Source: Halomonas sp. H10-9-1 (lineage in GTDB: Bacteria > Pseudomonadota > Gammaproteobacteria > Pseudomonadales > Halomonadaceae). From it: a stretch of 64,000 nucleotides of DNA. Positions within the stretch are counted from its first letter, which is position 1, and each line of letters opens with the position of its first letter. The notes under the pieces were generated by a model. That model saw nothing but the letters and a program-made list of their open reading frames with translations, did not search any database and had not been told where the DNA came from. The position numbers were made by a program, and so were the translations under genes. Positions 1 to 64,000 of the stretch are shown here, piece by piece. The stretch is from positions 3,224,001-3,288,000 of the forward strand of contig NZ_JAMSHO010000001.1 in the NCBI RefSeq assembly GCF_040147005.1, written 5' to 3'.

Positions 1-846
1 TTCGTCTACGGCTCCGGCTGGGCCAACCTGCTCGCCGACGAACTGGGACTCTCCGGCGGCGGCGAGGTCACCGGCGGCCCCAACCAGAACCTCGCCCTGG
101 TGCACACCGGTGAGCTGGCGCTCGGTCTGACCACCATGGGTCCCGCCGCCGAGGCCCTGGCCGGCGAGAGCCCGCTGGCCCCCGGCATCCCGATGGACAA
201 CGTCTGTGCGCTGTTCCCGATGTACGAGACCCCCTTCTCGATCACCGCCCTGTCCGACAGCGGCATCACGTCGATCGCCGACATCCCCGACGGTGCCAGC
301 ATCGGCTTCGGCCCGGCGGCCTCCACCTCCGACACTTACTTCCCGGCCATCCTCGAAGAGCTGGGTGTCAATTTCGATCGCCGCAACGGCGGCTGGAACG
401 ACCTGGGCGGCCAGCTTCAGGACGGCCTGATCGATGTCATCGCCTTCGCCGCTGGCATCCCGATTCCCGCGGTCAGCCAGCTCGAGGTGCAGACCGACAT
501 CAACATCGTCGAGTTCACCGAAGAGGAACAGGCCAAGGTCCTCGAGGCGTTCCCGGTCTCGCCGTTCATGATCCCGGCCAGCACCTACCAGACCCTCGAG
601 GAGGATGCCCGCGCCGTCTCCATGTGGAACTTCACCATCGCCGGCTGTGACCTGCCCGAGGACTTCGTCTACGAGATCACCAAGCTGAGCATGGAGAACA
701 ACGACAAGATGCTGGACGTCCACCGCAGCGCCGCGACCAGCATCCCGGAGAACATCCAGTACAACACCGTGCTGCCGTTCCACCCGGGCGCCACGCGCTG
801 GTACGAGGAGAACGGCTATGAGGTCCCCGACGCCCTGAAGCTGTAA
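1..846 (+). CDS. TAXI-type TRAP transporter solute-binding protein (3' part)
   Basis: The reading frame is open from base 1, so the 5' end (signal peptide and first lobe) lies outside the window; 281 codons remain. The visible part has the TAXI-receptor pattern: GSGWANLL near the start, then a long periplasmic alpha/beta domain ending YEVPDALKL. TAXI receptors bind small organic acids or amino acids in the periplasm and pass them to a TRAP permease. The next gene, 87 bp downstream on the same strand, is that permease, which supports the call. The substrate cannot be read from sequence. An ATG or GTG inside the fragment should not be taken as the start. Confidence 0.88.
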   Translation, partial: FVYGSGWANLLADELGLSGGGEVTGGPNQNLALVHTGELALGLTTMGPAAEALAGESPLAPGIPMDNVCALFPMYETPFSITALSDSGITSIADIPDGASIGFGPAASTSDTYFPAILEELGVNFDRRNGGWNDLGGQLQDGLIDVIAFAAGIPIPAVSQLEVQTDINIVEFTEEEQAKVLEAFPVSPFMIPASTYQTLEEDARAVSMWNFTIAGCDLPEDFVYEITKLSMENNDKMLDVHRSAATSIPENIQYNTVLPFHPGATRWYEENGYEVPDALKL

Positions 847-933
847 GCCGTCCCACCCCGGACGCCGCCTCGGCTCGCCCAGCGATCCGGGGCGGCGTGC
901 TCGTCGTTTCGCCCCACACCCAAGGGTGTTTCC

Positions 934-3126
934 ATGTCGCACTCCCCCGATTCCCGAGACGACGTCGCCGCCGACGACGTCATCCAGCCCATCAACGCCG
1001 AGGGCGTCGATGAGGTCGCCGCCGAATCCAACCGGCGGCTCTATGGCGGCTGGCAGTGGCTGCTGTTCGGCGCCCTGGCCATTGCCTACTCGCTGTTCCA
1101 CCTGGTCTCGCTGAACGTCTACCCGCTGGAGACCTGGTCGTTTCGCATCCTGCATATCGCCGGCGCCCTGGTCCTCGGCTTCGGCTTCTATGCCGGCACC
1201 CGTTTCGCCGACCAGGAACGCGAACGCTCCGCCACCTGGATGCGTTGGCTGAGCTATGCCCTGCTGATCCCGGCGCTCTATACCCTGGTGCGGGTGGTGA
1301 TGATGTACCAGGCGATCAACGCAGGCGCCCTGCGCATCGCCCCGGAGATCGAGGCCTGGCACTTCGGCTATCCGCTGATGCTGACCACCGCCGCCGCCAT
1401 CCTGCTCTCCTGGCGCTACCGCCAGGTGCGCGAGGCTCTCTCCCCCGCCGATCTGGTGCTGATGGTCTGCTCCCTGTCGGTGGCCGGCTACCTGCTGGTG
1501 ATGTTCAACAGCCCGTTGCGCGCCTCCACCGGCACCCCCTTCGCGCCCGTCGGCATCTCCTATGCGGCCATCGCCGGCTCGCTGCTGATCCTCGAGCTGA
1601 CCCGCCGGGTCGCGGGCCTGGCACTGGTGGTCATCTCGGCCATCTTCCTGATCTACGTGTTCGCCGGCCCCTACCTACCGGGCTTCCTGGGCTACCCTGG
1701 GCTGTCTCTCAACCGCTTCTTCAGCCAGGTCTACACCGACGCCGGCATCCTCGGGCCGACCACCGCGGTCTCCTCCACCTATATCATCCTGTTCATCATC
1801 TTCGCGGCCTTCCTGCAGGCCTCCAAGGTCGGCGACTACTTCGTCAACTTCGCCTTCGCCGCCGCCGGCCGCGCCCGTGGTGGCCCCGCCAAGGTGTCGA
1901 TCTTCGCCTCCGGCCTGATGGGCATGATCAACGGCACCTCGGCCGGCAACGTGGTCTCCACCGGCTCGCTGACCATCCCGCTGATGAAGAAGGTGGGCTA
2001 CTCGGCACGCAGCGCCGGCGCCATCGAGGCCGCCGCCTCCACCGGTGGGCAGATCATGCCGCCGATCATGGGCGCCGGCGCCTTCATCATGGCCGAAGTC
2101 ACCGGCATCCCCTACACCGAGATCGCCGTGGCGGCGTTGATTCCCGCCATCCTCTACTTCCTCTCGATCTACTGCATGGTGGACTTCGAGGCGGCCCGCA
2201 AGGGCATGCGCGGCATGCGCAAGGAGGAGATTCCGCAGTTCCGCCGCCTGGTCAAGCAGGCCTACCTGTTCACCCCGATCATCATCCTGATCGTCGCCCT
2301 GTTCATGGGCTACTCGGTGATCCGCGCCGGCACCCTGGCCACTGCCTCGGCGGCCGTGGTGAGCTGGCTCACTCCCCACCGGATGGGGCTGCGCGCCATC
2401 CTCACGGCGCTGCAACTGGCCGGCAGCATGTCGATCCAGATCATCGCCGTGTGCGCCTGCGCCGGTCTGATCGTCGGCGTCATCGCCCTGACCGGGGTCG
2501 GCGCACGCTTCTCCTCGCTGCTGCTCGGCCTGGCCGGGGTCAGCCAGTTGCTGGCGCTGTTCTTCGCCATGTGCATCTCGATTCTGCTGGGCATGGGCAT
2601 GCCGACGACCGCCGCCTATGCGGTGGCGGCCTCGGTGGTCGCCCCGGGCCTGATCGGCATCGGCATCCAGCCGCTGGTGGCGCACTTCTTCGTGTTCTAC
2701 TTCGCGGTGGTCTCGGCGATCACGCCGCCGGTGGCGCTGGCCTCCTACGCCGCGGCGGGCATCTCCGGCGACAATGCCATGGGCACCTCGGTGGCCTCCT
2801 TCAAGATCGGCCTGGCCGCCTTCATCGTGCCCTTCATGTTCTTCTACAGCCCGGCCATGCTGATGGAAGGCTCCTGGCTGCAGATCCTGCGGGTCGGCGT
2901 CACCGCCACCCTGGGCATCGTGCTGCTGGCCGCCGTCGTGCAGGCCTGGTTCTTCGGCCCGGTGAAACTCTGGCAGCGGCTGGCGATGCTGGTGGGCGCG
3001 CTGTTCATGATCTATGGCGGCATCGTCACCGATATCGCCGGCCTGGCCATCGGCGCGGTGTTGCTGCTGATGCAGCGCCGCCTGCATGGCGGCAACGGCG
3101 CCTCCCCCACGGCGACCTCCGGCTAG
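934..3126 (+). CDS. TRAP transporter permease, fused 4TM/12TM (DctQM) type
   Basis: This 730-residue integral membrane protein joins the small (DctQ-like) and large (DctM-like) TRAP subunits in one chain, as is usual for TAXI systems. The N-terminal 40 residues are acidic and cytosolic, followed by many hydrophobic helices. The large-subunit core shows GLMGMINGTSAGNVVSTGS, IMPPIMGAGAFIMAE and the GMGMPTTAAYAVAA motif near residue 550. It would use an ion gradient to import the solute captured by the receptor encoded just upstream. The start is the ATG after a weak AAGGGTG. The C-terminus ends 50 bp before a strong hairpin terminator. Confidence 0.93.
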   Translation: MSHSPDSRDDVAADDVIQPINAEGVDEVAAESNRRLYGGWQWLLFGALAIAYSLFHLVSLNVYPLETWSFRILHIAGALVLGFGFYAGTRFADQERERSATWMRWLSYALLIPALYTLVRVVMMYQAINAGALRIAPEIEAWHFGYPLMLTTAAAILLSWRYRQVREALSPADLVLMVCSLSVAGYLLVMFNSPLRASTGTPFAPVGISYAAIAGSLLILELTRRVAGLALVVISAIFLIYVFAGPYLPGFLGYPGLSLNRFFSQVYTDAGILGPTTAVSSTYIILFIIFAAFLQASKVGDYFVNFAFAAAGRARGGPAKVSIFASGLMGMINGTSAGNVVSTGSLTIPLMKKVGYSARSAGAIEAAASTGGQIMPPIMGAGAFIMAEVTGIPYTEIAVAALIPAILYFLSIYCMVDFEAARKGMRGMRKEEIPQFRRLVKQAYLFTPIIILIVALFMGYSVIRAGTLATASAAVVSWLTPHRMGLRAILTALQLAGSMSIQIIAVCACAGLIVGVIALTGVGARFSSLLLGLAGVSQLLALFFAMCISILLGMGMPTTAAYAVAASVVAPGLIGIGIQPLVAHFFVFYFAVVSAITPPVALASYAAAGISGDNAMGTSVASFKIGLAAFIVPFMFFYSPAMLMEGSWLQILRVGVTATLGIVLLAAVVQAWFFGPVKLWQRLAMLVGALFMIYGGIVTDIAGLAIGAVLLLMQRRLHGGNGASPTATSG

Positions 3127-3175
3127 GTGCCCGCTTCCGGCGCCTGACCGCACCGCCCCAACCGACCCACCTGAC

Positions 3176-3209
3176 GCAGCGAGCCCCGCCAACTGGCGGG
3201 GCTCGCTGC
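3176..3209. terminator. Bidirectional hairpin terminator between TRAP permease and metF
   Basis: A perfect 15-bp inverted repeat (3176-3190 pairing with 3195-3209) around an AACT loop lies between the converging TRAP permease and metF genes. The stem is GC-rich. There is no clear T-run on either side, so termination efficiency is inferred. Confidence 0.8.
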
Positions 3210-3234
3210 ATTACGCCGGGTCATCGCGACCGCG

Positions 3235-4077
3235 TCAGCCGACGATATTATCGATGATCCGCAGGCTGGGCGCGGCCTGGTTGAGGGTGTAGAAGTGCAG
3301 GCCCGGCGCGCCGCCATCGAGCAGGCGCTGGCAGAGGCGTGAGATCACCTCCTCGCCGAAGGCAGCGATGGACTCGCTGTCGTCGCCGTAGGCCTCGAGC
3401 TGCTTGCGTATCCAGCGCGGGATCTCGGCGCCGCAGGCATCGGAGAAACGCGCCAGCTTGGTGTAGTTGGTGATGGGCATGATGCCCGGCACGATGGGCG
3501 CCTCGACGCCCAGGGCACGGGCCCGCTCGACGAAGTGGAAATAGGCGTCGGCATTGAAGAAGTACTGGGTGATGGCGAGGTTGGCACCGGCCTTCACCTT
3601 GCGCGCGAAGTTCTCGACATCGTGCCCGAAGCTGGGCGCCTGGGGATGCGACTCGGGATAGGCGGCCACGGCGATCTCGAAGTGGTCGCCGGTCTCCTCA
3701 CGAATGAACTCCACCAGCTCGTTGGCATAACGAAGCTCGCCGATGCCGCCCATGCCCGAGGGCAGGTCACCGCGCAGGGCCACCAGGCTGTCGATGCCCT
3801 CCTCGCGGTAGCGGGCCAGCAGGTCGCGCAGCTGCGCCTTCTCGCTACCGATGCAGGAGAGGTGCGGCGCGGTGGCGATGCCCGCCTCGCGCACCCGACG
3901 CACGGTGCTCAGGGTCCGGTCCTGGGTGGAACCACCGGCGCCGTAGGTCACCGAGAAGAAGCGCGGCCCGCGTTCGGCCAGAGCGTCGCGCACCCCGGTC
4001 AGCTTCTCGCGGCCGGCCTCGGTGTTGGGCGGGAAGAATTCGAAGCTGATACCCAGCGGGTGCTGTTGCGTGCTCAT
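3235..4077 (-). CDS. metF: 5,10-methylenetetrahydrofolate reductase
   Basis: 280 residues, the normal bacterial MetF length. The enzyme reduces methylene-THF to methyl-THF with FAD, supplying the methyl group for methionine synthesis. Visible family motifs: FEFFPPNT near residue 12 with the catalytic glutamate region, FFSVTYGAGGST near 40, LRGD near 100, and the TRYFF-like segment ITQYFFNADAYF. The ATG follows a strong GAGGAGG ribosome site. It converges with the TRAP operon on a shared terminator. No SAM riboswitch or clear MetJ box is visible in the 98 bp to the divergent AEC-side sequence. Confidence 0.96.
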   Translation of the reverse strand: MSTQQHPLGISFEFFPPNTEAGREKLTGVRDALAERGPRFFSVTYGAGGSTQDRTLSTVRRVREAGIATAPHLSCIGSEKAQLRDLLARYREEGIDSLVALRGDLPSGMGGIGELRYANELVEFIREETGDHFEIAVAAYPESHPQAPSFGHDVENFARKVKAGANLAITQYFFNADAYFHFVERARALGVEAPIVPGIMPITNYTKLARFSDACGAEIPRWIRKQLEAYGDDSESIAAFGEEVISRLCQRLLDGGAPGLHFYTLNQAAPSLRIIDNIVG

Positions 4078-4238
4078 CGGGCCTCCTCATGAGTCGTTTG
4101 CATGATGAAGCCATTGTGGCCGCTCAAAGCCCTCGCCTCCAATGAAAGATTCGCGGAGCAATATCGATTACATTCATGTTGGCGCCCGCCGGCGCCACAG
4201 GCATCATGAGCCATCGAGTCATGCAACACGGAGCAGAC

Positions 4239-5174
4239 ATGCACACCATCGACCCCGGCGCCCTGATGGGCCCGCTGTGGACCCTCCTGAGCTATGTCGC
4301 CCTCGGCTGGCTGGCCGCCCGACGCCTGGCGGTGGATCCCCGCCCCATCGCCACCCTGCTGATCTACCTGGTGGCACCGCTGACCTTCTTCCGCGGCCTG
4401 GTGCAGGGTGGCCCCACCCCGGCCTACCTGCTGCTGACCCTGGCGGCCTTCATGGTGGCCAGCCTGCTCGCCCTGCTGGTACATCGCGTGACCCGCCACG
4501 ACTTCGCCCCCCAGGAGAGCGCCTTGCTGGCCTTCTCGGCAGGCACCGGCAACACCGGCTACTTCGGCCTGCCGGTGGCCCTGGTGCTGCTGCCACCGGA
4601 CGGGGTCACCCTCTACCTGTTCTGCGTGCTGGGCATCACCCTCTACGAGTTCACAGTGGGCTTCTACCTCAGCGCCCGGGGACAGTTTTCGGTGGCCGAG
4701 AGCCTGGCCAAGATCGTGCGCCTGCCGTTGATCTACGCTTTCCTGGCGGCGCTCGTGGTGAGCGGCCTGGGCCTCGTGGTGCCGGCGCCGGCCATGGAGG
4801 GGCTGGCGGTATTCCCGGCGACCTATACCCTGCTCGGCATGATGATCATCGGCATGACCCTGGGACGGGTATCGCTGCGGGAGGTCGACGGGCGCTTCAT
4901 CGGCGCCTGCGTGGCGATCCGCTGCGTGCTCTGGCCGCTGCTGGCGCTGGGCGCGGTGGTGGGGCTGCAGGCCATCGCCCCGCTCTCACGGGAGCTGGCC
5001 ATGGCGATGCTGCTGCTGGGGGTCGTACCCATGGCCGCCAACGTGGTGGTGGTGGCCATGGAGCTGGGCATCGCCCCGGCCAAGGGGGCGCTGGCGGTAC
5101 TGATCACCACCCTGGCCGCGCCGCTGCTGATACCGCTCTACCTGACACTGATGATGCGCCTGACCGGGCTCTGA
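4239..5174 (+). CDS. AEC family (auxin efflux carrier-like) permease
   Basis: A 311-residue membrane protein with about ten hydrophobic helices. The AEC signature is seen in LIYLVAPLTFFRGL, the GTGNTGYFGLPVA loop in the middle, and the C-terminal helix pair with VVPMAANVVVVA. AEC carriers export or exchange small organic anions such as malate or malonate. I chose the ATG at 4239 (MHTIDPGALMG) over an upstream in-frame ATG because the extra residues do not resemble the family. It is divergent from metF and has no co-directional partner, so its substrate is unknown. Confidence 0.88.
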   Translation: MHTIDPGALMGPLWTLLSYVALGWLAARRLAVDPRPIATLLIYLVAPLTFFRGLVQGGPTPAYLLLTLAAFMVASLLALLVHRVTRHDFAPQESALLAFSAGTGNTGYFGLPVALVLLPPDGVTLYLFCVLGITLYEFTVGFYLSARGQFSVAESLAKIVRLPLIYAFLAALVVSGLGLVVPAPAMEGLAVFPATYTLLGMMIIGMTLGRVSLREVDGRFIGACVAIRCVLWPLLALGAVVGLQAIAPLSRELAMAMLLLGVVPMAANVVVVAMELGIAPAKGALAVLITTLAAPLLIPLYLTLMMRLTGL

Positions 5175-5192
5175 CGGGGCGGTGCGTCGAGT

Positions 5193-5519
5193 CTAAGAGA
5201 CAAAGCGTAGTGCGGACGCCAGCCCCAGCCCGGCCTCCGCACCCAGGCTCGCCGCGATGAGCAATACGCCGCTGGCCAGTAGCGTCAGCCAGGACCCGGT
5301 GCCCAGCATGTGCACCTCGCCTTCCAAGGGCTTGAACATGGTGACCGCGATCACCCTCAGGTAGTAGAACAGCGACAACACGGTATTGACCACGGCTACC
5401 ACTTCAGCTCGCTCAAGTTCGGCGATGGGCACCGGCTTCTGCAAGGCGCGAAAGAAGACGTCTTCCAGAACAACGGGATAAGGCGCGGCCCGTGCCGCCA
5501 GACGAGAGAGCCGGCTCAC
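5193..5519 (-). pseudogene. 3' remnant of nuoN (complex I subunit N)
   Basis: Translation on the minus strand, possibly from a GTG at 5519, gives 108 residues whose second half reads AEVVAVVNTVLSLFYYLRV followed by two hydrophobic helices. This is the C-terminal signature of NADH-quinone oxidoreductase subunit N; a full NuoN is about 480 residues. It begins two bases after the nuoA stop, so everything between nuoA and the end of nuoN in a normal operon is missing. The first 30 residues (SRLSRLAARAAPYPVVLED) match nothing I recognise and may be junction sequence. A small functional membrane protein is not excluded. Confidence 0.6.
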
Positions 5520-5521
5520 TG

Positions 5522-5863
5522 CTACCTGAACACCCCCTCGCGCCAGCCGTAGACGATGCCCACGGAGAGGATGGCCAGGAACATGCCCATCTCCATCACC
5601 GCCTTCATGCCCTGCTCGACGAACACCACCGCCCACGGATACATGAACATCATCTCCATCTCGAAGGCGATCAGCAGCAGCGTCATGGGGTAGTAGCGAA
5701 CGTGGTAGCGGCTCCAGGCGTGGGTCTCGGGCAGCCCCCCGCCCAGAAAGGGCGCGCGCTGGGAGTAGGGCGGCATCGGTTGATGACGCCGCGGCAGCCA
5801 CTGGACCAATAGCCCCAGGCCGGCAGCGATCAGCACGATGAAAAAGAGTGTGAGCAGCTCCAT
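5522..5863 (-). CDS. nuoA: NADH-quinone oxidoreductase subunit A-like protein
   Basis: 113 residues with three hydrophobic helices. The loop between helices 1 and 2 (RYHVRYYPMTLLLIAFEMEMMFMYPWAV) is the NuoA signature, with acidic residues in the membrane helix. NuoA is a small proton-channel subunit of complex I and cannot work without the other 12-13 subunits, none of which follow except a nuoN tail. The ATG has a GAGGG ribosome site. It is therefore either an orphan relic or a spare copy of a subunit whose operon is elsewhere. Confidence 0.8.
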   Translation of the reverse strand: MELLTLFFIVLIAAGLGLLVQWLPRRHQPMPPYSQRAPFLGGGLPETHAWSRYHVRYYPMTLLLIAFEMEMMFMYPWAVVFVEQGMKAVMEMGMFLAILSVGIVYGWREGVFR

Positions 5864-6000
5864 GCGTATCCCTCGCCTTGCCCGCCCGGTCTTGGTGACC
5901 GGCGCACCCCCTTCTTCTGGGGCGATAGCAAGTCATCTTATGGCAGACACCTACAAACTAGATCAAGAAATATCTTACGTAAACGCTAGCCTCCCTCCTC

Positions 6001-6017
6001 TTTCAGCCTGGATTCAG
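6001..6017 (+). promoter_or_regulatory. 11-bp-period tandem box (TTTCAG-N5-ATTCAG)
   Basis: Two TTCAG-type half sites spaced 11 bp apart (6001-6006 and 6012-6017), the geometry bound by OmpR/PhoB-family response regulators. Equivalent tandems occur at 17831, 24244 and 26478. It lies about 160 bp upstream of the ccdA-lgt pair and in the same orientation relative to that gene as the other copies are to theirs. No two-component regulator is encoded in the window. Confidence 0.5.
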
Positions 6018-6175
6018 GAAAGCTTTATAGACTAGGCCTATCCAACCCTAGGGGCTTTTCATGCAACCCAATGTGAGTGGCTTGCCAACCTCTAGCCTGT
6101 TGCTACTCGTCGCGACCGGCGCACAAGCCACGATCGAGAAGCGCCCCTCTTCTGACACTCTGACTCGAGGCCGCC

Positions 6176-6901
6176 TTGGATACCCTGTCTTCCATCGGCC
6201 TGCTGGGAGCACTCGCCGGCGGGCTGCTTTCCTTCTTCTCACCCTGCACCCTGCCGCTGCTGCCGGCCTACCTTTCGGTGGTCACTGGAGGCAGCGCCGG
6301 CAAGCAGGACAAGCGTCTCGAGGCGCTGATCCTGAGCATGTTCTTCGTGCTTGGCTTCAGCGTAGTGTTTATCCTGCTGGGCCTTGGCGCCAGCAGCATG
6401 GGACAGCTACTTCGCGGCTATCGTCAGGAACTTAACTGGATCACCGGCTCGGTGGTCATCGTGCTGGGGTTATTCATGACCGGGGTGCTGCGCATGCCCT
6501 TTTTCCAGCGCAGCTTCTTGCAGTTCACGCCCAATTTCCAAGGCGGCTCGCCCCTTGCGGCGACAACCTTCGGCGTTTCCTTCGCCGTCGGCTGGACTCC
6601 CTGTATCGGCCCTATTCTCGGGGCCATCCTGATGGCGACCTCTAACGCGGCGAATGCCCAGGCGGGCATGGTCTATCTCAGTGCCTATTCCCTGGGTATG
6701 GCGATCCCCTTCCTGGCCAGCACTCTTCTAGTGAATCGTCTGTCACACCATAGTAGGCGACTTGGCAAGTGGAGCGCCCACGTGCGGCCGATTGCTGGCG
6801 GTATTTTGATCCTGATGGGCCTGGCCATCGTCAGCGGTACCCTGACGCGACTGGCCAGTGTGCTGGTGGACTGGTTTCCACTCCTTGCCACAATCGGGTG
6901 A
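6176..6901 (+). CDS. ccdA: CcdA-family thiol-disulfide transmembrane electron carrier
   Basis: 241 residues, six predicted helices. It carries the two conserved CcdA cysteine motifs, FFSPCTLPLLPAYL near residue 22 and WTPCIGPILGAIL near residue 140, which shuttle electrons from cytosolic thioredoxin to periplasmic thiol proteins, for example for cytochrome c maturation. The start appears to be TTG (MDTLSSIGLL). A close paralogue at 51053 starts with TTG at the same place, which supports it. It is followed 111 bp later by lgt on the same strand. Confidence 0.88.
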   Translation: MDTLSSIGLLGALAGGLLSFFSPCTLPLLPAYLSVVTGGSAGKQDKRLEALILSMFFVLGFSVVFILLGLGASSMGQLLRGYRQELNWITGSVVIVLGLFMTGVLRMPFFQRSFLQFTPNFQGGSPLAATTFGVSFAVGWTPCIGPILGAILMATSNAANAQAGMVYLSAYSLGMAIPFLASTLLVNRLSHHSRRLGKWSAHVRPIAGGILILMGLAIVSGTLTRLASVLVDWFPLLATIG

Positions 6902-7012
6902 ATTCATTCACTCATTCACTTTTTCGCCTACCAATCTTATTCCCATGCCTCGCAACATACCGATTACCGACCCAATCGATTACTGACCCAGCAAATGAAT
7001 AATAGGTGATAT

Positions 7013-7828
7013 ATGATCCAGTACCCGATGATCGATCCCGTAGCCATCTCCCTGGGCCCCCTACAGATCCATTGGTATGGCCTCATGTATGTCGTTGGCC
7101 TTGTCGCCGCCTGGTGGCTGGGTCGGCAGCGTGCCCATCGGGTGGGGGTGACGCACGATGATATCGGCGATCTGCTCTTCTATGGTGCCTTGGGCGTGGT
7201 GATCGGGGGGCGCCTCGGCTATGCGCTCTTCTACGGACTCGAGCAATTGCTGGCCGACCCCTTGTGGCTATTCAAGATTTGGGAAGGAGGCATGAGCTTC
7301 CATGGGGGGCTGGCAGGGGTATTGCTGGCGGTGGTGGTCTTCGCCCGCAAGCACCGGCTGGCTTTCCTCCAAGTAAGCGACTTTATCGCGCCACTGGTGC
7401 CGATCGGTCTCGGTGCCGGCCGTCTCGGCAACTTCATCAATCACGAGTTGCCGGGTCGCGTCAGCGAGCTGCCCTGGGCCATGGCCTTCCCCCACTTGGG
7501 GCCGCAGCCACGGCATCCTTCGGCACTCTACGAGTTTGCCCTGGAAGGGGTGGTGCTATTCGCCGTGCTGTGGTGGCTCTCGCAACAGCAGCGCCAGCGT
7601 GGCCTGATCTCTGGGCTGTTCCTGCTGCTGTATGGGGTCTTTCGTTTTGCGGTGGAATTCGTGCGCCAGCCCGACCCGCAACTGGGTTTCATCGCCTTCG
7701 ACTGGTTGACCATGGGGCAGCTGCTGACGCTCCCGATGCTTATCGCCGGTATGGCACTGGTCGTCTGGTCGCGCTATCAGCCTATGGAGGCAACCAAACG
7801 AGGCGGCGGGTCAGGCCAGGCGGTTTGA
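7013..7828 (+). CDS. lgt: Prolipoprotein diacylglyceryl transferase
   Basis: 271 residues, full length, seven membrane helices. Lgt transfers diacylglycerol from phosphatidylglycerol to the lipobox cysteine of prolipoproteins. Visible family features: [23 protein letters not shown] at the N-terminus (shown here only as landmark), GGMSFHGG with the conserved His, and the Lgt signature [15 protein letters not shown] near residue 140. Housekeeping lgt normally sits beside thyA; here it sits beside ccdA in a metal island, so it is probably an accessory copy. LspA and Lnt, the next two enzymes of the pathway, are encoded at 46.7-48.7 kb. Confidence 0.95.
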
Positions 7829-7920
7829 CGGCGTCAAGAGGGCACGAGGCACAGACTCGTTCGCGCTCAGTTGGCTAACCTTAAAGTGGACCCCATCGTC
7901 AAGACAGAAAACGAACGGGT

Positions 7921-8859
7921 TTAAGTTATCGTCTCAGCCATGGTTGCAGCTGCACAGCGCTGCCCTGTGTTTTGGTTCTGTGCGGCATCCTTCTGACGAC
8001 CGAAGTGGTCAGGAATGGAAGCGCCGCCCCCGAGGCCCGACTGATAAACGTCGTCCGGGGTCTGGTTCTCCAGCGACTGGTGAGGGCGCTGGACGTTGTA
8101 GAACGCGAAGTAGTCGGATAGACCGAGGGTCAGCTCGCCGAGGCTCGCATAGCCCTTCAGGTACACGTCTTCATACTTGACCGTCCGCCATAGCCGCTCG
8201 ACGAAGATGTTGTCGAACGCCCGGCCACGGCCGTCCATGCTGATGGTGACGCCCGCGTCCTTGAGCACTCCCGTGAAGGCCTGGCTCGTGAATTGAGAGC
8301 CCTGGTCGCTGTTGAAGATCTCCGGCGCGCCATGCAGCCGCAGAGCGCTTTCCAGAGCATCGACGCAGAAGCCGGCGTCCATGGTATTGCTCAGCCGCCA
8401 GCTCAACACCTTGCGGCTGTACCAGTCGATGATCGCCACCAGATACACGAAGCCATGTGCCAGCCGAATGTATGTGACATCGGTGCTCCACACCTGATTC
8501 GGGCGTGTGACCGATACGCCGCGTAGCAGGTACGGATAGACCTTGTGGTCTGGGTGCGATTGGCTGGTCATAGGGCCTGGCGCCATGCCTGCCAGCCCCA
8601 TGTGGCGCATTAGACGCTGAACACGCTTGCGGTTGACCCGAAAGCCACGCCGCCCCAGCTCCACCACCATCCGACGGCTGCCATAGAACGGCCAGCGCGT
8701 GTAGATCTCATCGAGCGCGTGGCATAGCTCGATATTCAGATCCGCTGGCACCTTCGGCTGTCGCTGAGCATAAACCGTTGATCTGGCGACGTCTGCCAAC
8801 GCGCACTGTCGAGCCAGGGGCACCTGGTCGGTCGCATCGATCCAGCTGCGGCGGATCAT
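7921..8859 (-). CDS. IS3-family transposase OrfB (DDE integrase)
   Basis: 312 residues. An HTH_21-type N-terminal segment is followed by an rve integrase core: WSTDVTYI (first Asp), NSDQGSQFTS (second Asp) and a glutamate in NIFVERLWRTVKYEDVY. This is the catalytic half of an IS3 transposase. It overlaps OrfA by four bases and is probably made as an OrfAB fusion by -1 frameshifting on the A8 run at 8878-8885. Confidence 0.95.
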   Translation of the reverse strand: MIRRSWIDATDQVPLARQCALADVARSTVYAQRQPKVPADLNIELCHALDEIYTRWPFYGSRRMVVELGRRGFRVNRKRVQRLMRHMGLAGMAPGPMTSQSHPDHKVYPYLLRGVSVTRPNQVWSTDVTYIRLAHGFVYLVAIIDWYSRKVLSWRLSNTMDAGFCVDALESALRLHGAPEIFNSDQGSQFTSQAFTGVLKDAGVTISMDGRGRAFDNIFVERLWRTVKYEDVYLKGYASLGELTLGLSDYFAFYNVQRPHQSLENQTPDDVYQSGLGGGASIPDHFGRQKDAAQNQNTGQRCAAATMAETIT

Positions 8860-9182
8860 GGCAGGTTGATCCCGGACTTTTTTTTCAGCCAGTCGAGCTC
8901 CATCTTCAGGCGGCCGATCTCCCCGTAGAGCTTCTCGTCGGTCTGATATTCAGGCTTGGGCTTGGGACCCCGCTTCTTGTCGAACAAGGTGGCCGAGTCA
9001 GCCAGCAGCGCCTTCTTCCACTGGCCGACCTGGACAGGGTGGACCCCGAATTCCTGCGCGATTTCGTTGGCCGTCTTCAAGCCACGGACCGCCTCCAAGG
9101 CGACCTTGGCCTTCAGCTCCGGCGAGTGGGTGTTACGTTTCTGCTTCGACATCTCTGGTCCCTTCGAAATCGGCCTCGGCAT
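8856..9182 (-). CDS. IS3-family transposase OrfA (HTH)
   Basis: 108 residues of the Tnp_1/HTH_Tnp type: KRNTHSPELKAKVALEAVRG, then helix-turn-helix TANEIAQEFGVHPVQVGQWKK and a C-terminal leucine-zipper-like coil LYGEIGRLKMELDWLKKKSG. It binds the inverted repeats and dimerises with OrfAB. Confidence 0.93.
   Translation of the reverse strand: MPRPISKGPEMSKQKRNTHSPELKAKVALEAVRGLKTANEIAQEFGVHPVQVGQWKKALLADSATLFDKKRGPKPKPEYQTDEKLYGEIGRLKMELDWLKKKSGINLP
8878..8885 (-). promoter_or_regulatory. Slippery A8 run for programmed -1 frameshift
   Basis: Eight T on the plus strand read as A8-G in the LKKKSG codons near the end of OrfA, just before the OrfB start. This is the usual place for IS3-family programmed frameshifting. 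Confidence 0.6.
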
Positions 9183-9204
9183 ATCTTAAACCAGTGTCTT
9201 GTTT

Positions 9205-10170
9205 TCAGGGTCCACTATACCTCTCGCCGTTGTTGGTCTCCGGGTCGTCGATACAGCGCTGTGTCTCGACGGTCACGTGCACCAATGACGGGCATCGAGC
9301 CTGGATGTGCTGTTTGTAGACGCCAGGCGATTCCGGGTCATGTGACACGATCGAGACGATGGCGGCGTGAATGTTTGGACCAATCGCCCAGAGGTGAAGA
9401 TCGCTGATTCGCGCATCGTCATGTTCAATGGAGCGTCTGACGTCTTGCGCCAAGTCGTTGCGCTGATGATCGAGCAGCACGCGAGAGGTGTCCTTCAGCA
9501 GGTGCCATGACCAGCGGGTGATGAGTACTGCGCCGACGATACCCATGGCTGGGTCCATCCAGTTCCAGCCCGCGTACTTCCCGGCCAGCAAGGCGGCAAT
9601 CGCCAACAGTGAGGTCAAGGCATCGGCGAGTACGTGGAAGTAGGCGGCTCGCCGGTTGTGATCATGATGCCCGTGATGATGATGGTCATGGGCATCATGA
9701 CCATGGTCGTGATCCTCTCCGCCCAGTATCCAGGCCGATATGCCGTTGACGACCAGACCGATGACGGCGACGAGAATAGCCCCATTGAACGAGATCGCGA
9801 CCGGATGGATAAAGCGATCGATGCTTTCGATCACCATGTACAGTGCGAAACCGGCCAGCAGGATGGCGCCGGTAAACCCGCCTAGCGCGTTGACCTTGCC
9901 GGTACCAAATGAGAAGCGTGCGTTGCCGGCGTTTTTGCGTGCGTACGCATAGGCGAAAACCGCGATGCCCAGGGCGACCGCATGAGAGCCCATGTGCAGG
10001 CCATCGGCCAGTAGGGCCATGGAGCCGTAGAGGATGCCGGCCAGAATCTCCCAAACCATCATGACGAGCGTCAGGCCGACGACGATGAGGGTGCGTGTTT
10101 CACCGGAGCGTTTTTGGTCTTGGCCGAAGGTGTGAGCATGCTGCCACTCTTCGAGTCGATGATGGTGCAT
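9205..10170 (-). CDS. dmeF: CDF-family cation efflux transporter, DmeF-like (Co/Ni)
   Basis: 321 residues from the ATG at 10170 (MHHHRLEEWQHAHTFG), the typical DmeF start. Six membrane helices; metal-site motifs ADGLHMGSH and HVLADALTS; a very His-rich cytosolic loop around residues 185-205 (GHDAHDHHHHGHHDHN). DmeF-type pumps expel Co(II)/Ni(II), and sometimes other divalent metals, into the periplasm using protons. An IS3 insertion replaced the last residues: deleting the IS and one CCT gives ...NNGERLAN-stop, whereas the present frame ends ...NNGERYSGP. The change is trivial and the protein is probably functional. No RcnR/DmeR-type repressor is adjacent; an IS1182 copy lies upstream. Confidence 0.88.
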   Translation of the reverse strand: MHHHRLEEWQHAHTFGQDQKRSGETRTLIVVGLTLVMMVWEILAGILYGSMALLADGLHMGSHAVALGIAVFAYAYARKNAGNARFSFGTGKVNALGGFTGAILLAGFALYMVIESIDRFIHPVAISFNGAILVAVIGLVVNGISAWILGGEDHDHGHDAHDHHHHGHHDHNRRAAYFHVLADALTSLLAIAALLAGKYAGWNWMDPAMGIVGAVLITRWSWHLLKDTSRVLLDHQRNDLAQDVRRSIEHDDARISDLHLWAIGPNIHAAIVSIVSHDPESPGVYKQHIQARCPSLVHVTVETQRCIDDPETNNGERYSGP

Positions 10171-10390
10171 TACGCAGTGCTCCAGGTTGATAAACTTACC
10201 AAGCGGGCCGATGGTCACCTGCGCCGAGGGAGAAGCTGTTTTGCTAGACGAGTTCAAACAGATCGCACGGTACTTGTAGGCGGGAGCCATGAGCGTAAAG
10301 AATGCCAGCCTGCATCTTGCTTTTGCGAAGTTTGCGGCTGCTCACGAATTGCTGTCTGGCGATATTCGCATAAGCGATCAACCGCGCTAG

Positions 10391-11969
10391 CAGTCTGTCG
10401 GGTTTTCGATAATGCCGTGAGATACTCTCAGTATGCCGCCACTATTGGAACGTCGCCATGAGTCGCTTCATCCCCGTTGACCGCCAGACCGACTATCTCC
10501 TGCCGCCTTCGGTGGATGAGTGGCTGCCCGATGATCACTTGGCGCGGTTCGTGGTGGATGTCGTCGAGCAACTGGATCTCTCGGCATTGACGCGGCGCTA
10601 CGCCGGCCGTGGGCACAAGGCGCATCACCCGGCGGTGCTGCTGAGCCTGCTGGTCTACGGCTACGCCACCGGGGTGGTCTCCAGCCGCAAGATCGAGCGC
10701 GCCACCTATGACTCGGTGGCATTCCGTTACCTGGCCGCCAATACCCATCCCGACCATGACACGCTGGCCACCTTTCGCCGCCGCTTTCTGCCGGAACTGG
10801 AGCAGTTGTTCGTGCAGGTGCTGTTGCTGGCACGCGAGATGAAGCTGCTCAAGCTCGGCACCATCGCCCTGGACGGCACCAAGCTCAAGGCCAACGCCAG
10901 CAAGCACAAGGCGCTATCGTATGGCCACGCCAAGAAGCTGGAGGCGCAGTTCAGGGCTGAGGTGAAAGCGCTGACGCAGCGGGCCGAGTCGGCGGACAAG
11001 GAGGACGCGGCCGATGGCATGGATATCCCCGCCGAGATTGCCCGCCGTGAAGCACGCCTGGCGGCCATCGCCGAGGCGAAGGCCAAGATCGAGGCGCGTG
11101 CCGAGGAGCGAGACGCCACCGAGCAAGCCGCCTACCAGGAAAAGGTGGCGCGGCGAGACGCGCAGCGCAAGGCCGGCAAGAAACCTCGTGGGCGTGATCC
11201 CGAACCGCCGACTGGCGGCCCGCGTGACAAGGACCAGATCAACTTCACCGACCCGCAGTCTCGCATCATGCCGGTCACCGGCCAGGGGTTTGATCAGTGC
11301 TACAACGCCCAGGCCGCCGTCGATACCGAGAGTCTGCTGGTGACCCATGTCCACGTCACTCAGGCGACCAACGACAAGCAGCAAGTCATGCCGTTACTGA
11401 CGGCCTGGCAGGGTTACCCGGAGACGCTGGGCAAGCCTGACCACCTGCTGGGTGATACCGGCTACTTCAGTACCGCCAATATCCAGGCCTGCCATGACCA
11501 TGGTATCGAACCGCTATTGGCGATGAAGCGTGACATCCATCACCTGCCGGTCTTCGAACGTTTCGCCGCGGACCCGCCCGCACCGGAGAGCGAGGATCCC
11601 GTCGAGCACATGGCGTACCGCTTGAAGACGCAGGCGGGCCGAGCGCTCTATGCGCTGCGCAAGCACACGGTGGAGCCGGTCTTCGGGATCATCAAACACG
11701 TGATGGGGTTCCGGCAGTTCTCGCTACGCGGTCTGGATAAGGTCAGCGGTGAGTGGCGACTGGCCACCCTGGCATGGAATATCAAGCGGATGCATCGCTT
11801 GGCAGCAGGCTGAGGGCCGTCCCTTAGCCTGATAGGGCGGTGTCACAAGCGCTCAGGCTACTCCAGGATTGCCGAACGACGCCAGGTTGCTGACATGGCC
11901 GGCGCCAACACGAAAATGGAGAGAAGTGGGTGTCGTTACTGTGAGCGACACCCATAACCCGACAGACTG
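10391..11969 (+). mobile_element. IS1182-family insertion sequence
   Basis: A 1,579-bp element with terminal inverted repeats CAGTCTGTCGGGTT (10391-10404, and inverted at 11956-11969), flanked by the palindromic 4-bp duplication CTAG (10387-10390 and 11970-11973). It carries a single transposase. Confidence 0.92.
10458..11813 (+). CDS. IS1182-family transposase
   Basis: 451 residues. N-terminal DUF772/InsH-like domain (SVDEWLPDDHLARFVVDVVEQ, GYATGVVSSRKIERA), catalytic IALDGTKLKANASK (first Asp), a charged central coil, LGDTGYFS (second Asp) and a C-terminal KHTVEPVFGIIKHVMGFRQF containing the catalytic Glu. The gene is intact, and both IS ends are intact, so this copy may be active. Confidence 0.95.
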   Translation: MSRFIPVDRQTDYLLPPSVDEWLPDDHLARFVVDVVEQLDLSALTRRYAGRGHKAHHPAVLLSLLVYGYATGVVSSRKIERATYDSVAFRYLAANTHPDHDTLATFRRRFLPELEQLFVQVLLLAREMKLLKLGTIALDGTKLKANASKHKALSYGHAKKLEAQFRAEVKALTQRAESADKEDAADGMDIPAEIARREARLAAIAEAKAKIEARAEERDATEQAAYQEKVARRDAQRKAGKKPRGRDPEPPTGGPRDKDQINFTDPQSRIMPVTGQGFDQCYNAQAAVDTESLLVTHVHVTQATNDKQQVMPLLTAWQGYPETLGKPDHLLGDTGYFSTANIQACHDHGIEPLLAMKRDIHHLPVFERFAADPPAPESEDPVEHMAYRLKTQAGRALYALRKHTVEPVFGIIKHVMGFRQFSLRGLDKVSGEWRLATLAWNIKRMHRLAAG

Positions 11970-12029
11970 CTAGACTCGGCGGGTGTTACTCTATAATGCC
12001 AAGAAGTATCCAAAGGAAAAGGATTGCCC

Positions 12030-12221
12030 ATGCACAAGCCCCTGATGACCGCGCTGGCCGTGCTGTTTACGGCGCTGGTGATAACCGGCTGCAGCTATAC
12101 CCCCGCGCGTATCAAATCCGAGCCGTTGATCGAGATCGATGACGGCCGCCATCACGATGCTGGACACCGGCATGGGGGGAGTTTCTGTCCGCCGGGCCAA
12201 GCCAAGAAGGGACGCTGCTAA
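12030..12221 (+). CDS. Small outer-membrane-type lipoprotein, unknown function
   Basis: 63 residues. Signal peptide MHKPLMTALAVLFTALVITGC with lipobox ITGC, then a short charged mature part ending HGGSFCPPGQAKKGRC, with His residues and two cysteines that could bind metal. The ATG follows AAGGAAAAGG. Similar short lipoproteins with an FCPPGQAKKG tail are common in Pseudomonas and relatives but have no known role. Its promoter (TCTATAATG just upstream) was left intact by the adjacent IS1182 insertion. It is a possible client of the nearby lipoprotein-maturation genes. Confidence 0.7.
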   Translation: MHKPLMTALAVLFTALVITGCSYTPARIKSEPLIEIDDGRHHDAGHRHGGSFCPPGQAKKGRC

Positions 12222-12269
12222 GCCTGCATAAGCCGTGGCGGCATACCTTGCTTCGGTCAGTCTCCCGCT

Positions 12270-13352
12270 TTACTCCGCCGCTGCTTCTATCGCGATCTGG
12301 TGCCCGATCCCCGCAAGCGGAAGCGTTTCGAGAATATCCAGCGTGAGCTGATCCACCACCCAGAGTTGGGACTGCTCGCTGCTCGATACCAGCAGCTTTC
12401 CATCTGCCGGATTGATGGCGAGATGGTAGGGTGCGGGGGCAAGCTCCATCTCTCGAGTCGCTCCATCGGCAAGGTTCACGGCCACCAGACGGTCGTCCCC
12501 CTGGCTGGTGGCATACAGGGTGCCGCGATCCGCCGACAGATCGATGCCATGAGGCTTCGTCCCGATAAGGTATCGCGCCACCACGTCGCCGGATTCGAGA
12601 TCGAGGGCGATCGCTTGGCCTCCGGTCGCGTCGTTGGCGTATAGCAGCCCACGATCGCTGTCCAGCACCATGTGCTCGGGGCTGCCGTCCAGGCGCATGT
12701 TCTTGCGCACAAACCAGTTCTCGGGATCGACCTCGCTGATCGTGCCGTTGCCGGAATTGCTGACGTAGAGGGTCCGGTCCTGGGGATTCTGGACCATATA
12801 GTTCGGCGCCGGTCCCGTCGCCAGGTTGGCGACCAGCTCGCCACTCTCCAGGGAAACGACGCTGATACCGCCGCCCATGGGGTGGGTCGATACGGCGTAG
12901 CGCCCGTCGACGGTCACCAGCACGTGATGCACCGGGCCAGGCACGTCGAATTGACGGACGACCTCCTGGCTTGCGGTGTCAATCAGGTACAGCGTGCCCT
13001 GGGCCTGGGGGCTCGACGAGGCGGCCGTATCACCGCCGCCGCCATGGTGCGCTGCGTGATCGTCCGCCGAGACACCCGCCGGCTTCGACGGTGCTTTCCC
13101 GCTCTCACGAGGAGACAGGCTACCGGCCACCAGGAACCGGCCATCCGGCGTCAGATCGGACCCGTGGGAGTTGACGACCCCCTGCGCCTGGCCGCTTACC
13201 TGATAGCTATCGGTATCGATGACGGCAATGCTGTTCGCGCTGCCCAGGGGAACATAGGCGCGCGATTCATCGGCCATGGCCGGCATCGCCAAGCCTGCAA
13301 GGGCAAGGCCGGCAATGGCACGCAGCAGTCGGGTACGTTCGAATCGTTTCAT
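12270..13352 (-). CDS. Periplasmic YVTN-type beta-propeller protein (YncE-like)
   Basis: 360 residues from the ATG at 13352, with a signal peptide cleaved after AMPAMA. The mature protein is a series of about seven propeller blades: SIAVIDTDSYQV, GTLYLIDTASQEV, GISVVSLESGEL, RTLYVSNSGNGTISEVD, RGLLYANDATGG, GTLYATSQGDDRLVAV, KLLVSSSEQSQLWVVD. A linker near residue 100-130 is His-rich (DDHAAHHGGGG). Such proteins occur next to cytochrome and metal genes, but the biochemical role is unknown. It follows ccmI by 115 bp on the same strand, so it may be co-transcribed with the ccm genes. Confidence 0.8.
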   Translation of the reverse strand: MKRFERTRLLRAIAGLALAGLAMPAMADESRAYVPLGSANSIAVIDTDSYQVSGQAQGVVNSHGSDLTPDGRFLVAGSLSPRESGKAPSKPAGVSADDHAAHHGGGGDTAASSSPQAQGTLYLIDTASQEVVRQFDVPGPVHHVLVTVDGRYAVSTHPMGGGISVVSLESGELVANLATGPAPNYMVQNPQDRTLYVSNSGNGTISEVDPENWFVRKNMRLDGSPEHMVLDSDRGLLYANDATGGQAIALDLESGDVVARYLIGTKPHGIDLSADRGTLYATSQGDDRLVAVNLADGATREMELAPAPYHLAINPADGKLLVSSSEQSQLWVVDQLTLDILETLPLAGIGHQIAIEAAAE

Positions 13353-13466
13353 TCCAATATCACTCCCAAGGATCATTACCGAAAACTCGCATTTTGCCTT
13401 CCAGGCGCGCTGCATCGATGTTGTTGGATTTGCCGCAGCCGCTGGGAGCGAGGTCAGCCGAATGGA

Positions 13467-14705
13467 TTATTCGACGACCCGATCGATCACCAGCGCCAGC
13501 GGCTCATCACGACCCACCGTCACGTCTTCCAGCCGCCCCATCAGGTCGCCGGGTTGCGGCGTGGCCTGGCCACTTTTGGAGACGCGCACCACCAGATGTG
13601 CCCGCTCCACCTGAGACAGCCGGGCGCTGGGCGCCATGGCATGGCTGTCGTTGAGCGTCAGCGTCAGCGGCAGCTCGCCCAGGGTGGTGCGCTGGACCGC
13701 CAGCGGCGGCAGCTCGCCGGCGGTGTCTCGCGCCACGACAAACACGCTGGCGCCGTCAGGCAGGCGCTCGCTCAGCGACGGGTCGAGGCTGAGCCGCAGC
13801 GTCACGCCCGGGCCCATGGCCGCAATCTCCTCGGCGGCATCAGGCGCGATGCCCAGCCGCTGCTGGGCGACGCGAATGCCCTGGCGCAGCGCCTCGGCGG
13901 CATCAGGGTTGTCCATGCCGGCGATGGCGCGCCGCCAGTGTTCGATGGCCTGCTCATGGTCGCCGTTCTCGAACGCCTCGATGCCCAGCATGCTCAGCAC
14001 CTTGGGCTGAGCCGGCTCGCTGGCCAGCACCTCGTCGACCAGCGACTGGACTGCGCCGCTGATGGTGCGCCCTTCGGTGAAGTAGCGCAGTTCGGCGAGC
14101 TCGGCCAGCAGCCAGATCTGGCGCCCCTCCAGCTCGATCAGCCGCTCCAGCGCGGCGCGGGCCTCACTGATGCGACCGCTGTCGCGATAGAGTGGATACA
14201 GCGAGCGCCACACCTTGAAGTTGCCAGGCTGGCGGCTGGCTTCCTCTTCCAGACGCCCGATCAGCGTATCGACATTGCCGTCGGGGGAATCCAGCACTTC
14301 CCGCTGAGCCTGATACAGGGCCAGATCGCCGGAGGCGCCGACGACCTGGTACCAGCCGATGGCAGCCACCACCAGGCCGATCATTGCCACCGGCACCAGC
14401 AGCTTGCCGGAGCTCGCCGCCTTGAGCGGCTGGCGCTTGAGCGCGGCGGTGTCATCCAGCAGGTTGCGCTCGAGCTCCAGGCGGTCCTCCTCGAAGCGCG
14501 CCGCGTCGATCTCGCCGCGCTCGAGCGCCGCCTCCAACGAGGCCAGCCGGCGCTGGTAGATGGCAACGTTCTGCTCGGCGGTGCGGTCGGTGGCCTCGAA
14601 CTCGCGCTGGGCGTCGTACAGCGCCGCGGCGCGGCGCAGCGGCGCCACCAGCAGCCAGAGTGCCGGCAGCAGAAGAACGGCAAAGGCTAGCCACATCAGG
14701 GTCAT
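13467..14705 (-). CDS. ccmI: Cytochrome c biogenesis protein CcmI (TPR chaperone)
   Basis: 412 residues from MTLMWLAFAVLLLPALW. There are two N-terminal membrane helices with an intervening coiled coil (AEQNVAIYQRRLASLEAAL), then periplasmic TPR repeats around residues 130-280 (NFKVWRSLYPLYRDSGRISEARAAL, PKVLSMLGIEAFENGDHEQAIEHWRRA) and a C-terminal beta domain. CcmI presents apocytochrome c to the CcmF/CcmH ligation complex. Its start overlaps the ccmH stop by four bases (ATGA). Confidence 0.92.
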   Translation of the reverse strand: MTLMWLAFAVLLLPALWLLVAPLRRAAALYDAQREFEATDRTAEQNVAIYQRRLASLEAALERGEIDAARFEEDRLELERNLLDDTAALKRQPLKAASSGKLLVPVAMIGLVVAAIGWYQVVGASGDLALYQAQREVLDSPDGNVDTLIGRLEEEASRQPGNFKVWRSLYPLYRDSGRISEARAALERLIELEGRQIWLLAELAELRYFTEGRTISGAVQSLVDEVLASEPAQPKVLSMLGIEAFENGDHEQAIEHWRRAIAGMDNPDAAEALRQGIRVAQQRLGIAPDAAEEIAAMGPGVTLRLSLDPSLSERLPDGASVFVVARDTAGELPPLAVQRTTLGELPLTLTLNDSHAMAPSARLSQVERAHLVVRVSKSGQATPQPGDLMGRLEDVTVGRDEPLALVIDRVVE

Positions 14706-15193
14706 GACTCTCTCCCGCGGTTGATCAGGGCATCGAGGCGGGCGCGCTCCTCGGCGGAGAGCGCCCGGGCCGAGGCGTTGCGCCGCGCGCGCACCATCAG
14801 CGCCACCAGCACGCCGCCGAGCACCACCAGGCCGGCAGGCAGGCCCCACAGCAGGTAGGTCCGCCCTTCCAGGCGCGGGTTGTAGAGTACGTAGTCACCG
14901 AAGCGCTGCACCATGTGGTCACGGATCTCCATGTCGGAGCGACCGTCCTGCAGCATCGCATAGACGCGATCACGCATGTCCCCGGCGATGGGCGAATTGG
15001 AATCGTCGATGGCCTGGTTCTCGCACTTGGGGCAGCGCAGGCTGGCGGTCAGTGACCGATAGCGCTGCTCGGTCACGGGGTTGTCGAAATGACGGATCTC
15101 GATGCTTTCGGCCTGGGCCGTTACCGCTGTCATGACCGTCACCAGCGGCAGAAGAACAAAAGCGAACAGCAGGTGGCGAATCACTGACGCCAT
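14702..15193 (-). CDS. ccmH: Cytochrome c maturation thiol reductase CcmH
   Basis: 163 residues. Signal peptide, then the LRCPKCENQAI motif (LRCxxC) near residue 53, the redox cysteines that reduce apocytochrome c. A C-terminal membrane helix (LLWGLPAGLVVLGGVLVALMV) is followed by a basic tail. The gene is in the order ccmF-ccmG-ccmH-ccmI and overlaps the end of ccmG. Confidence 0.94.
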   Translation of the reverse strand: MASVIRHLLFAFVLLPLVTVMTAVTAQAESIEIRHFDNPVTEQRYRSLTASLRCPKCENQAIDDSNSPIAGDMRDRVYAMLQDGRSDMEIRDHMVQRFGDYVLYNPRLEGRTYLLWGLPAGLVVLGGVLVALMVRARRNASARALSAEERARLDALINRGRES

Positions 15194-15711
15194 TTCTCGA
15201 CCTCCGGCAGGATGGTGTCCCGCACGTCTTCCGGCTTGATGTAGCCGGTATGGTGATAGCGGATGATGCCCTCGGCATCGACCAGAAAGCTCTCCGGGGC
15301 ACCGTAGACGCCGAGATCAAAGCCCAGGCTGCCGTCGGCGTCGAAGGCATTGACCTCAAAAGGGTTGCCGAACTCGCTCAGAAACTGCATCCCCTTGTTC
15401 CGAGTGTCCTTGTAATTGATCCCGACCAGACGTACGCCGTTGTCGGCCAGCGTCAGCAACTGGGGCATCTCCAGTTTGCAGGCGGGGCACCACTCGCCCC
15501 ACACGTTGACCAGGGTCACCTGGCCTTTCAACAGGCTGTTATCCACCCGACGCTCGGGGTCTTCCAGGGTGGGCAGCTCGAATTCGGGAAACTCCCGCGC
15601 TATCAGCGCCGAGTCGCGATAGAAGGGGTTCATGCCCAGCCCCAGATAGAGAAACACACCGAACACGACAAAGCCGAGCAGCGGCAGGGCCAGTAGCAGG
15701 CGACGCGTCAT
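15181..15711 (-). CDS. ccmG: Thiol:disulfide interchange protein CcmG/DsbE
   Basis: 176 residues. The N-terminal membrane anchor (RRLLLALPLLGFVVFGVFLYLGL) is followed by a periplasmic thioredoxin fold with active site WCPACKLEMP near residue 73 and the CcmG insert (GAPESFLVDAEG). It keeps CcmH reduced for haem ligation, drawing electrons from CcdA or DsbD; ccdA copies are present at 6.2 and 51.1 kb. The ATG overlaps the ccmF stop (ATGA). Confidence 0.94.
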   Translation of the reverse strand: MTRRLLLALPLLGFVVFGVFLYLGLGMNPFYRDSALIAREFPEFELPTLEDPERRVDNSLLKGQVTLVNVWGEWCPACKLEMPQLLTLADNGVRLVGINYKDTRNKGMQFLSEFGNPFEVNAFDADGSLGFDLGVYGAPESFLVDAEGIIRYHHTGYIKPEDVRDTILPEVEKWRQ

Positions 15712-17714
15712 GCCGTGGCCTCCTTGGTGGCCAGCGCCTCGGCTACCGCTTCCGGATCGCGGGCGGTGACCAGGCGGCGATAGCGCCGGTCGGCCACGGC
15801 CAGGATGCCGCCGGCGGCCATCAGCAGGCCGCCCAGCCACAGCCAGCGCACGAAGGGCTTGTACTGGATGCGCATCGCCCAGCTGCCGTCGCCGAGGTCC
15901 TCGCCCATGGCCAGATAGAGGTCGCGGAAGAGCCCCGGGCGCAGCGCCACGTTAGTCATCGGTATGCCCCGAGCGATATACAGGCGCTTCTCCGGCGTCA
16001 TCACGAAGCTGCGCCGGCTGTCGCCGCGGCGCACCTCGATTCGCGCGGCATCGGCGACGAAGTTGGGGCCTCGACGGCTGCCAAGCTCGGTCAGGGTGAA
16101 ATGGTAGCCGGCCACCGCGGCACTATCGCCGACGGCCATGCGCACATTGCGCTCGATAGCGTAGTTGGACACCACGGCGACGCCGATGATGGTGACTGCC
16201 ATGCCCAGATGCCCCACTACCATGCCCCAGTAGGCCAGCGACAGGCGACCAAGCCCCGCAAAACGCCCTTTGGAATGGCGGCTCTTGTCCAGCAGGTCGC
16301 GCACCAGGGGCAGTACCACCCACAGGGAGATGGCGATACCCAGGCTGACCTGCAGATTCCACTCGCCGTTATACACAAGTGGCGCAAGGCCGGCGATGAT
16401 CAGCGCCGCCAGGCCGGCAAGCCAGGTGCGCTTGAGCATCTCGCGCGGGTCGCTGCGCTTCCAGCGCGCCAGCGGCCCCAACCCCATGAACAGGCACAGG
16501 ATCACCGTCAGCGGCACGAACAGCGCATTGAAGTAGGGAGGGCCGACGCTGATCTTGCCCAGGTTCAGGGCGTCGAGCAGTAGCGGATAGACGGTGCCCA
16601 GCAGCACCGTGACGGTCATGATCACCAGCACGATGTTGTTGATCAGCAGCAGCGCATCGCGCGACAGCCAGCTGAAGCCGACCCGGTGGCTGACCCGCGG
16701 CGCGCGCAGGGCAAAGGCCAGCAGCGACAGCCCCACGGTAAGCCCCAGCAACGCCAGGATGAACAGCCCGCGGGAGGGGTCGTTGGCAAAGGCGTGCACC
16801 GAGGTCAGCACCCCCGAGCGCACCAGGAAGGTGCCCAGCAGCGACAGCGAAAAGGTCGAGATCGCCAGCAGCACCGTCCAGCTCTTGAAGGAACCGCGCT
16901 TCTCGGTCACCGCCAGGGAGTGAATCAGCGCCGTGCCGGCAAGCCACGGCAGCAGCGAGGCGTTCTCCACCGGATCCCAGAACCACCAGCCGCCCCAGCC
17001 CAGCTCGTAGTAGGCCCACCAGCTGCCCAGCGCGATGCCGACGGTGAGAAAGGCCCAGGCCACGTTGGTCCAGGGCCGTGCCCAGCGGGTCCAGGCGGAA
17101 TCCAGGCGCCCGCCCAGCAGGGCGGCGATGGCAAAGGCGAAGACCACCGAGAAGCCCACATAGCCCATGTAGAGCATCGTCGGATGCATGATCAGGCCGA
17201 AATCCTGCAGCAGCGGATTGAGGTCGGCACCGTCGGCCGGCACGTTGGGCAGCACGCGCTCGAAGGGGTTGGACGTCACCAGCACAAACGCCAGGAAGCC
17301 CAGGCTCACCAGCCCCATCACGCCCAGCACGCGGGCCAGCATCTCGCGCGGAAGGTCGCGGGAAAACACGCTGACGGCGAAGGTCCAGGCACCCAAAATC
17401 AGGCTCCACAGCAGCACCGAGCCTTCATGGTTGCCCCACACGGCGCTGAACTTGTAGTACCAGGGCAGCATGGAGTTGGAGTTGTTGGCCACGTTGGCCA
17501 CGCTGAAGTCATCCACCAGGTAGCTGAAGGTCAGGCTGGCATAGGCGATGGCCAGAAACACAAACTGGCCGACGGCCATGGGGCGGGCATAGGCCATCCA
17601 CAGCGGGCGCCGCGTGGCCGCCCCGGCCAGCGGCACCAGCGCCTGGACCGCCGCCATCAGCAGCGCGATGATCAGCGCGAAGTGCCCGAGCTCGGGAATC
17701 ATCTTGATCAGCAT
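15708..17714 (-). CDS. ccmF: Cytochrome c haem lyase subunit CcmF
   Basis: 668 residues, about 15 membrane helices. The WWD haem-handling domain GWGGWWFWDPVENASLLPW lies near residue 235, with flanking conserved histidines (GNHEGSVLLW near 95; PTMLYMGY near 175). The C-terminal segment is a large periplasmic loop plus a final helix. CcmF joins haem to apocytochrome c. Unlike standard ccm operons, no ccmABCDE lies upstream: the next gene on that side is an IS1380 transposase. NrfE is a paralogous alternative, but the following ccmG-H-I order favours Ccm. Confidence 0.94.
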   Translation of the reverse strand: MLIKMIPELGHFALIIALLMAAVQALVPLAGAATRRPLWMAYARPMAVGQFVFLAIAYASLTFSYLVDDFSVANVANNSNSMLPWYYKFSAVWGNHEGSVLLWSLILGAWTFAVSVFSRDLPREMLARVLGVMGLVSLGFLAFVLVTSNPFERVLPNVPADGADLNPLLQDFGLIMHPTMLYMGYVGFSVVFAFAIAALLGGRLDSAWTRWARPWTNVAWAFLTVGIALGSWWAYYELGWGGWWFWDPVENASLLPWLAGTALIHSLAVTEKRGSFKSWTVLLAISTFSLSLLGTFLVRSGVLTSVHAFANDPSRGLFILALLGLTVGLSLLAFALRAPRVSHRVGFSWLSRDALLLINNIVLVIMTVTVLLGTVYPLLLDALNLGKISVGPPYFNALFVPLTVILCLFMGLGPLARWKRSDPREMLKRTWLAGLAALIIAGLAPLVYNGEWNLQVSLGIAISLWVVLPLVRDLLDKSRHSKGRFAGLGRLSLAYWGMVVGHLGMAVTIIGVAVVSNYAIERNVRMAVGDSAAVAGYHFTLTELGSRRGPNFVADAARIEVRRGDSRRSFVMTPEKRLYIARGIPMTNVALRPGLFRDLYLAMGEDLGDGSWAMRIQYKPFVRWLWLGGLLMAAGGILAVADRRYRRLVTARDPEAVAEALATKEATA

Positions 17715-17830
17715 CTCGACTCCGGATCAATTAACGTCTCGCGAGCCTCGAGGCTCATGATCTCGTAAGGCACCCAGGGCACCCCCCGACATACCCTGGA
17801 TCGCGAATGCTCCTAATCTAACAATCAACC

Positions 17831-17847
17831 CTGAATCGAAGCTGAAT
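17831..17847 (-). promoter_or_regulatory. 11-bp-period tandem box (CTGAAT-N5-CTGAAT)
   Basis: Perfect direct repeat CTGAAT at 17831-17836 and 17842-17847, about 117 bp upstream of ccmF and reading ATTCAG toward it. Same motif and geometry as at 6001, 24244 and 26478, suggesting shared control by an OmpR/PhoB-type regulator. Confidence 0.55.
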
Positions 17848-17886
17848 GGCGCAAGTCCTCGGTCAGTCGACCCGCACGCAAGAGCC

Positions 17887-19466
17887 TAGCCCGGATGTTG
17901 CACCGGGTCAGTCAGAAGTCCCCAGATGCCAGGCTCGGTGGGGATAAAAGGGATCTGGGGTGGAGTTTGGCTGCTTTTTGATCAAGTTCCTGTGCTCAGG
18001 GCGCACCTCCCCCAACCCCCTTGTGTTTTCTGTGCCGGGGACAGCACGCCGCGGCGCTATCCCGGCACCAGCTTGCTGGCCAGCTTCAGGAAGAGGTCCT
18101 GCTCCGGGTACTGGCTGCTCAACATCAGCCGAATCGTGCGCGTGTTGCGGGTGATGACAGCGCCGATCTTCAGCAGCTTCAGGCGGAGGGTGTTGACCTG
18201 GGCCTGGGCGAAGGCGGTGCGCTTGAGGTAGATCCGGCGTAGCCGCTCCAGCAGCAGGTAGGCCAACCCCGACAGCAGCAGTCGGTACTGGTTGGGCCAC
18301 CATTCGTGGCAGCTGGTGCGGTCGGAGAACAGGAACTGCTGCTCCTTGATACGGTTCTCCATCTCGCCTCGGGCACAGTAGCGGTGGTCATAGAGCCACT
18401 CGGCGCTGCAGCCGCGCAGGCTGGTGACCACATAGCGGGTGTTGAAGCCACGCCAACTGGTCTCGGATTTGACGACCACCTTTCGTCGGCGCTTCTTCCA
18501 GCTCTTGGCGGCGTACTCGATGAAGCCGAAGACTCGCTGCTTCTCACGGGTCTTCTCGAAGCGGATAGCTGACTCGTAGTCGATATCCAGGGCTAGCTTG
18601 GCCAGCCGCGGGTTGCCGGCGAGGCCGACGATGTAGTCGACACCGTGGCGCTCGCACCAACTGAGGATCAGCGGGCGGCAGAAGCCGCTGTCGCCGCGGA
18701 ATACGACCTTTACCTCAGGCCACGCCTGGCGCAGCCGCCGAACCAGCAGGGCAAGAATGGCGCCGGCGTGGTGGGCGGCATCTCGGTAGGCCGGGCGAAG
18801 GTAGCTGACCAGCAGCTGATCGCCACAGAACACGAACAGCGGCAGAAAGATGTAGTGGTTGTAGTAGCCGTTGAAGTGCCGCCCGAGCTGCTGGCCGTGC
18901 ACCCGGTCGTCGGTGGCATCGAAGTCGAGGTAGAGCGGCTTCTTGGGTGGCCGCCGGAACGAGCGGATGAACTGCTCGATCATTTCCTCGTGGATGGTGA
19001 CCGCCCAGTCCCGATCGGCTTGCTGCTCGAAGCGACACAGCGTGGACTGGCTGGCCAGCACGCCGTCGGTATCGACGGCGGTCTGCAGGGCGATGTCGTG
19101 ACGCAGCGCCTGGTGGTCGTTGAGATCCTCGTAGCCCAGCGCCAGGCCAAACACGCGCTGCCGAACCAGGGTTTCGGTGCGATGCAGGCAGCGTTGAGGA
19201 TCGCGGTCATCACTCAGCCGGCGAGCGATAGCGCGGGTCAGGCCCATCTCGCGGTCGAGCTGCCGCAGCAGCAGGATGCCACCGTCAGAGGTGACCTCGC
19301 CGCCATCGAAGCTGGCGGTGATCTGACGGCCTTTGCAGCGTGGAAAGGTGGCGGTGGGCGTGGTACATTTTGTCATGGCGGCTGTGTCGGCTAATTCTTG
19401 GTTAGGCTCTTGAATTATAACCGATTTTCAGCCGCTTTTTTCATGCCTGGTGCAATATTCGGGCTA
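17887..19466 (-). mobile_element. IS1380-family insertion sequence
   Basis: About 1.58 kb, bounded by imperfect inverted repeats: TAGCCCGGATGTTGCACC at 17887 and, inverted, TAGCCCGAATATTGCACC ending at 19466. GCC occurs just outside both ends and may be part of the target duplication, though the exact boundary is ambiguous by one or two bases. It sits upstream of ccmF and downstream of the DUF3141 operon. Confidence 0.85.
18057..19376 (-). CDS. IS1380-family transposase
   Basis: 439 residues. IS1380 hallmarks: TSDGGILLLRQLDREMGL near the N-terminus, LYLDFDATDDRVHG (first Asp), VVFRGDSGFCR (second Asp), CARGEMENRIKEQQ (catalytic Glu) and the C-terminal RLLLSGLAYLLLERLR. It is full length and apparently intact. 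Confidence 0.95.
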   Translation of the reverse strand: MTKCTTPTATFPRCKGRQITASFDGGEVTSDGGILLLRQLDREMGLTRAIARRLSDDRDPQRCLHRTETLVRQRVFGLALGYEDLNDHQALRHDIALQTAVDTDGVLASQSTLCRFEQQADRDWAVTIHEEMIEQFIRSFRRPPKKPLYLDFDATDDRVHGQQLGRHFNGYYNHYIFLPLFVFCGDQLLVSYLRPAYRDAAHHAGAILALLVRRLRQAWPEVKVVFRGDSGFCRPLILSWCERHGVDYIVGLAGNPRLAKLALDIDYESAIRFEKTREKQRVFGFIEYAAKSWKKRRRKVVVKSETSWRGFNTRYVVTSLRGCSAEWLYDHRYCARGEMENRIKEQQFLFSDRTSCHEWWPNQYRLLLSGLAYLLLERLRRIYLKRTAFAQAQVNTLRLKLLKIGAVITRNTRTIRLMLSSQYPEQDLFLKLASKLVPG

Positions 19467-19483
19467 GCCTTGCCGACGAAGGG

Positions 19484-19819
19484 TCAATGACAGCTCCAGG
19501 GCTCCTTGGCGGCATTGTCCTTGATGTTCTGGTCGACGAACCGGTAGTGGTCCCTCTTGTAGCGGTTCCACCAGCCCTGGCTGATCCTGATCGAATGCCG
19601 GGTCAGGATCTTTTCGATACCCTCGATACAGAGTCGTGAGGCGTCATAGGCCAGATGAAGCATTCGCTTGCGGTCATCGTAAGACACCTTGTCGAGGCCG
19701 AAGAGTTGATCGATTTCGGCAATCGCACTTTGTAGATCCTGCTGGTTGCTGGGCTCGAGCTTCAGCTTTCGTATGACCAGGTTGACCTCGCTGACACCGA
19801 GACGGTGTTCGCTATTCAT
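19484..19819 (-). CDS. Hypothetical protein coupled to DUF3141
   Basis: 111 residues, mostly helical and charged, with no signal peptide or membrane segment. The ATG overlaps the stop of the DUF3141 gene (ATGA), so the two are translationally coupled and probably act together. I do not recognise a family. The C-terminal WWNRYKRDHYRFVDQNIKD is notably aromatic and basic. Confidence 0.6.
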   Translation of the reverse strand: MNSEHRLGVSEVNLVIRKLKLEPSNQQDLQSAIAEIDQLFGLDKVSYDDRKRMLHLAYDASRLCIEGIEKILTRHSIRISQGWWNRYKRDHYRFVDQNIKDNAAKEPWSCH

Positions 19820-21552
19820 GACGAATCTCTTGTCTTTTGCTGATCGATAAACCTTTCTTCAAGTGGCGCCGTTAGCGTTTCCCGACCGGGCCATGCCCAG
19901 CCATAGAGGCCGGTGAAGAGCAGCTCGCTGATGCCATCGCGCACCGTGCCGGCCAGTTCCAGAGTCGAGGCGATCGAATCGCTCATCAGCGTCTCCCATT
20001 GCCGATAGGGGCTGCTGCTATCGACCGGCGTTGGCATGCTTTCTGCCATCTCGGCCAGCCACTTCACGCCGCTCATCCAGGGCGCGAAGCGCTCCGAGAA
20101 CATCAGTCGGCTGGTTCGTGCCGGATGCAGTTGACGCAGCATCTCGGCCGACCAGGGAGTGGTGGCCAGTCGCACCCAGGGGCCGACGAAGGTTTCGTAG
20201 AGAGCCACGTTGTGCGCGGAAAGGGCTTTTACCTGCTCGAACGCCGGCGTCTGGTCGGGATAATCCAGCTCCTCCACCCGACGCTCCTCGAAACGCACCT
20301 GGAACTGGGGCTTGTGGCAATCGGGATCGCCGGTGGGATTATCGATCTTCATCTCGTAGAGCCCGGGGTCAAGATCGTTGAGATCGCCGACGCTCTCGAG
20401 GATCGCCCGGTGCTCGAGGCGCGCGACCTTGGCGGAAACAAAGATGCCCAGATGGCCCACGTGTGGGTTGAGCAGATAGACAATGCGCTGGTCGGCGGCC
20501 TTGAGCGCCTCGGTGGTCGGGTACACCGCCGGGATCCAGTTGAGCGCCTGGTGGGGTGGGGTGATGTTGTCGCCGCCGGAGGCGAAGATCACCAGGGGAT
20601 TGCGGATGCGCGTGAGATCGACGGTACAGCCCGGGCAGACCTCGAACTCGCCACGCTCGATCTGGTTGCCGATGAAGAGATTCCCGACGATGGCAACGAT
20701 CTCTTCCTTGCTCAGGCTATAGAAGCCCGTCCACCAGCGCTCGAATTCCAGGAACCGCTCGCGCTGGCCGTCGATATCCGCGAACAGCTGGTAGTCCTTC
20801 TGCCAGAGAGAGTTCGCCGGCTTGAGGCTCTCGAAGTTGGTGGCCAGGTTCGCGCCGTCGAAACGCCCGTCGCCCAGGTCCGCCGATAGATGAGTGAGCC
20901 AGGCGCCGCCCAGCAGCCCACCGGCGAGGCGCATGGGGTTGACCCCGGATTCGCCCGACCAGTAGGAGAGCGGCGAGCCGTTGAGCACCGCCGGTCCGAC
21001 CAACCCTTCGCAGTCGGCGGAGAGCAGGGCGATGGCCCAGCCCGCCTGGCAGTTGCCGTAGAGCACCGGCGGCTTGCCGGGATGGCGCTCGGCCAGCGTC
21101 TCGACGAAGCGCCGCAGGACGTGCAGTACGTCTTCCAGCGTCTGCCCGGGCATGGGCTCGGGGAAGAAGATCACGAAGTAGACCGGGTGCCCCTCGTGCA
21201 GCGCCATGCCCACTTCGGAGTCCTGTTTGAAGCCGCCGATGCCCGGGCCATGACCGGCGCGCGGGTCGACGATCATCACCGGCGGCCTGGTCTCGTCGAG
21301 GCAATCCTCCAGGCACTCCTCGCCGACCCGGGTGATGCGCAGCAGGGCATAGTTGGCGGGGCGTTCCAGACGGCGGCCATCCAGGAGCATCTCGTAGTCG
21401 AAGTCGAGCAGGGGTGGCATGCCGGCCTGCTCATGCTCGAGCATGTTATCGGCACGCTGGCGCAGGGTGTCCAGGTAGCGCAGGCCACGCCGCCACAGGT
21501 CGGTCTGGTAGGTGAACAATTCCGCCGGCGGAAAAAGCGTCGCATCATTCAT
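19816..21552 (-). CDS. DUF3141 alpha/beta-hydrolase (PHA synthase-like)
   Basis: 578 residues. The N-terminal two-thirds is an alpha/beta-hydrolase related to PHA synthases: VMIVDPRAGHGPGIGGFK, GKPPVLYGNCQAGWAIAL (lipase-like box with Cys as nucleophile) near residue 170, NPLVIFASGGDNITPP with the catalytic Asp, and LLNPHVGHLGIF with the His. Full DUF3141 proteins known to me are longer (about 750 residues), so the C-terminal extension is missing or shortened. The physiological substrate is unknown. It starts two bases after the copA stop, and this linkage to copper P-type ATPases is a recurring one. Confidence 0.82.
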   Translation of the reverse strand: MNDATLFPPAELFTYQTDLWRRGLRYLDTLRQRADNMLEHEQAGMPPLLDFDYEMLLDGRRLERPANYALLRITRVGEECLEDCLDETRPPVMIVDPRAGHGPGIGGFKQDSEVGMALHEGHPVYFVIFFPEPMPGQTLEDVLHVLRRFVETLAERHPGKPPVLYGNCQAGWAIALLSADCEGLVGPAVLNGSPLSYWSGESGVNPMRLAGGLLGGAWLTHLSADLGDGRFDGANLATNFESLKPANSLWQKDYQLFADIDGQRERFLEFERWWTGFYSLSKEEIVAIVGNLFIGNQIERGEFEVCPGCTVDLTRIRNPLVIFASGGDNITPPHQALNWIPAVYPTTEALKAADQRIVYLLNPHVGHLGIFVSAKVARLEHRAILESVGDLNDLDPGLYEMKIDNPTGDPDCHKPQFQVRFEERRVEELDYPDQTPAFEQVKALSAHNVALYETFVGPWVRLATTPWSAEMLRQLHPARTSRLMFSERFAPWMSGVKWLAEMAESMPTPVDSSSPYRQWETLMSDSIASTLELAGTVRDGISELLFTGLYGWAWPGRETLTAPLEERFIDQQKTRDSS

Positions 21553-21554
21553 GA

Positions 21555-23804
21555 TCAGATCCTTACCCGACGCAGCCGCAGCGCATTCAAGACCACCGAC
21601 AGGGAGGAGGCGGTCATCGCGAAGGCGGCGAAGATCGGCCCGATCAGGATGCCGAGGAACGGATAGAGAATCCCGGCGGCGATCGGCACGCCGGCTCCGT
21701 TATAGATCAGCGCGAAGAACAGGTTCTGCTTGATGTTGCGCATGGTGGCCAGCGACAGCTTGCGGGCGCGCACGATGCCGTCGAGATTGCCTTGGACCAG
21801 CGTGAAGCTCGCGCTTTCGATCGCCACGTCGGCGCCGGTGCCCATGGCGATGCCGACATCGGCCTGGGCAAGCGCGGGAGCGTCGTTGACCCCGTCGCCG
21901 GCCATCGCCACCCTGTGGCCTTTGGCCTGCAGTTCCTTGATGATGCGGGCCTTGTCCTCGGGCAGCACGTCGGCGCGGATTTCATCGATGCCCAGGCGTG
22001 CGGCCACCGCCGTTGCGGTGCGCTCGTTGTCGCCGGTGGCCATGATGATGCGGAAGCCGAGCTTATGCAGTGCCTTCAGGGCCTCGGGGGTGGTCTCCTT
22101 CACCGGGTCGGCGACGCTGACCAGCCCGACGATGGCGCCGTCGACCACCACGAACATCACCGTCTCGCCTTCGTCCCGACGGGTGTTGGCGGTGTCCGCC
22201 AGCTTGACATCGCGCTCCTCGGCGCCGGCGACGATCGCCTCGGCCAGCGGGTGTTCGGAACCGCGCTCCAGACTGGCCGCGAGGCGCAGCACCTCGGCCT
22301 CGTCATGGCCCTCTTCGGGGAGCACGGCGACGAGCTTGGGCTTGCCTTCGGTCAGGGTGCCGGTCTTGTCGACCATCAGCGTATCGACCTTGGCGAAACG
22401 CTCCAGCGCCTCGGCGTTCTTGATCAGCACGCCAGCCTGCGCGCCACGCCCGGTGGCCGTCATGATCGACATCGGCGTGGCCAGCCCCAGGGCGCAAGGA
22501 CAGGCGATGATCAGTACCGCCACCGCCGAGACCAGCCCGTAGGCCAACGCGGGGGTCGGCCCCCAGATCGCCCAGACAACGAAGGAAATGATCGCGATGA
22601 GGATCACCGCGGGGACGAACTGGCCCGCCACCTTGTCGGCGAATTTCTGAATCGGCGCCCGCGAGCGTTGTGCCGCGGCTACCATCTCGACGATCTGGCT
22701 GAGCATGGTATCGGCACCGACCCGGGTGGCTTCCATGATCAGGCTACCGGTGCCGTTGATGGTGGCCCCGGTCACCTTGTCGTCCTTGACCTTTTCCACC
22801 GGGATTGGCTCACCGGAGATCATCGACTCGTCGATGGAGGAGCGGCCCTCGATCACCACGCCGTCCACCGGCACCTTGTCGCCGGGGCGTACCCGCAGAT
22901 GGTCGCCCACCTGCACGTCCTCCAGCGGAATCTCTTCTTCGGTGCCGTCAGGGCGGATCACCCGGGCGGTCTTGGCGGCCATGTCCAGCAGCGCGCGGAT
23001 CGCCTTGCCGGTGCCTTCCCGGGCGCGCAGCTCCATGACCTGACCCAGCAGCACCAGGGCGACGATCACCGCCGCGGCCTCGAAATAGACCCCGACGGTG
23101 CCATCCTCCCGGCGAAAGCCCTCGGGGAAGACGCCCGGCGCCAGTACCGCAACGATCGAGAAGAGATAGGCCGCCCCGACCCCCATGCTGATCAGGCTGA
23201 ACATGTTGAGGTTCATGCTGCGAAACGAATTCCAGCCGCGCACAAAGAACGGCCAGCCAGCCCACAGGATCACCGGGGTGCTGAACGCCAGCTCGAGCCA
23301 CATCGCGTTTCGTTCGCCGAAGAAGTCGCGGATCGCCGTAAGGCCCAGATAGGGCGACATCGCCAGCACCAGCACCGGAATGGTGAGAACGGCCGCGACC
23401 CAGAAGCGGCGGGTGAAATCCACCAGTTCGGGATTCGGCCCCTCGTCGTCGACCGCCGCTGATTCCAGCTCCAGTCCCATGCCACACAGCGGGCAGGCAC
23501 CGTGCTCGACCTGCCGCACCTCGGGGTGCATCGGGCAGGTGTAAACGGCGCCGGCATGCCCGGCGGGCACCTTGTCGTACTTGCCGCCGCGAATCGGCGT
23601 GGAGGCCTCATGCCCCTGCCCGCCATGGCAGGAATGCGCCTGTGCGTCGTCGCTGCCCACGGGCACGAGGTGCATGCCGCACTTGGGGCAATCACCGGGT
23701 TGATCGGCGACCACTTCCGGGTGCATCGGGCAGGTGTATTGAGCGCCCTCCTGGTTGCCGTGCTGCGACTGTTCCTTTCGCTTTATGGACTGCTGCTGAG
23801 TCAT
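21555..23804 (-). CDS. copA: Copper-translocating P1B-type ATPase
   Basis: 749 residues from [10 protein letters not shown]. In place of HMA domains it carries two N-terminal heavy-metal-binding domains of the CPMHPEV...CPxCGM kind (residues about 23-48 and 88-113), separated by a His-rich stretch. Eight membrane helices carry the CPC motif [13 protein letters not shown]. Other P-type motifs: [17 protein letters not shown] (phosphorylated Asp), SEHPLAEA (the HP motif) and [10 protein letters not shown]. It exports Cu(I) from the cytosol at ATP cost. It is the second gene of a SHOCT-copA-DUF3141-hypothetical operon. Confidence 0.94.
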
Positions 23805-23833
23805 GGAATCGTCTCCGTCACTACACAAAACCG

Positions 23834-24097
23834 TCAATGCATAAGATCGCGCTTGCGTTGCTCGTAGTCCTGCTGGTCGATCTCGCCTCGGGCGTAGCGC
23901 TCCTGCAGAAGTTCAAGCGCGGTTGGCCGCCGTTGAGAAATGCCATCGCCTACCTCACCTCGGCCTCGGGTCAGGCCGCGCACCAGAAAAACCGCCAGGC
24001 CAATGACGGCGCCCCAGAACAGCACCATCATCAGTCCGCCAAACAGCATGTGGCCCCAGCCGTAATCCCCCATATGCGTCATCATGTTTCCCCACAT
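23834..24097 (-). CDS. Small membrane protein with SHOCT domain
   Basis: 87 residues. A Met/Trp/Gly-rich start ([18 protein letters not shown]) leads into one membrane helix, then a C-terminal SHOCT motif [26 protein letters not shown]. Such proteins often precede copper ATPases; the Met-rich end could bind Cu(I), but no activity is proven. It is the first gene of the copA operon, downstream of the promoter at 24150-24180. Confidence 0.82.
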
Positions 24098-24149
24098 GAC
24101 TGGATCTCCTTCTATTTCGTGGTAACCCTATCGACACATCCTGACTCCA

Positions 24150-24180
24150 GGCTAAGACCTATGGGTTACCCAAGGATCAA
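24150..24180 (-). promoter_or_regulatory. MerR/CueR-type promoter of the copA operon
   Basis: On the minus strand: -35 TTGATC (24175-24180), 19-bp spacer containing the dyad TGGGTAACCCA, -10 TTAGCC (24150-24155). An over-long 19-bp spacer with central dyad is the hallmark of MerR-family activated promoters. The promoter at 26390-26420 has the same parts. No cueR gene is in the window. Confidence 0.65.
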
Positions 24181-24243
24181 GCCAAGACACCCTGGATGCA
24201 TGCCGCGTTTGATCCCGGTCAACTTTCAGCCTATGCGGTGAAA

Positions 24244-24260
24244 CTGAATCAGCGCTGAAC
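24244..24260 (-). promoter_or_regulatory. 11-bp-period tandem box (CTGAAT-N5-CTGAAC)
   Basis: Direct repeat CTGAAT/CTGAAC with an 11-bp period, about 64 bp upstream of the -35 of the copA promoter. At the YHS operon the same tandem lies about 58 bp upstream of the matching promoter, so the whole arrangement is conserved. Confidence 0.55.
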
Positions 24261-24290
24261 GCCTGCGTTGAGGTGAGCGCTTGAGGGGCA

Positions 24291-24749
24291 TCACAGGTCT
24301 TCCATTCGTGCCGTGTCCCGGGCGATACGCATGGCTTCGTGCTCCTCGAGCGCCATAAGCTGCTCGAGCAGCTCGCGGGACGAGGTCACTTCGGCACGCG
24401 AATGCAAGTAGCGATATAGGCCAATGATCTTTTCATGCGTGGCGAGCAGGGTGGCGACAACCTGGCGCGTCTCCATATCGCGAAACTCGGCATGACACTC
24501 TTCGTGGGGCTTGACCGGGTACTTCTCGAAATAGTCATAACACCAGGTATTGAGTGCCGCCGGGGTGGCATGCTGCTTGGTCAGCGTGAGGACGCGACTG
24601 AGTTCCCGTTCATGATGGGCGAGATAATCCAGCAGCATCTTGAGCCGTTCACGCTCGCTGCCCTCGCCGCAATGGGTCAGGCAATCCGCCAGGTTGGTGT
24701 GGATCGCTTTCGTCCAATCCAGGACATCGCTCAATGTTTCGACTTGCAT
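24291..24749 (-). CDS. Putative four-helix metal-binding protein (ferritin/hemerythrin-like), unknown
   Basis: 152 residues, all helical. Regularly spaced His/Glu pairs could form a metal site: LAHHERELSRVL, PHEECHAEFRDME, LLATHEKIIGLYRYL and ALEEHEAMRIARD. Two cysteines are also present. No signal peptide, so cytosolic. I do not recognise a named family; ferritin-like or hemerythrin-like is an inference from pattern and from its place between two copper modules. The ATG follows GGGAGA. Confidence 0.55.
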   Translation of the reverse strand: MQVETLSDVLDWTKAIHTNLADCLTHCGEGSERERLKMLLDYLAHHERELSRVLTLTKQHATPAALNTWCYDYFEKYPVKPHEECHAEFRDMETRQVVATLLATHEKIIGLYRYLHSRAEVTSSRELLEQLMALEEHEAMRIARDTARMEDL

Positions 24750-24939
24750 CGTTTGTCTCCCTCTTGAATTTCAACGCTCAATTTTTAAAGCCAGATTTCA
24801 AACACCTGCCCTACGGAAGCGCCCGTGCCGCTGGCAGAATGTTCCTGGTAACCTGTATAGACGGTTCAGCGGGCTGAGCGTTACAGTGCGTTCGGGTTTT
24901 TCTGGGTATTAATTGTGCAAGCGTCAGTGAAACCTCGGT

Positions 24940-25584
24940 TTATCGCGAGCTATTCGCCAGTTCCCGCCACTGACCCCAGCGAGGAATAAACATCGGCACA
25001 CGGTGCCGATAGGCGCGGTAGGCGTCGCCGAACCGGGCCAGCATCTGCTTTTCCTCGCGGTGGGCCAGCCAGACATAGGCCAGTACGATCACCGGAAACA
25101 GGCCGGCCGAGAAGAGCGTTGGCCAATGCAACACGCCTTCGCCGAACAGGGCGATGAACAAACCGGTGTACTGGGGATGACGTACGAGGGCATACAGGCC
25201 GCCGGTCACCAAAAGGCCCTCGCGTCGCGCCTTGTACACCTGCCGCCAGCCCTGGATAAAGATGCCGATGCCGGTAAACGCCAGGCCGTAACCGAGCAGC
25301 ATGGAGATCAGCATGCCGGTCTCGCCCAGCCCCACCAGCGACGACCAGAGATTGGCGCTGACATACTCGCTATCTAGTCCGATGAAACGCACCAATAGGT
25401 AGATGGTCAGTGGAAAGCCGTACATCTCGGCGTAGAGCGCGATGATGAAGGCCTGCACCGCGCCGGCACCGGCCCATTCGCGCCAGCTCTTCGGAGCGAA
25501 ATAGCGGTAGAAGAACCAGGAGACCAAGACGATGACGATCAGCGCAAGGCCCCAGGCCCCGGTATGATTGATGGATTCGTTCAA
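24940..25584 (-). CDS. Isoprenylcysteine carboxyl methyltransferase-family membrane protein
   Basis: 214 residues, five or six helices. The C-terminal signature LVTGGLYALVRHPQYTG and REEKQMLARFGDAYRAYRHRVP belong to the ICMT/PEMT-like membrane methyltransferases that use S-adenosylmethionine. The native substrate in bacteria is unknown. The start is probably TTG at 25584, right after the stop of the DUF5676 gene. It is the third gene of the YHS-DUF5676-ICMT cluster. Confidence 0.8.
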   Translation of the reverse strand: MNESINHTGAWGLALIVIVLVSWFFYRYFAPKSWREWAGAGAVQAFIIALYAEMYGFPLTIYLLVRFIGLDSEYVSANLWSSLVGLGETGMLISMLLGYGLAFTGIGIFIQGWRQVYKARREGLLVTGGLYALVRHPQYTGLFIALFGEGVLHWPTLFSAGLFPVIVLAYVWLAHREEKQMLARFGDAYRAYRHRVPMFIPRWGQWRELANSSR

Positions 25585-25587
25585 GGC

Positions 25588-25983
25588 TTAGGCTCCGCTA
25601 TGCCGATTGAGGCGTTTGGCAAAGAGGCGTGTGGCAAAAAAGTTGTAGAGTGGGCCGAAGACCAGGGCCACGTACCAGCCATAGCTAAAGCTTTCCGCCA
25701 GGCCCAGAAGGAAGCTGGACCAGCTCAACCAAGTGAAGCCCGGCAGCAGGCGCAGCCAGCTCTTATACATCGCTCGGTCGGGAAACAGCAGGTCGAAGCC
25801 GACGCACAAGGAGAAGGTCACGGCTAGAAATAGTCCCAGGCTCATCCCCAGGGCGATCACCGGGATTTGCGGTACGGCTTGGCTCGGCAAGGGCGTGCCA
25901 TAATGCGGCTTGGGCTTGGGCTTGGGCTTGGGCTTGGGCTTGGGCTTGGGCTTGGTGCTTGAAGCGCTCTCAACGTCAGGCAT
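25588..25983 (-). CDS. DUF5676-family membrane protein with (Lys-Pro)8 tract
   Basis: 131 residues from the ATG at 25983. Residues 12-27 are an uninterrupted (KP)8 tract coded by an 8-fold hexanucleotide repeat. Two hydrophobic pairs follow (IPVIALGMSLGLFLAVTFSL; LPGFTWLSWSSFLLGLAESF) with GWYVALVFGPLYNFFATRLF at the end, typical of DUF5676. The start overlaps the YHS gene by eight bases. The role is unknown, but the family is regularly beside copper or YHS genes. Confidence 0.8.
   Translation of the reverse strand: MPDVESASSTKPKPKPKPKPKPKPKPHYGTPLPSQAVPQIPVIALGMSLGLFLAVTFSLCVGFDLLFPDRAMYKSWLRLLPGFTWLSWSSFLLGLAESFSYGWYVALVFGPLYNFFATRLFAKRLNRHSGA
25907..25954. repeat. Hexanucleotide microsatellite GGCTTG x8
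   Basis: Eight exact tandem copies within the DUF5676 gene, read as AAGCCC-type codons for Lys-Pro. Unit gain or loss keeps frame, so protein length can vary by two residues per unit. Confidence 0.95.
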
Positions 25984-26332
25984 GTTCGTTCTCCGGCTGG
26001 GCGGACAGGCGCCTGGCTTCATCACCGGTGAGATATTGCGCGGGTGCAGCCTCGAAGCGCTCCCGGCAGTCGCGCGAACAGAAGTAATAGACATGGCCGT
26101 CGTGGACGCTTGGCTTGGCCGTTTCGGTGCTGACGCTCTTGCCGCACACGGGGTCCACGTCGTCGGTGGGTGGCGTCCAACGCAGGTTTTCGATGGTCTG
26201 CTCCTCAGGCGCTCCCTCGCCATGCTTGGCCTTGCTCCGTCCATGGCCCATCACGTGAGCACCGCAGCCAAACCGCATCATCAGGAAGATGATTCCTGCC
26301 CAGAGCATGAAGTACACCAGTTCATTCATCAT
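25976..26332 (-). CDS. YHS-domain protein with N-terminal membrane helix
   Basis: 118 residues. One N-terminal membrane segment (ELVYFMLWAGIIFLMMRF) and a YHS domain in the C-terminal half: DPVCGKSV near residue 60, then HVYYFCSRDCRERFEAAP. YHS modules bind copper or other soft metals through cysteines. It is the first gene of its cluster, under the promoter at 26390-26420. Confidence 0.85.
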   Translation of the reverse strand: MMNELVYFMLWAGIIFLMMRFGCGAHVMGHGRSKAKHGEGAPEEQTIENLRWTPPTDDVDPVCGKSVSTETAKPSVHDGHVYYFCSRDCRERFEAAPAQYLTGDEARRLSAQPENEHA

Positions 26333-26389
26333 CTCTCTCCTTTTTTGTCATCAACCTCGTGGGGCTTCGGACAGGCGATCGTGGTTCCA

Positions 26390-26420
26390 GGCTAAAATCT
26401 ACTGGCAACCCGAGGATCAA
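26390..26420 (-). promoter_or_regulatory. MerR/CueR-type promoter of the YHS operon
   Basis: Minus strand: -35 TTGATC (26415-26420), 19-bp spacer with GGGTTGCC, -10 TTAGCC (26390-26395). It matches the copA promoter in -35, -10, spacing and the CTGG flank. Confidence 0.6.
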
Positions 26421-26477
26421 GCGAAAAACAAGCGGAGTTCACTTAACTCTCGTCTAGCTTCAGACTAGGCAACCAAG

Positions 26478-26494
26478 CTGAATTAACGCTGAAT
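26478..26494 (-). promoter_or_regulatory. 11-bp-period tandem box (CTGAAT-N5-CTGAAT)
   Basis: Perfect repeat CTGAAT at 26478-26483 and 26489-26494. It ends 10 bp before the left end of the IS21 element, so the regulatory region survived that insertion. Confidence 0.55.
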
Positions 26495-26729
26495 GTGGTA
26501 GGCGTGCGTATTCCGGGCCATCGTGACCGCCCGTTCCGATCTATCGTGACCGACCATTCCGGGCCAACGTGACCGGCCATTCCATTTCATCGTGACCGAT
26601 TTCGGCCTCTTTCCCGGAATCCGCGGTCACGATGTCGGAATCCTCGGTCACGTTCCCGGAATCTCACCTAACTCGCTGGAATGATTCGGACTTTTACGGC
26701 ATACCCCTCCTTTTGTCTTTGCCCTGGAG

Positions 26730-28274
26730 GTGGACATGCCAGCACCGAGGATTCCCATGCGAACCATCACCGAGGTGTTGCGCCTCAAGTACGACGCCGG
26801 CCTCAGCCACGAGAAGATTGCGCGGGCCTGCGGCCTCTCCAAGGGCGTGGTCAGCAAGTACGTCAGCCTGGCCCAGGTGGCCGGCATCCGCTGGCCGTTG
26901 CCCGACGGCACCGACGAGGCGGCGCTGGAGGCGCGGCTGTTCCCGGCCAAATCGCCGCCGATGCGCTTCTCGGCGCCGGACTACTTCCAGGTCCACCAGG
27001 CGCTCAAGCGCAAGGGCGTCACCCTGCAGCTGCTGTGGGCCGAGTACGTCGAGGTCCACGGCGACAAGGCCTACCGCTACAGTCGGTTCTGCGATCATTA
27101 CCGCGCCTGGCGGGACCGCCAGCGGCGCAGCATGCGTCAGGTCCACCGCGCCGGCGAGAAGCTGTTCATCGACTACTGCGGCCCGACCGTGCCGATCATC
27201 AACCAGGCCACCGGCGAGGAGCGACGGGCCCAGGTGTTCGTTGCCGTGCTGGGCGCCTCCAGCTACACCTACGCCGAGGCCACCTGGAGCCAGGCGCTGC
27301 CCGACTGGATCGCCTCTCACCAGCGCGCCTTCCAGTTCCTGGGCGGTGTCCCCGAGCTACTGGTGCCCGACAACCTGAAGAGCGCCGTGACGCGGGCATG
27401 TCGCTACGAGAGCCAGCTCAACGCGACCTACGCCGAGATGGCCCAGCACTACCAGGTCGCGGTGCTGCCGGCGCGGCCTTACAAACCCAAGGACAAGGCC
27501 AAGGCGGAGGCCGCGGTGCTGTTGGTGGAGCGCTGGATCCTGGCCCGACTGCGCCACCACACCTTCTTCACGCTGGCCTCGCTGAACCAGGCCATCCGCG
27601 AGCTGCTGGAGGATCTCAACCGCCGACCCTTCCAGGGCCGCGAGGAGAGCCGGCGCGATTTGTTCGCGGCCATCGACCGGCCGGTGCTGCGCCCGCTGCC
27701 GGAGACGCCCTACGAGTACGCCGAGTGGCGCAAGGCCAGGCCCGGCATCGACTACCACCTCGACCTCGACAAACACTTCTACAGCGTCCCTCACAGCCTG
27801 GTCGGCCAGGTGCTGGAGGTGCGCCTGACCCACGCCATGGTGGAGGTGTTCCACAAAGGGCAGCGGGTGGCGGCGCACCCGCGCCACGCCCCGGGACGTT
27901 TCTCGACCCTGGCCGAGCACATGCCCAAGCGTCACCAGGCCCACCGCGACTGGTCGCCAAGCCGCTTCCTGGACTGGGCGAAGGACATCGGCGTCGCCAC
28001 CCTGGAAATGACCCAGCGACAGCTGCAGGACCGCCCCCATCCCGAGCATGGCTACCGTGCCTGCCTGGGCCTGTTGCAGCTCAGCCGGCGCTACGGCAAG
28101 GCCCGGCTGGAGCAGGCCTGCGCGCATGCCCTGGCGATCCCCACCACCCGCTACAGCAGCATCGCCTCGATCCTCAAGCAGGGGCTAGATCAGCAGCCGA
28201 TGCTGACGCTCCCCGAGGCGCTCGATGACTTGCCGCCCCACACCAACGTGCGCGGTGCCGAGTACTACCACTGA
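26730..28274 (+). CDS. istA: IS21-family transposase IstA
   Basis: 514 residues. N-terminal HTH (LRLKYDAGLSHEKIARACGLSKGVVSKYV), rve catalytic core (KLFIDYCGPTVPI; ELLVPDNLKSAVT; a Glu in KDKAKAEAAV) and Mu-type C-terminal beta-barrel (YHLDLDKHFYSVPHSLVGQVLEVRL). Full length. Confidence 0.95.
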   Translation: MDMPAPRIPMRTITEVLRLKYDAGLSHEKIARACGLSKGVVSKYVSLAQVAGIRWPLPDGTDEAALEARLFPAKSPPMRFSAPDYFQVHQALKRKGVTLQLLWAEYVEVHGDKAYRYSRFCDHYRAWRDRQRRSMRQVHRAGEKLFIDYCGPTVPIINQATGEERRAQVFVAVLGASSYTYAEATWSQALPDWIASHQRAFQFLGGVPELLVPDNLKSAVTRACRYESQLNATYAEMAQHYQVAVLPARPYKPKDKAKAEAAVLLVERWILARLRHHTFFTLASLNQAIRELLEDLNRRPFQGREESRRDLFAAIDRPVLRPLPETPYEYAEWRKARPGIDYHLDLDKHFYSVPHSLVGQVLEVRLTHAMVEVFHKGQRVAAHPRHAPGRFSTLAEHMPKRHQAHRDWSPSRFLDWAKDIGVATLEMTQRQLQDRPHPEHGYRACLGLLQLSRRYGKARLEQACAHALAIPTTRYSSIASILKQGLDQQPMLTLPEALDDLPPHTNVRGAEYYH

Positions 28275-28290
28275 TCCGAGGAGACGACCG

Positions 28291-29046
28291 ATGATGACCC
28301 AGCCCCTGCTCGACACCCTGCGCCGCCTCAAGCTGACCGGCATGTATGACGCACTGGCCCACCAGCTCACCCAGCCGGACACCTACGACCTGCCGTTCGA
28401 GGATCGCCTGGGCATGCTGCTCGACCGAGAGGTCCTGCATCGCGATAACCGCCGCCTCGACCGGTTGCTGAAGACCGCCAAGCTGCGCGTGACGGCCTGC
28501 GTCGAGGACATCGACTACCGCCACCCTCGCGGCCTGGAGCGGGGCCGCATGGCGCCGCTGGCCACCGGCGAGTGGATCGGCCAGTCCCTCAACCTGTGCA
28601 TCACCGGCCCCACCGGGTGCGGCAAGACCTGGCTGGCCTGCGCGCTGGGCAACCAGGCCTGCCGGCAGGGTTACTCGGTGCGTTACCTGCGGGTGCCGCG
28701 CCTGTTCGAGCAGCTGCGCATCGCCCAGGGCGACGGCTCCTACGCCCGGCTGATGGGCCAGCTGCAGAAGACCGACCTGCTGATCCTCGACGACTGGGGC
28801 ATGCAGAAGATGACCGCCCCGCAGCGCCAGGACCTGATGGAGGTGATCGAGGACCGGCACGGCCGGGGTTCGACGCTGATCGCCAGCCAGCTGCCCATCG
28901 AGCACTGGCACGACTACATCGGCGCGGCGACGGTGGCCGACGCCATCCTGGACCGGCTGCTGCACAGCGCCCACCGCCTGACACTCAGAGGAGAATCGAT
29001 GCGCAAGAGCGCCGCCCCGCAAGCGGCAGAAGTTGACCCATCGTGA
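28291..29046 (+). CDS. istB: IS21-family helper ATPase IstB
   Basis: 251 residues from the ATG after GAGGAG. DnaC-like AAA+: Walker A ITGPTGCGKTWLAC near residue 105, Walker B LLILDDWGM near 165. It regulates IstA target capture. It lies 16 bp after istA. Confidence 0.94.
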   Translation: MMTQPLLDTLRRLKLTGMYDALAHQLTQPDTYDLPFEDRLGMLLDREVLHRDNRRLDRLLKTAKLRVTACVEDIDYRHPRGLERGRMAPLATGEWIGQSLNLCITGPTGCGKTWLACALGNQACRQGYSVRYLRVPRLFEQLRIAQGDGSYARLMGQLQKTDLLILDDWGMQKMTAPQRQDLMEVIEDRHGRGSTLIASQLPIEHWHDYIGAATVADAILDRLLHSAHRLTLRGESMRKSAAPQAAEVDPS

Positions 29047-29139
29047 CCGGTCAGCTTACAAAACCAGAGCCAGCGAGAGAGGAGTGAGCAGATCGGTCAC
29101 GATCCCCGGAATGACCGGTCACGTTCGTCGGAATACGCA

Positions 29140-29612
29140 GCTGGTGGATGCGCGAGATCGCCGACCAGCGGGTGCATGGCACCACCGGCGAGCTGCCGGC
29201 GGTGCGCTTCATCGCCGAACAGGCCAGCCTGCAACCGCTCAACGATCGGGCGCCCTTCGAGCAGGCCCGGGAGCTGAACCGGCGGGTCCAGCGCGACGCC
29301 ACCGTGGAGGTCGACACCAACCGCTACAGCGTGCCCTGGCGCCTGGTCGGTGAGCCTGTCCAGGTCAGCGTGACCGACGGCGAACTGCGGGTGCATCACG
29401 CCGGCCGTGAGGTGGCCCGCCACCCGGAGCTGGGCGGGCGCCGCCAGGTGCGCTGCCTGCCGGAGCATCTGCAGGGCATCGTCGGCTACCGATCACCCAA
29501 GGCGGACACCGAGGAGGTCGTGGCGTCCAGCGAGATCGTGACCACCTTGCCGCCGGCCGCGCTGCAGCGCGACCTGACCGAGTACGAAGCCGTGGTGGGA
29601 GGTGGCTGGTGA
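29140..29612 (+). pseudogene. istA 3' fragment
   Basis: About 157 codons of the IstA C-terminus (WWMREIADQRVHGTTGELP; TNRYSVPWRLVGEPVQVSV). The catalytic core is absent, so it is non-functional. Confidence 0.85.
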
Positions 29613-30406
29613 TGACGACGCCGGAGACTGAGCGCCTGGACGCCATGCTGACGCGTCTCAAGCTGACCGCCATCCGCGAGCGGCTCGACACGCTGCTCGA
29701 CGAAGCCGCACGCCGGGAGCTGACCCTGCGCGAGACGCTGGCCTACCTGTGCGAGCAGGAGGTGGCCCATAAGGAGCAGCGGCGCATCCAGATGGGGCTG
29801 AGCATCGCCCGCTTCCCGTTCCTGCGCACTCTGGAAGGGTTCGACTTCAGCGCCCAGCCTGCCGTCGACCCCGGTCAGATCCGTGAGCTGGCCTGCGGGC
29901 GCTGGATCGCCAACGGCGACGCCCTGCTGCTGCTCGGCCCGCCGGGCGTGGGCAAAAGCCATCTCGCCGTGGCACTGGGTCGGGAGGCGGTCAAGGCTGG
30001 CTACTCGGTGCTGTTCACCACCGCCACGGCACTGATCACCCAGCTGGTCCAGGCCCATGCCAACGGCGCCCTGGAGGAACGGCTGAGGCACTTCGCCAAG
30101 CCCAAGCTCTTGATCATCGACGAACTGGGCTACCTGCCGCTGGAGCCGGGGGCGGCCAACCTGTTCTTCCAGTTGGTCACCCGGCGTTACGAACGTGGCA
30201 GCCTGCTGGTCACCAGCAACCGGGCGGTCAGCGAGTGGGGTGAGGTGTTCGGTGACGCCGTGGTGGCCACGGCCATTCTCGACCGACTGCTGCACCACAG
30301 TCACGTCATCACCATCCGCGGTGACAGTTACCGACTGCGTGCCAAGCGCAAGGCCGGGCTGATCAAGCCCGATACCAACCACCATCACGAGCAGGTCGTC
30401 AGGTAA
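29612..30406 (+). CDS. istB: IstB-like ATPase of the truncated element
   Basis: 264 residues, intact. Walker A LLGPPGVGKSHLAVALG near residue 110, Walker B LLIIDELGYLPL near 170, sensor motif LLVTSNRAVSEW. It starts at an ATG sharing its first base with the istA-fragment stop. Without its own IstA it may be idle. Confidence 0.93.
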   Translation: MTTPETERLDAMLTRLKLTAIRERLDTLLDEAARRELTLRETLAYLCEQEVAHKEQRRIQMGLSIARFPFLRTLEGFDFSAQPAVDPGQIRELACGRWIANGDALLLLGPPGVGKSHLAVALGREAVKAGYSVLFTTATALITQLVQAHANGALEERLRHFAKPKLLIIDELGYLPLEPGAANLFFQLVTRRYERGSLLVTSNRAVSEWGEVFGDAVVATAILDRLLHHSHVITIRGDSYRLRAKRKAGLIKPDTNHHHEQVVR

Positions 30407-30445
30407 GGGGGTCAGATTTCACTGTCGCCAGGGGGTCAGTTTCTG

Positions 30446-30931
30446 ATGTCGCTTGACAACTACGGCGTCCTTGGCGATAGGAGTGCCTCAACTTCCGAGT
30501 GGTTCGCGGCCTCAGCCTGTCTCCTCGGGGTGGTACGGCGGGCGAGTCGCCATCCGCTCTCTGCACTGGCCCACACCCTACGGTCACTGGAAATCCCAAT
30601 CACTGAGAACCTCTTGCCAGTAGCGGGCTTACCCTTCGAGCTGCTGCCCGTCTCTGAGCGCAGTGCCTTACTCACAGTGGTCCAGCGTATGCTGGATGTT
30701 GGTCTTGATGAGGTGTTTGAGGCGTTTCGCAGAAACGAGGTGATGGCGACGGCTCTTCACGATCCACGAAAGCCACCGCCGGCGGTAATCCAGTCGATGA
30801 TGACTAGCGGACCCACCCACCAAAAAACCTCGCGAAGCGGCCCTCAACTGAGTCAAAAACCGAAATCAGAGCGAGCCGTCAGGGCAGCTTGGGCACGCTT
30901 GCAGCGCAGAATGAAGGTGGAGACACCATGA
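30446..30931 (+). CDS. Unknown protein, probably 5'-truncated by IS21
   Basis: 161 residues beginning right at the right end of the truncated IS21 element, so the native N-terminus may have been lost. The middle (HPLSALAHTLRSLEIPITENLLPV...SERSALLTVVQRMLDVGLDEVFEAFRRNEV) is helical; the tail is basic. It overlaps the next gene by ATGA, so they form a unit. A resemblance to the C-terminal part of TniQ-type proteins is only an impression. Confidence 0.45.
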   Translation: MSLDNYGVLGDRSASTSEWFAASACLLGVVRRASRHPLSALAHTLRSLEIPITENLLPVAGLPFELLPVSERSALLTVVQRMLDVGLDEVFEAFRRNEVMATALHDPRKPPPAVIQSMMTSGPTHQKTSRSGPQLSQKPKSERAVRAAWARLQRRMKVETP

Positions 30932-32409
30932 CTCAGGGCCATAAAATCTTCTGTGATGAGTGTGGGCGTAAGGTTCACAGACTGACACGCCGGCGCCAGG
31001 GGCATGGTTACTGTGCCACCTGTTACGCACGTGTTTTCAAGCGGCTCATGTGCCCAAAGTGCGGTGAGCTGGCTCGCCTGCCACGCAATGACCCAAGCGC
31101 GATCTGTCGTCACTGCGAAACTGATAAACCATGTGCCCGATGCGGTAAGTCCGAATATAAAACAGGAAAGATCACATCCTACGGGCCGGTCTGTAAGGCC
31201 TGTGCTGTTCACTTTCGAGAACCAGAACCTTGTGAAAACTGCGGAGAACCATCCAAACGCCTGTCCAGGGTGAAACGTCTGGGCCATGGCCGCCGGCTGT
31301 GCCCAACCTGTGCGACGGCAGATCACGGCACCTGCTCCGCGTGCCGCCGCCATCGGTTATTGGTCATTACCGAAGAAGAGAAGAAGCTTTGTCACATCTG
31401 CAATGAGCACGGCGAAATTATTTGCTCTTCTTGTGGCAACACAATGCCAGCCGGACGGGGCGATGCCTGCGAAGCCTGCTATTGGGAAAAAACATATCGC
31501 AAGCGGCTGAAAATCAACCAAGCCGCATTCACTTTACCTGGCATGGGCCAGGTGTTTAGAGAGTTTGGGGAATGGCTAATGTGTGCTTTAGGACCGAAAA
31601 AGGCGGCACTCAAGATTAACCACCACCTCGCATTTTTTCTCGATATGGAGGCCACTTGGCGGCAAGTGCCGAGCTACGCGCAACTGCTCAATCACTTCGG
31701 GGCCGAGGGGCTGCGTCGAGTTAGACTCCCCATGCGTTGGCTCCATGAGATAAAAGGGGTCGTACCTGACGTGCAAGCCAAGCGCCTACATTCTGACAAG
31801 CGGCGCGTCCATGAATGCCTGATTGCATTGCCGCCCACTTCTCGGGTGGGAAAGGCGCTCCACGGCTACTGGGAGCAGCTGGAGTCTCGCATCAGGAATG
31901 GCAAGACTTCCTACAGCTCTGCAAGACTTGCGTTACGGGCTGCCGCCTCGTTACTCCGCAACACCGATCCAGAGGGAAATAGGCTACCCACTCAACGCGA
32001 TGTTGATGGTTATCTTAACGCTACACCTGGACAAGCCGCCACTCTGACCGGCTTCATGAATTTCCTCAACCGGCAGCACGGCACAACTTTGAAGCCTGTT
32101 ATCGACACCAGTCGGGCCAACAAGCAGCGAAAGGAAAAGCTGGCCCAGTCCATCATGAGAATGGCCAAGCATCCCGAAAAGGATGAGGCCTGGCGGTGGG
32201 GATGGGTCACACTGAGCCTTGAATACTTCCATAGTAGGAAGTTCTCGAAAAAAGACATCCAGCAGCAAAAGATAGAGGTCCACAACGACGGCCTCTCAGT
32301 CACACTGGAGGGCATGCGGTACTGGCTACCCATGGCAGAACCAGACGGCCAGCTCACGTCGGGCGGCCTTGTCGAACAGGGTGTTGAGCCGCCCACGGAT
32401 GGCCGTTAA
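30928..32409 (+). CDS. Multi-zinc-ribbon protein with possible tyrosine-recombinase core-binding domain
   Basis: 493 residues from the ATG at 30928. Residues 1-190 hold about seven CxxC-CxxC zinc ribbons in a row (FCDECGRKV...YCATCYARV; MCPKCGEL...CRHCETD; PCARCGK; PCENCGEP...LCPTCAT; TCSACRRH; ICSSCGNTM...CEACYWE). The C-terminal half is helical; RLPTQRDVDGYLNATPGQAATLTGFMNFLNRQHG resembles the SAM-like core-binding domain of tyrosine recombinases, but no R-H-R-Y catalytic domain follows. DNA binding is likely. Coupled to the upstream gene. Base composition is less GC-rich than the backbone. Confidence 0.55.
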   Translation: MTQGHKIFCDECGRKVHRLTRRRQGHGYCATCYARVFKRLMCPKCGELARLPRNDPSAICRHCETDKPCARCGKSEYKTGKITSYGPVCKACAVHFREPEPCENCGEPSKRLSRVKRLGHGRRLCPTCATADHGTCSACRRHRLLVITEEEKKLCHICNEHGEIICSSCGNTMPAGRGDACEACYWEKTYRKRLKINQAAFTLPGMGQVFREFGEWLMCALGPKKAALKINHHLAFFLDMEATWRQVPSYAQLLNHFGAEGLRRVRLPMRWLHEIKGVVPDVQAKRLHSDKRRVHECLIALPPTSRVGKALHGYWEQLESRIRNGKTSYSSARLALRAAASLLRNTDPEGNRLPTQRDVDGYLNATPGQAATLTGFMNFLNRQHGTTLKPVIDTSRANKQRKEKLAQSIMRMAKHPEKDEAWRWGWVTLSLEYFHSRKFSKKDIQQQKIEVHNDGLSVTLEGMRYWLPMAEPDGQLTSGGLVEQGVEPPTDGR

Positions 32410-32573
32410 TTTGAGGCGTGTGAGCCAAGGGTAGGAGCTCCGCAGTCACCGTCACCACCACACGAGCCGCCGCCGGAAGAGCTGCTGCAGCTGTCTGTGA
32501 GCGTGATGGTTGTCGGAATGGGGCCCGAATCGCTGCTGGACGTGGAGGCCCGTGAGCTGGCAGGGCGGCAAAG

Positions 32574-33996
32574 TTAATCCTCCGCCCCCCTCATCTGCCT
32601 ACCGTTAGCATGGGTGATGGCCGCTAGAATCGCTGCCATCAGGACGAGGGTTATACCAGCGATCACTGAAACAAGCACCATGTCACCTCCTCCCTGACTG
32701 CCGGTCAGTTTAGATCGACACCAGCGTTTCAGAGCATCCAAGGCACCGGCTTCGACCAAAAGTCTAGCTTCGTCTGAGAGGATGCCAGCTCGCCACACTG
32801 GATCGGACATAGGTAGCCTTGCCTGAAGTCGGGCCCATGCCCCCTGCTGAGCATCAGCCACAGCTGCGTCTTTGCCTCCATGCAGGCCCTCCATCGTATC
32901 GAGTGTATCCTCAACCCAACCTGCGGCATATTCGTATACGGCCTGACGCACAACGAGAACCTTCTGGTATTCGCCGCGCCCCCTCCAGAACGCACATCAG
33001 GCTGGTATTGACCAGCAGCAGCTGGCCCCTTGAATAGCGCCTCATACTGAAGTTTTGCGTCTCTCACCCACCTCTGTCGCTCACGCTCGGCTTGTTCAGC
33101 GGCAATGGGCTTTTCATCCGCCTGTACTTTGGCTTGCCTGGCGGCTTCCTCTCGTCGCTGCTCGATTTCCTCCAGCGATGTGGCGAGTTTCTCTTCGGCC
33201 AGGCGACTGAAGACACTGGCCTTCGCTCTTGTCGCGGTGACTGGCAAGAGCATCAAGTATCTGCTGGGAAGTAGTGTCCAGGGGAGCCTGTAGCTCGAGG
33301 TCATAGCGTAAGGCAGGGATGCCGGCATGCCGGAGGGTGTCAACTTCCTGCTGAGTCATCTGATCATGCAGCACTAGCGCAAGACGAGAGCCATTGACTC
33401 CCTCAACCACCAGCACGTTCTGGCCCAAATCACCGAGCCCGACCTCTTCCTTCGTCAGAAGGCGCTCCGGAGTGAATTCCTGAGCAGGCTTGGCCACTTC
33501 CACCGTGTCTGGCTGTCGAGGGTCGATATTTGGCACTTAGTACGTCTGAGGAAGAAGGTGAAGAGTTCGATAGCTGAGCAGCATCCTGCAAGGTTTGTCG
33601 TGCCAGAAGATTGATCACTATCTGGGCAAGGGAAGGTGCCTGGTTACACTCGCCCACAATCCCATGCGAGAAATGTGGGCTACGGTGGCCATGGCCGGGC
33701 TTGGCAATAAGGGGCTGGTCACAAGTCGGGCAGGTGCAATTGCATGCCTTGCTGCGGGGCACGTCCGTCACATGCACCAAACGCCCTTCGGCGCTCTTGG
33801 CCCAGACCCGCTTGACGTCGGTGCCGATGATCCTCCATAGCCTCCCTAGAAAGGCTTCTGTGGACACTCTGACCCAGTTGGGAGATCGCGGCAAGGGTGA
33901 CAGGGTGATACCGTGTGAGGCGCTCACTAGGTTGCTACAACGGCAGAGGACATACAGCGTGGGGGGCAGGTAAGATACACAATCAGATGAGTCCAT
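32574..33996 (-). pseudogene. Frameshifted CoiA-like zinc-ribbon gene
   Basis: Four overlapping minus-strand frames appear to be pieces of one gene. The first (33996 down to about 33540) reads VWAKSAEGRLVHVTDVPRSK, then CNCTCPTCDQPLIAKPGHGHRSPHFSH, the zinc-ribbon plus AK-G...HF-H pattern of CoiA-like nucleases. Then come PAQEFTPERLLTKEEVGLGDLGQNVLVVEG (33536 frame), RLAEEKLATSLEEIEQRREEAARQAK (33343 frame) and AVADAQQGAWARLQARLP with a C-terminal membrane helix (32951 frame). At least three frameshifts are needed. The last part could instead be an independent 125-residue protein. Confidence 0.5.
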
Positions 33997-34019
33997 GTAA
34001 CGCAGGGAAACAGGATCCG

Positions 34020-36146
34020 ATGAGCAAGAAGCATACGGGGCGGCTCGAACTCACCTGGACGGACAAGGACAAGACGCTCCTTTCGACCGGTGACGGGCAG
34101 TATGACTACACGTTCGTCCAGCCATCCGACTATAGAGTCTCCGAGGTCAGGCTGCTCCATGAAGTCAATCAGTTCGAGGCCCCCCCCGATGACCGCCCGA
34201 AAGGGCTACCGGTGCCCACGACTGATAACCTGCTCATCACTGGCGACGCCATGCACGTCCTCGATGCGCTTGCCAAAGTACCCGAATACGCAGAGAAGTA
34301 CCTCGGCAAGATCCGACTCGTCTACATTGACCCTCCTTTCAACACCGAGCAAACATTCCTTCACTATGAGGACAACATCGAGCATTCGATCTGGCTTACG
34401 ATGCTCAGAGACCGGCTTCGACAGATCAAGCCACTTCTCAGTAATGATGGCGTCATTTGGGTCCACCTAGACGATACCGAAGTGCATAGATGTCGTGCGG
34501 TAATGGACGAAGAACTGGGAGCCGAGTGCTTCCTCGGGACCGCTATCTGGCAGAAGGCCGATGGACCACGCAACGACCTTCCAAACTTCTCAGTCGATCA
34601 CGACACTTTGCTTGTCTATGGGAAGTCAACCAACGCCAAGTTAATACGGGGCCAGCGCGATGAATCACTCAATACCATCTACAACTCACCAGACGGTGAC
34701 CTGGCCCCTTGGTACGATGGGGATCCTACCGCACCCAGCGCACATCGTAATCAAACATGGGTCTATGCCATCCAATCACCAGTGACAGGCGAGCTGTTAT
34801 ACCCAGCCAAGGGGCGTTGTTGGGGATCAAAACAAGAGTCCATTCTTGAAGCGCTATCCTAGTATGCGACTTATGAATGTCGGCTCATTGATGATGACTC
34901 CATCCGAGCCGAGATCTGTGGTGTGAATGTGGAAGAAGTACGCAAAGGTATTCCTGCCCTGATGCTGTCATCTAGCCTCGAAGAGGCACAGGCCGGCGTC
35001 GAGGCACGAAAAGCTGCAGGGCCATGGCCGGAGTACATCATTCGTCCTAAGGGCACCCTCGGTCGAAAGAGACTACAGCCAAACACCGGATCGAATACCC
35101 GAACACTGTGGCTCAATAGTGAAGTGGGCCATAACCGCGAAGCAAAAGCGGAAATCAAGTCGCTTTTTCCAGGGGTTACCCCCTTCTCAACACCAAAGCC
35201 GGAGAGGCTTCTTCGTAAAGTTATCGAGGCTTCAACACGACCCGGGGACATAGTTCTGGACTGTTACGGCGGCTCTGGCACAACAGCTGCAGTCGCACAC
35301 AAGATGGGACGTCGGTGGATAACATCAGAGTTGCTGCCAGAAACCGTCTCGAAATTTACGAAACCGCGCCTGATAAAAGTCATCAAAGGAGATGACTTTG
35401 GTGGAATCACCACCACAACAGAGAGAGTTGCCGTTGGTAACCTGCCTTCCGACATGACCGCACTGGAGGCCCAGGACTTTAACCGGATGTTGAATAAGGC
35501 TATTTCCTCGGACGATCCCATCGAGATTCCATTGGCGAGCGAGCTCGCTAAAATGGTTCGTGCTACTCAAAAGCAAGGTGAATCGCCTCTGGACGCAGAC
35601 CAGGCAAAGACTTTACTCAAGCTGCTCAAGGTGTTTGCACCCGATGGAGCTCCGTTCGATGTGCAAAAGCCTGTGAAGACGCAACTGGCACGAAGAACAC
35701 GGACAAGAGACGAAACCACGACTCAATGGTTCGGTGGTGGCGGCTTCACCCACCTAGAAGTCGGGCCATCCATGTTTGAAGAGGTGGAAGGGTTTATCCT
35801 TCTCGCCGACTGGGCGACTCATGGTGCACTGGCCAAGGCGATGTGCGCCCAATTGGAAGTGCGCTATCGTCCAGACGGTATCTTTGCTGCCTTTAGAGGG
35901 AAGACCCGCTATGTCGTGATCGATGGCCATGTGGGAGAAACGACTATCCTCTCGATCCTCGAGCAATTGCAAGAGGGACATATCGTTGAAGTCTGGGCCA
36001 CTCAGTACGACGTGGTGGCCGCTGATCGTCTGCGCAAAGAACGTCCCGGCTCACGACTTGAAGCGATCCCCGACTCTGTATTGGATCGTTATCGCCGAAA
36101 GGCCTCCAAGGGAAGCCCATTCAAGAAGGAGATGATCGATGAGTAA
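34020..36146 (+). pseudogene. mod: Type III DNA methyltransferase (mod) with in-frame amber stop
   Basis: A 709-codon frame from MSKKHTGRLEL, interrupted once by TAG at 34860-34862. Both sides are in the same frame and belong together. The first part has IRLVYIDPPFNTEQTFLHYED (motif IV, DPPF); the second has the SAM-binding [21 protein letters not shown] (motif I), in the order of beta-class N6-adenine/N4-cytosine methyltransferases of type III systems. The break lies between the catalytic and SAM motifs, so the short product would lack SAM binding. Restriction subunits follow with an 8-base overlap. Confidence 0.85.
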
Positions 36147-37776
36147 CCTGATCGTCGATACACATCTGCTCGAAGAAGTCCGGCACCGCCTCGATCTTCG
36201 CACACCGAACGCTCAGGCGGTCGAGTCAGTCGCCTACATGATGAGTCAGCACTACGATGTTGAGGGCAAAACAGAGCCGTATGAGTGCATTGTCGATGCT
36301 GCCACCGGCGTAGGAAAGACCTATATCATGGCGGCCCTGATCGAGTACTTGGCCGGCATAGACACCCCAGCTCGCAACTTCCTCATCCTCACACCTGGTC
36401 GCACCATCCGGGACAAGACCATTCGAAATTTCACCCCTGGTGACAGAAAATCCGTCACCTCGGCCATGCGCTCGTCCCCTATCGTGATTACCGCCGACAA
36501 TTTCAATTCGCCGGCGATTTCCGCAGCCATGGATGATGCATCACAGACTAAGGTGTATATCTTCACGGTACAGGCCCTTACGTCGAAAACAGGCGACGGC
36601 CGGGCCACCCATGAGTATCAAGAATTCCTGGGGGCATCTCTCTACGAATGGCTTGGCCAGCTCGATGATCTGGTCATTCTGGCCGACGAGCACCATTGCT
36701 ACAGAGGTCCTGCCTTCTCACGGACCATCAAGAAGCTCCATCCCGAGGTCGTTGTTGGGGTAACGGCCACGCCCGCTGCCGCTGATGAGCCTCTCGTGGT
36801 GTTCCGCTACCCTCTCGCCCAGGCGATCGAGGATGAGTACGTCAAGATGCCCGTCCTAGTTGCACGAAAAGATGACCGGACCGATGCTCGAACCAAGCTA
36901 CTCGATGGCGTCACCCTACTGCATCATAAAGAGCGCATGAGTGAGGCCTGGGCAGCCGAGAATGACAGAACCCCCGTCAGACCGGTCATGCTGGTGATCG
37001 CGCAAACAATCGACGATGCGAAAGCTTACCGCGACATCCTTGACTCCGAGGCATTTGATGGCGGTGCCTGGATCGGCAAGACACTTCTTGTTCACTCGCA
37101 ACTATCGGGAGACGAGAAGGAAAAGGCGCTAGCCGACTTGAATGCCGTCGAAGACCCCGAATCCCCTATCCGAATCATCCTGTCCATCGGCATGCTTAAA
37201 GAAGGATGGGATGTCAAGAACGTCTATGTGATTGCCTCCATGAGAGCTTCCGTCTCCGAGGTTCTGACCGAACAGACCCTTGGTCGAGGCATGAGGTTGC
37301 CCTACGGCACCTATACCGGGGAGCAGATGCTCGATACGGTGGAAGTTCTAGCTCATGAGCGATACGAGGCGCTTCTCGCGAAGCGCAACACGCTGACCGC
37401 GCAACTGATCGACCACAGGATCCTGACCGAGGTTCGCATGACAGGCGATGGAAAACAGGTCGCGCGAACGAAGTCCGTCGGAACAGCGAGTCCTTTTCAA
37501 CTCGCCCCGTCTCCATCAGCGGAAACCCACCCGGGAAATCCCGACAGCCCTCAGGCACTGCAAAAAGAGCTGGAGCCACTAAGGTCCTTGGAAGATCGCC
37601 TCAAGGAGACCGGAGAGCGTTCCAGCAGCGTTCCTGACGAGCTGCAGACACATGATCCCCTACCAGACCGTGAAACGATCCAGATCCCCTATATAGAGCG
37701 TGTTCACCAGTCTCAGTCCATCTCACTCAGCCAAGTGCACGAGATGCAGCCGTTCGAGAGCTGGGCAAGGCCTTGA
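36139..37776 (+). CDS. res: Type III restriction enzyme, helicase part (Res, 5' portion)
   Basis: 545 residues. SF2 helicase motifs: [13 protein letters not shown] (Walker A) near residue 53, [11 protein letters not shown] (DEAD/H box), [10 protein letters not shown] (motif III-like), and [19 protein letters not shown] plus [13 protein letters not shown] (motifs V-VI). It translocates DNA for type III cleavage. The nuclease domain is not in this frame but in the next one, which overlaps the stop. Confidence 0.88.
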
Positions 37777-38618
37777 TGCTAGAGGCAGAGGACACGCTCA
37801 CCCGTACTGTTCTCAAAGCCAAGGACGGTGTAATTAAGGTGCAGAAAGCCGAAGGATCCGTTCAAGCGCTCTTTCTAGACACACCGCTTGAATCTTCTCG
37901 GTCGGCACTGATTGCACATGTCATGAAAACACCAGGGGTCAAACAACAAAGAAATGAGCTGAACGCAGCCGGGGCCATCGTCGATGTTGTTATTAATGCG
38001 ATGGGAGACGCGGCCGCCGAGAACCTATCGGCCTACCTTGAGCGTGCTGCGAAACGCCTATCAGCAGAGGTATCGGCTCAACTCAAAGAATACGTCTCGA
38101 GAAGCGTTACCTTTGGGGAGGAAGTGCGCTTCACCTCTTTGAGCAGATCGCGAAGCGTCAAACGCAAGCACGAGCCAGAGCATGAAGATACATTCCAGCG
38201 CGCTTTCGCCTATAACGGGTGGCAGAAAAACGTCTATGAGTATGCATGGTTCGACTCATCCCCTGAGTATAAAGCCGCAGGAGCGATTGATACCGATGCG
38301 AATGTCATCGTCTGGGCGCGACTACATCACAACGATATCCCGATCACCTGGACACAAGAGGGGCGCAAGTACAACCCAGACTTTGTCGTGATCGAGGAGA
38401 TCGGTGGTGAGCGTACCTGCTGGCTCGTAGAGACGAAGATGAACAAAGAAGTGACCTCTGCTGAGGTGCAAGCCAAGAAGAAAGCTGCGCGGACATGGGC
38501 GAATACGATTAACCATAGCGGTAAAGCTAACGGTCGGTGGCAGTATCTATTGCTGAGCGAGGATGATGTTAACGACGCGGCCGGCTCCTGGGCGCAGATG
38601 AAGGGGTTTGGGCAGTAG
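37776..38618 (+). CDS. res: Type III restriction enzyme, nuclease part (Res, 3' portion)
   Basis: 280 residues beginning at an ATG embedded in the preceding stop (TGATG at 37774-37778). It contains a PD-(D/E)XK nuclease: KYNPDFVVIEE near residue 203 and CWLVETKMNKE near 217. A normal Res is one chain of about 850-1000 residues; 545 plus 280 is close to that. It is either a frameshifted gene or a real two-subunit arrangement translated by stop-start coupling. Confidence 0.78.
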   Translation: MLEAEDTLTRTVLKAKDGVIKVQKAEGSVQALFLDTPLESSRSALIAHVMKTPGVKQQRNELNAAGAIVDVVINAMGDAAAENLSAYLERAAKRLSAEVSAQLKEYVSRSVTFGEEVRFTSLSRSRSVKRKHEPEHEDTFQRAFAYNGWQKNVYEYAWFDSSPEYKAAGAIDTDANVIVWARLHHNDIPITWTQEGRKYNPDFVVIEEIGGERTCWLVETKMNKEVTSAEVQAKKKAARTWANTINHSGKANGRWQYLLLSEDDVNDAAGSWAQMKGFGQ

Positions 38619-38949
38619 CAGTACCCCGGAGATTGTATGCTGCTGATACTGCGGTAGCAGTAGCGAGAACACAGCAAGAGATGGAGAGGTTAGAATCCCT
38701 TTGGCCTTTCAGCCCTTTGGGGTTCCCCTCTCACTCCTCCCTGCTTTTCCGAGTAAACCCCTTCCCCTTGTCTTACCCATTCCCTTAACCCATCTGGGCC
38801 TTTTTCCACCCCTCACGCCATCATAATTACAATCAATCGTATGCGTCCAGTTAACCTTTCAATTACCCACAAGTCATCGCTCATATCAGCACTCTCTTGA
38901 GTATGCGGCCGGTCAACACACATTCAGCTGAGCCCTGACTTCGATAACG
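38619..38949. other. Intergenic stretch without a supported gene
   Basis: 331 bases, pyrimidine-rich in the middle, between res and the IS66 relic. I see no coding frame, hairpin terminator or repeat that I would defend. Confidence 0.5.
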
Positions 38950-39023
38950 GTAGGTGTCCATGAAGTGACCCCCTCCAGAGCTGCACAGGTTATAGTGCAG
39001 CGATCAGGAGTGAGTTAAGCGTA

Positions 39024-39374
39024 CTGGAGGCGCCTCGTAAGCGCCGCCGCTTTACAGCTGAGTTCAAGGCCAGGATCGTCGAGGCGTGCCAACAACCCGG
39101 CGCCTCGGTGGCCAGCATCGCATTGGAGCATGCCCTGAACGCGAATCTGGTGCACAAGTGGATCCGTGAGGCTCGGCGGTCGGCATCGGTAAGTGATACC
39201 CCGGCGTTTGTCCCGGTGACGATGGCAAGCACCGCCACACCTGCAGCGGGCCAGCGTCAGGAAGCCGAGCGTATTCGCCTTTCACTGCCGAGTCCCAAAG
39301 GCATGGTGACCATCGAATGGCCGGTGTCCGATGCGCAGGGCTGTCGGGCGCTGCTGCGGGATCTGCTGTCGTGA
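39024..39374 (+). CDS. IS66 TnpA-like protein (no standard start)
   Basis: The frame reads LEAPRKRRRFTAEFKARIVEACQQPGASVASIALEHALNANLVHKW, a Transposase_8 HTH. Between the upstream stop at 38961 and residue Met-28 there is no ATG, GTG or TTG; only CTG at 39024 is available, so the start is uncertain or lost. Confidence 0.65.
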   Translation: MEAPRKRRRFTAEFKARIVEACQQPGASVASIALEHALNANLVHKWIREARRSASVSDTPAFVPVTMASTATPAAGQRQEAERIRLSLPSPKGMVTIEWPVSDAQGCRALLRDLLS

Positions 39375-39571
39375 TCCGTATCAACGAGATCTGGCTGGCC
39401 ACCGAGCCGCTGGACATGCGCGCCAGTCCCGACACGCCGCTGGCACGGGTAGTGAAGGTGTTCGGCTCCACCCGGCCGCACTGCGCCTATCTGTTCGCCA
39501 ACCGGCGCGGTAACCGCATGAAGGTGTTAGTCCACGATGGCCTGGGGGTCTGGCTCTGCGCGCGCCGCCAA
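39371..39571 (+). pseudogene. IS66 tnpB fragment
   Basis: GTG start overlapping the tnpA stop (GTGA). It reads IRINEIWLATEPLDMRA...AYLFANRRGNRMKVLVHDGLGVWLCARR, the IS66 Orf2 signature, then switches into tnpC-derived sequence. Confidence 0.8.
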
Positions 39572-39713
39572 CATCATGAGCCTGATCCAGTCTGCCAAGG
39601 TGAATGGCCATGAACCGCATGCCTACCTGAGAAATGTGCTGGCTCGCCTGCCGACACAGAAGGCCAGCCAGATCCACGAACTTCTGCCACAGCACTGGCA
39701 GCCGAGCGATTAA
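39564..39713 (+). pseudogene. IS66 tnpC 3' fragment
   Basis: Reads AANIMSLIQSAKVNGHEPHAYL...LPQHWQPSD-stop, the C-terminal tail of IS66 DDE transposases, in a different frame from tnpB. It is joined to tnpB by an internal deletion. Confidence 0.8.
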
Positions 39714-39745
39714 TTACCCGCAACGGGTGATCGCCGCTCGCTTAC

Positions 39746-39980
39746 TTCCTAGCCAACATTGATGTATCCGTAGCCGGACTGTGACTCCACGAGTGCACCG
39801 AGCTGGTGGAGACGCACCCACCTTTCTCTGGATCGCTGGCAGGGAGAGGCATCGTGGCTGCCCAGCCCCCAGCCCCTGACTCCTGGCGATTCAGAAGCGG
39901 CACTTGTGGTCAATGACCGGCAATGCCATAATAAACTATACCATTATTTACTTTTTGAGTATCAATAAGTTAGGAAGACA
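39746..39980. other. AT-rich promoter region of the ATPase-protease pair
   Basis: The last 70 bp are very AT-rich (ACTATACCATTATTTAC) with a GGAAG ribosome site before the ATPase start. The first part is GC-rich flank of the IS66 relic. No gene seen. Confidence 0.5.
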
Positions 39981-41108
39981 ATGGACGAAAACGAATACGT
40001 TGTCGAGAAATTGATCCAGCTTGCAGCCCTAGGAGCCAAAGGGGACGGGGAGAAAGTCAGAATCCAAGCCCTGAGGTTAATACGATCATTGCAAGCAGAG
40101 AATAATCCTCTTGCCAATCGAGTCAAAGGGGCTGTGTTTAGTGAGGACGAACCATCCTCCGGAAAAAGCTACATTAGAAGAGTAAGGGATAATGGCATCA
40201 ACAGCCCTATTCCCACAGATAAAGAATCTGGGAACGAGCTGCTAAACGTAGAAGACCCAGTAACACTGCCAACTGGATTTATAGGATCCAGCGAGGTTAA
40301 AGGACCAATAAATTTAATTATCAATGAGCGCAAGAAATTAAGAGGTATCATCGCTGCCGGCATAACTCCTACCAGCAAGATTTTGTTCACAGGCCCGCCC
40401 GGCGTGGGAAAAACGGTGTGCGCAAAGTACATAGCACAAAAGCTAAATAAACCACTCTTTACAATTGATCTTGCAACAATCGTAAGCAGCCTTTTAGGAA
40501 AAACAGGAAACAATCTTAAAACGGCATTTTCTTATTCAAGTGAAAGACCATGCGTTTTGTTAATTGATGAAATAGATGCTTTAGCAAAAATGCGAGATGA
40601 CAACTCTGACATAGGTGAAACAAAAAGACTTGTAACTGTATTTTTGCAAGAAATGGACAAGTGGAATGACAGTAACCTGCTAATAGCAGCAACGAACCAC
40701 TACCATCTGCTAGACCCAGCAATAAACAGAAGATTTGACCAAATCATAGATTTCAACAGGCCGAACAGCGAGGATCTAAAGAAAGTTGGACTAGCCCTAA
40801 TAAAAGACAAAGAAGATACACCAAAAGAGTGGATTTTATTTTTATCCCAAGTAATGGAAAACACATCTTACAGCGACTTCCAACGGGAGGTAAACAATCT
40901 CAGGAAAAGCTTTTTTTTACATGGGGAAGAAGGGGCGCAAGAATATATAACCTCACTTCTCAAAAGAAGCTCATTGAAAATAGACAAAGAAAAAAGAAAG
41001 CAAATTGCCGTTAAATTAGTAAAAGAAAACAAGGTGTCGCAGCGATCAGCAAGTCGAATAGCCTCGATTGCCAGAGGCACACTAAAAAATGCATTGGAGG
41101 CAGTATAA
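39981..41108 (+). CDS. ietA: AAA+ ATPase of an IetAS-type defence pair
   Basis: 375 residues. Helical N-terminus (1-100), then an AAA+ module: Walker A FTGPPGVGKTVCAK at about 137-149, Walker B CVLLIDEIDALAK at 191-203, sensor 1 LLIAATNHY near 233, and an arginine-finger segment NRRFDQIIDF near 243. It is directly followed, with no gap, by a subtilisin-like protease gene. This AAA ATPase plus S8 peptidase pairing is the IetA-IetS arrangement, known from a plasmid incompatibility locus and as an anti-phage system. Strikingly AT-rich compared with flanking genes, pointing to transfer. Confidence 0.72.
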   Translation: MDENEYVVEKLIQLAALGAKGDGEKVRIQALRLIRSLQAENNPLANRVKGAVFSEDEPSSGKSYIRRVRDNGINSPIPTDKESGNELLNVEDPVTLPTGFIGSSEVKGPINLIINERKKLRGIIAAGITPTSKILFTGPPGVGKTVCAKYIAQKLNKPLFTIDLATIVSSLLGKTGNNLKTAFSYSSERPCVLLIDEIDALAKMRDDNSDIGETKRLVTVFLQEMDKWNDSNLLIAATNHYHLLDPAINRRFDQIIDFNRPNSEDLKKVGLALIKDKEDTPKEWILFLSQVMENTSYSDFQREVNNLRKSFFLHGEEGAQEYITSLLKRSSLKIDKEKRKQIAVKLVKENKVSQRSASRIASIARGTLKNALEAV

Positions 41109-41472
41109 ATGGCAAATAAACAACGGTTTCTTTTTGGTCGCGGGGAGAAACTTACAGAGCCTGTTCGTTTTAGAGGTGGATATGATGAATCTGACCCTGT
41201 TTATGATTTAGGGTTTCAGATCAACCGTTTCAAGAAATACTTCAAAGAGATATCAGAAAAACTTGATGCCATCTCCGATGAAAGCCTAGCTGATGGCAAC
41301 GCCGTGATCGGAGTGACCTTGCATCCAAAATATATATCTCGTTCTGCATTCCCCGAAGGATTAATAAATCAGCTAAACTTGCGATTTCTCGGAAGCAGAT
41401 CAACAAAAATAAGACCTGAAAAAGGAAAAGGAAGCGATGAACACGATGGTGCGTTATCAACTTTTCTATTTC
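41109..41472 (+). pseudogene. ietS: Subtilase (IetS-like), 5' part, interrupted by transposon
   Basis: The first 121 codons (MANKQRFLFGRGEKLTEPV...GALSTFLF). The present frame runs into the transposon and stops after FRVSGLSG. Continuation lies at 62266: joining TTT C to TT TCA GGG gives ...ALSTFLFLSGKRETIQALG... in one frame. This N-terminal part has no catalytic residue. Translation starts right after the ATPase stop. Confidence 0.88.
41465..41472. repeat. Left target-site duplication TCTATTTC
   Basis: Exact 8-bp match to 62259-62266; 8 bp is the usual duplication length for ISL3-family elements. Confidence 0.95.
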
Positions 41473-41495
41473 GGGTATCCGGATTAAGTGGTTGA
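41473..41495 (+). repeat. Left terminal inverted repeat of the transposon
   Basis: 23 bp beginning GGGTATCCGGA and ending TGGTTGA; 20/23 identical to the right end. Confidence 0.93.
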
Positions 41496-41520
41496 CGATC
41501 CCTTCTGATCCACCAAAACC

Positions 41521-42822
41521 TTAATCTTCCCAGAAGGTTGATAGATCGACGCCGAAGTTCTTCTCGGGCTCGGGGAGACCCCTGCCGTAGGTCATGGTAG
41601 CCTTGCCTAGGAACGGGGACTCCTTGGTCTGCGGCGCCTTCTTCTTGTGCTTGGTGGTATAGAGCATCCGGGCCCGCATCACCTCGAATGAGTAGCCCCG
41701 GCCATCGCGGTTCTTGTCCTTGGCCAGCCGGTTGATCGACTCCGTGAAGGCGTTGGTGACCGGGATGTCAGTCTCGAAGTAGGTCAGCATCTCCTCACGC
41801 CATTCGCTGACGGCGCTGACAAGATCCTTCCAGACTTCCTTCTGCCCCTGCGGGATGTCGTCAATCCAGGCAGCTAGTGCCTTCTCAGCATCTCGCCGGG
41901 TGGCACAGTCCCAGATGTGGTAGAACCGCTCCTTATGCTCGTAGGCTGCCAGGAGCTGAGGGAAGGCCCCCGTCCAAGTCTCCATGATGAGCCGTTCGCG
42001 GTCTGAGACATCGTGAGCCCGCTTCAGCAGGATCTTCCGATCACCCTTGAGCGTCCGTCGCTGGTTGGCCGTCAGCTCCTTTCTGAGCCCCTTGCGGACC
42101 TTCTCCAAGGCTTCGTTGGCCATACGCACAACATGGAACTTATCGACCACGATGCGGGCCTGTGGCAGCACCGCCTGGACGGCACGGCGGTAGGGCTTCC
42201 ACATGTCCATGCTGACGATCTCGACCTTGTTGCGGTCGGTCATGTTCATGAGGCGTCTGGTCACGGAGTCCTGCTGACGACCGGGCAACAGGTCCAGCAG
42301 GGTACGCTCCTCAAGGTTGGTCAGGATGCAACGGTAGCGGCGGTTCAGGTACAGCTCGTCGATGCCCAGGCAACGGGGTGTCTCGAAACGGTGCCAGGTC
42401 GCCAGGAACTCAGCCTTCTTCTTGAAGATCTCTCGAATAGTCTTCTCGTCCAGGCCCGTGGTATCGGCCACATAAGCGTAGGGATGGTTGAAGGCTTCCT
42501 TCTCGACATGGCTGTAAAGCCTCCGCGTCATGCGATGAGTGTCAACCATCTCGGGGAGTGGTGGGCGGAATGTCTTTCCGCAGGCTCGGCAAGTGTAGCG
42601 GCGTCGTACCACCCATAGGGTGACTCGCTTGCCGTGGATGGGCAGATCTCGGTAAGCCACATCGCGCTTGCCAAACCTGACGAACTCTCCCTCTACGCCG
42701 CACTCCTTGCAGGCCACAGGGACCGGAGCTTCGACCTGAAAGTGGAGATCATGCTCTTCCATCTTTGTACCCAGGATGCGGTATTCCGGTAAATGGAGGA
42801 TGTTGTCAGGCAGAATGGTCAT
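41521..42822 (-). CDS. tnpA: ISL3-family transposase
   Basis: 433 residues. N-terminal zinc finger (CKECGVEGEFVRFGKRDVAYRDLP...YTCRACGKTFRP), HTH (TGLDEKTIREIFKKK), and DDE core: LGIDELYLNRR (first Asp), VSMDMWKPYRRAVQAVLP (ISL3 signature), DKFHVVRMANEALEKVR (second Asp) and NAFTESINRLAKDKNRDGRGYSF with the Glu. Intact. Its stop is 25 bp from the left inverted repeat. It is the only transposase in the element and must act on both distant ends. Confidence 0.95.
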   Translation of the reverse strand: MTILPDNILHLPEYRILGTKMEEHDLHFQVEAPVPVACKECGVEGEFVRFGKRDVAYRDLPIHGKRVTLWVVRRRYTCRACGKTFRPPLPEMVDTHRMTRRLYSHVEKEAFNHPYAYVADTTGLDEKTIREIFKKKAEFLATWHRFETPRCLGIDELYLNRRYRCILTNLEERTLLDLLPGRQQDSVTRRLMNMTDRNKVEIVSMDMWKPYRRAVQAVLPQARIVVDKFHVVRMANEALEKVRKGLRKELTANQRRTLKGDRKILLKRAHDVSDRERLIMETWTGAFPQLLAAYEHKERFYHIWDCATRRDAEKALAAWIDDIPQGQKEVWKDLVSAVSEWREEMLTYFETDIPVTNAFTESINRLAKDKNRDGRGYSFEVMRARMLYTTKHKKKAPQTKESPFLGKATMTYGRGLPEPEKNFGVDLSTFWED

Positions 42823-42851
42823 GCAAACGTTCCTTGTGCCTCTTTGTCATG

Positions 42852-43306
42852 TCACGACGGCGATCTCGTGTGATGGCCATCGATCATAAAGATGTGCCGA
42901 TGCCTGCCCCTTGGGTGATGGTGGGGATGGCGATGCGGTTCCGGCCCCTCCCAGCCCTCATGCTCATGCTGATGGTGGTCGTCATGATAGTGCAGATGGG
43001 TGTGCTCCATAGGAGCATGATCATGCTCGAGCGCCATAGGGTTCCCTGACGGCCAGACACGGATCGCGAGCGCCGTCGACACCAGCGCAATCGCCCCCAG
43101 CAGGGCGAAGGTCTCGATCAGGCCCACCTCGGCCCCGACTCAGCCGGCCAACGGATAGGCCACCAGCCATGCGAAAGCGAGAACTGCGCGGCGAACAGCG
43201 CCGGACGGTCCTCTGGCTGGCACGACTGTTTGAGCAGGCGTCCGGTGAGGGACATGACCAGCGAGGCGCCGGCGGCCCAGGTTAACCCCAGGGTCGACAG
43301 ACCCAA
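42852..43306 (-). pseudogene. MFS transporter 3' relic with His-rich tail
   Basis: Pieces of the C-terminal end of a major-facilitator protein: STLGLTWAAGASLVMSLTGRL and RPALFAAQFSLSH in one frame, FAWLVAYPLAG in another, a TGA where tryptophan is expected, then VGLIETFALLGAIALVSTALAI and a very His-rich tail (HDHAPMEHTHLHYHDDHHQHEHEG). So there is 5' truncation, one frameshift and one nonsense codon. The His-rich end suggests a former metal transporter. Confidence 0.65.
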
Positions 43307-43463
43307 TTTCCAAGAGTGAAATGTGATCGAACGTGGTTTTCGGCTGCCTCAAGGCGCTACGACGAACCCTGCGCCGTACTCCTAGGCAAGCCTCCTCGAC
43401 AGCCTTTCTCCCCCTGAACCGTACTGGTTCTCGACGGAAGATAGGGCACTGGACGGTGACAAC

Positions 43464-44042
43464 TCAGGCACCGCTGGCAAGCCTTTCGAGGTCGGCAACC
43501 ACGGCATCCATGGGGTCGCTGTCCCGGATCAGCAGGCGTACTTCTCCCTGGGCATTGAAGGCGAAGACAGCGCTGGAGTGCGACACATCATAGCTGCCTT
43601 CGCTGTCTTCTTCACCATACCCGTAGGTCACCCGATAGCGGCGTGTCAGCTTATCGAGTGCCGCTTTATCCCCAGTGAGGCCGATGAACTGGGGGCCGAA
43701 GGCGGCGGTGTAGCTATCCAGCGTCTCGGCGTTATCGCGGCGGGGGTCCACCGAGACGAAAAGCACCTGGATGTCATCGCGAGCCGCTTCATCCATGCGC
43801 TGGGTGGCAGCGTCGAGGCGCGCCAGGGTAGTGGGGCAGACATCGGGGCAATGGGTGAAGCCGAAGAACAGCAGCGTCGTCTTGCCGAGGAACTGATCGG
43901 CGCTCACCGTATTCCCGTTCTCGTCGATGAGTTCGAACGCCAGGGATGGCATCAGCCCCGAGATATCCTTGGTCTGCCAGTCTGGATCGCTGCAGCCCGC
44001 AATCCATAGCGTCACGAATAGTGCCATGATACATCGGCGCAT
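43464..44042 (-). CDS. SCO1/SenC-family copper chaperone lipoprotein
   Basis: 192 residues from MRRCIMALF. Lipobox-like LWIAGC at residue 18, so it is probably a lipoprotein. Thioredoxin fold with the copper-binding FFGFTHCPDVCPTTLARLD (CxxxC) near 66-78 and a conserved His in SYDVSHSSAVFAF. SCO proteins deliver copper to, or reduce, the CuA site of cytochrome c oxidase. It is in a run with PCuAC and CtaG, all oxidase-assembly factors. Confidence 0.92.
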   Translation of the reverse strand: MRRCIMALFVTLWIAGCSDPDWQTKDISGLMPSLAFELIDENGNTVSADQFLGKTTLLFFGFTHCPDVCPTTLARLDAATQRMDEAARDDIQVLFVSVDPRRDNAETLDSYTAAFGPQFIGLTGDKAALDKLTRRYRVTYGYGEEDSEGSYDVSHSSAVFAFNAQGEVRLLIRDSDPMDAVVADLERLASGA

Positions 44043-44052
44043 CCTGCTCCCC

Positions 44053-44517
44053 CTACTGTGCTGTCGGCGCCACGGCGCGGAACGTGACACGCTGTCGCTG
44101 ATTGCCGGCGAAATGAAGATTCACCTCGACGTCGTCACCTACGACGAGGGGGCGAGCCCGCTTCATGAGCATGAGATGATAGCCACCCGGAGCAAATTCG
44201 ACCTGTTCCCCCGCCGCCAGCTCCAGCTGGGCAACGGGCTCCATGCGGGTGACGCCATCCTGATTGACACTGCGGTGCATCATGACATTACCGAAAGCGG
44301 GGCTATCTGCTCCTGTCAGGGTGACGCCCTTCTCGCTGGTATTGGTGAGGGTGAAGTAGCCTGCCGCGGGCAGGTCCCCGGGCAGGAGCCGCAGACGCGC
44401 CTCGCTGACCTCCAGTTCGGCAGCCGCCATCGTGCCGGTCGTCGCGATCAGCAGCAGGAAGGTCGAGCACCAGCGTTTCGCCAGGCGCGGCAGACTAGGG
44501 TGTGGCGTGAGAGACAT
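44053..44517 (-). CDS. Periplasmic copper chaperone PCu(A)C
   Basis: About 154 residues if started at MSLTPHPSL; upstream ATGs at 44553, 44550, 44535 and 44526 are possible. Signal peptide ending TMAAA. The PCuAC copper site is seen as NVMMHRSV...RMEPV...GGYHLMLM, the H(M)x10Mx21HxM pattern. It hands Cu(I) to cytochrome oxidase or SCO in the periplasm. Overlaps the end of ctaG. Confidence 0.9.
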   Translation of the reverse strand: MSLTPHPSLPRLAKRWCSTFLLLIATTGTMAAAELEVSEARLRLLPGDLPAAGYFTLTNTSEKGVTLTGADSPAFGNVMMHRSVNQDGVTRMEPVAQLELAAGEQVEFAPGGYHLMLMKRARPLVVGDDVEVNLHFAGNQRQRVTFRAVAPTAQ

Positions 44518-45277
44518 CAGCGGCATCAGCGGCATCCTCCTTGCGGGCATCACGGAACAGAAAGCTGAGAATGATCAGAACCCCGATGGCACTCATCATC
44601 GTGGCCGGTACCCAAGTCAACAGGCCACCTAGGAGCTGGTCAGTCAGAGGGTCAAGCGGCCAGGCACGTCCGCACACCTCATAGACATCGAAGATGACAC
44701 TCCGGCTGAAGACGATATAGGCCCCCAGAACGATCTGCGGCGGAATCACCACCAGCAGGATGGCGATGCGCTTGCCGTAGCCGAGACCGCCCTGCTGCGG
44801 CGTGCGGCGATCCAAGATCAACCACCAGAACAGCAACCCATCCAGCGCCATGCTCCAGTTCATCACTTGATACAGGTCGGTACTCAGCATCGCATCGAAG
44901 TGGACCTCGGGAACCAACCAGAAGTAGATCAGCCCGACGAACAGTACGGGAGCGATCAGGGGATGCTGCAGCGTCCGGTATGCGGGACGCAGCAGGCGCG
45001 CGACCGGACTCCACCCTGAAAAGTGCCTGATTCGGGTCGGCAAGCCGTCTGCCAGTACCGGCAGGGGGGCGGCCAGGGCAATCAGGAAGGGACCGGCATG
45101 ATGCAGTATCAGGTGCTGTGCCCGATGGGTAAAGAACATGTACTGGGCGAGGTAGTCGTAATGGGTCTGAGTGACGCCATAGATGGTGGCGACACCCAGC
45201 AGGTAGGCAAGGACTCGACCTGCGCCGGTGGCCTCGCCTCGCCGTCGGCGCTGCCGGAGGCCACGCAGGTAGAGCAT
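44495..45277 (-). CDS. Cytochrome c oxidase assembly protein, CtaG (caa3) type
   Basis: 260 residues from the first ATG (MLYLRGLRQRR), but coding similarity continues upstream to about 45400 (EAALGYLLPWEFSLAWSGGCLLAI, a first membrane helix typical of the family). In that extension a TAG is followed by no ATG, GTG or TTG before the Met at 45277, so the true start is unclear. Core motifs: THRAQHLILHHAGPFLIALAAP, FWLVPEVHFDAML, MNWSMALDGLLFWW. Seven helices expected. Confidence 0.85.
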   Translation of the reverse strand: MLYLRGLRQRRRRGEATGAGRVLAYLLGVATIYGVTQTHYDYLAQYMFFTHRAQHLILHHAGPFLIALAAPLPVLADGLPTRIRHFSGWSPVARLLRPAYRTLQHPLIAPVLFVGLIYFWLVPEVHFDAMLSTDLYQVMNWSMALDGLLFWWLILDRRTPQQGGLGYGKRIAILLVVIPPQIVLGAYIVFSRSVIFDVYEVCGRAWPLDPLTDQLLGGLLTWVPATMMSAIGVLIILSFLFRDARKEDAADAADVSHATP

Positions 45278-45633
45278 GATGGCCAGCAGGCAGCCCCCCG
45301 ACCAGGCCAGCGAGAACTCCCACGGCAGCAGGTAGCCCAGAGCGGCTTCGAGGTCGATAGCCCTTCCCTCCCCAGAATCGGCATGCCAACGGTGAGACTA
45401 GGAGCCCACCGCGCCATGCGGCAAGGTGGGGCTATAAACGCAGACGAAGCCAGAGCCCGCACCTCGGTGCCTGGGAGGCGAGGAAGGCCGCACCCCAACG
45501 CACGGCACTTGTTCAGTGGTTGGGTACACCGCCAACGCACCGCCAGTGGCCATGCAGAGGGCGATAGACCCTGGATAAGCCACGACCGAATGTCAGCGTC
45601 ACGAGACTGACAAGACTCGCCATGTCGTCGTCG
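45278..45633. other. ctaG upstream extension and non-coding gap
   Basis: 45278-45400 reads as the N-terminal helix of CtaG but without a standard start codon. From 45400 to 45633 I see no gene I can support. Confidence 0.5.
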
Positions 45634-46707
45634 TCATGGCCTATGCAGCGCGAGTTCTGCGTAGATACCCTGGTAGCCAGTGTCGTGCTTTCTATCCGGC
45701 TCCGGCTCCGGCTCCGGCTTGGGGTTCAGGGATACCATGCGACCGCTGGGGTCATCCAACAGGCCGCGAAGCTGTTCATAATCGAAGGATATGCCCTCGG
45801 CCTTGCGTTGGTTGAGGCGTGTGACGGTGTCTACCAACTCGGACATGCTATGCCCTTCTGCCTCCAGAGGCGGGAATGCCTGAACCAGCGGCTGCCCTTC
45901 ATCCCAGCCGATCTTGATGGGCTGGTTGACGATTTGGACCCGGGTGCCGGCGGGCACGCGATCGAAAATCGACTCGATGTCCCCAGGGAACATGCGAATA
46001 CAGCCACGGCTGGCACGCATGCCGATACCATCCGGCTGGTTGGTGCCATGAATCAAGTAGCCGTCGAAACCCAGAATAATGGCATGGTCTCCCAGCGGAT
46101 TGTCCGGGCCCGGAGGCACCACGCTGGGCGCCTCCTCTCCACGCGCCCTGGCTTCACGCTGGACCGACTCGGGTGGGTACCAGGCAGGGTTCTTGATATT
46201 CATGGTGGTTTCGGTCACGCCGAGGGGCGTATCGAACCCCTCGCGACCGATGCCGATGGGATAGGTCTCGACACGTGGCGTTTCACCATCGTCAACCTTC
46301 GGATAGTAGTAGAGGCGCAGCTCGGCGATGTTGATGACGATCCCGGTGCGCTCCACATCGGGCAGGATGAAGCGCCCGGGTATGGTCACCTCGGTACCCT
46401 CGCCGGGAATCCAGATGCTCACATCCGGATTGGCGCGCACGATCTCCCTGTACCCCAGGTTGTGTCGCCTGGCGATGTCGATCAGGGTATCTTCTCGATC
46501 CTCCACCGTTACGCGGTAGGTGTCGCCAATCACATTGCCTTCCTCAGGCAGCGGATAGTGGCCGCGGGGCCATTCGCCCTCCTCTTCGGCCTGAGCAACG
46601 CCGATGAGTGCCAGCCAAACGACCAGCACCCCCACCAGTGTGCGTGTTCGGAGCTCCCACAATGGAGCTTTCCTCGCTGTACCAGAGTGAGGTTCCGATA
46701 AAGCCAT
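45634..46707 (-). CDS. L,D-transpeptidase (YkuD) with LysM domain
   Basis: 357 residues from the second of two adjacent ATGs, chosen for spacing to GGGAG. Signal peptide (VGVLVVWLALIGVAQA); LysM-like DTYRVTVEDREDTLIDIARRHNLGYREIVRANP; YkuD domain with YLIHGTN and catalytic Cys in SRGCIRM near residue 250. The tail has a PEPEPEP repeat from tandem GGCTCC units. The enzyme forms 3-3 peptidoglycan cross-links or attaches proteins to peptidoglycan. Lies just after lnt. Confidence 0.92.
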   Translation of the reverse strand: MALSEPHSGTARKAPLWELRTRTLVGVLVVWLALIGVAQAEEEGEWPRGHYPLPEEGNVIGDTYRVTVEDREDTLIDIARRHNLGYREIVRANPDVSIWIPGEGTEVTIPGRFILPDVERTGIVINIAELRLYYYPKVDDGETPRVETYPIGIGREGFDTPLGVTETTMNIKNPAWYPPESVQREARARGEEAPSVVPPGPDNPLGDHAIILGFDGYLIHGTNQPDGIGMRASRGCIRMFPGDIESIFDRVPAGTRVQIVNQPIKIGWDEGQPLVQAFPPLEAEGHSMSELVDTVTRLNQRKAEGISFDYEQLRGLLDDPSGRMVSLNPKPEPEPEPDRKHDTGYQGIYAELALHRP

Positions 46708-46736
46708 CATTCTCTCCCTTTTCGACTGGACCATTA

Positions 46737-48239
46737 TCATCCAGACCGACGTGTGTTGAGTTGCCATCCAAGCAGCACCAGTAATGCGGCCAACAGCCAG
46801 GTCGGCCAGCTACCGGTACGGGTGAACGGCGTGTACCCCGCCATGGGCAGCGCCTCGCCACGAAGGCTCGTAGTCTGGAACTGCGGTGCGAGGGCCGTGA
46901 CGCGGCCCTGAGGATCGACGATGGCGGTCACGCCATTGCTGGTGGCGCGGATAAGATAGCGGCCGTTCTCCAGGGCGCGCAGGCGGGCCATCTGCAGGTG
47001 CTGTTGGGGGCCGATGGAACGGCCGAACCAGGTGTCGTTGGAGACCGTCAGCAGCAGCTCGGCACCGCGCGCCTGCTCGGCGACCCGGTCGGCATAGATG
47101 ATCTCGTAGCAGATGGCGTTGCCGATGGTGGTGCCGGCGGCGTGGATCGGCCCCTGACCCTCGGGCCCGGGCGTCATGGTCGGCATGGGCAGGTCGAAGA
47201 AGGCAATAGTGCCGGCGAGCAGACGTTCAAGCGGCAGGTATTCGCCGAAGGGCACCAGGCGCGCCTTGCGATACTCGCCCTCGGCGGCGCCCAGGCCGAT
47301 CACGCTGTTGTAGTAGTCGCCGCCGTCGCGCTGCAGGATCCCGGTGAGCAGGGCGGTGTCGGGCGCGAGGTTGGAATGCACCCGCTCCAGGATCGGCCGC
47401 GCCTCGCGCTCGAACATCGGCAGGGCCGCCTCGGGCCAGACAACCAGGTCGAGGTCGTTGGACTGTGCAAGGGTCAATACCGTGTAGATGTTGGCCGCCT
47501 CACTCTGGCCATCGGGCGTCCACTTGATCGCCTGGTCCAGGTTGCCCTGCAGCAGGGCCACTCGCAGCGGCTCGCCGGACGGAGAGGTCCACTGGGTGGG
47601 CAACGCCAGCGGGGCCAGCCAAATGGCAGCAACCAGTGCGGCGGCCCACCAGCGATGGCGCAGCAACTCGATGCTCAGGGTACCGGTCAGTGCGGTGATC
47701 AGCGACAGCAGATAGACCCCGCCGATTGGTGCCCAGGCCGCCAGCGGCGACTCCACCTGAGAAGTCCCCAGCAGCAGCCAGGGAAAACCGGTGAATAGCC
47801 AGGTACGTAGCCACTCGCTCAGTACCCAGACCCCGGCGAAGCTGAAGAAGGCCAGACGCGGGCCCGTGACGCGCCGATAAACCCAGAAGGGGGCGGCGAA
47901 GAACAGCGCCAGGCTGGCTACGAACAGACCGGTGAGGAAGAGCGCCAGGGGCGTCCCCGTATAGCCATAGTCGTGGATCGCAACGAACACCCATGAGACC
48001 CCAGAGCCAAACAGCCCTACGCCATAACACCAACCGCGGAGGGCGGCCTGGGCGGGTGTCAGGGCATGGATGCCGAAATAGACCAGGGCCACCGCCACCG
48101 GGCCCAGCCACCACAGCGCGAAGGGCGCGGCGCTGAGGGTGGTCAACACGCCGGCGGTGACAGCGAGCCAGTAACCGAGGGCCGGGGAGATCCGGTCCAG
48201 AAGCGTCAGATAGCGCATCGACTGGCTGTCTGCGTCCAT
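46737..48239 (-). CDS. lnt: Apolipoprotein N-acyltransferase
   Basis: 500 residues from MDADSQSMRYL. N-terminal membrane bundle followed by a nitrilase-like periplasmic domain with the catalytic triad: Glu in VVWPEAALPM, Lys in YRKARLVPFGEYLPL, Cys in GNAICYEIIYAD. Adds the third acyl chain to lipoproteins. Starts four bases after the lspA stop, so both are in one operon cadA-lspA-lnt-ldt. A chromosomal copy must exist elsewhere, so this is an accessory one. Confidence 0.95.
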   Translation of the reverse strand: MDADSQSMRYLTLLDRISPALGYWLAVTAGVLTTLSAAPFALWWLGPVAVALVYFGIHALTPAQAALRGWCYGVGLFGSGVSWVFVAIHDYGYTGTPLALFLTGLFVASLALFFAAPFWVYRRVTGPRLAFFSFAGVWVLSEWLRTWLFTGFPWLLLGTSQVESPLAAWAPIGGVYLLSLITALTGTLSIELLRHRWWAAALVAAIWLAPLALPTQWTSPSGEPLRVALLQGNLDQAIKWTPDGQSEAANIYTVLTLAQSNDLDLVVWPEAALPMFEREARPILERVHSNLAPDTALLTGILQRDGGDYYNSVIGLGAAEGEYRKARLVPFGEYLPLERLLAGTIAFFDLPMPTMTPGPEGQGPIHAAGTTIGNAICYEIIYADRVAEQARGAELLLTVSNDTWFGRSIGPQQHLQMARLRALENGRYLIRATSNGVTAIVDPQGRVTALAPQFQTTSLRGEALPMAGYTPFTRTGSWPTWLLAALLVLLGWQLNTRRSG

Positions 48240-48243
48240 GACG

Positions 48244-48747
48244 CTACTCTGATCCGCTGGGAGAGGGGCGTTCACGCAAGGCCGCAATCGCAAAGGCGAT
48301 GACACCCAGGAACAGGGCGATATCCGCCAGGTTGAAGGCGGGCCAGTGCCACTCACGCCAGTAGACGTCCAGGTAGTCTACGACATACCCTCGTGCCAGG
48401 CGGTCGATGCCATTGCCCAGCGCGCCACCCAGCATCAAGCTGTAACCCAGCGCTTCCAGGCGAGGTCTCGGCCTGCTCAGCAGGATCGTCAGTACGATGG
48501 TCACCAACCCCGTCAGGCCCAGGAACAGATAGCGCTGCCATCCGCCGGCCTCGGCGAGGAAGCTGAATGCCGCCCCCGTGTTCCACCAGTGGCCCCAGTT
48601 GAAGAAAGGGGCTAGCGGGATGGCCTGGCCATACGGCATCAGCGCCTGCACCAGCCCCTTGATGGCCTGGTCGGCCAAGGCGACCACGCTGGCCAGTGCC
48701 AACCAGTACCGGCCTTGCGGCGCTATCGCTATCCGCTCTGTCCTCAT
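48244..48747 (-). CDS. lspA: Lipoprotein signal peptidase (signal peptidase II)
   Basis: 167 residues from MRTERIAIAP. Four helices, catalytic aspartates in GNGIDRLARGYVVDYLDV and FNLADIALFLG, and FNWGHWWNTGAAFSFL. Cleaves prolipoproteins before the lipidated Cys. The ATG overlaps the cadA stop (ATGA). lspA is the passenger also known from ISPpu12. Confidence 0.95.
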   Translation of the reverse strand: MRTERIAIAPQGRYWLALASVVALADQAIKGLVQALMPYGQAIPLAPFFNWGHWWNTGAAFSFLAEAGGWQRYLFLGLTGLVTIVLTILLSRPRPRLEALGYSLMLGGALGNGIDRLARGYVVDYLDVYWREWHWPAFNLADIALFLGVIAFAIAALRERPSPSGSE

Positions 48748-50939
48748 GACGTGGCTTCCCTGTAGCGCGGGCTTGCCGATCTGCTCGTCGCGGTGCCTGG
48801 CGAGAAGCGATAGCCCAGCAGCCGCATGGCGTTCAGGGTCACCAGCACGGTGGCGCCGGTATCCGCCATCACCGCGATCCACATGCCGGTGATGCCAAAT
48901 GCCGTGGTCACCAGGAAGATGGCCTTCAGGCCCAGCGCCAGGGCGACGTTGGTCTTGACGTTGCGCAGGGTGGCCCGGGACAGGTCGATCAGCTCGGCGA
49001 TGCCGGTGACGCGGTTCTTGAGCAGGGCCGCATCCGCGGTTTCCAGCGCCACGTCGGTGCCGCCACCCATGGCGATGCCGACATCGGCTGCCGCCAGTGC
49101 CGGGGCATCATTGATCCCGTCCCCCACCTTGCCGACAGGCCCGCGTCCGGTGGCCTGCCACTCCTGCACGCGCCGGGCCTTGTCCTCGGGCATCAGCTCG
49201 CCATGCGCCTCGATACCCAGAGAGCCACCGATGGCCGCCGCCGTGCGCGCATTGTCGCCACTGAGCATGACCGCCTCGACACCCAGGCGTGACAGGGCGG
49301 TGAGCCCCTCGATCGCATCCTCTCGCGGCTCGTCACGAACGGCGATCAGGCCCAGCGGCCGCTCGCCTTCGACCAGCACGGCGAGACTCTTGCCGGCGTA
49401 TTCCAGCTCGGCGATTCGGGCGCTCAGGCCGTCATCGAGAGCGGCCTGCTCTGTCAGTTGCCGGGGGGAGACCAAGCTCAGCTCACGCCCCTCGACCCGA
49501 CCGGCGACGCCACGACCCGAAAGGGCGTGGTTGCCGTTCGCCTGGGGGATGGAAAGGCCCAGCTGCTGCGCATGGGCAAGGATCGCCATCGCGATGGGGT
49601 GACTGGAGTCACGCTCCATCGCGGCCGCCAGCCTCAGGACCTCGTGCTCGCCTTGGTCGGTGGCCCAGTCCTCCACGTCGGTGACCCGGGGACTGCCGGC
49701 GGTGAGGGTGCCGGTCTTGTCCAGTGCCACCGTCCGCAGCTTGCCCAGCTGTTCAAGCACCGCGCCCCCCTTGATCAGCAACCCACGGCGGGCACCCGCC
49801 GAGAGGCCGGCGGCAATCGCCGCGGGGGTCGAGATCACCAGGGCACAGGGACAGGCGATCAACAGCAGGGCCAGGGCGCGATAGACCGATTCCGACCAGG
49901 CCATGGTCGAGACCAGCGGCGGCACCACCGCCATCAGCAAGGCGAGCCCCACCACCGCCGGCATATAGTAACGAGCGAAGCGGTCGATGAAGCGCGCCAC
50001 CGGCGCCTTGGCGGCCTGGGCCTCCTCGACCAGCCGGATGACCCGAGCGATGGTATTGTCCTCGGCGCCGCGCGTCACCTCGACTTCCAGGGCGGCATCG
50101 AGGTTGACCGTGCCGGCGAAGATGTCATCACCCGGTGCACGCGAGCGGGGCATCGACTCCCCGTTGATCGGTGACTCATCCAGGTCGGATTCGCCGGCCA
50201 GAATGCGCCCATCGCAGGGCACGCGGTCGCCCGGTCGCACCAGCACCCGCTGACCGGGCTTGAGCGTGGCGGCCGAAACCTCCCGGGTATCCCCATCCTC
50301 CATCAGCCTCGCGGTAGACGGCGTCAGGTCCGCCAGGGCCGAGATGCTGCGTCGTGCCCGTGAGGCGGCCACGCCTTCCAGCAGTTCGCCCACGGCGAAT
50401 AGGAAGACCACCACCGCCGCCTCGGCAGCGGCATCGATGGCCAGGGCACCCAGGGCGGCGATGCTCATCAGCATCTCAATGGTGAAGGGGTTGCGCATCT
50501 TCAGCGCGCCCCAAGCAGATTGCACGATGGGCACCAGGCCCACCAGGGTGGCCGCGACGAAGGGCCAGTTGCCCAGCGCTGGCCAGGTCAAGCGCAAGGC
50601 GAAGGCCAGTACCAGCAGCCCTCCGGTGACGAGCACCAGGCGCCCCTTGGCGGTCTGCCACCAGGAGTCCGGCGTGATAGTGGATTCACTTTCCTCATCC
50701 TGGCCGACGAGGCGGTAGCCGAGCTCAATGAGCGTCTTCTCGATCGACTCAGGCGAGGGCGTCGAGTGCTCGTGGGGCTGGATCGTGACCGAGCCGGTGA
50801 CCGAGCTGGCCGACACCTCCTCGATGCCTTCCAGGCGACCCAGGGCGGCCTCGACCTTACGCTCGCAGCCGCCGCAGTCCATGCCCTCGACGCGCAGCTT
50901 CAAGGCAGACGAGTCCTCAGAGCGTGTCGATTTCTCCAT
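48744..50939 (-). CDS. cadA: Zn/Cd/Pb-exporting P1B-type ATPase
   Basis: 731 residues. One N-terminal HMA domain with GMDCGGC at 19-25, membrane CPC motif IACPCALVIS at 361-370, phosphorylated Asp in DKTGTLT at 407-413, HP motif SSHPIAMAI and GDGINDAPAL. CPC with these flanks and the DCxxC HMA mark the ZntA/CadA branch. First gene of cadA-lspA-lnt-ldt, transcribed from the MerR-type promoter at 50973-51003. Confidence 0.94.
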   Translation of the reverse strand: MEKSTRSEDSSALKLRVEGMDCGGCERKVEAALGRLEGIEEVSASSVTGSVTIQPHEHSTPSPESIEKTLIELGYRLVGQDEESESTITPDSWWQTAKGRLVLVTGGLLVLAFALRLTWPALGNWPFVAATLVGLVPIVQSAWGALKMRNPFTIEMLMSIAALGALAIDAAAEAAVVVFLFAVGELLEGVAASRARRSISALADLTPSTARLMEDGDTREVSAATLKPGQRVLVRPGDRVPCDGRILAGESDLDESPINGESMPRSRAPGDDIFAGTVNLDAALEVEVTRGAEDNTIARVIRLVEEAQAAKAPVARFIDRFARYYMPAVVGLALLMAVVPPLVSTMAWSESVYRALALLLIACPCALVISTPAAIAAGLSAGARRGLLIKGGAVLEQLGKLRTVALDKTGTLTAGSPRVTDVEDWATDQGEHEVLRLAAAMERDSSHPIAMAILAHAQQLGLSIPQANGNHALSGRGVAGRVEGRELSLVSPRQLTEQAALDDGLSARIAELEYAGKSLAVLVEGERPLGLIAVRDEPREDAIEGLTALSRLGVEAVMLSGDNARTAAAIGGSLGIEAHGELMPEDKARRVQEWQATGRGPVGKVGDGINDAPALAAADVGIAMGGGTDVALETADAALLKNRVTGIAELIDLSRATLRNVKTNVALALGLKAIFLVTTAFGITGMWIAVMADTGATVLVTLNAMRLLGYRFSPGTATSRSASPRYREATS

Positions 50940-50972
50940 GGTGTGACTCCGTGGGATGATGTAGTATGCGAA

Positions 50973-51003
50973 AGCATAAACCCTGTAGCAACTACAGCTT
51001 CAA
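50973..51003 (-). promoter_or_regulatory. MerR-type promoter/operator of cadA operon
   Basis: Minus strand: -35 TTGAAG (50998-51003), exactly 19-bp spacer, -10 TATGCT (50973-50978). The spacer contains the perfect dyad CTGTAG-TTG-CTACAG. The MerR gene at 51810 is the likely activator. Confidence 0.8.
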
Positions 51004-51052
51004 GCCCCATCGGTTACAGCCCGAAGGGCGGTTCTCTGGGAGGGAGGGCACG

Positions 51053-51775
51053 TTGGAATCCTTGTCGTCCATTGGCTTGCTGGGCGCCTTCGCGGGTGGC
51101 CTTGTCTCATTCTTTTCTCCCTGTACTCTGCCCTTGCTCCCGGCATACCTGTCGGTCGTCACGGGAGGAAGCGCCGGGAAAACGGATAAGCGCCTCGAAG
51201 CCCTGATACTCAGTTCTTTCTTCATCCTGGGTTTCACCATGGTCTTCATCATGCTGGGCTTGGGGGCCAGCAGCATTGGTCAGCTGCTTCGAGGCTATCG
51301 GAACGAGTTCAACTGGATTACCGGAAGCGTGGTCATCCTCCTGGGCGTCTTCATGACCGGTATACTTCGCTTGCCGCTGTTGCAACGAACGCTGCAGTTC
51401 TCACCCAATGTCCAGGGTGGCTCACCGCTATCGGCAACCATCTTTGGCGTGTCCTTCGCCATTGGCTGGACACCCTGTATCGGCCCCATCCTGGGAGCCA
51501 TCCTGATGGCGACTGCCAGTGCCCCCAGCGCCCAGGCCGGCATGGTCTATCTGACGACCTATTCACTTGGTCTGGCACTGCCCTTCCTGGCCAGCACGCT
51601 CTTTCTGAACGTCTTGACGCAGCACAGCCGGAAGCTCGGGAGGTGGAGTGCCTATACAAGGCCTGTGGCGGGCACGATTGTGATCGTCATGGGGATTGCG
51701 ATTGCGACAGGCACCATGACCCAACTTTCAAGTGTCATGGTGGATCTCTTTCCCTCCCTTGCAACTCTGGGGTAG
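51053..51775 (+). CDS. ccdA: CcdA-family thiol-disulfide electron carrier (transposon copy)
   Basis: 240 residues from TTG (MESLSSIGLLGAFAGG). Same two motifs as the copy at 6176 (FFSPCTLPLLPAYL, WTPCIGPILGAIL) and very similar throughout, so the two are recent paralogues or were acquired separately from related elements. Divergent from cadA and 34 bp before the merR gene. Confidence 0.9.
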   Translation: MESLSSIGLLGAFAGGLVSFFSPCTLPLLPAYLSVVTGGSAGKTDKRLEALILSSFFILGFTMVFIMLGLGASSIGQLLRGYRNEFNWITGSVVILLGVFMTGILRLPLLQRTLQFSPNVQGGSPLSATIFGVSFAIGWTPCIGPILGAILMATASAPSAQAGMVYLTTYSLGLALPFLASTLFLNVLTQHSRKLGRWSAYTRPVAGTIVIVMGIAIATGTMTQLSSVMVDLFPSLATLG

Positions 51776-51809
51776 TTCAGACGCTGATGGTTTTTACGGA
51801 GATGCCACC

Positions 51810-52289
51810 ATGACCAACTCTGTCGACACGTCCCACGTCCCGGATAGGACTATCGGTATCGGCGAGCTGGCACGGCGTGCCGGCTGCAAGCCTGAAACGG
51901 TGAGATATTACGAGCGCATCGGGTTGGTGGGCGATGCATCCCGTACCGAGGGCGGTCAACGCCGCTACGGAGAGGAGGCCGTCAGGCGACTGACCTTCAT
52001 CCGCCATGCCCGGGACTTCGGCTTCTCGGTGGAAGCGGTGCGTGAACTGCTGGCCATGTCAGACCAGCCCGACATGCCCTGCCAGGAGGTCGATGCTATT
52101 GCCAAGCATCACCTGGAGGAGGTCGAGTCGCGGCTCCAAAGGCTCTCCGCACTGCGTGACGAGCTCAAACGGATGGTCAGCCAGTGTGCCGGGGGGAAGG
52201 TCGAAAGCTGCCGGATCATCGAAGTGTTGAGCGATCATCAGCTTTGTATCAGCGACCAGGCCCACGGAGGCGCTCACGACCTGGGGTAG
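51810..52289 (+). CDS. MerR-family metal-responsive regulator (ZntR/CadR-like)
   Basis: 159 residues from MTNSVDTSH. Winged HTH IGELARRAGCKPETVRYYERIGLV at 16-39, then a long dimerisation helix (EEVESRLQRLSALRDELKRM). Metal-binding cysteines are placed as in ZntR/CadR: PCQEVD near 90, CAGGKVESC near 130 and QLCIS near the end. Expected to act on the 19-bp-spacer promoters at cadA and the CDF gene. Confidence 0.88.
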   Translation: MTNSVDTSHVPDRTIGIGELARRAGCKPETVRYYERIGLVGDASRTEGGQRRYGEEAVRRLTFIRHARDFGFSVEAVRELLAMSDQPDMPCQEVDAIAKHHLEEVESRLQRLSALRDELKRMVSQCAGGKVESCRIIEVLSDHQLCISDQAHGGAHDLG

Positions 52290-52310
52290 GCGCCTGGAAG
52301 GGTCGGCAAG

Positions 52311-53093
52311 CTAGCCCAGCGAGACATCCAGGAACAGCATGAGTACCAACCCCACCGAGAGCCCCAACGTCGCCTTGTTCTGGTGGCCACTTCGGTGGGT
52401 CTCGGGAATGATCTCATGGCTGATGACATAGAGCATGGCGCCGGCGGCGAAGGCCAGCCCCCAGGGGAGCAGCACTTGTGACATGCTGACGACTCCCGCA
52501 CCTAGCAGGCCACCCAGCGGCTCTACCAGCCCGGTGAGGGAGGCAATGGTCCAGGATCGCCAGCGTGAATAGCCTTCACCCAGCAGTGCCACTGCCACCG
52601 CCAGGCCTTCCGGCGCATTCTGCAGGCCGATACCGATGGCAAGGGGAAGTCCCCCTTCGCTTCCCCCTGCTCCAAAAGCCACACCAACCGCCAGACCCTC
52701 TGGCAGGTTGTGGATCGTGATGGCAATGATGAACAGCCAGATTCGGCGAAGCGATGCTGCCTGTGGCCCTTCACGCCCCTGCTCGAAATGCTCGTGGGGG
52801 AGTCGCTCATTCAGCAGGGCGACCAGCCCCATCCCCATCAGTATCGACGCGCAGGCAATGACGGCAGGCAAGACGCTACCGCCATAGCGCAGTCCAGAGG
52901 CTTCCAGGGAGGGAATGATCAGTGAAAAGAAGGACGCCGCCAGCATGACACCGGCGGCGAATCCGAGTGCCAGGTCGCGAACGGCACGATCGGGCGCCTT
53001 GCTGATCAGGATAGGTAGCGCTCCGATCGCGGTCATCGAACCGGCGGCAAGACTACCCAAAAACCCCAGCGTGACTGGAGAGACACCTTCCAT
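52311..53093 (-). CDS. ZIP-family metal transporter (GufA-like)
   Basis: 260 residues from MEGVSPVTLG after GGGGAAGGG. Eight helices; metal-site motifs ITIHNLPEGLAVGVAFG in TM4 and GIGLQNAPEGLAVAVAL in TM5; C-terminal YVISHEIIPETHRSGH. ZIP proteins usually bring divalent metals into the cytosol; in a resistance element this may balance zinc or run differently. Confidence 0.9.
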   Translation of the reverse strand: MEGVSPVTLGFLGSLAAGSMTAIGALPILISKAPDRAVRDLALGFAAGVMLAASFFSLIIPSLEASGLRYGGSVLPAVIACASILMGMGLVALLNERLPHEHFEQGREGPQAASLRRIWLFIIAITIHNLPEGLAVGVAFGAGGSEGGLPLAIGIGLQNAPEGLAVAVALLGEGYSRWRSWTIASLTGLVEPLGGLLGAGVVSMSQVLLPWGLAFAAGAMLYVISHEIIPETHRSGHQNKATLGLSVGLVLMLFLDVSLG

Positions 53094-53200
53094 AGACCCT
53101 TCCCCTTTGGAGGGTTGGTACTGCAGGGAATGTTGAGTCACACGACGATAGCCATTACATGGCCACCGCTGCGTCTCATACAACAAGCCAGCCTGGCGGC

Positions 53201-54460
53201 CTATCGATTATCCAAGGCGACCAGACCAGACGTACCGATGGCTTTTTTCAGACGACCACGAGCCTCGAAGAGCGCGCTTCGATAATCCTGGGGTGTCGGT
53301 GACTCCCCCAGAATGATGCGCTGCCCCTCCTCCAGGGGATCGACAGGTCGGTCACCCACTCTCACTTCGTAGTGCAGGTTGGGCCCCGTGGTGAGTCCGG
53401 AGGCCCCGACTTCACCCAGCGTGTCGCCGGCATTGATGGCGTCCCCGACCGACAGGCCGGAGGCGAAGCGACTGAGATGCGTATAGCGACTGAGAGTGCC
53501 CCTCTCGTGCTCTACCTCCACGACACGACCATAACCTCCCCGGCGACCGACGAAGGAGACCCGCCCCGGCGCCGTCGCCATGACTGGGGTGCCGCGAGGG
53601 GCGGCAAGGTCGACGCCGTCATGACGACGTACCCCACCGTAAACGGGATGGCGTCGATTGCCGAAGGCGGACGTCAGGCGTGCGCCGAGCACCGGGAACC
53701 GCTTCGTCTCCACAAGGCTACCGTCCTTGAAGAGCATCACGGTGGCTCTCTGGTCCGTCGGCCATACCATCTCCAGTCGTGCCGACGGGTCAGCCAATCC
53801 CATATAGGTCAGACGGGGAGGCCCGACTCGCGTGCCATCCTCTCGGCGATCCTCTTCCCACAGTAACTGCAGGCGCTCCGCGCCAGAGATATCTCGGGCT
53901 GTGTCCATGAGTCCGCCTAGCAGCACCTCGAGGTCCATGGCGAAACGCGTGGGTATCCCCTCTGCCGCCAAGGCGGCATAAAGTGACGTTTCGATGTCCA
54001 CTTCACGGCCCAGAGTCAGGGTGTCGAGACGAGGCGGGACAATCCGCGTCGACGGCCGCTCCCCCAGTGTAACGACGTATTGAATACCCGAGTCACGCTC
54101 GATGGCCACCGACACCGGCTGTCCGGTCGTCAGAGAGGTGACAGTGAGACGGTCTCCAGGCCGCAAGCCTCTTGGGTCGAACCTCCCCGCCAGCGATGTC
54201 AACGCTTGGGTGCGCGTCTCGGCATTCACGCCAAGCTGCAACAGCAGTGCGTTCAGGGTATCCCCTGGTGCCACGGTGAGCTCTTGGGCGACGATCTCGG
54301 GCGGCTGAACGGCCAAGGGCGCTGAGCCCCTCTGCGCGAGAGCTTGTGCCCTGGCCGATGCCGGTTCGCTCGGTGATAGCAAGGTGTTCTCTTGCCAATG
54401 GGCCTCGGCCAGCAGAGGGCCCAGACCCACCAACCCTAGCAGCAACCAGCGCCGTGTCAT
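53201..54460 (-). CDS. M23-family peptidoglycan endopeptidase-like protein
   Basis: 419 residues. Signal peptide, OapA/LysM-like linker (ELTVAPGDTLNALLLQLGV), then a C-terminal LytM domain: RRHDGVDLAAPRGTPV (His and Asp zinc ligands) near 283, SRYTHLSRF near 330, and TGPNLHYEV near 358. In most active M23 enzymes the last motif is HLH; here the first His is Asn, so activity could be altered. Its stop overlaps, in reverse, nothing; its start overlaps the stop of the DsbA-like gene by four bases (ATGA). Confidence 0.88.
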   Translation of the reverse strand: MTRRWLLLGLVGLGPLLAEAHWQENTLLSPSEPASARAQALAQRGSAPLAVQPPEIVAQELTVAPGDTLNALLLQLGVNAETRTQALTSLAGRFDPRGLRPGDRLTVTSLTTGQPVSVAIERDSGIQYVVTLGERPSTRIVPPRLDTLTLGREVDIETSLYAALAAEGIPTRFAMDLEVLLGGLMDTARDISGAERLQLLWEEDRREDGTRVGPPRLTYMGLADPSARLEMVWPTDQRATVMLFKDGSLVETKRFPVLGARLTSAFGNRRHPVYGGVRRHDGVDLAAPRGTPVMATAPGRVSFVGRRGGYGRVVEVEHERGTLSRYTHLSRFASGLSVGDAINAGDTLGEVGASGLTTGPNLHYEVRVGDRPVDPLEEGQRIILGESPTPQDYRSALFEARGRLKKAIGTSGLVALDNR

Positions 54461-55134
54461 GACGCATCGTCCTCGCCAGCGACCTCGGTCACCTCACGAT
54501 TGACGGCGTCGACCAGTTCCTGCATGCCGAAGGGGTCCAACAGCTCACCATTGACGAAAAAGGTCGGCGTCTGGCGGATCTGGTTGGCCTTGACGTCTTC
54601 CTTGTCCTGGTCAATGACCGCTTGTACCTCGGGGGAATCAAGTTGTTCCTCTGCTGCAGCCCTGTCCAGACCGGCCTCGCTGGCGATATCCAGAATAGCG
54701 GCCTCATCGAAGCTGCCATGAGCCGCCCACTGGCTCTGCCGGGCCAGCAACGCTTCCAGCACCGGCTGGAAGACGTCCTGGCGCCTGGCGACTTCCAGCA
54801 CGCGAATGGCGGTATCGGACACGTCTCCGTGGAAGGGCGTGTAGCGCACCACCAACCGCACCTGGTCGGGATACTCTTCCTGGATGCGCTTGGTCAGCGG
54901 ATAGAAGGCACGGCAGGCCTCACAGGCCGGGTCGAAGAACTCCACGATGGTCACCGGCGCTTCTTCCGGCCCCAGAATAGGCGAGTGTGAGCGCACCAGA
55001 GAGTTTTCGGCCTGAGCGCCATCCTGGCTGGCCGCCTCGGCGCCCATGCCCAACAACGAGGGTCTCGCTACGATCACGATGAGGGCGGTCAGCATCAACG
55101 CGCCAACCAGGATAAACGTCGCTTTTTTGTACAT
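54457..55134 (-). CDS. DsbA-family periplasmic thioredoxin-like protein
   Basis: 225 residues from MYKKATFIL; the ATG 12 bp upstream is rejected because it contains the GGAGAAG ribosome site. Membrane anchor, then DsbA fold with redox site FFDPACEACRAFYP near 69-82 and cis-Pro in RQTPTFFVNGEL. Acts as a disulfide oxidase or isomerase in the periplasm. Confidence 0.9.
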   Translation of the reverse strand: MYKKATFILVGALMLTALIVIVARPSLLGMGAEAASQDGAQAENSLVRSHSPILGPEEAPVTIVEFFDPACEACRAFYPLTKRIQEEYPDQVRLVVRYTPFHGDVSDTAIRVLEVARRQDVFQPVLEALLARQSQWAAHGSFDEAAILDIASEAGLDRAAAEEQLDSPEVQAVIDQDKEDVKANQIRQTPTFFVNGELLDPFGMQELVDAVNREVTEVAGEDDAS

Positions 55135-55235
55135 TGACTTCTCCAATTCAAGTGGTTAAGCGGAAAGCAAGACCAGAGAGCTGCTGAGTAGATCTCAACC
55201 GCTGTTGGGTGCCTAAGTCGGCGAATAGTGACGTG

Positions 55236-56150
55236 TCATCCATGCCCATAAAGATTGGCTCTCTGATGCGCATGATCAATATGCTCGAATTCCAAGCTGG
55301 AGTGGCCAATGTCAAAGCGCGCTTTTAGCTGAGCCTTGATATCCGCCTTGATCGCCTCAAGCTGCTGCCAGCCGGCTTCCGTGAGCACCACGTGACAGTC
55401 AAGCGCGGCAGTGCTTTCCTGCATTTGCCATAGGTGGACATGATGTACATCCTGGACACCCTCGACGTCACGCAGCGCATCAATGACTGATTGGCCGTCG
55501 ATATCGGGTGGCGATCCCAACATCAGTGTCCGGATAGGGCCACCAATCTCCGTAAAGGCGAGATAAAGAATATAGAGCGCAATGCCGATCGTAATCGCGG
55601 GGTCTACCCAGCGCATGTCGTATAGCAGAATCAGCGAGCCCCCAATGATCACGGCGAGGGACGCAAGCGCATCAGATAGGTTGTGCAGAAACAGGGCCCG
55701 AATATTGACGCTATGCTTTTGCATCGACCAGGTAAGCAAGGCCGTGAGCGCGTCGACTGCTAAGGCGACGGCACCGATGACAACGATGATCCAGCCCTGA
55801 ACCGCTGGCGGGTCGATCATGCGCATGGCGCCTTCGTAAATCAGGTAGACGCCGACGAGAATGAGCGTGGTGTAGTTGATCAGCGCCGCCACAATCTCGA
55901 TTCGTCCATAGCCAAACGTCATCTGTGAGTCTGGCGGTCGTCTTGCTATCTTGCGGGCCGCAAAGGCAATGACGAGCGCCGCCATGTCGGAAAAATTATG
56001 CAGCGCATCCGCGATCAGCGAGAGGCTTCCCGCCAGGATACCCCCAACAATCTGAGCAACGGTCAATATCCCGTTGGCCCAGATGGCGATGCTCACCCGA
56101 CGGTCACCAGAGGTGGGGTCAAGATGGGGATGATCGTGATGATGTTCCAT
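55236..56150 (-). CDS. CDF-family cation efflux transporter (CzcD/ZitB-like)
   Basis: 304 residues from MEHHHDHPHLDP, a His-rich N-terminus. Six helices with metal-site motifs IADALHNFSDM and FLHNLSDALASL, and a C-terminal ferredoxin-like domain (GVQDVHHVHLWQMQESTAALDCHV). Exports Zn/Cd/Co with proton exchange. It has its own MerR-type promoter at 56185-56215. Confidence 0.93.
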   Translation of the reverse strand: MEHHHDHPHLDPTSGDRRVSIAIWANGILTVAQIVGGILAGSLSLIADALHNFSDMAALVIAFAARKIARRPPDSQMTFGYGRIEIVAALINYTTLILVGVYLIYEGAMRMIDPPAVQGWIIVVIGAVALAVDALTALLTWSMQKHSVNIRALFLHNLSDALASLAVIIGGSLILLYDMRWVDPAITIGIALYILYLAFTEIGGPIRTLMLGSPPDIDGQSVIDALRDVEGVQDVHHVHLWQMQESTAALDCHVVLTEAGWQQLEAIKADIKAQLKARFDIGHSSLEFEHIDHAHQRANLYGHG

Positions 56151-56184
56151 GCGTCGTCCTTGTGGTGTCACCTGATGACGCGAC

Positions 56185-56215
56185 AGTATAAAACCTATAC
56201 CAACTCGAGCTTCAA
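56185..56215 (-). promoter_or_regulatory. MerR-type promoter of the CDF gene
   Basis: Minus strand: -35 TTGAAG (56210-56215), 19-bp spacer, -10 TATACT (56185-56190). Same -35 and spacing as at cadA; the spacer dyad is weaker (GAGTTGGTATAGG). Confidence 0.7.
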
Positions 56216-56324
56216 GCCCGAATTATAATGAATACCGAGCCAAGGCTAGGCGTGGTGGAACTTTGCATAGTGGGCGCTGTAACAGACATGGTTACCATCT
56301 CCCATGCCCCGGAAGGAGCCCATT

Positions 56325-57743
56325 GTGATACCCAAGCCTCACTCGCACACCTGGCTGATGAGCCTAGCTTTACTCTTGATGCTGGCGACGCCAGTCCTCG
56401 CCGAGCCACGGCTGCCAGACTTCACGGCGCTGGTCGACAAGGCCGCGCCGGCCGTCGTCAACATCTCCACCTCACGGGAGGTTGAGAGGTCCATGACGTC
56501 CTCTCGGCAGTTTGGGGGGCAGGAGGTGCCGGAGATCTTTCGAGAGTTCTTCGGCGACCGCATCCCGATGCCACCCGGCGGGGCGCCCAATCGCAATGAG
56601 GAGCCACGTCAGTCACTGGGATCGGGCTTCATCTTCGATGAAGACGGCTACATCATGACCAACGCCCATGTGGTCAAGGATGCCGACGAGATCCTGGTGC
56701 GCCTCAACGACCGCCGTGAACTCGAGGCCGAGCTGGTTGGTGCCGACGAGAAGACCGACGTGGCGGTGCTCAAGGTCGAGGCGGACAACCTGCCCACCCT
56801 GGAGCTGGGCGAGTCCTCCGACCTCAAGGTCGGACAGTGGGTCGCCGCCATCGGCTCGCCCTTCGGCTTCGACCATTCCGTGACCGCGGGCATCATCAGC
56901 GCCATCAACCGTACCCTGCCCCAGGATGTTTATGTGCCCTTCATCCAGACCGACGTGGCCATAAACCCGGGTAACTCAGGCGGTCCGCTGTTCAACCTGG
57001 ACGGTGAGGTCGTGGGTATCAACTCCCAGATCCTGACCCGTAGCGGCGGTTATATGGGCCTTTCGTTTGCCATCCCGATCGATGTGGCCATGGATGTGGC
57101 CGACCAACTGCGTGATGACGGCTTCGTGAACCGTGGCTGGCTAGGTGTCAGGATCCAGCCGGTCTCCAAGGACCTGGCGGAATCCTTCGGCATGGAACAG
57201 GCGGAAGGAGCCTTGATCGCAGATCTGGACCCTCGCGGACCGGCAGCCAAGGGTGGTCTCCAAGCAGGAGACGTTATCCTGAAGGTGAATGGCGAGGAGG
57301 TGGATCATTCCACCACGCTTCCCCGACTTGTGGGCGAAGTGACGCCCGGTGAGGAAGTCGAACTCTCGGTGCTGCGCGATGGTGAAAAGCAGCCCATCAC
57401 CCTGACAGTCGGGGAGTGGCCGGATGTGGTTGCTAACCAGGGTGATAGCGACGGCGGTCCGGTGCGACTGGGTATTACAGTGCAGTCTCTGAGCGAGCTT
57501 GAGCGTCGCCAGCTGGGTATCAAGCAGGGCGTGCGTATCGTCAGCGTCGATCCCGCCGGCAGCGCGGCAGCGGCCGGGATCCGGCCAGGGGATGTGCTGA
57601 TGAGCATCGGCCAGCAGTCGGTGGAGAGTGCGGAGCAACTGGCCGATATGGCCGCCAACTTACCCCAAGAGCAAGTCGTCCCAGTGCTCATCAACCGCGA
57701 GGGCCGTTCCTACTTCGTTGCCTTACGCCCGGTGAGTAACTGA
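56325..57743 (+). CDS. HtrA/DegP-family periplasmic serine protease (MucD-like)
   Basis: 472 residues from a GTG six bases after GGAAGGAG; an ATG at 56304 is in frame but lacks a ribosome site. Signal peptide ending PVLA. Trypsin-like domain with the catalytic His in TNAHVVKDADE, Asp in KTDVAVLKVE and Ser in PGNSGGPLFNLDG, followed by two PDZ domains (GWLGVRIQPVSKDLAESFG; RLGITVQSLSELERRQLG). Degrades or refolds damaged envelope proteins. Confidence 0.94.
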   Translation: MIPKPHSHTWLMSLALLLMLATPVLAEPRLPDFTALVDKAAPAVVNISTSREVERSMTSSRQFGGQEVPEIFREFFGDRIPMPPGGAPNRNEEPRQSLGSGFIFDEDGYIMTNAHVVKDADEILVRLNDRRELEAELVGADEKTDVAVLKVEADNLPTLELGESSDLKVGQWVAAIGSPFGFDHSVTAGIISAINRTLPQDVYVPFIQTDVAINPGNSGGPLFNLDGEVVGINSQILTRSGGYMGLSFAIPIDVAMDVADQLRDDGFVNRGWLGVRIQPVSKDLAESFGMEQAEGALIADLDPRGPAAKGGLQAGDVILKVNGEEVDHSTTLPRLVGEVTPGEEVELSVLRDGEKQPITLTVGEWPDVVANQGDSDGGPVRLGITVQSLSELERRQLGIKQGVRIVSVDPAGSAAAAGIRPGDVLMSIGQQSVESAEQLADMAANLPQEQVVPVLINREGRSYFVALRPVSN

Positions 57744-57879
57744 CCTGTCCGGGACGTCGGCATTCGACTCCCTCAATGGCAAGGGCGTGGTGGGTCAGGG
57801 GGCAGACGGCCCGCTCCGCTCAGCAACCGCTTGTTGATGGAACGCGAGCATGTGGAGGGGCAGCCGAACAAAGCGAGGC

Positions 57880-58137
57880 CGTGCGCCTGCGCGGCGACGG
57901 CGCCATGGTAATCTTCGCTGCCGTGGGCGGTCGTTCGGTGGAGCTGCTGGCCATGCCGACCCCATCAAGGAGAAGAATACCACCGGTGGCGTGATCCGGG
58001 CGCGGCAGGATGCCGATGTACGGGTGGTGATGTTACCCCGCCTACGCCGAGAACGTCTCGCCGGCGTTCCTGTTCAACGGCATTGGTATTCCGCTGGCCA
58101 CAACCGGCTTGAGCTACCCGCAGGGGGCAAGCTCTGA
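57880..58137 (+). pseudogene. Ghost of a heavy-metal P-type ATPase
   Basis: Short frame-shifted pieces: GAMVIFAAVGGRSVELLAM, then DPIKEKN...DADVRVVML (matching the DPIK-E...VRVVMLTGD region of P1B ATPases), then after a deletion AFLFNGIGIPLATTGLSYP, matching the last helices. The rest of 57744-58186 holds no gene I can support. Confidence 0.5.
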
Positions 58138-58186
58138 GCTCAGAGCTTGGTCAAGGATTTGAAGCCGACACCATGTTGCGTGACGC

Positions 58187-58214
58187 CTATATTTCATTAT
58201 TGCATGAAATATAG
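58187..58214. promoter_or_regulatory. ArsR-type palindromic operator
   Basis: Perfect inverted repeat CTATATTTCA-N8-TGAAATATAG in an AT-rich patch 105 bp upstream of the MerF-like gene. The spacing and ATTTCA/TGAAAT core fit ArsR/SmtB operators; the ArsR gene at 58626 is the likely ligand-sensing repressor. Confidence 0.7.
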
Positions 58215-58318
58215 AGTTCATTTATTATTGAAATATTGACCCAGGACGATGGCGACATCGTCGCCAGACAGCCGATCGAGCTCATCCACTTAGCGCCCGA
58301 ACCCGAGAGGAACCCATC

Positions 58319-58621
58319 ATGAGCAAGACATCCTCCAGCCCCTCCGGCAAGGCCGTCGCGACGGGCGGCGTGCTGCTCACGGCCTGCGCGGTCTGCTGCG
58401 CCCCGCTGGTCGTCCCTTTCCTGGCCGCGTTCTTCGCCGCCGGTGGAGTCGGCCTAGCGCTGGCGGGACAGATCGGGCTCGGCATCGCCGCGCTTGGCGC
58501 GGTCGGCGGTTATCTCTACCTGCGCCGTCGCGTCGCATCGAAAAGGGCCGGAAGCTGCGGTTGCGGCCCAATCGGCGGTTGTGCCGATGCGGGCCAAGCG
58601 CAGCGCGACCCGAGGGCATGA
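58319..58621 (+). CDS. Small membrane protein, MerF/MerT-like cysteine layout
   Basis: 100 residues, two helices. ACAVCCAPLVVP in the first helix and GSCGCGPIGGCAD after the second resemble the vicinal cysteines of MerF/MerT mercury uptake proteins. Similarity is in layout rather than clear homology. Five bases before the ArsR gene. Confidence 0.65.
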   Translation: MSKTSSSPSGKAVATGGVLLTACAVCCAPLVVPFLAAFFAAGGVGLALAGQIGLGIAALGAVGGYLYLRRRVASKRAGSCGCGPIGGCADAGQAQRDPRA

Positions 58622-58625
58622 GTCC

Positions 58626-58979
58626 ATGGCACACGGTTGCGGACGCCAGAACAGCGACGACATCGTCGCCAGAAAACTGACCGCCCTCGCCCATCCCGTT
58701 CGCCTGGCGGCGATTCGCCAGTTGGCGGCGGCGGGCCCCACCGGCCTGGCGGCAGGCAGGCTCGCCGAGCGCCTCGACGTGGCGCCGAATGCGCTGACCT
58801 TCCACTTGCAGAAGCTGGCCGCCGCCGGCCTGGTCGAATCGCACCGCGAGGGCCAGTTCGTCTATTACCGCGCGGTGTTCGATGCCCTGCTGGCGTTGAC
58901 GGACCACCTGGTCGGTGCCTGCTGCAGCGAGGCCGAGGAAAGCTGCGGGCCCCGCTGCCCCACGTCTCGCGACCGGTGA
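58626..58979 (+). CDS. ArsR/SmtB-family repressor
   Basis: 117 residues from MAHGCGRQN. Winged HTH: RLAERLDVAPNALTFHLQKLAAAGLVESHREGQFVYYR. Cysteines at the C-terminus (GACCSEAEESCGPRC) could sense arsenic, mercury or another soft metal. Controls the operator at 58187 by inference. Confidence 0.88.
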   Translation: MAHGCGRQNSDDIVARKLTALAHPVRLAAIRQLAAAGPTGLAAGRLAERLDVAPNALTFHLQKLAAAGLVESHREGQFVYYRAVFDALLALTDHLVGACCSEAEESCGPRCPTSRDR

Positions 58980-59033
58980 CCCTCCGCCTCGCCTGAGGGT
59001 CCATCCACACCGTTCATCAAAAGGGAGCGCAAG

Positions 59034-59483
59034 ATGATCCAGACAGTCCCCACCAAACCCTCCTGGCCAAGGGCGATCGGCATCGGGATCGCGGTGTCGG
59101 TGCTCACCGCCATCGTGATGGTCGCCTTGTTGAAGGCTGGCGTATCCCCCTTCCCGAAGCCCCCTTCTCTGGCCTTCGCCGAGACCTTGCTGGGACGGCC
59201 CCTGCCGATGCCGATCGGCCTGCTCTTCCATACGGTCTACGTGACCTTCTGATCGGTGGTGTTCGTGCGCTATTTCCCGCGCAAGACCCTGCCGACCGCG
59301 CTGGGCCTGGCCGCCGTGCTGTGGGTCGTGATCCTGGTGGTGTTCTTCCCCGTGGTGGGCTGGGGACTCGCCGGCCTGGCTATCGGTCCCCAACTGATTC
59401 CGGCGTCCGCCCTGCCGCACCTGCTGTTCGGCCTGCTGCTGTGGGGGCTGGACCGTTATCTGGGCAGGCACGGCGGGTCATGA
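59034..59483 (+). pseudogene. Four-helix membrane protein with internal TGA
   Basis: A 150-codon frame (MIQTVPTKPSWPRAIG...) continues after a single TGA at 59250-59252: LFHTVYVTF-stop-SVVFVRYFPRKTL...LLLWGLDRYLGRHGGS. A tryptophan (TGG) is the natural reading of that codon. Either a recent nonsense mutation or readthrough. The family is unknown to me. Its end overlaps the ATG option of the thioredoxin gene. Confidence 0.7.
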
Positions 59484-59545
59484 CACATCCTGAACGAACG
59501 TCGGCGGTCGCTACCGCCCAAGTGATAGCAAGAGGAAAAAGACTC

Positions 59546-59956
59546 GTGATTCGCAAACCACTCTCGGCCCTGACGGGATATGTCGTGTTGCTGTTTTCCC
59601 TGATATTGGCACCGGCGGCGATGGCGTTGGACGCCGAGCCGTTCAGCATGGAGCGGTTCGAGACGTTGCAGGAGCAGGGGGAAAGTGTGCTGGTGCACAT
59701 CAGCGCGCCATGGTGTCCGAACTGCCAGAGGCAAAAGCAGGTTCTCACCGAATACCAGCAGCAGTACCCGGACGCCGGGCTGCATATCCTGAACGTGGAC
59801 TACGATACCCAGAAGCAATGGGTGACCCATTTCAAGGCCCCACATCAGTCGACGCTGGTGCTGTTCTCGGGCACCGAGCAGGTCTGGTTCGCCGTCGGGG
59901 AAACTCGCAAGGAGAAGATTTTCAGCCAACTCAATGCCGTGACCGATGGCTCTTGA
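59546..59956 (+). CDS. Periplasmic thioredoxin-family protein
   Basis: 136 residues from GTG at 59546, giving a clean signal peptide (IRKPLSALTGYVVLLFSLILAPAAMA); an ATG at 59480 would add 22 residues. Redox site APWCPNCQRQK near 55. Ends 11 bases inside the next ccdA-like gene, so the two are coupled as a periplasmic reductant pair. Confidence 0.88.
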   Translation: MIRKPLSALTGYVVLLFSLILAPAAMALDAEPFSMERFETLQEQGESVLVHISAPWCPNCQRQKQVLTEYQQQYPDAGLHILNVDYDTQKQWVTHFKAPHQSTLVLFSGTEQVWFAVGETRKEKIFSQLNAVTDGS

Positions 59957-60653
59957 ACTGACGGCGCTCCCCCTCGCCTTCCTGGCGGGGGTGGTGGGCA
60001 TCCTCTCGCCCTGCGTCTGGCCCCTGGTACCGGTGGTCATCGCCTCGTCCACCACCACCGGTCGCTTCGGCCCCCTGGCCCTGGCCGGTGGGTTGAGCCT
60101 GTCCTTCGCCGTGGCCGGCAGTGTGCTGATGTTTTTCCTGGTCAACCTGGGGCTGGACCCGGAATCGTTCCGTTACCTCGCCGCCGTCATCCTGCTGGCC
60201 GCCGGGGCCATGCTGGTGATCAAGCCCCTGGCCAACCGCCTGACATCGGGGCTGTCGTTTGTAACGTCCCGGTGGAATCTCGACGCCAGCGCCGAGCGCT
60301 GGTATGGCCAATTCGGCGTGGGCCTGCTGCTGGGCCTCGTCTGGCTTCCCTGTGTGGGCCCCACCCTGGGCGCAGCGATCGGGCTGGCGTCCATGGGCCA
60401 GCAGATGGGCCTCGCCTTTCTGGTGATGCTGATGTTCGGCGCGGGCACGGCGGCGGTCCTGCTGGCGGCCGGCCTGTTGTCGAGCCGGGCGATCGCCCGC
60501 TGGAATGCCACGGCCATGAAGAGCGCGGACCTCGGTAAACGCCTGCTGGGCTGGACACTACTGCTGTTGGGAGGACTCGTGCTCACCGGCGTCGACAAGG
60601 TCCTGCAGACCTGGGCGGTGCAGATGCTTCCCGCTTGGGTGACGGGCCTGTAG
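59946..60653 (+). CDS. CcdA/DsbD-beta-like membrane thiol electron carrier
   Basis: 235 residues, six helices. Cysteine motifs GILSPCVWPLVPVV near 20 and VWLPCVGPTLGAAIG near 137. It moves reducing power to the neighbouring thioredoxin. Only distantly like the two other CcdA copies in the window. Confidence 0.88.
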   Translation: MALELTALPLAFLAGVVGILSPCVWPLVPVVIASSTTTGRFGPLALAGGLSLSFAVAGSVLMFFLVNLGLDPESFRYLAAVILLAAGAMLVIKPLANRLTSGLSFVTSRWNLDASAERWYGQFGVGLLLGLVWLPCVGPTLGAAIGLASMGQQMGLAFLVMLMFGAGTAAVLLAAGLLSSRAIARWNATAMKSADLGKRLLGWTLLLLGGLVLTGVDKVLQTWAVQMLPAWVTGL

Positions 60654-60766
60654 GGGATTCCTGCGGGACAGTCCTTGCGCCGGCGTTCAACCGGGAAACC
60701 AGGAAGAGAGGCCGGAAAGCCTCGGCGAGGATGGAAGAGGAACATCACGCCAAGCCAGGAGGTACC

Positions 60767-61090
60767 ATGACAACGATCGATACCGCCACCCTACGTGACT
60801 GGCAGCGGCGACACCGGGAGTTCACCCTGGTGGATACCCTGCCGGCCGAGACCTTCACCAAGGGACACCTGCCGGGGGCCATCAACATCGTCTCCGACGA
60901 CATCCTGGACGAGGCGCCCCGCCGGCTACCCGACAGGCAAGCGACCATCGTCGTGTATTGTACCAGTGAAGACTGCAAACGGGCCGGCCGTGCCGCCGAA
61001 CGACTGGCCCGCCTCGGCTACACCGCGGTCTACCACTATGTGGGTGGAAAGAAGGCCTGGTTGGCCGAAGGCTTGACACTGGAACACTGA
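60767..61090 (+). CDS. Rhodanese-like sulfurtransferase domain protein
   Basis: 107 residues, single rhodanese domain, cytosolic. Active-site loop VVYCTSEDCKRAG with Cys near 66; typical GHLPGAINIV and GGKKAWLAEGLTLE ends. May transfer sulfane sulfur or bind arsenate/cyanide-linked thiols. ATG after GGAGG. Confidence 0.9.
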   Translation: MTTIDTATLRDWQRRHREFTLVDTLPAETFTKGHLPGAINIVSDDILDEAPRRLPDRQATIVVYCTSEDCKRAGRAAERLARLGYTAVYHYVGGKKAWLAEGLTLEH

Positions 61091-61105
61091 GAAGGATCCT
61101 CTCCC

Positions 61106-62071
61106 GTGCGCGACTGGCTGGAACGCCAGCAATCCTGGATCTATCTAATTGGTATCCTGGCAGGCCTGGCCATCGGGCTGGGCCTGCCGGACGTGACCTC
61201 ACGCCTTGAAGCCGTTCTCTGGCCGCTGCTCGGCGGGCTGCTCTATGCCACCTTTACCCAGGTGCCGCTGACGCGAATCGGCCAGGGCCTCAAGGATTGG
61301 CGCTTCCTGGCGGCCCTGCTGCTCGGCAACTTCGTGGTGATCCCCCTAGTCCTAGGCGGGCTGATGACCCTCCTGCCCGTATCAGTCGCCGTGCAAGCCG
61401 GCGTGCTGCTGGTGCTGCTCGTCCCCTGTACCGACTGGTTCATCAGCTTCACCCACCTCGGCAAAGGCGATGCCGGCCGAGCCATTGCCGCCACACCGGT
61501 GCTCCTGCTCGCGCAGCTGCTGGCCCTGCCCGTCTATCTCTGGCTCTTCCTGGGCGCGGAGTGGCTTCAGACCGCCATCAGCACCCATCTGCTCGGCGCC
61601 TTTGCGGGGCTGATCCTCACGCCTCTGGCCCTGGCCTGGATGACCGAGCGCCTGGCCGAGCGCAGCCTCAATACCAGGCGGTGGGTGCATGGCCTGGGCA
61701 TGCTGCCCGTGCCGCTACTGGCACTGGTAGTCTTCGTCATCGCGGCATCGCAGGTGACGACCGTGGCCGGCCTCACCGGGGTGTTGCTGCAGGTGCTGTT
61801 GATCTTCGTCGCCTACTTGATCTTCGCCGCGTTCCTGGGCAAGACCCTCGGCAGACTGTTCCAGCTCCCCACGCGTTCGGCCAGAACCTTGACCTTCAGC
61901 TTCGGCACCCGCAACTCCTTTGTGGTGCTGCCCATCGCCTTGGCGCTGCCCGAGGCCTGGCAAGCCGCCGTGGTGGTCATCGTCTTCCAGTCGCTGGTCG
62001 AACTGTTCGGCATGGTGGCCTACCTGAGCTGGGTGCCGGGCAAGTTGATCCCAGACCCCTCTCCCTCCTAG
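61106..62071 (+). CDS. Acr3/BASS-family arsenic-resistance-type permease
   Basis: 321 residues from GTG (RDWLERQQSW), ten helices. VLLVPCTDWFISFTHLGKGD matches the conserved Cys-containing helix 4 of Acr3-type arsenite exporters; GTRNSFVVLPIALALP is the second BASS repeat signature. Probably exports arsenite or a related oxyanion, consistent with the ArsR gene in the same group. Confidence 0.85.
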   Translation: MRDWLERQQSWIYLIGILAGLAIGLGLPDVTSRLEAVLWPLLGGLLYATFTQVPLTRIGQGLKDWRFLAALLLGNFVVIPLVLGGLMTLLPVSVAVQAGVLLVLLVPCTDWFISFTHLGKGDAGRAIAATPVLLLAQLLALPVYLWLFLGAEWLQTAISTHLLGAFAGLILTPLALAWMTERLAERSLNTRRWVHGLGMLPVPLLALVVFVIAASQVTTVAGLTGVLLQVLLIFVAYLIFAAFLGKTLGRLFQLPTRSARTLTFSFGTRNSFVVLPIALALPEAWQAAVVVIVFQSLVELFGMVAYLSWVPGKLIPDPSPS

Positions 62072-62235
62072 CCGCACGGCTCCGTGACGCCACCTCTCGG
62101 CGGCGCCTGGCGATCTGCACCATGGCCCCGACCGGAGGGTAGTTCACCGGACGCAACCCTTGAGTAAACCAAGCACCCATCAACCGAGAAATCCGGTGAG
62201 GCAGAGAGTAGGGACCTTTTTGCGATAACCAGAAA

Positions 62236-62258
62236 TCAACCAGATATTCCGGATACCC
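62236..62258 (-). repeat. Right terminal inverted repeat of the transposon
   Basis: Reads GGGTATCCGGA...TGGTTGA on the minus strand; three mismatches to the left end. 62072-62235 between the last cargo gene and this repeat shows no gene. Confidence 0.93.
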
Positions 62259-62266
62259 TCTATTTC
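62259..62266. repeat. Right target-site duplication TCTATTTC
   Basis: Exact copy of 41465-41472. Confidence 0.95.
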
Positions 62267-64000
62267 TTTCAGGGAAAAGAGAAACTATTCAGGCCCTGGG
62301 AGATAAAATTTCCGAGATAGAGAACAACACTGCCTTAGCGGAGGATTTTTTAAAGCTTGAAAAAGCTGTACTTCCCGGTCGCAGTCAAAAAATTGCAGGA
62401 GAGTTTAGCGAGGCTAGCGAACCTGTTGAAGTGATTCTTCATTTTGATAGTGCCAAGGACATGAAATGGGAACCTTCTTTCATTGAGTTCGCTGAAAAGC
62501 ACAACATTGATCTTGGAATATCTCGCTCATATCAAAGTAGGGGGCTATTATTTATCCCTGCGCGAGGTGGCCGCTCAGAAGTAGAAGAACTAGCGGATTT
62601 TTCTTTTATCCGCATGATTAGACCTATGCCAAAACTACGGACCATCGATGCGCCTACGATGTTAAAGGCTCAACGATTCGAGTCTGTGGCTTCAATTCCT
62701 AACAGCAACTCGCTAGACGAAAGTTTTAGGGTTGCTATTTTTGATGGGGGCTTGCCACCCGAACACCCATATGGACGCTGGGTAAACCATATCGATCCGC
62801 CTAAGAGCACAAAAATAGGAGCCCCAGTTAAGAATTTTGTTAACCATGGTGCGCTAGTAACTTCAGCTTTTTTATTCGGCCACGTTAGACCAGGAAATCT
62901 AGAAAGGCCCTATGCCTCAGTAGATCATTACCGTGTGCTGGGGAATGGGTTAACTTCCTCAAGCTTATACGATGTATTAATCTACGTAGACGAGATTCTC
63001 TCACAGACAAATTATCCAATAATCTCTTTTAGCATCGGCCCGCATGAAGTGGCTGGTGATGATGTAACCGCCTGGACTGCTATGTTGGATGATCATCTGG
63101 GTAGCGGTAATTGTCTTGGTGGTGTAGCTGTGGGCAATGATGGAGAAAAACCATGGCCGGAATCCAGAATTCAAGTTCCAAGTGATTGTGTTAATGCTTT
63201 GTCAGTAGGAGCTACTGATAGCATGATGGAGAGCTGGAAAAGAGCTCCATATAGTTCTATAGGGCCAGGTAGGAACCCTGGCTTAATAAAGCCCGACGTA
63301 GTAGCCTTCGGAGGGGTTGAGGGGAATTCTTTTCATTTTATTTCCCCCCAGCTAACCGTTGTAGAAAATCGAGGAACCAGCTTCGCAACACCATATGCAA
63401 TGCGTATAGCTGCAGGACTGAAAGCCTACCTAGGATCTGATTTAACCCCAACTGCTATCCGTGCACTGATGGTTCATTCTGCATCCTCGAACAGCCAACC
63501 TATTGATGAAGTTGGTTGGGGCATGGTATGCGATGTCATTGAAACAATCACCTGCCAAGATGGGGAAATTAAGGTTCTTTACAAGGGTAGGCTTGAGCCA
63601 GGGAAAGTTATGCGAGCACCAATTCCATTGCCTGATGATCAATTAAAAGGAAACGTAGAAATTCGCGCCACGTTCTGCTATACCTGTAACACTGACCCAC
63701 ACACCCCTGGAGAATACACTCGTGCAGGTCTAGACATTAGATTTAGGCCACATAAAGATAAGTTCAACAAGACGGAGGCCAGAATTAGAAAAACGGGAAA
63801 GGGAAAGATAGACCCCCTCTTTCCTGACACAGAGTCCTTCTTTACAAAACAAGACTTTGCCTCTGAAGCGGATTTACGCTCCGACGCCCACAAATGGGAT
63901 ACTATTAGAAAAAACTCAGTAACCAAAAGAGGGACATCGCTTAATCGTCCTGTATTCGACATACACTATGTTGCGAGAGAACCAGGGAGCAATACTTCCC
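62266..64000 (+). pseudogene. ietS: Subtilase (IetS-like), 3' part, continues past window
   Basis: Open frame of 578 codons in register with 41109-41472 once the transposon is removed. S8 peptidase triad: Asp in FRVAIFDGGLP, His in FVNHGALVTSAFLFG, Ser in NRGTSFATPYAMRIAAG. Oxyanion region GGVAVGNDGEKPWP. AT-rich like ietA. No start codon and ribosome site suitable for independent expression is evident at the junction, so the protease is most likely inactive. Confidence 0.9.

What the first reader, a model, noticed from the sequence alone, without database searches (positions are those of the whole stretch)
41473..62258. A 20.8-kb single-unit ISL3 transposon with exact 8-bp duplication
Inverted ends (GGGTATCCGGA..., 20/23), identical TCTATTTC on both sides and frame restoration of the interrupted gene show the whole 20,786 bp moved as one element with a single transposase. 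Passenger-bearing ISL3 elements such as ISPpu12 are known with only a few cargo genes; this one has the same lspA, CDF and MerR functions but about 22 genes or relics.
Basis: partly seen in the sequence, partly recalled or inferred. Interest (0 to 1): 0.95.

Follow-up and report, generated by a model that had tools for sequence, protein, structure and literature searches.

The report
Large metal-gene transposon, ISL3 type
A 20.8-kb stretch of bacterial DNA carrying about 20 mostly metal-related genes appears to have jumped as one piece with a single transposase, and a closely similar copy sits at a different place in a related species.

Summary
Window 41473-62258 (20,786 bp) has 20/23 inverted ends, an exact 8-bp duplication and one ISL3 transposase. 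It splits the defence gene ietS; joining the flanks restores one open frame, and two relatives carry ietS uninterrupted. No internal end was found at up to 6 mismatches. The strongest new evidence is a second full-length copy (20,766 bp, 96.1% identical) in another Halomonas species (matched to H. alimentaria DSM 15356), at an unrelated site, with its own exact 8-bp duplication and a restored frame. So the whole unit was inserted at least twice. It belongs to a wider set: of 37 opposing end pairs taken from 275 family genomes, 29 have 7-8/8 duplications (0.6-25.2 kb; seven of at least 10 kb). The metal cluster is not tied to ISL3: in 12 further genomes examined at least eight of its genes keep their order without an enclosing end pair in the stretch. 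Cluster alleles have been exchanged between carriers by homologous recombination. ISL3 elements with passenger genes and ISPpu12 composites are already known, so this is an unusually large unit form of a known kind. Transposition itself was not tested.

The parts
41465..41472 (.). left copy of the 8-bp target duplication TCTATTTC
41473..41495 (+). left terminal inverted repeat
   Evidence: 20 of 23 against the right end
41521..42822 (-). ISL3 transposase, 433 aa
   Evidence: Pfam DDE_Tnp_ISL3 4e-66; NCBIfam NF033550 303.6 bits, cut-off 180
42852..43127 (-). histidine-rich 91-aa ORF beside the transposase, no Pfam family
   Evidence: 79-89% relatives beside transposase sequence in L059, G058, G167 and G038
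43464..45277 (-). SCO1, PCu(A)C copper chaperone, CtaG (cytochrome oxidase assembly)
45634..48882 (-). L,D-transpeptidase, lnt, lspA
48744..50939 (-). heavy-metal P-type ATPase (best full-length models Zn/Cd/Pb type, below their equivalog cut-offs)
50966..51775 (+). CcdA/DsbD-TM-like membrane protein
51732..52289 (+). MerR-family regulator
52311..53186 (-). ZIP transporter
53201..55146 (-). M23 peptidase and DsbA-like thioredoxin
55236..56171 (-). CDF cation efflux protein
56304..57743 (+). trypsin-like PDZ protease (DegP/DegQ type)
44173..52272 (.). tract exchanged by homologous recombination: 72-97% to G029 per 300 bp, with 100% just outside on both sides
57744..58128 (.). junction scar between the metal cluster and the arsenic-type module
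   Evidence: 100% in G029; no full-length match in the other loci held
58319..62071 (+). arsenic-type module: small ORF without a family, ArsR-type regulator, thioredoxin, DsbD-like, rhodanese, ACR3/SBF-like transporter
   Evidence: shared to the right end with the 11-kb G042 element at 93%
62236..62258 (-). right terminal inverted repeat
62259..62266 (.). right copy of the 8-bp target duplication
41109..41472 (+). 5' part of the interrupted ietS
62267..64000 (+). 3' part of ietS (subtilase domain), runs off the window end
39981..41108 (+). ietA (AAA ATPase), partner of ietS

Best explanation
A single-unit ISL3 transposon of the transporter-IS type. One DDE transposase recognises the two outer ends, moves everything between them and leaves an 8-bp duplication. 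Shown from sequence: ends, duplication, restored target frame, uninterrupted ietS in two relatives, and a second full-length copy at an unrelated site with its own duplication. Inferred: that this element's own transposase did the moving; that the unit grew when an ISL3 carrier with an arsenic-type module took up an older free-standing metal cluster; that carriers later exchanged cluster alleles by homologous recombination; and that the cargo benefits the host through metal efflux together with copper delivery to the oxidase and envelope upkeep.
For: Ends and duplication; no internal ends; restored ietS frame and uninterrupted relatives G056 and G236; second copy in G029, 20,766 bp, 96.1% end to end, flanks ATAATTTC twice, unrelated flanks, restored 196-codon frame; left 2.5 kb 100% and most of the right 9.8 kb 99.6-100% identical to G029 against 93% for a 1.9-kb core stretch; 29 of 37 related end pairs have 7-8/8 duplications against 19 of 1,332 cross-paired flanks.
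Against: No transposition, excision or expression was observed. One copy only in the own genome. 8 of 37 end pairs lack a duplication of 7/8 or better, and one search took the best-matching pairing within each stretch. The metal cluster occurs in many relatives outside ISL3 ends. The middle of the element has been overwritten by homologous recombination, so recombination also moves parts of it.
Confidence: 0.9

Rival explanations
1. The element is the decayed product of a composite: two ISL3 elements in the same orientation flanked the cargo, the outermost ends moved the whole, and one inner copy was then lost, leaving what now looks like a unit. This concerns origin and can be true together with present-day unit movement.
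For: THAF12, G153, G147 and G007 have an outer left end with a truncated or interrupted transposase, cargo, and an inner ISL3 mer element sharing the right end; only the outermost ends carry 8/8 duplications. G058 (25.2 kb) has a relic left end, the metal cluster, then an inner ISL3 unit with an interrupted transposase, and 8/8 outer duplications. DEH is a known case between two ISPpu12 copies (PMC12060670, part 1 of 2).
Against: The window element has no internal end at up to 6 mismatches and only one close transposase copy. Its arsenic-type module plus right end recur as one piece in the 11-kb G042 element.
Confidence: 0.4
2. The cargo island was resident and ISL3 ends landed on either side, so the pair of ends and the duplication are coincidental.
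For: The cluster lacks enclosing ends in the 12 other genomes examined.
Against: Exact duplication and restored reading frames at two unrelated sites with the whole 20.8 kb between; cross-paired flanks reach 7/8 in only 19 of 1,332 cases.
Confidence: 0.02
3. The element is now a passive passenger: it transposed in the past but is spread today mainly by homologous recombination and conjugation of larger DNA.
For: Clear exchange tracts in the cargo; a single copy in the own genome.
Against: The transposase protein is 100% identical and both terminal parts are near-identical between two species, and both insertions keep exact duplications, so the insertions look recent.
Confidence: 0.15

Closest known systems
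ISPpu12 / ISPpu12a (ISL3, Pseudomonas)
   Same: ISL3 transposase (about 77% identical in ISPpu12-sized relatives), the same type of ends and 8-bp duplications, and lspA, metal-antiporter and MerR-type passengers (PMC4133298 section 18; gene names also PMC12060670).
   Different: 3,372 bp with 21/24 repeats (PMC3056050 passages) against 20,786 bp and about 20 cargo ORFs here.
DEH and Tn6580a/b (ISPpu12 composite transposons)
   Same: Large DNA associated with ISL3 elements (PMC12060670 part 1 of 2; PMC8239412 passages).
   Different: They are described as flanked by ISPpu12 copies or as ISPpu12 composites; the window element has one transposase and one pair of ends.
5.1-kb ISL3 mercury elements (Halomonas THAF12, Paracoccus albus plasmids and others)
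   Same: Transposase region about 87% identical in DNA, same ends; 11 named copies with a full merA and 7-8/8 duplications.
   Different: One mer operon instead of the metal cluster and arsenic-type module.
Free-standing metal cluster of Halomonadaceae (for example G091, G084, plasmid pHAL1)
   Same: Same genes in the same order.
   Different: No enclosing pair of ISL3 ends in the stretches read.

Membership tests
ISL3 insertion-sequence family | ISL3-type DDE transposase | tested here: met
ISL3 insertion-sequence family | imperfect terminal inverted repeats and 8-bp target duplication (feature list recalled) | tested here: met
ISL3 insertion-sequence family | usual length 1.3-1.55 kb (PMC3960245 passage); typical, not defining | tested here: not met
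   20,786 bp
Transporter IS (tIS) | an IS derivative carrying passenger genes (PMC9330008 passages) | tested here: met
Composite transposon | two IS copies flanking the cargo | tested here: not met
   one close transposase copy in the genome, no internal ends at up to 6 mismatches
Active transposon | observed transposition or excision | not testable with these tools
   needs culture; two insertions are inferred from duplications

The most novel reading that the evidence does not exclude
ISPpu12-like ISL3 elements in halophilic and marine proteobacteria are a general cargo vehicle. The same ends carry mercury, arsenic, chromate, sulfate-permease and amino-acid-metabolism modules, and they build multi-operon transposons of up to at least 25 kb by using the outermost ends across neighbouring elements and by swapping cargo through homologous recombination, a role usually credited to Tn3- or Tn7-type transposons.
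Probability: 0.55. Interest if true: 0.62.

Novelty: new variant of a known kind. Interest (0 to 1): 0.55.

Why it matters
ISL3 elements are usually treated as small insertion sequences. Here one pair of ends and one transposase account for the placement of 20.8 kb at two sites in two species, and related end pairs carry varied cargo up to 25 kb. This gives a concrete route by which multi-operon metal clusters become mobile in environmental bacteria, and it means that annotation which stops at 'ISL3 transposase' misses the true ends of such elements.

Tried and rejected
Considered and rejected: a smaller mobile unit inside (no internal ends); chance duplication (19 of 1,332 cross-paired flanks reach 7/8, against 29 of 37 real pairs); a donor of the replaced tract still in the own genome (the cargo query gave one match in G000, the element itself); a near-identical donor elsewhere (best of the 13 alleles compared is 88.7%).

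Led nowhere: the junction scar 57744-58128 has no full-length relative in the loci held other than G029. The far end of the G167/G038 carriers was not found in the stretches fetched. The left flank of the G029 insertion has no match in the own genome, so no empty site for it could be shown there (that call had no positive control). Whole-genome scripting was not available. PMC2820860 and PMC135414 are not held, so the original TnpR and ISPpu12 papers were not read.

Against my reading: 8 of 37 end pairs lack a duplication of 7/8 or better, and for each stretch the best pairing was taken. 26 of 78 named loci gave no paired ends with a 7-8/8 duplication (23 without a duplication, 3 without a proximal end), partly because flanks ended at 10 kb: L088, the H. 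alimentaria copy itself, is among the 23. 36 of 275 genomes were not scored, and its match list was cut.

Full report
Observation. The pattern built from the ends occurs exactly twice in the own genome at up to 3 mismatches. Inside the element only the two termini match at up to 6 mismatches; 20 shuffles of the element gave 0.4 matches on average. In 275 family genomes the pattern at up to 1 mismatch hit 58, and the reversed-pattern control was 0 throughout the table. The transposase meets the ISL3 equivalog model. It is the only close copy in the genome; nine further matches are 25-26% identical.

Target. The element splits ietS next to ietA; a type III restriction system lies upstream. Joining the flanks minus one duplication copy gives 699 codons, open to the window end. 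Ten of 275 family genomes, the own one included, have a match to the IetS part at E <= 1e-20. In G056 and G236 the region across the insertion point aligns without a large insert, at 72.7% over 801 and 66.8% over 786 columns, and the frame is open (749 and 783 aa).

Second copy. G029 has both ends 20,766 bp apart with flanks ATAATTTC on both sides. The element aligns end to end at 96.1%. The 1.7-2.0 kb flanks share no similarity with the window's flanks, and 1 kb of the left flank has no match in the own genome. Removing the element and one duplication copy leaves an open frame of 196 codons, which I read by eye as a maltose-acetyltransferase-like protein (name recalled, not searched). A 1.9-kb core stretch is 93% identical between the two species, whereas the element is 100% identical over 41473-43972 and 99.6-100% in all but one of the 500-bp windows from 52473 on (the exception, 55973-56472, is 96.6%). 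Two independent insertions of the full unit are the simplest reading.

Mosaic cargo. Over 44173-52272 the window and G029 fall to 72.2-97.3% per 300 bp, while G029 and G058 are 98.3-100% there. In 45700-50900 G029 and G058 are 99.9% identical and the window is 88.6% and 88.5% from them; in 53300-55900 all three are 99.8-100%. G029 and G058 stay at 98.3-100% from 44173 to 56172 and diverge on both sides, although their ISL3 parts differ. So cluster alleles have been exchanged between carriers by homologous recombination. The donor of the window's tract is not among the 13 alleles compared (best 88.7%).

The cluster outside ISL3. A 14.6-kb cargo query matched 228 of 239 scored genomes, often through single homologous genes; 36 genomes were not scored. 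I fetched 13 stretches from 12 of the genomes with long matches. In all 12, at least eight cluster genes keep their order and no pair of ends encloses them in the stretch. Five (G091, G084, G231, G061, G023) show no end at up to 3 mismatches. Two (G167, G038) have an inward-facing end with a transposase that matches in two pieces. The others have ends nearby that do not enclose the cluster, among them a complete mer element beside it in G074. The cluster is therefore older than, or independent of, ISL3 carriage.

Wider set. From the list I read off 37 neighbouring opposing end pairs, the window's included, and fetched them. Taking the best pairing in each stretch, 29 have 7-8/8 duplications, 25 of them 8/8. 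Seven are at least 10 kb: 20.8, 20.8, 25.2, 11.0, 14.9, 12.6 and 12.6 kb, with six different duplications, since G147 and G153 share one. THAF12 adds a 15.4-kb case. Cross-paired flanks reach 7/8 in 19 of 1,332 cases. Of 78 named loci (from the best 80 of 418 matches), 52 have paired ends with 7-8/8 duplications; 11 of these hold a full merA at 98.9-100% identity and one more at 67%. Other cargo by Pfam: chromate transporter, PadR and FA hydroxylase beside the arsenic-type module (L048); asparaginase, serine-dehydratase-like, PALP and GntP genes with only a transposase remnant (L049); ArsC, SBF transporter, FMN reductase, GAPDH and MFS genes (L050; L054 has a similar ORF layout but was not scanned); sulfate permease (L060); YgjV-like and LysR (L061); LysE, DHDPS-like and B3/4 genes (L063); MFS (L059). 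In the nested forms (THAF12, G153, G147, G007) the outermost ends carry the duplication although an inner left end exists.

How it most likely works. Shown: insertion of the full unit at two sites, each with an 8-bp duplication. Inferred: the element's own transposase acts on the outer ends. The arsenic-type module with the right end is shared with the 11-kb G042 element, which has other cargo between, so I favour growth by capture inside a carrier. Decay of a composite is a live alternative. The cargo (zinc/cadmium-type ATPase, CDF, ZIP, MerR, copper chaperones, lipoprotein maturation, periplasmic redox and protease genes, an ACR3-like transporter) suggests metal efflux with envelope upkeep. 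That function is inferred; the CZC module of ISPpu12a gave no Cd, Co or Zn resistance in the hosts tested in print (PMC4447125, passages).

Known context. ISPpu12a is described as resembling a non-composite transposon in structure, with two ORFs not involved in transposition (PMC4133298, section 18); ISPpu12 is 3,372 bp with 21/24 repeats (PMC3056050, passages). Transporter ISs are an accepted class (PMC9330008, passages). ISPpu12 composites include DEH (PMC12060670, part 1 of 2 of the text) and Tn6580a/b (PMC8239412, passages). In the listings of nine literature searches and the passages read I saw no single-unit ISL3 element near 20 kb and no ISL3 mer unit. Each listing showed at most 20 papers, that library lacks most subscription journals, and ISfinder was not available, so this is weak evidence of absence.

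Verdict. It is an unusually large unit form of a known kind, with an informative set of relatives around it.

Noticed in passing
window 50968-51007 and 56180-56219: Two 40-nt direct repeats, 83% alike, upstream of the CcdA gene and between the CDF and protease genes; they look like MerR-type operators, so one MerR may control both (reading is by eye).
   Followed up: no
L002 1782-17143; L051, L052, L053: Nested ISL3 elements in which an outer left end with a broken transposase and an inner complete mer element share one right end; the outermost ends carry the 8/8 duplication, and the inner left junction reads ACTAGTTAAGGC in all four.
   Followed up: partly
L185 (G049) and L186 (G052): Short non-autonomous elements (931 and 582 bp) with the same type of ends and 8/8 duplications.
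   Followed up: no
window 33915-38618: Type III restriction-modification genes upstream of ietA; the methyltransferase seems to lie in two ORFs (33915-34862 and 34923-36146).
   Followed up: no
G167 C1:3408761 and G038 C71:259861: The same metal cluster beside an inward ISL3 end with flank AGAATTCT in both genomes; the far end was not found in the stretches read.
   Followed up: partly
window 59034-59483: Between the ArsR-type and thioredoxin genes: a possible interrupted membrane-protein frame, seen by eye; 99.8-100% identical in G029.
   Followed up: no
window 6176-6901, 9205-10290, 21555-23837: Further metal-type genes outside the element (CcdA-like, CDF-like, copper-type P-type ATPase) among several insertion-sequence genes; named by eye from the ORF list.
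   Followed up: no
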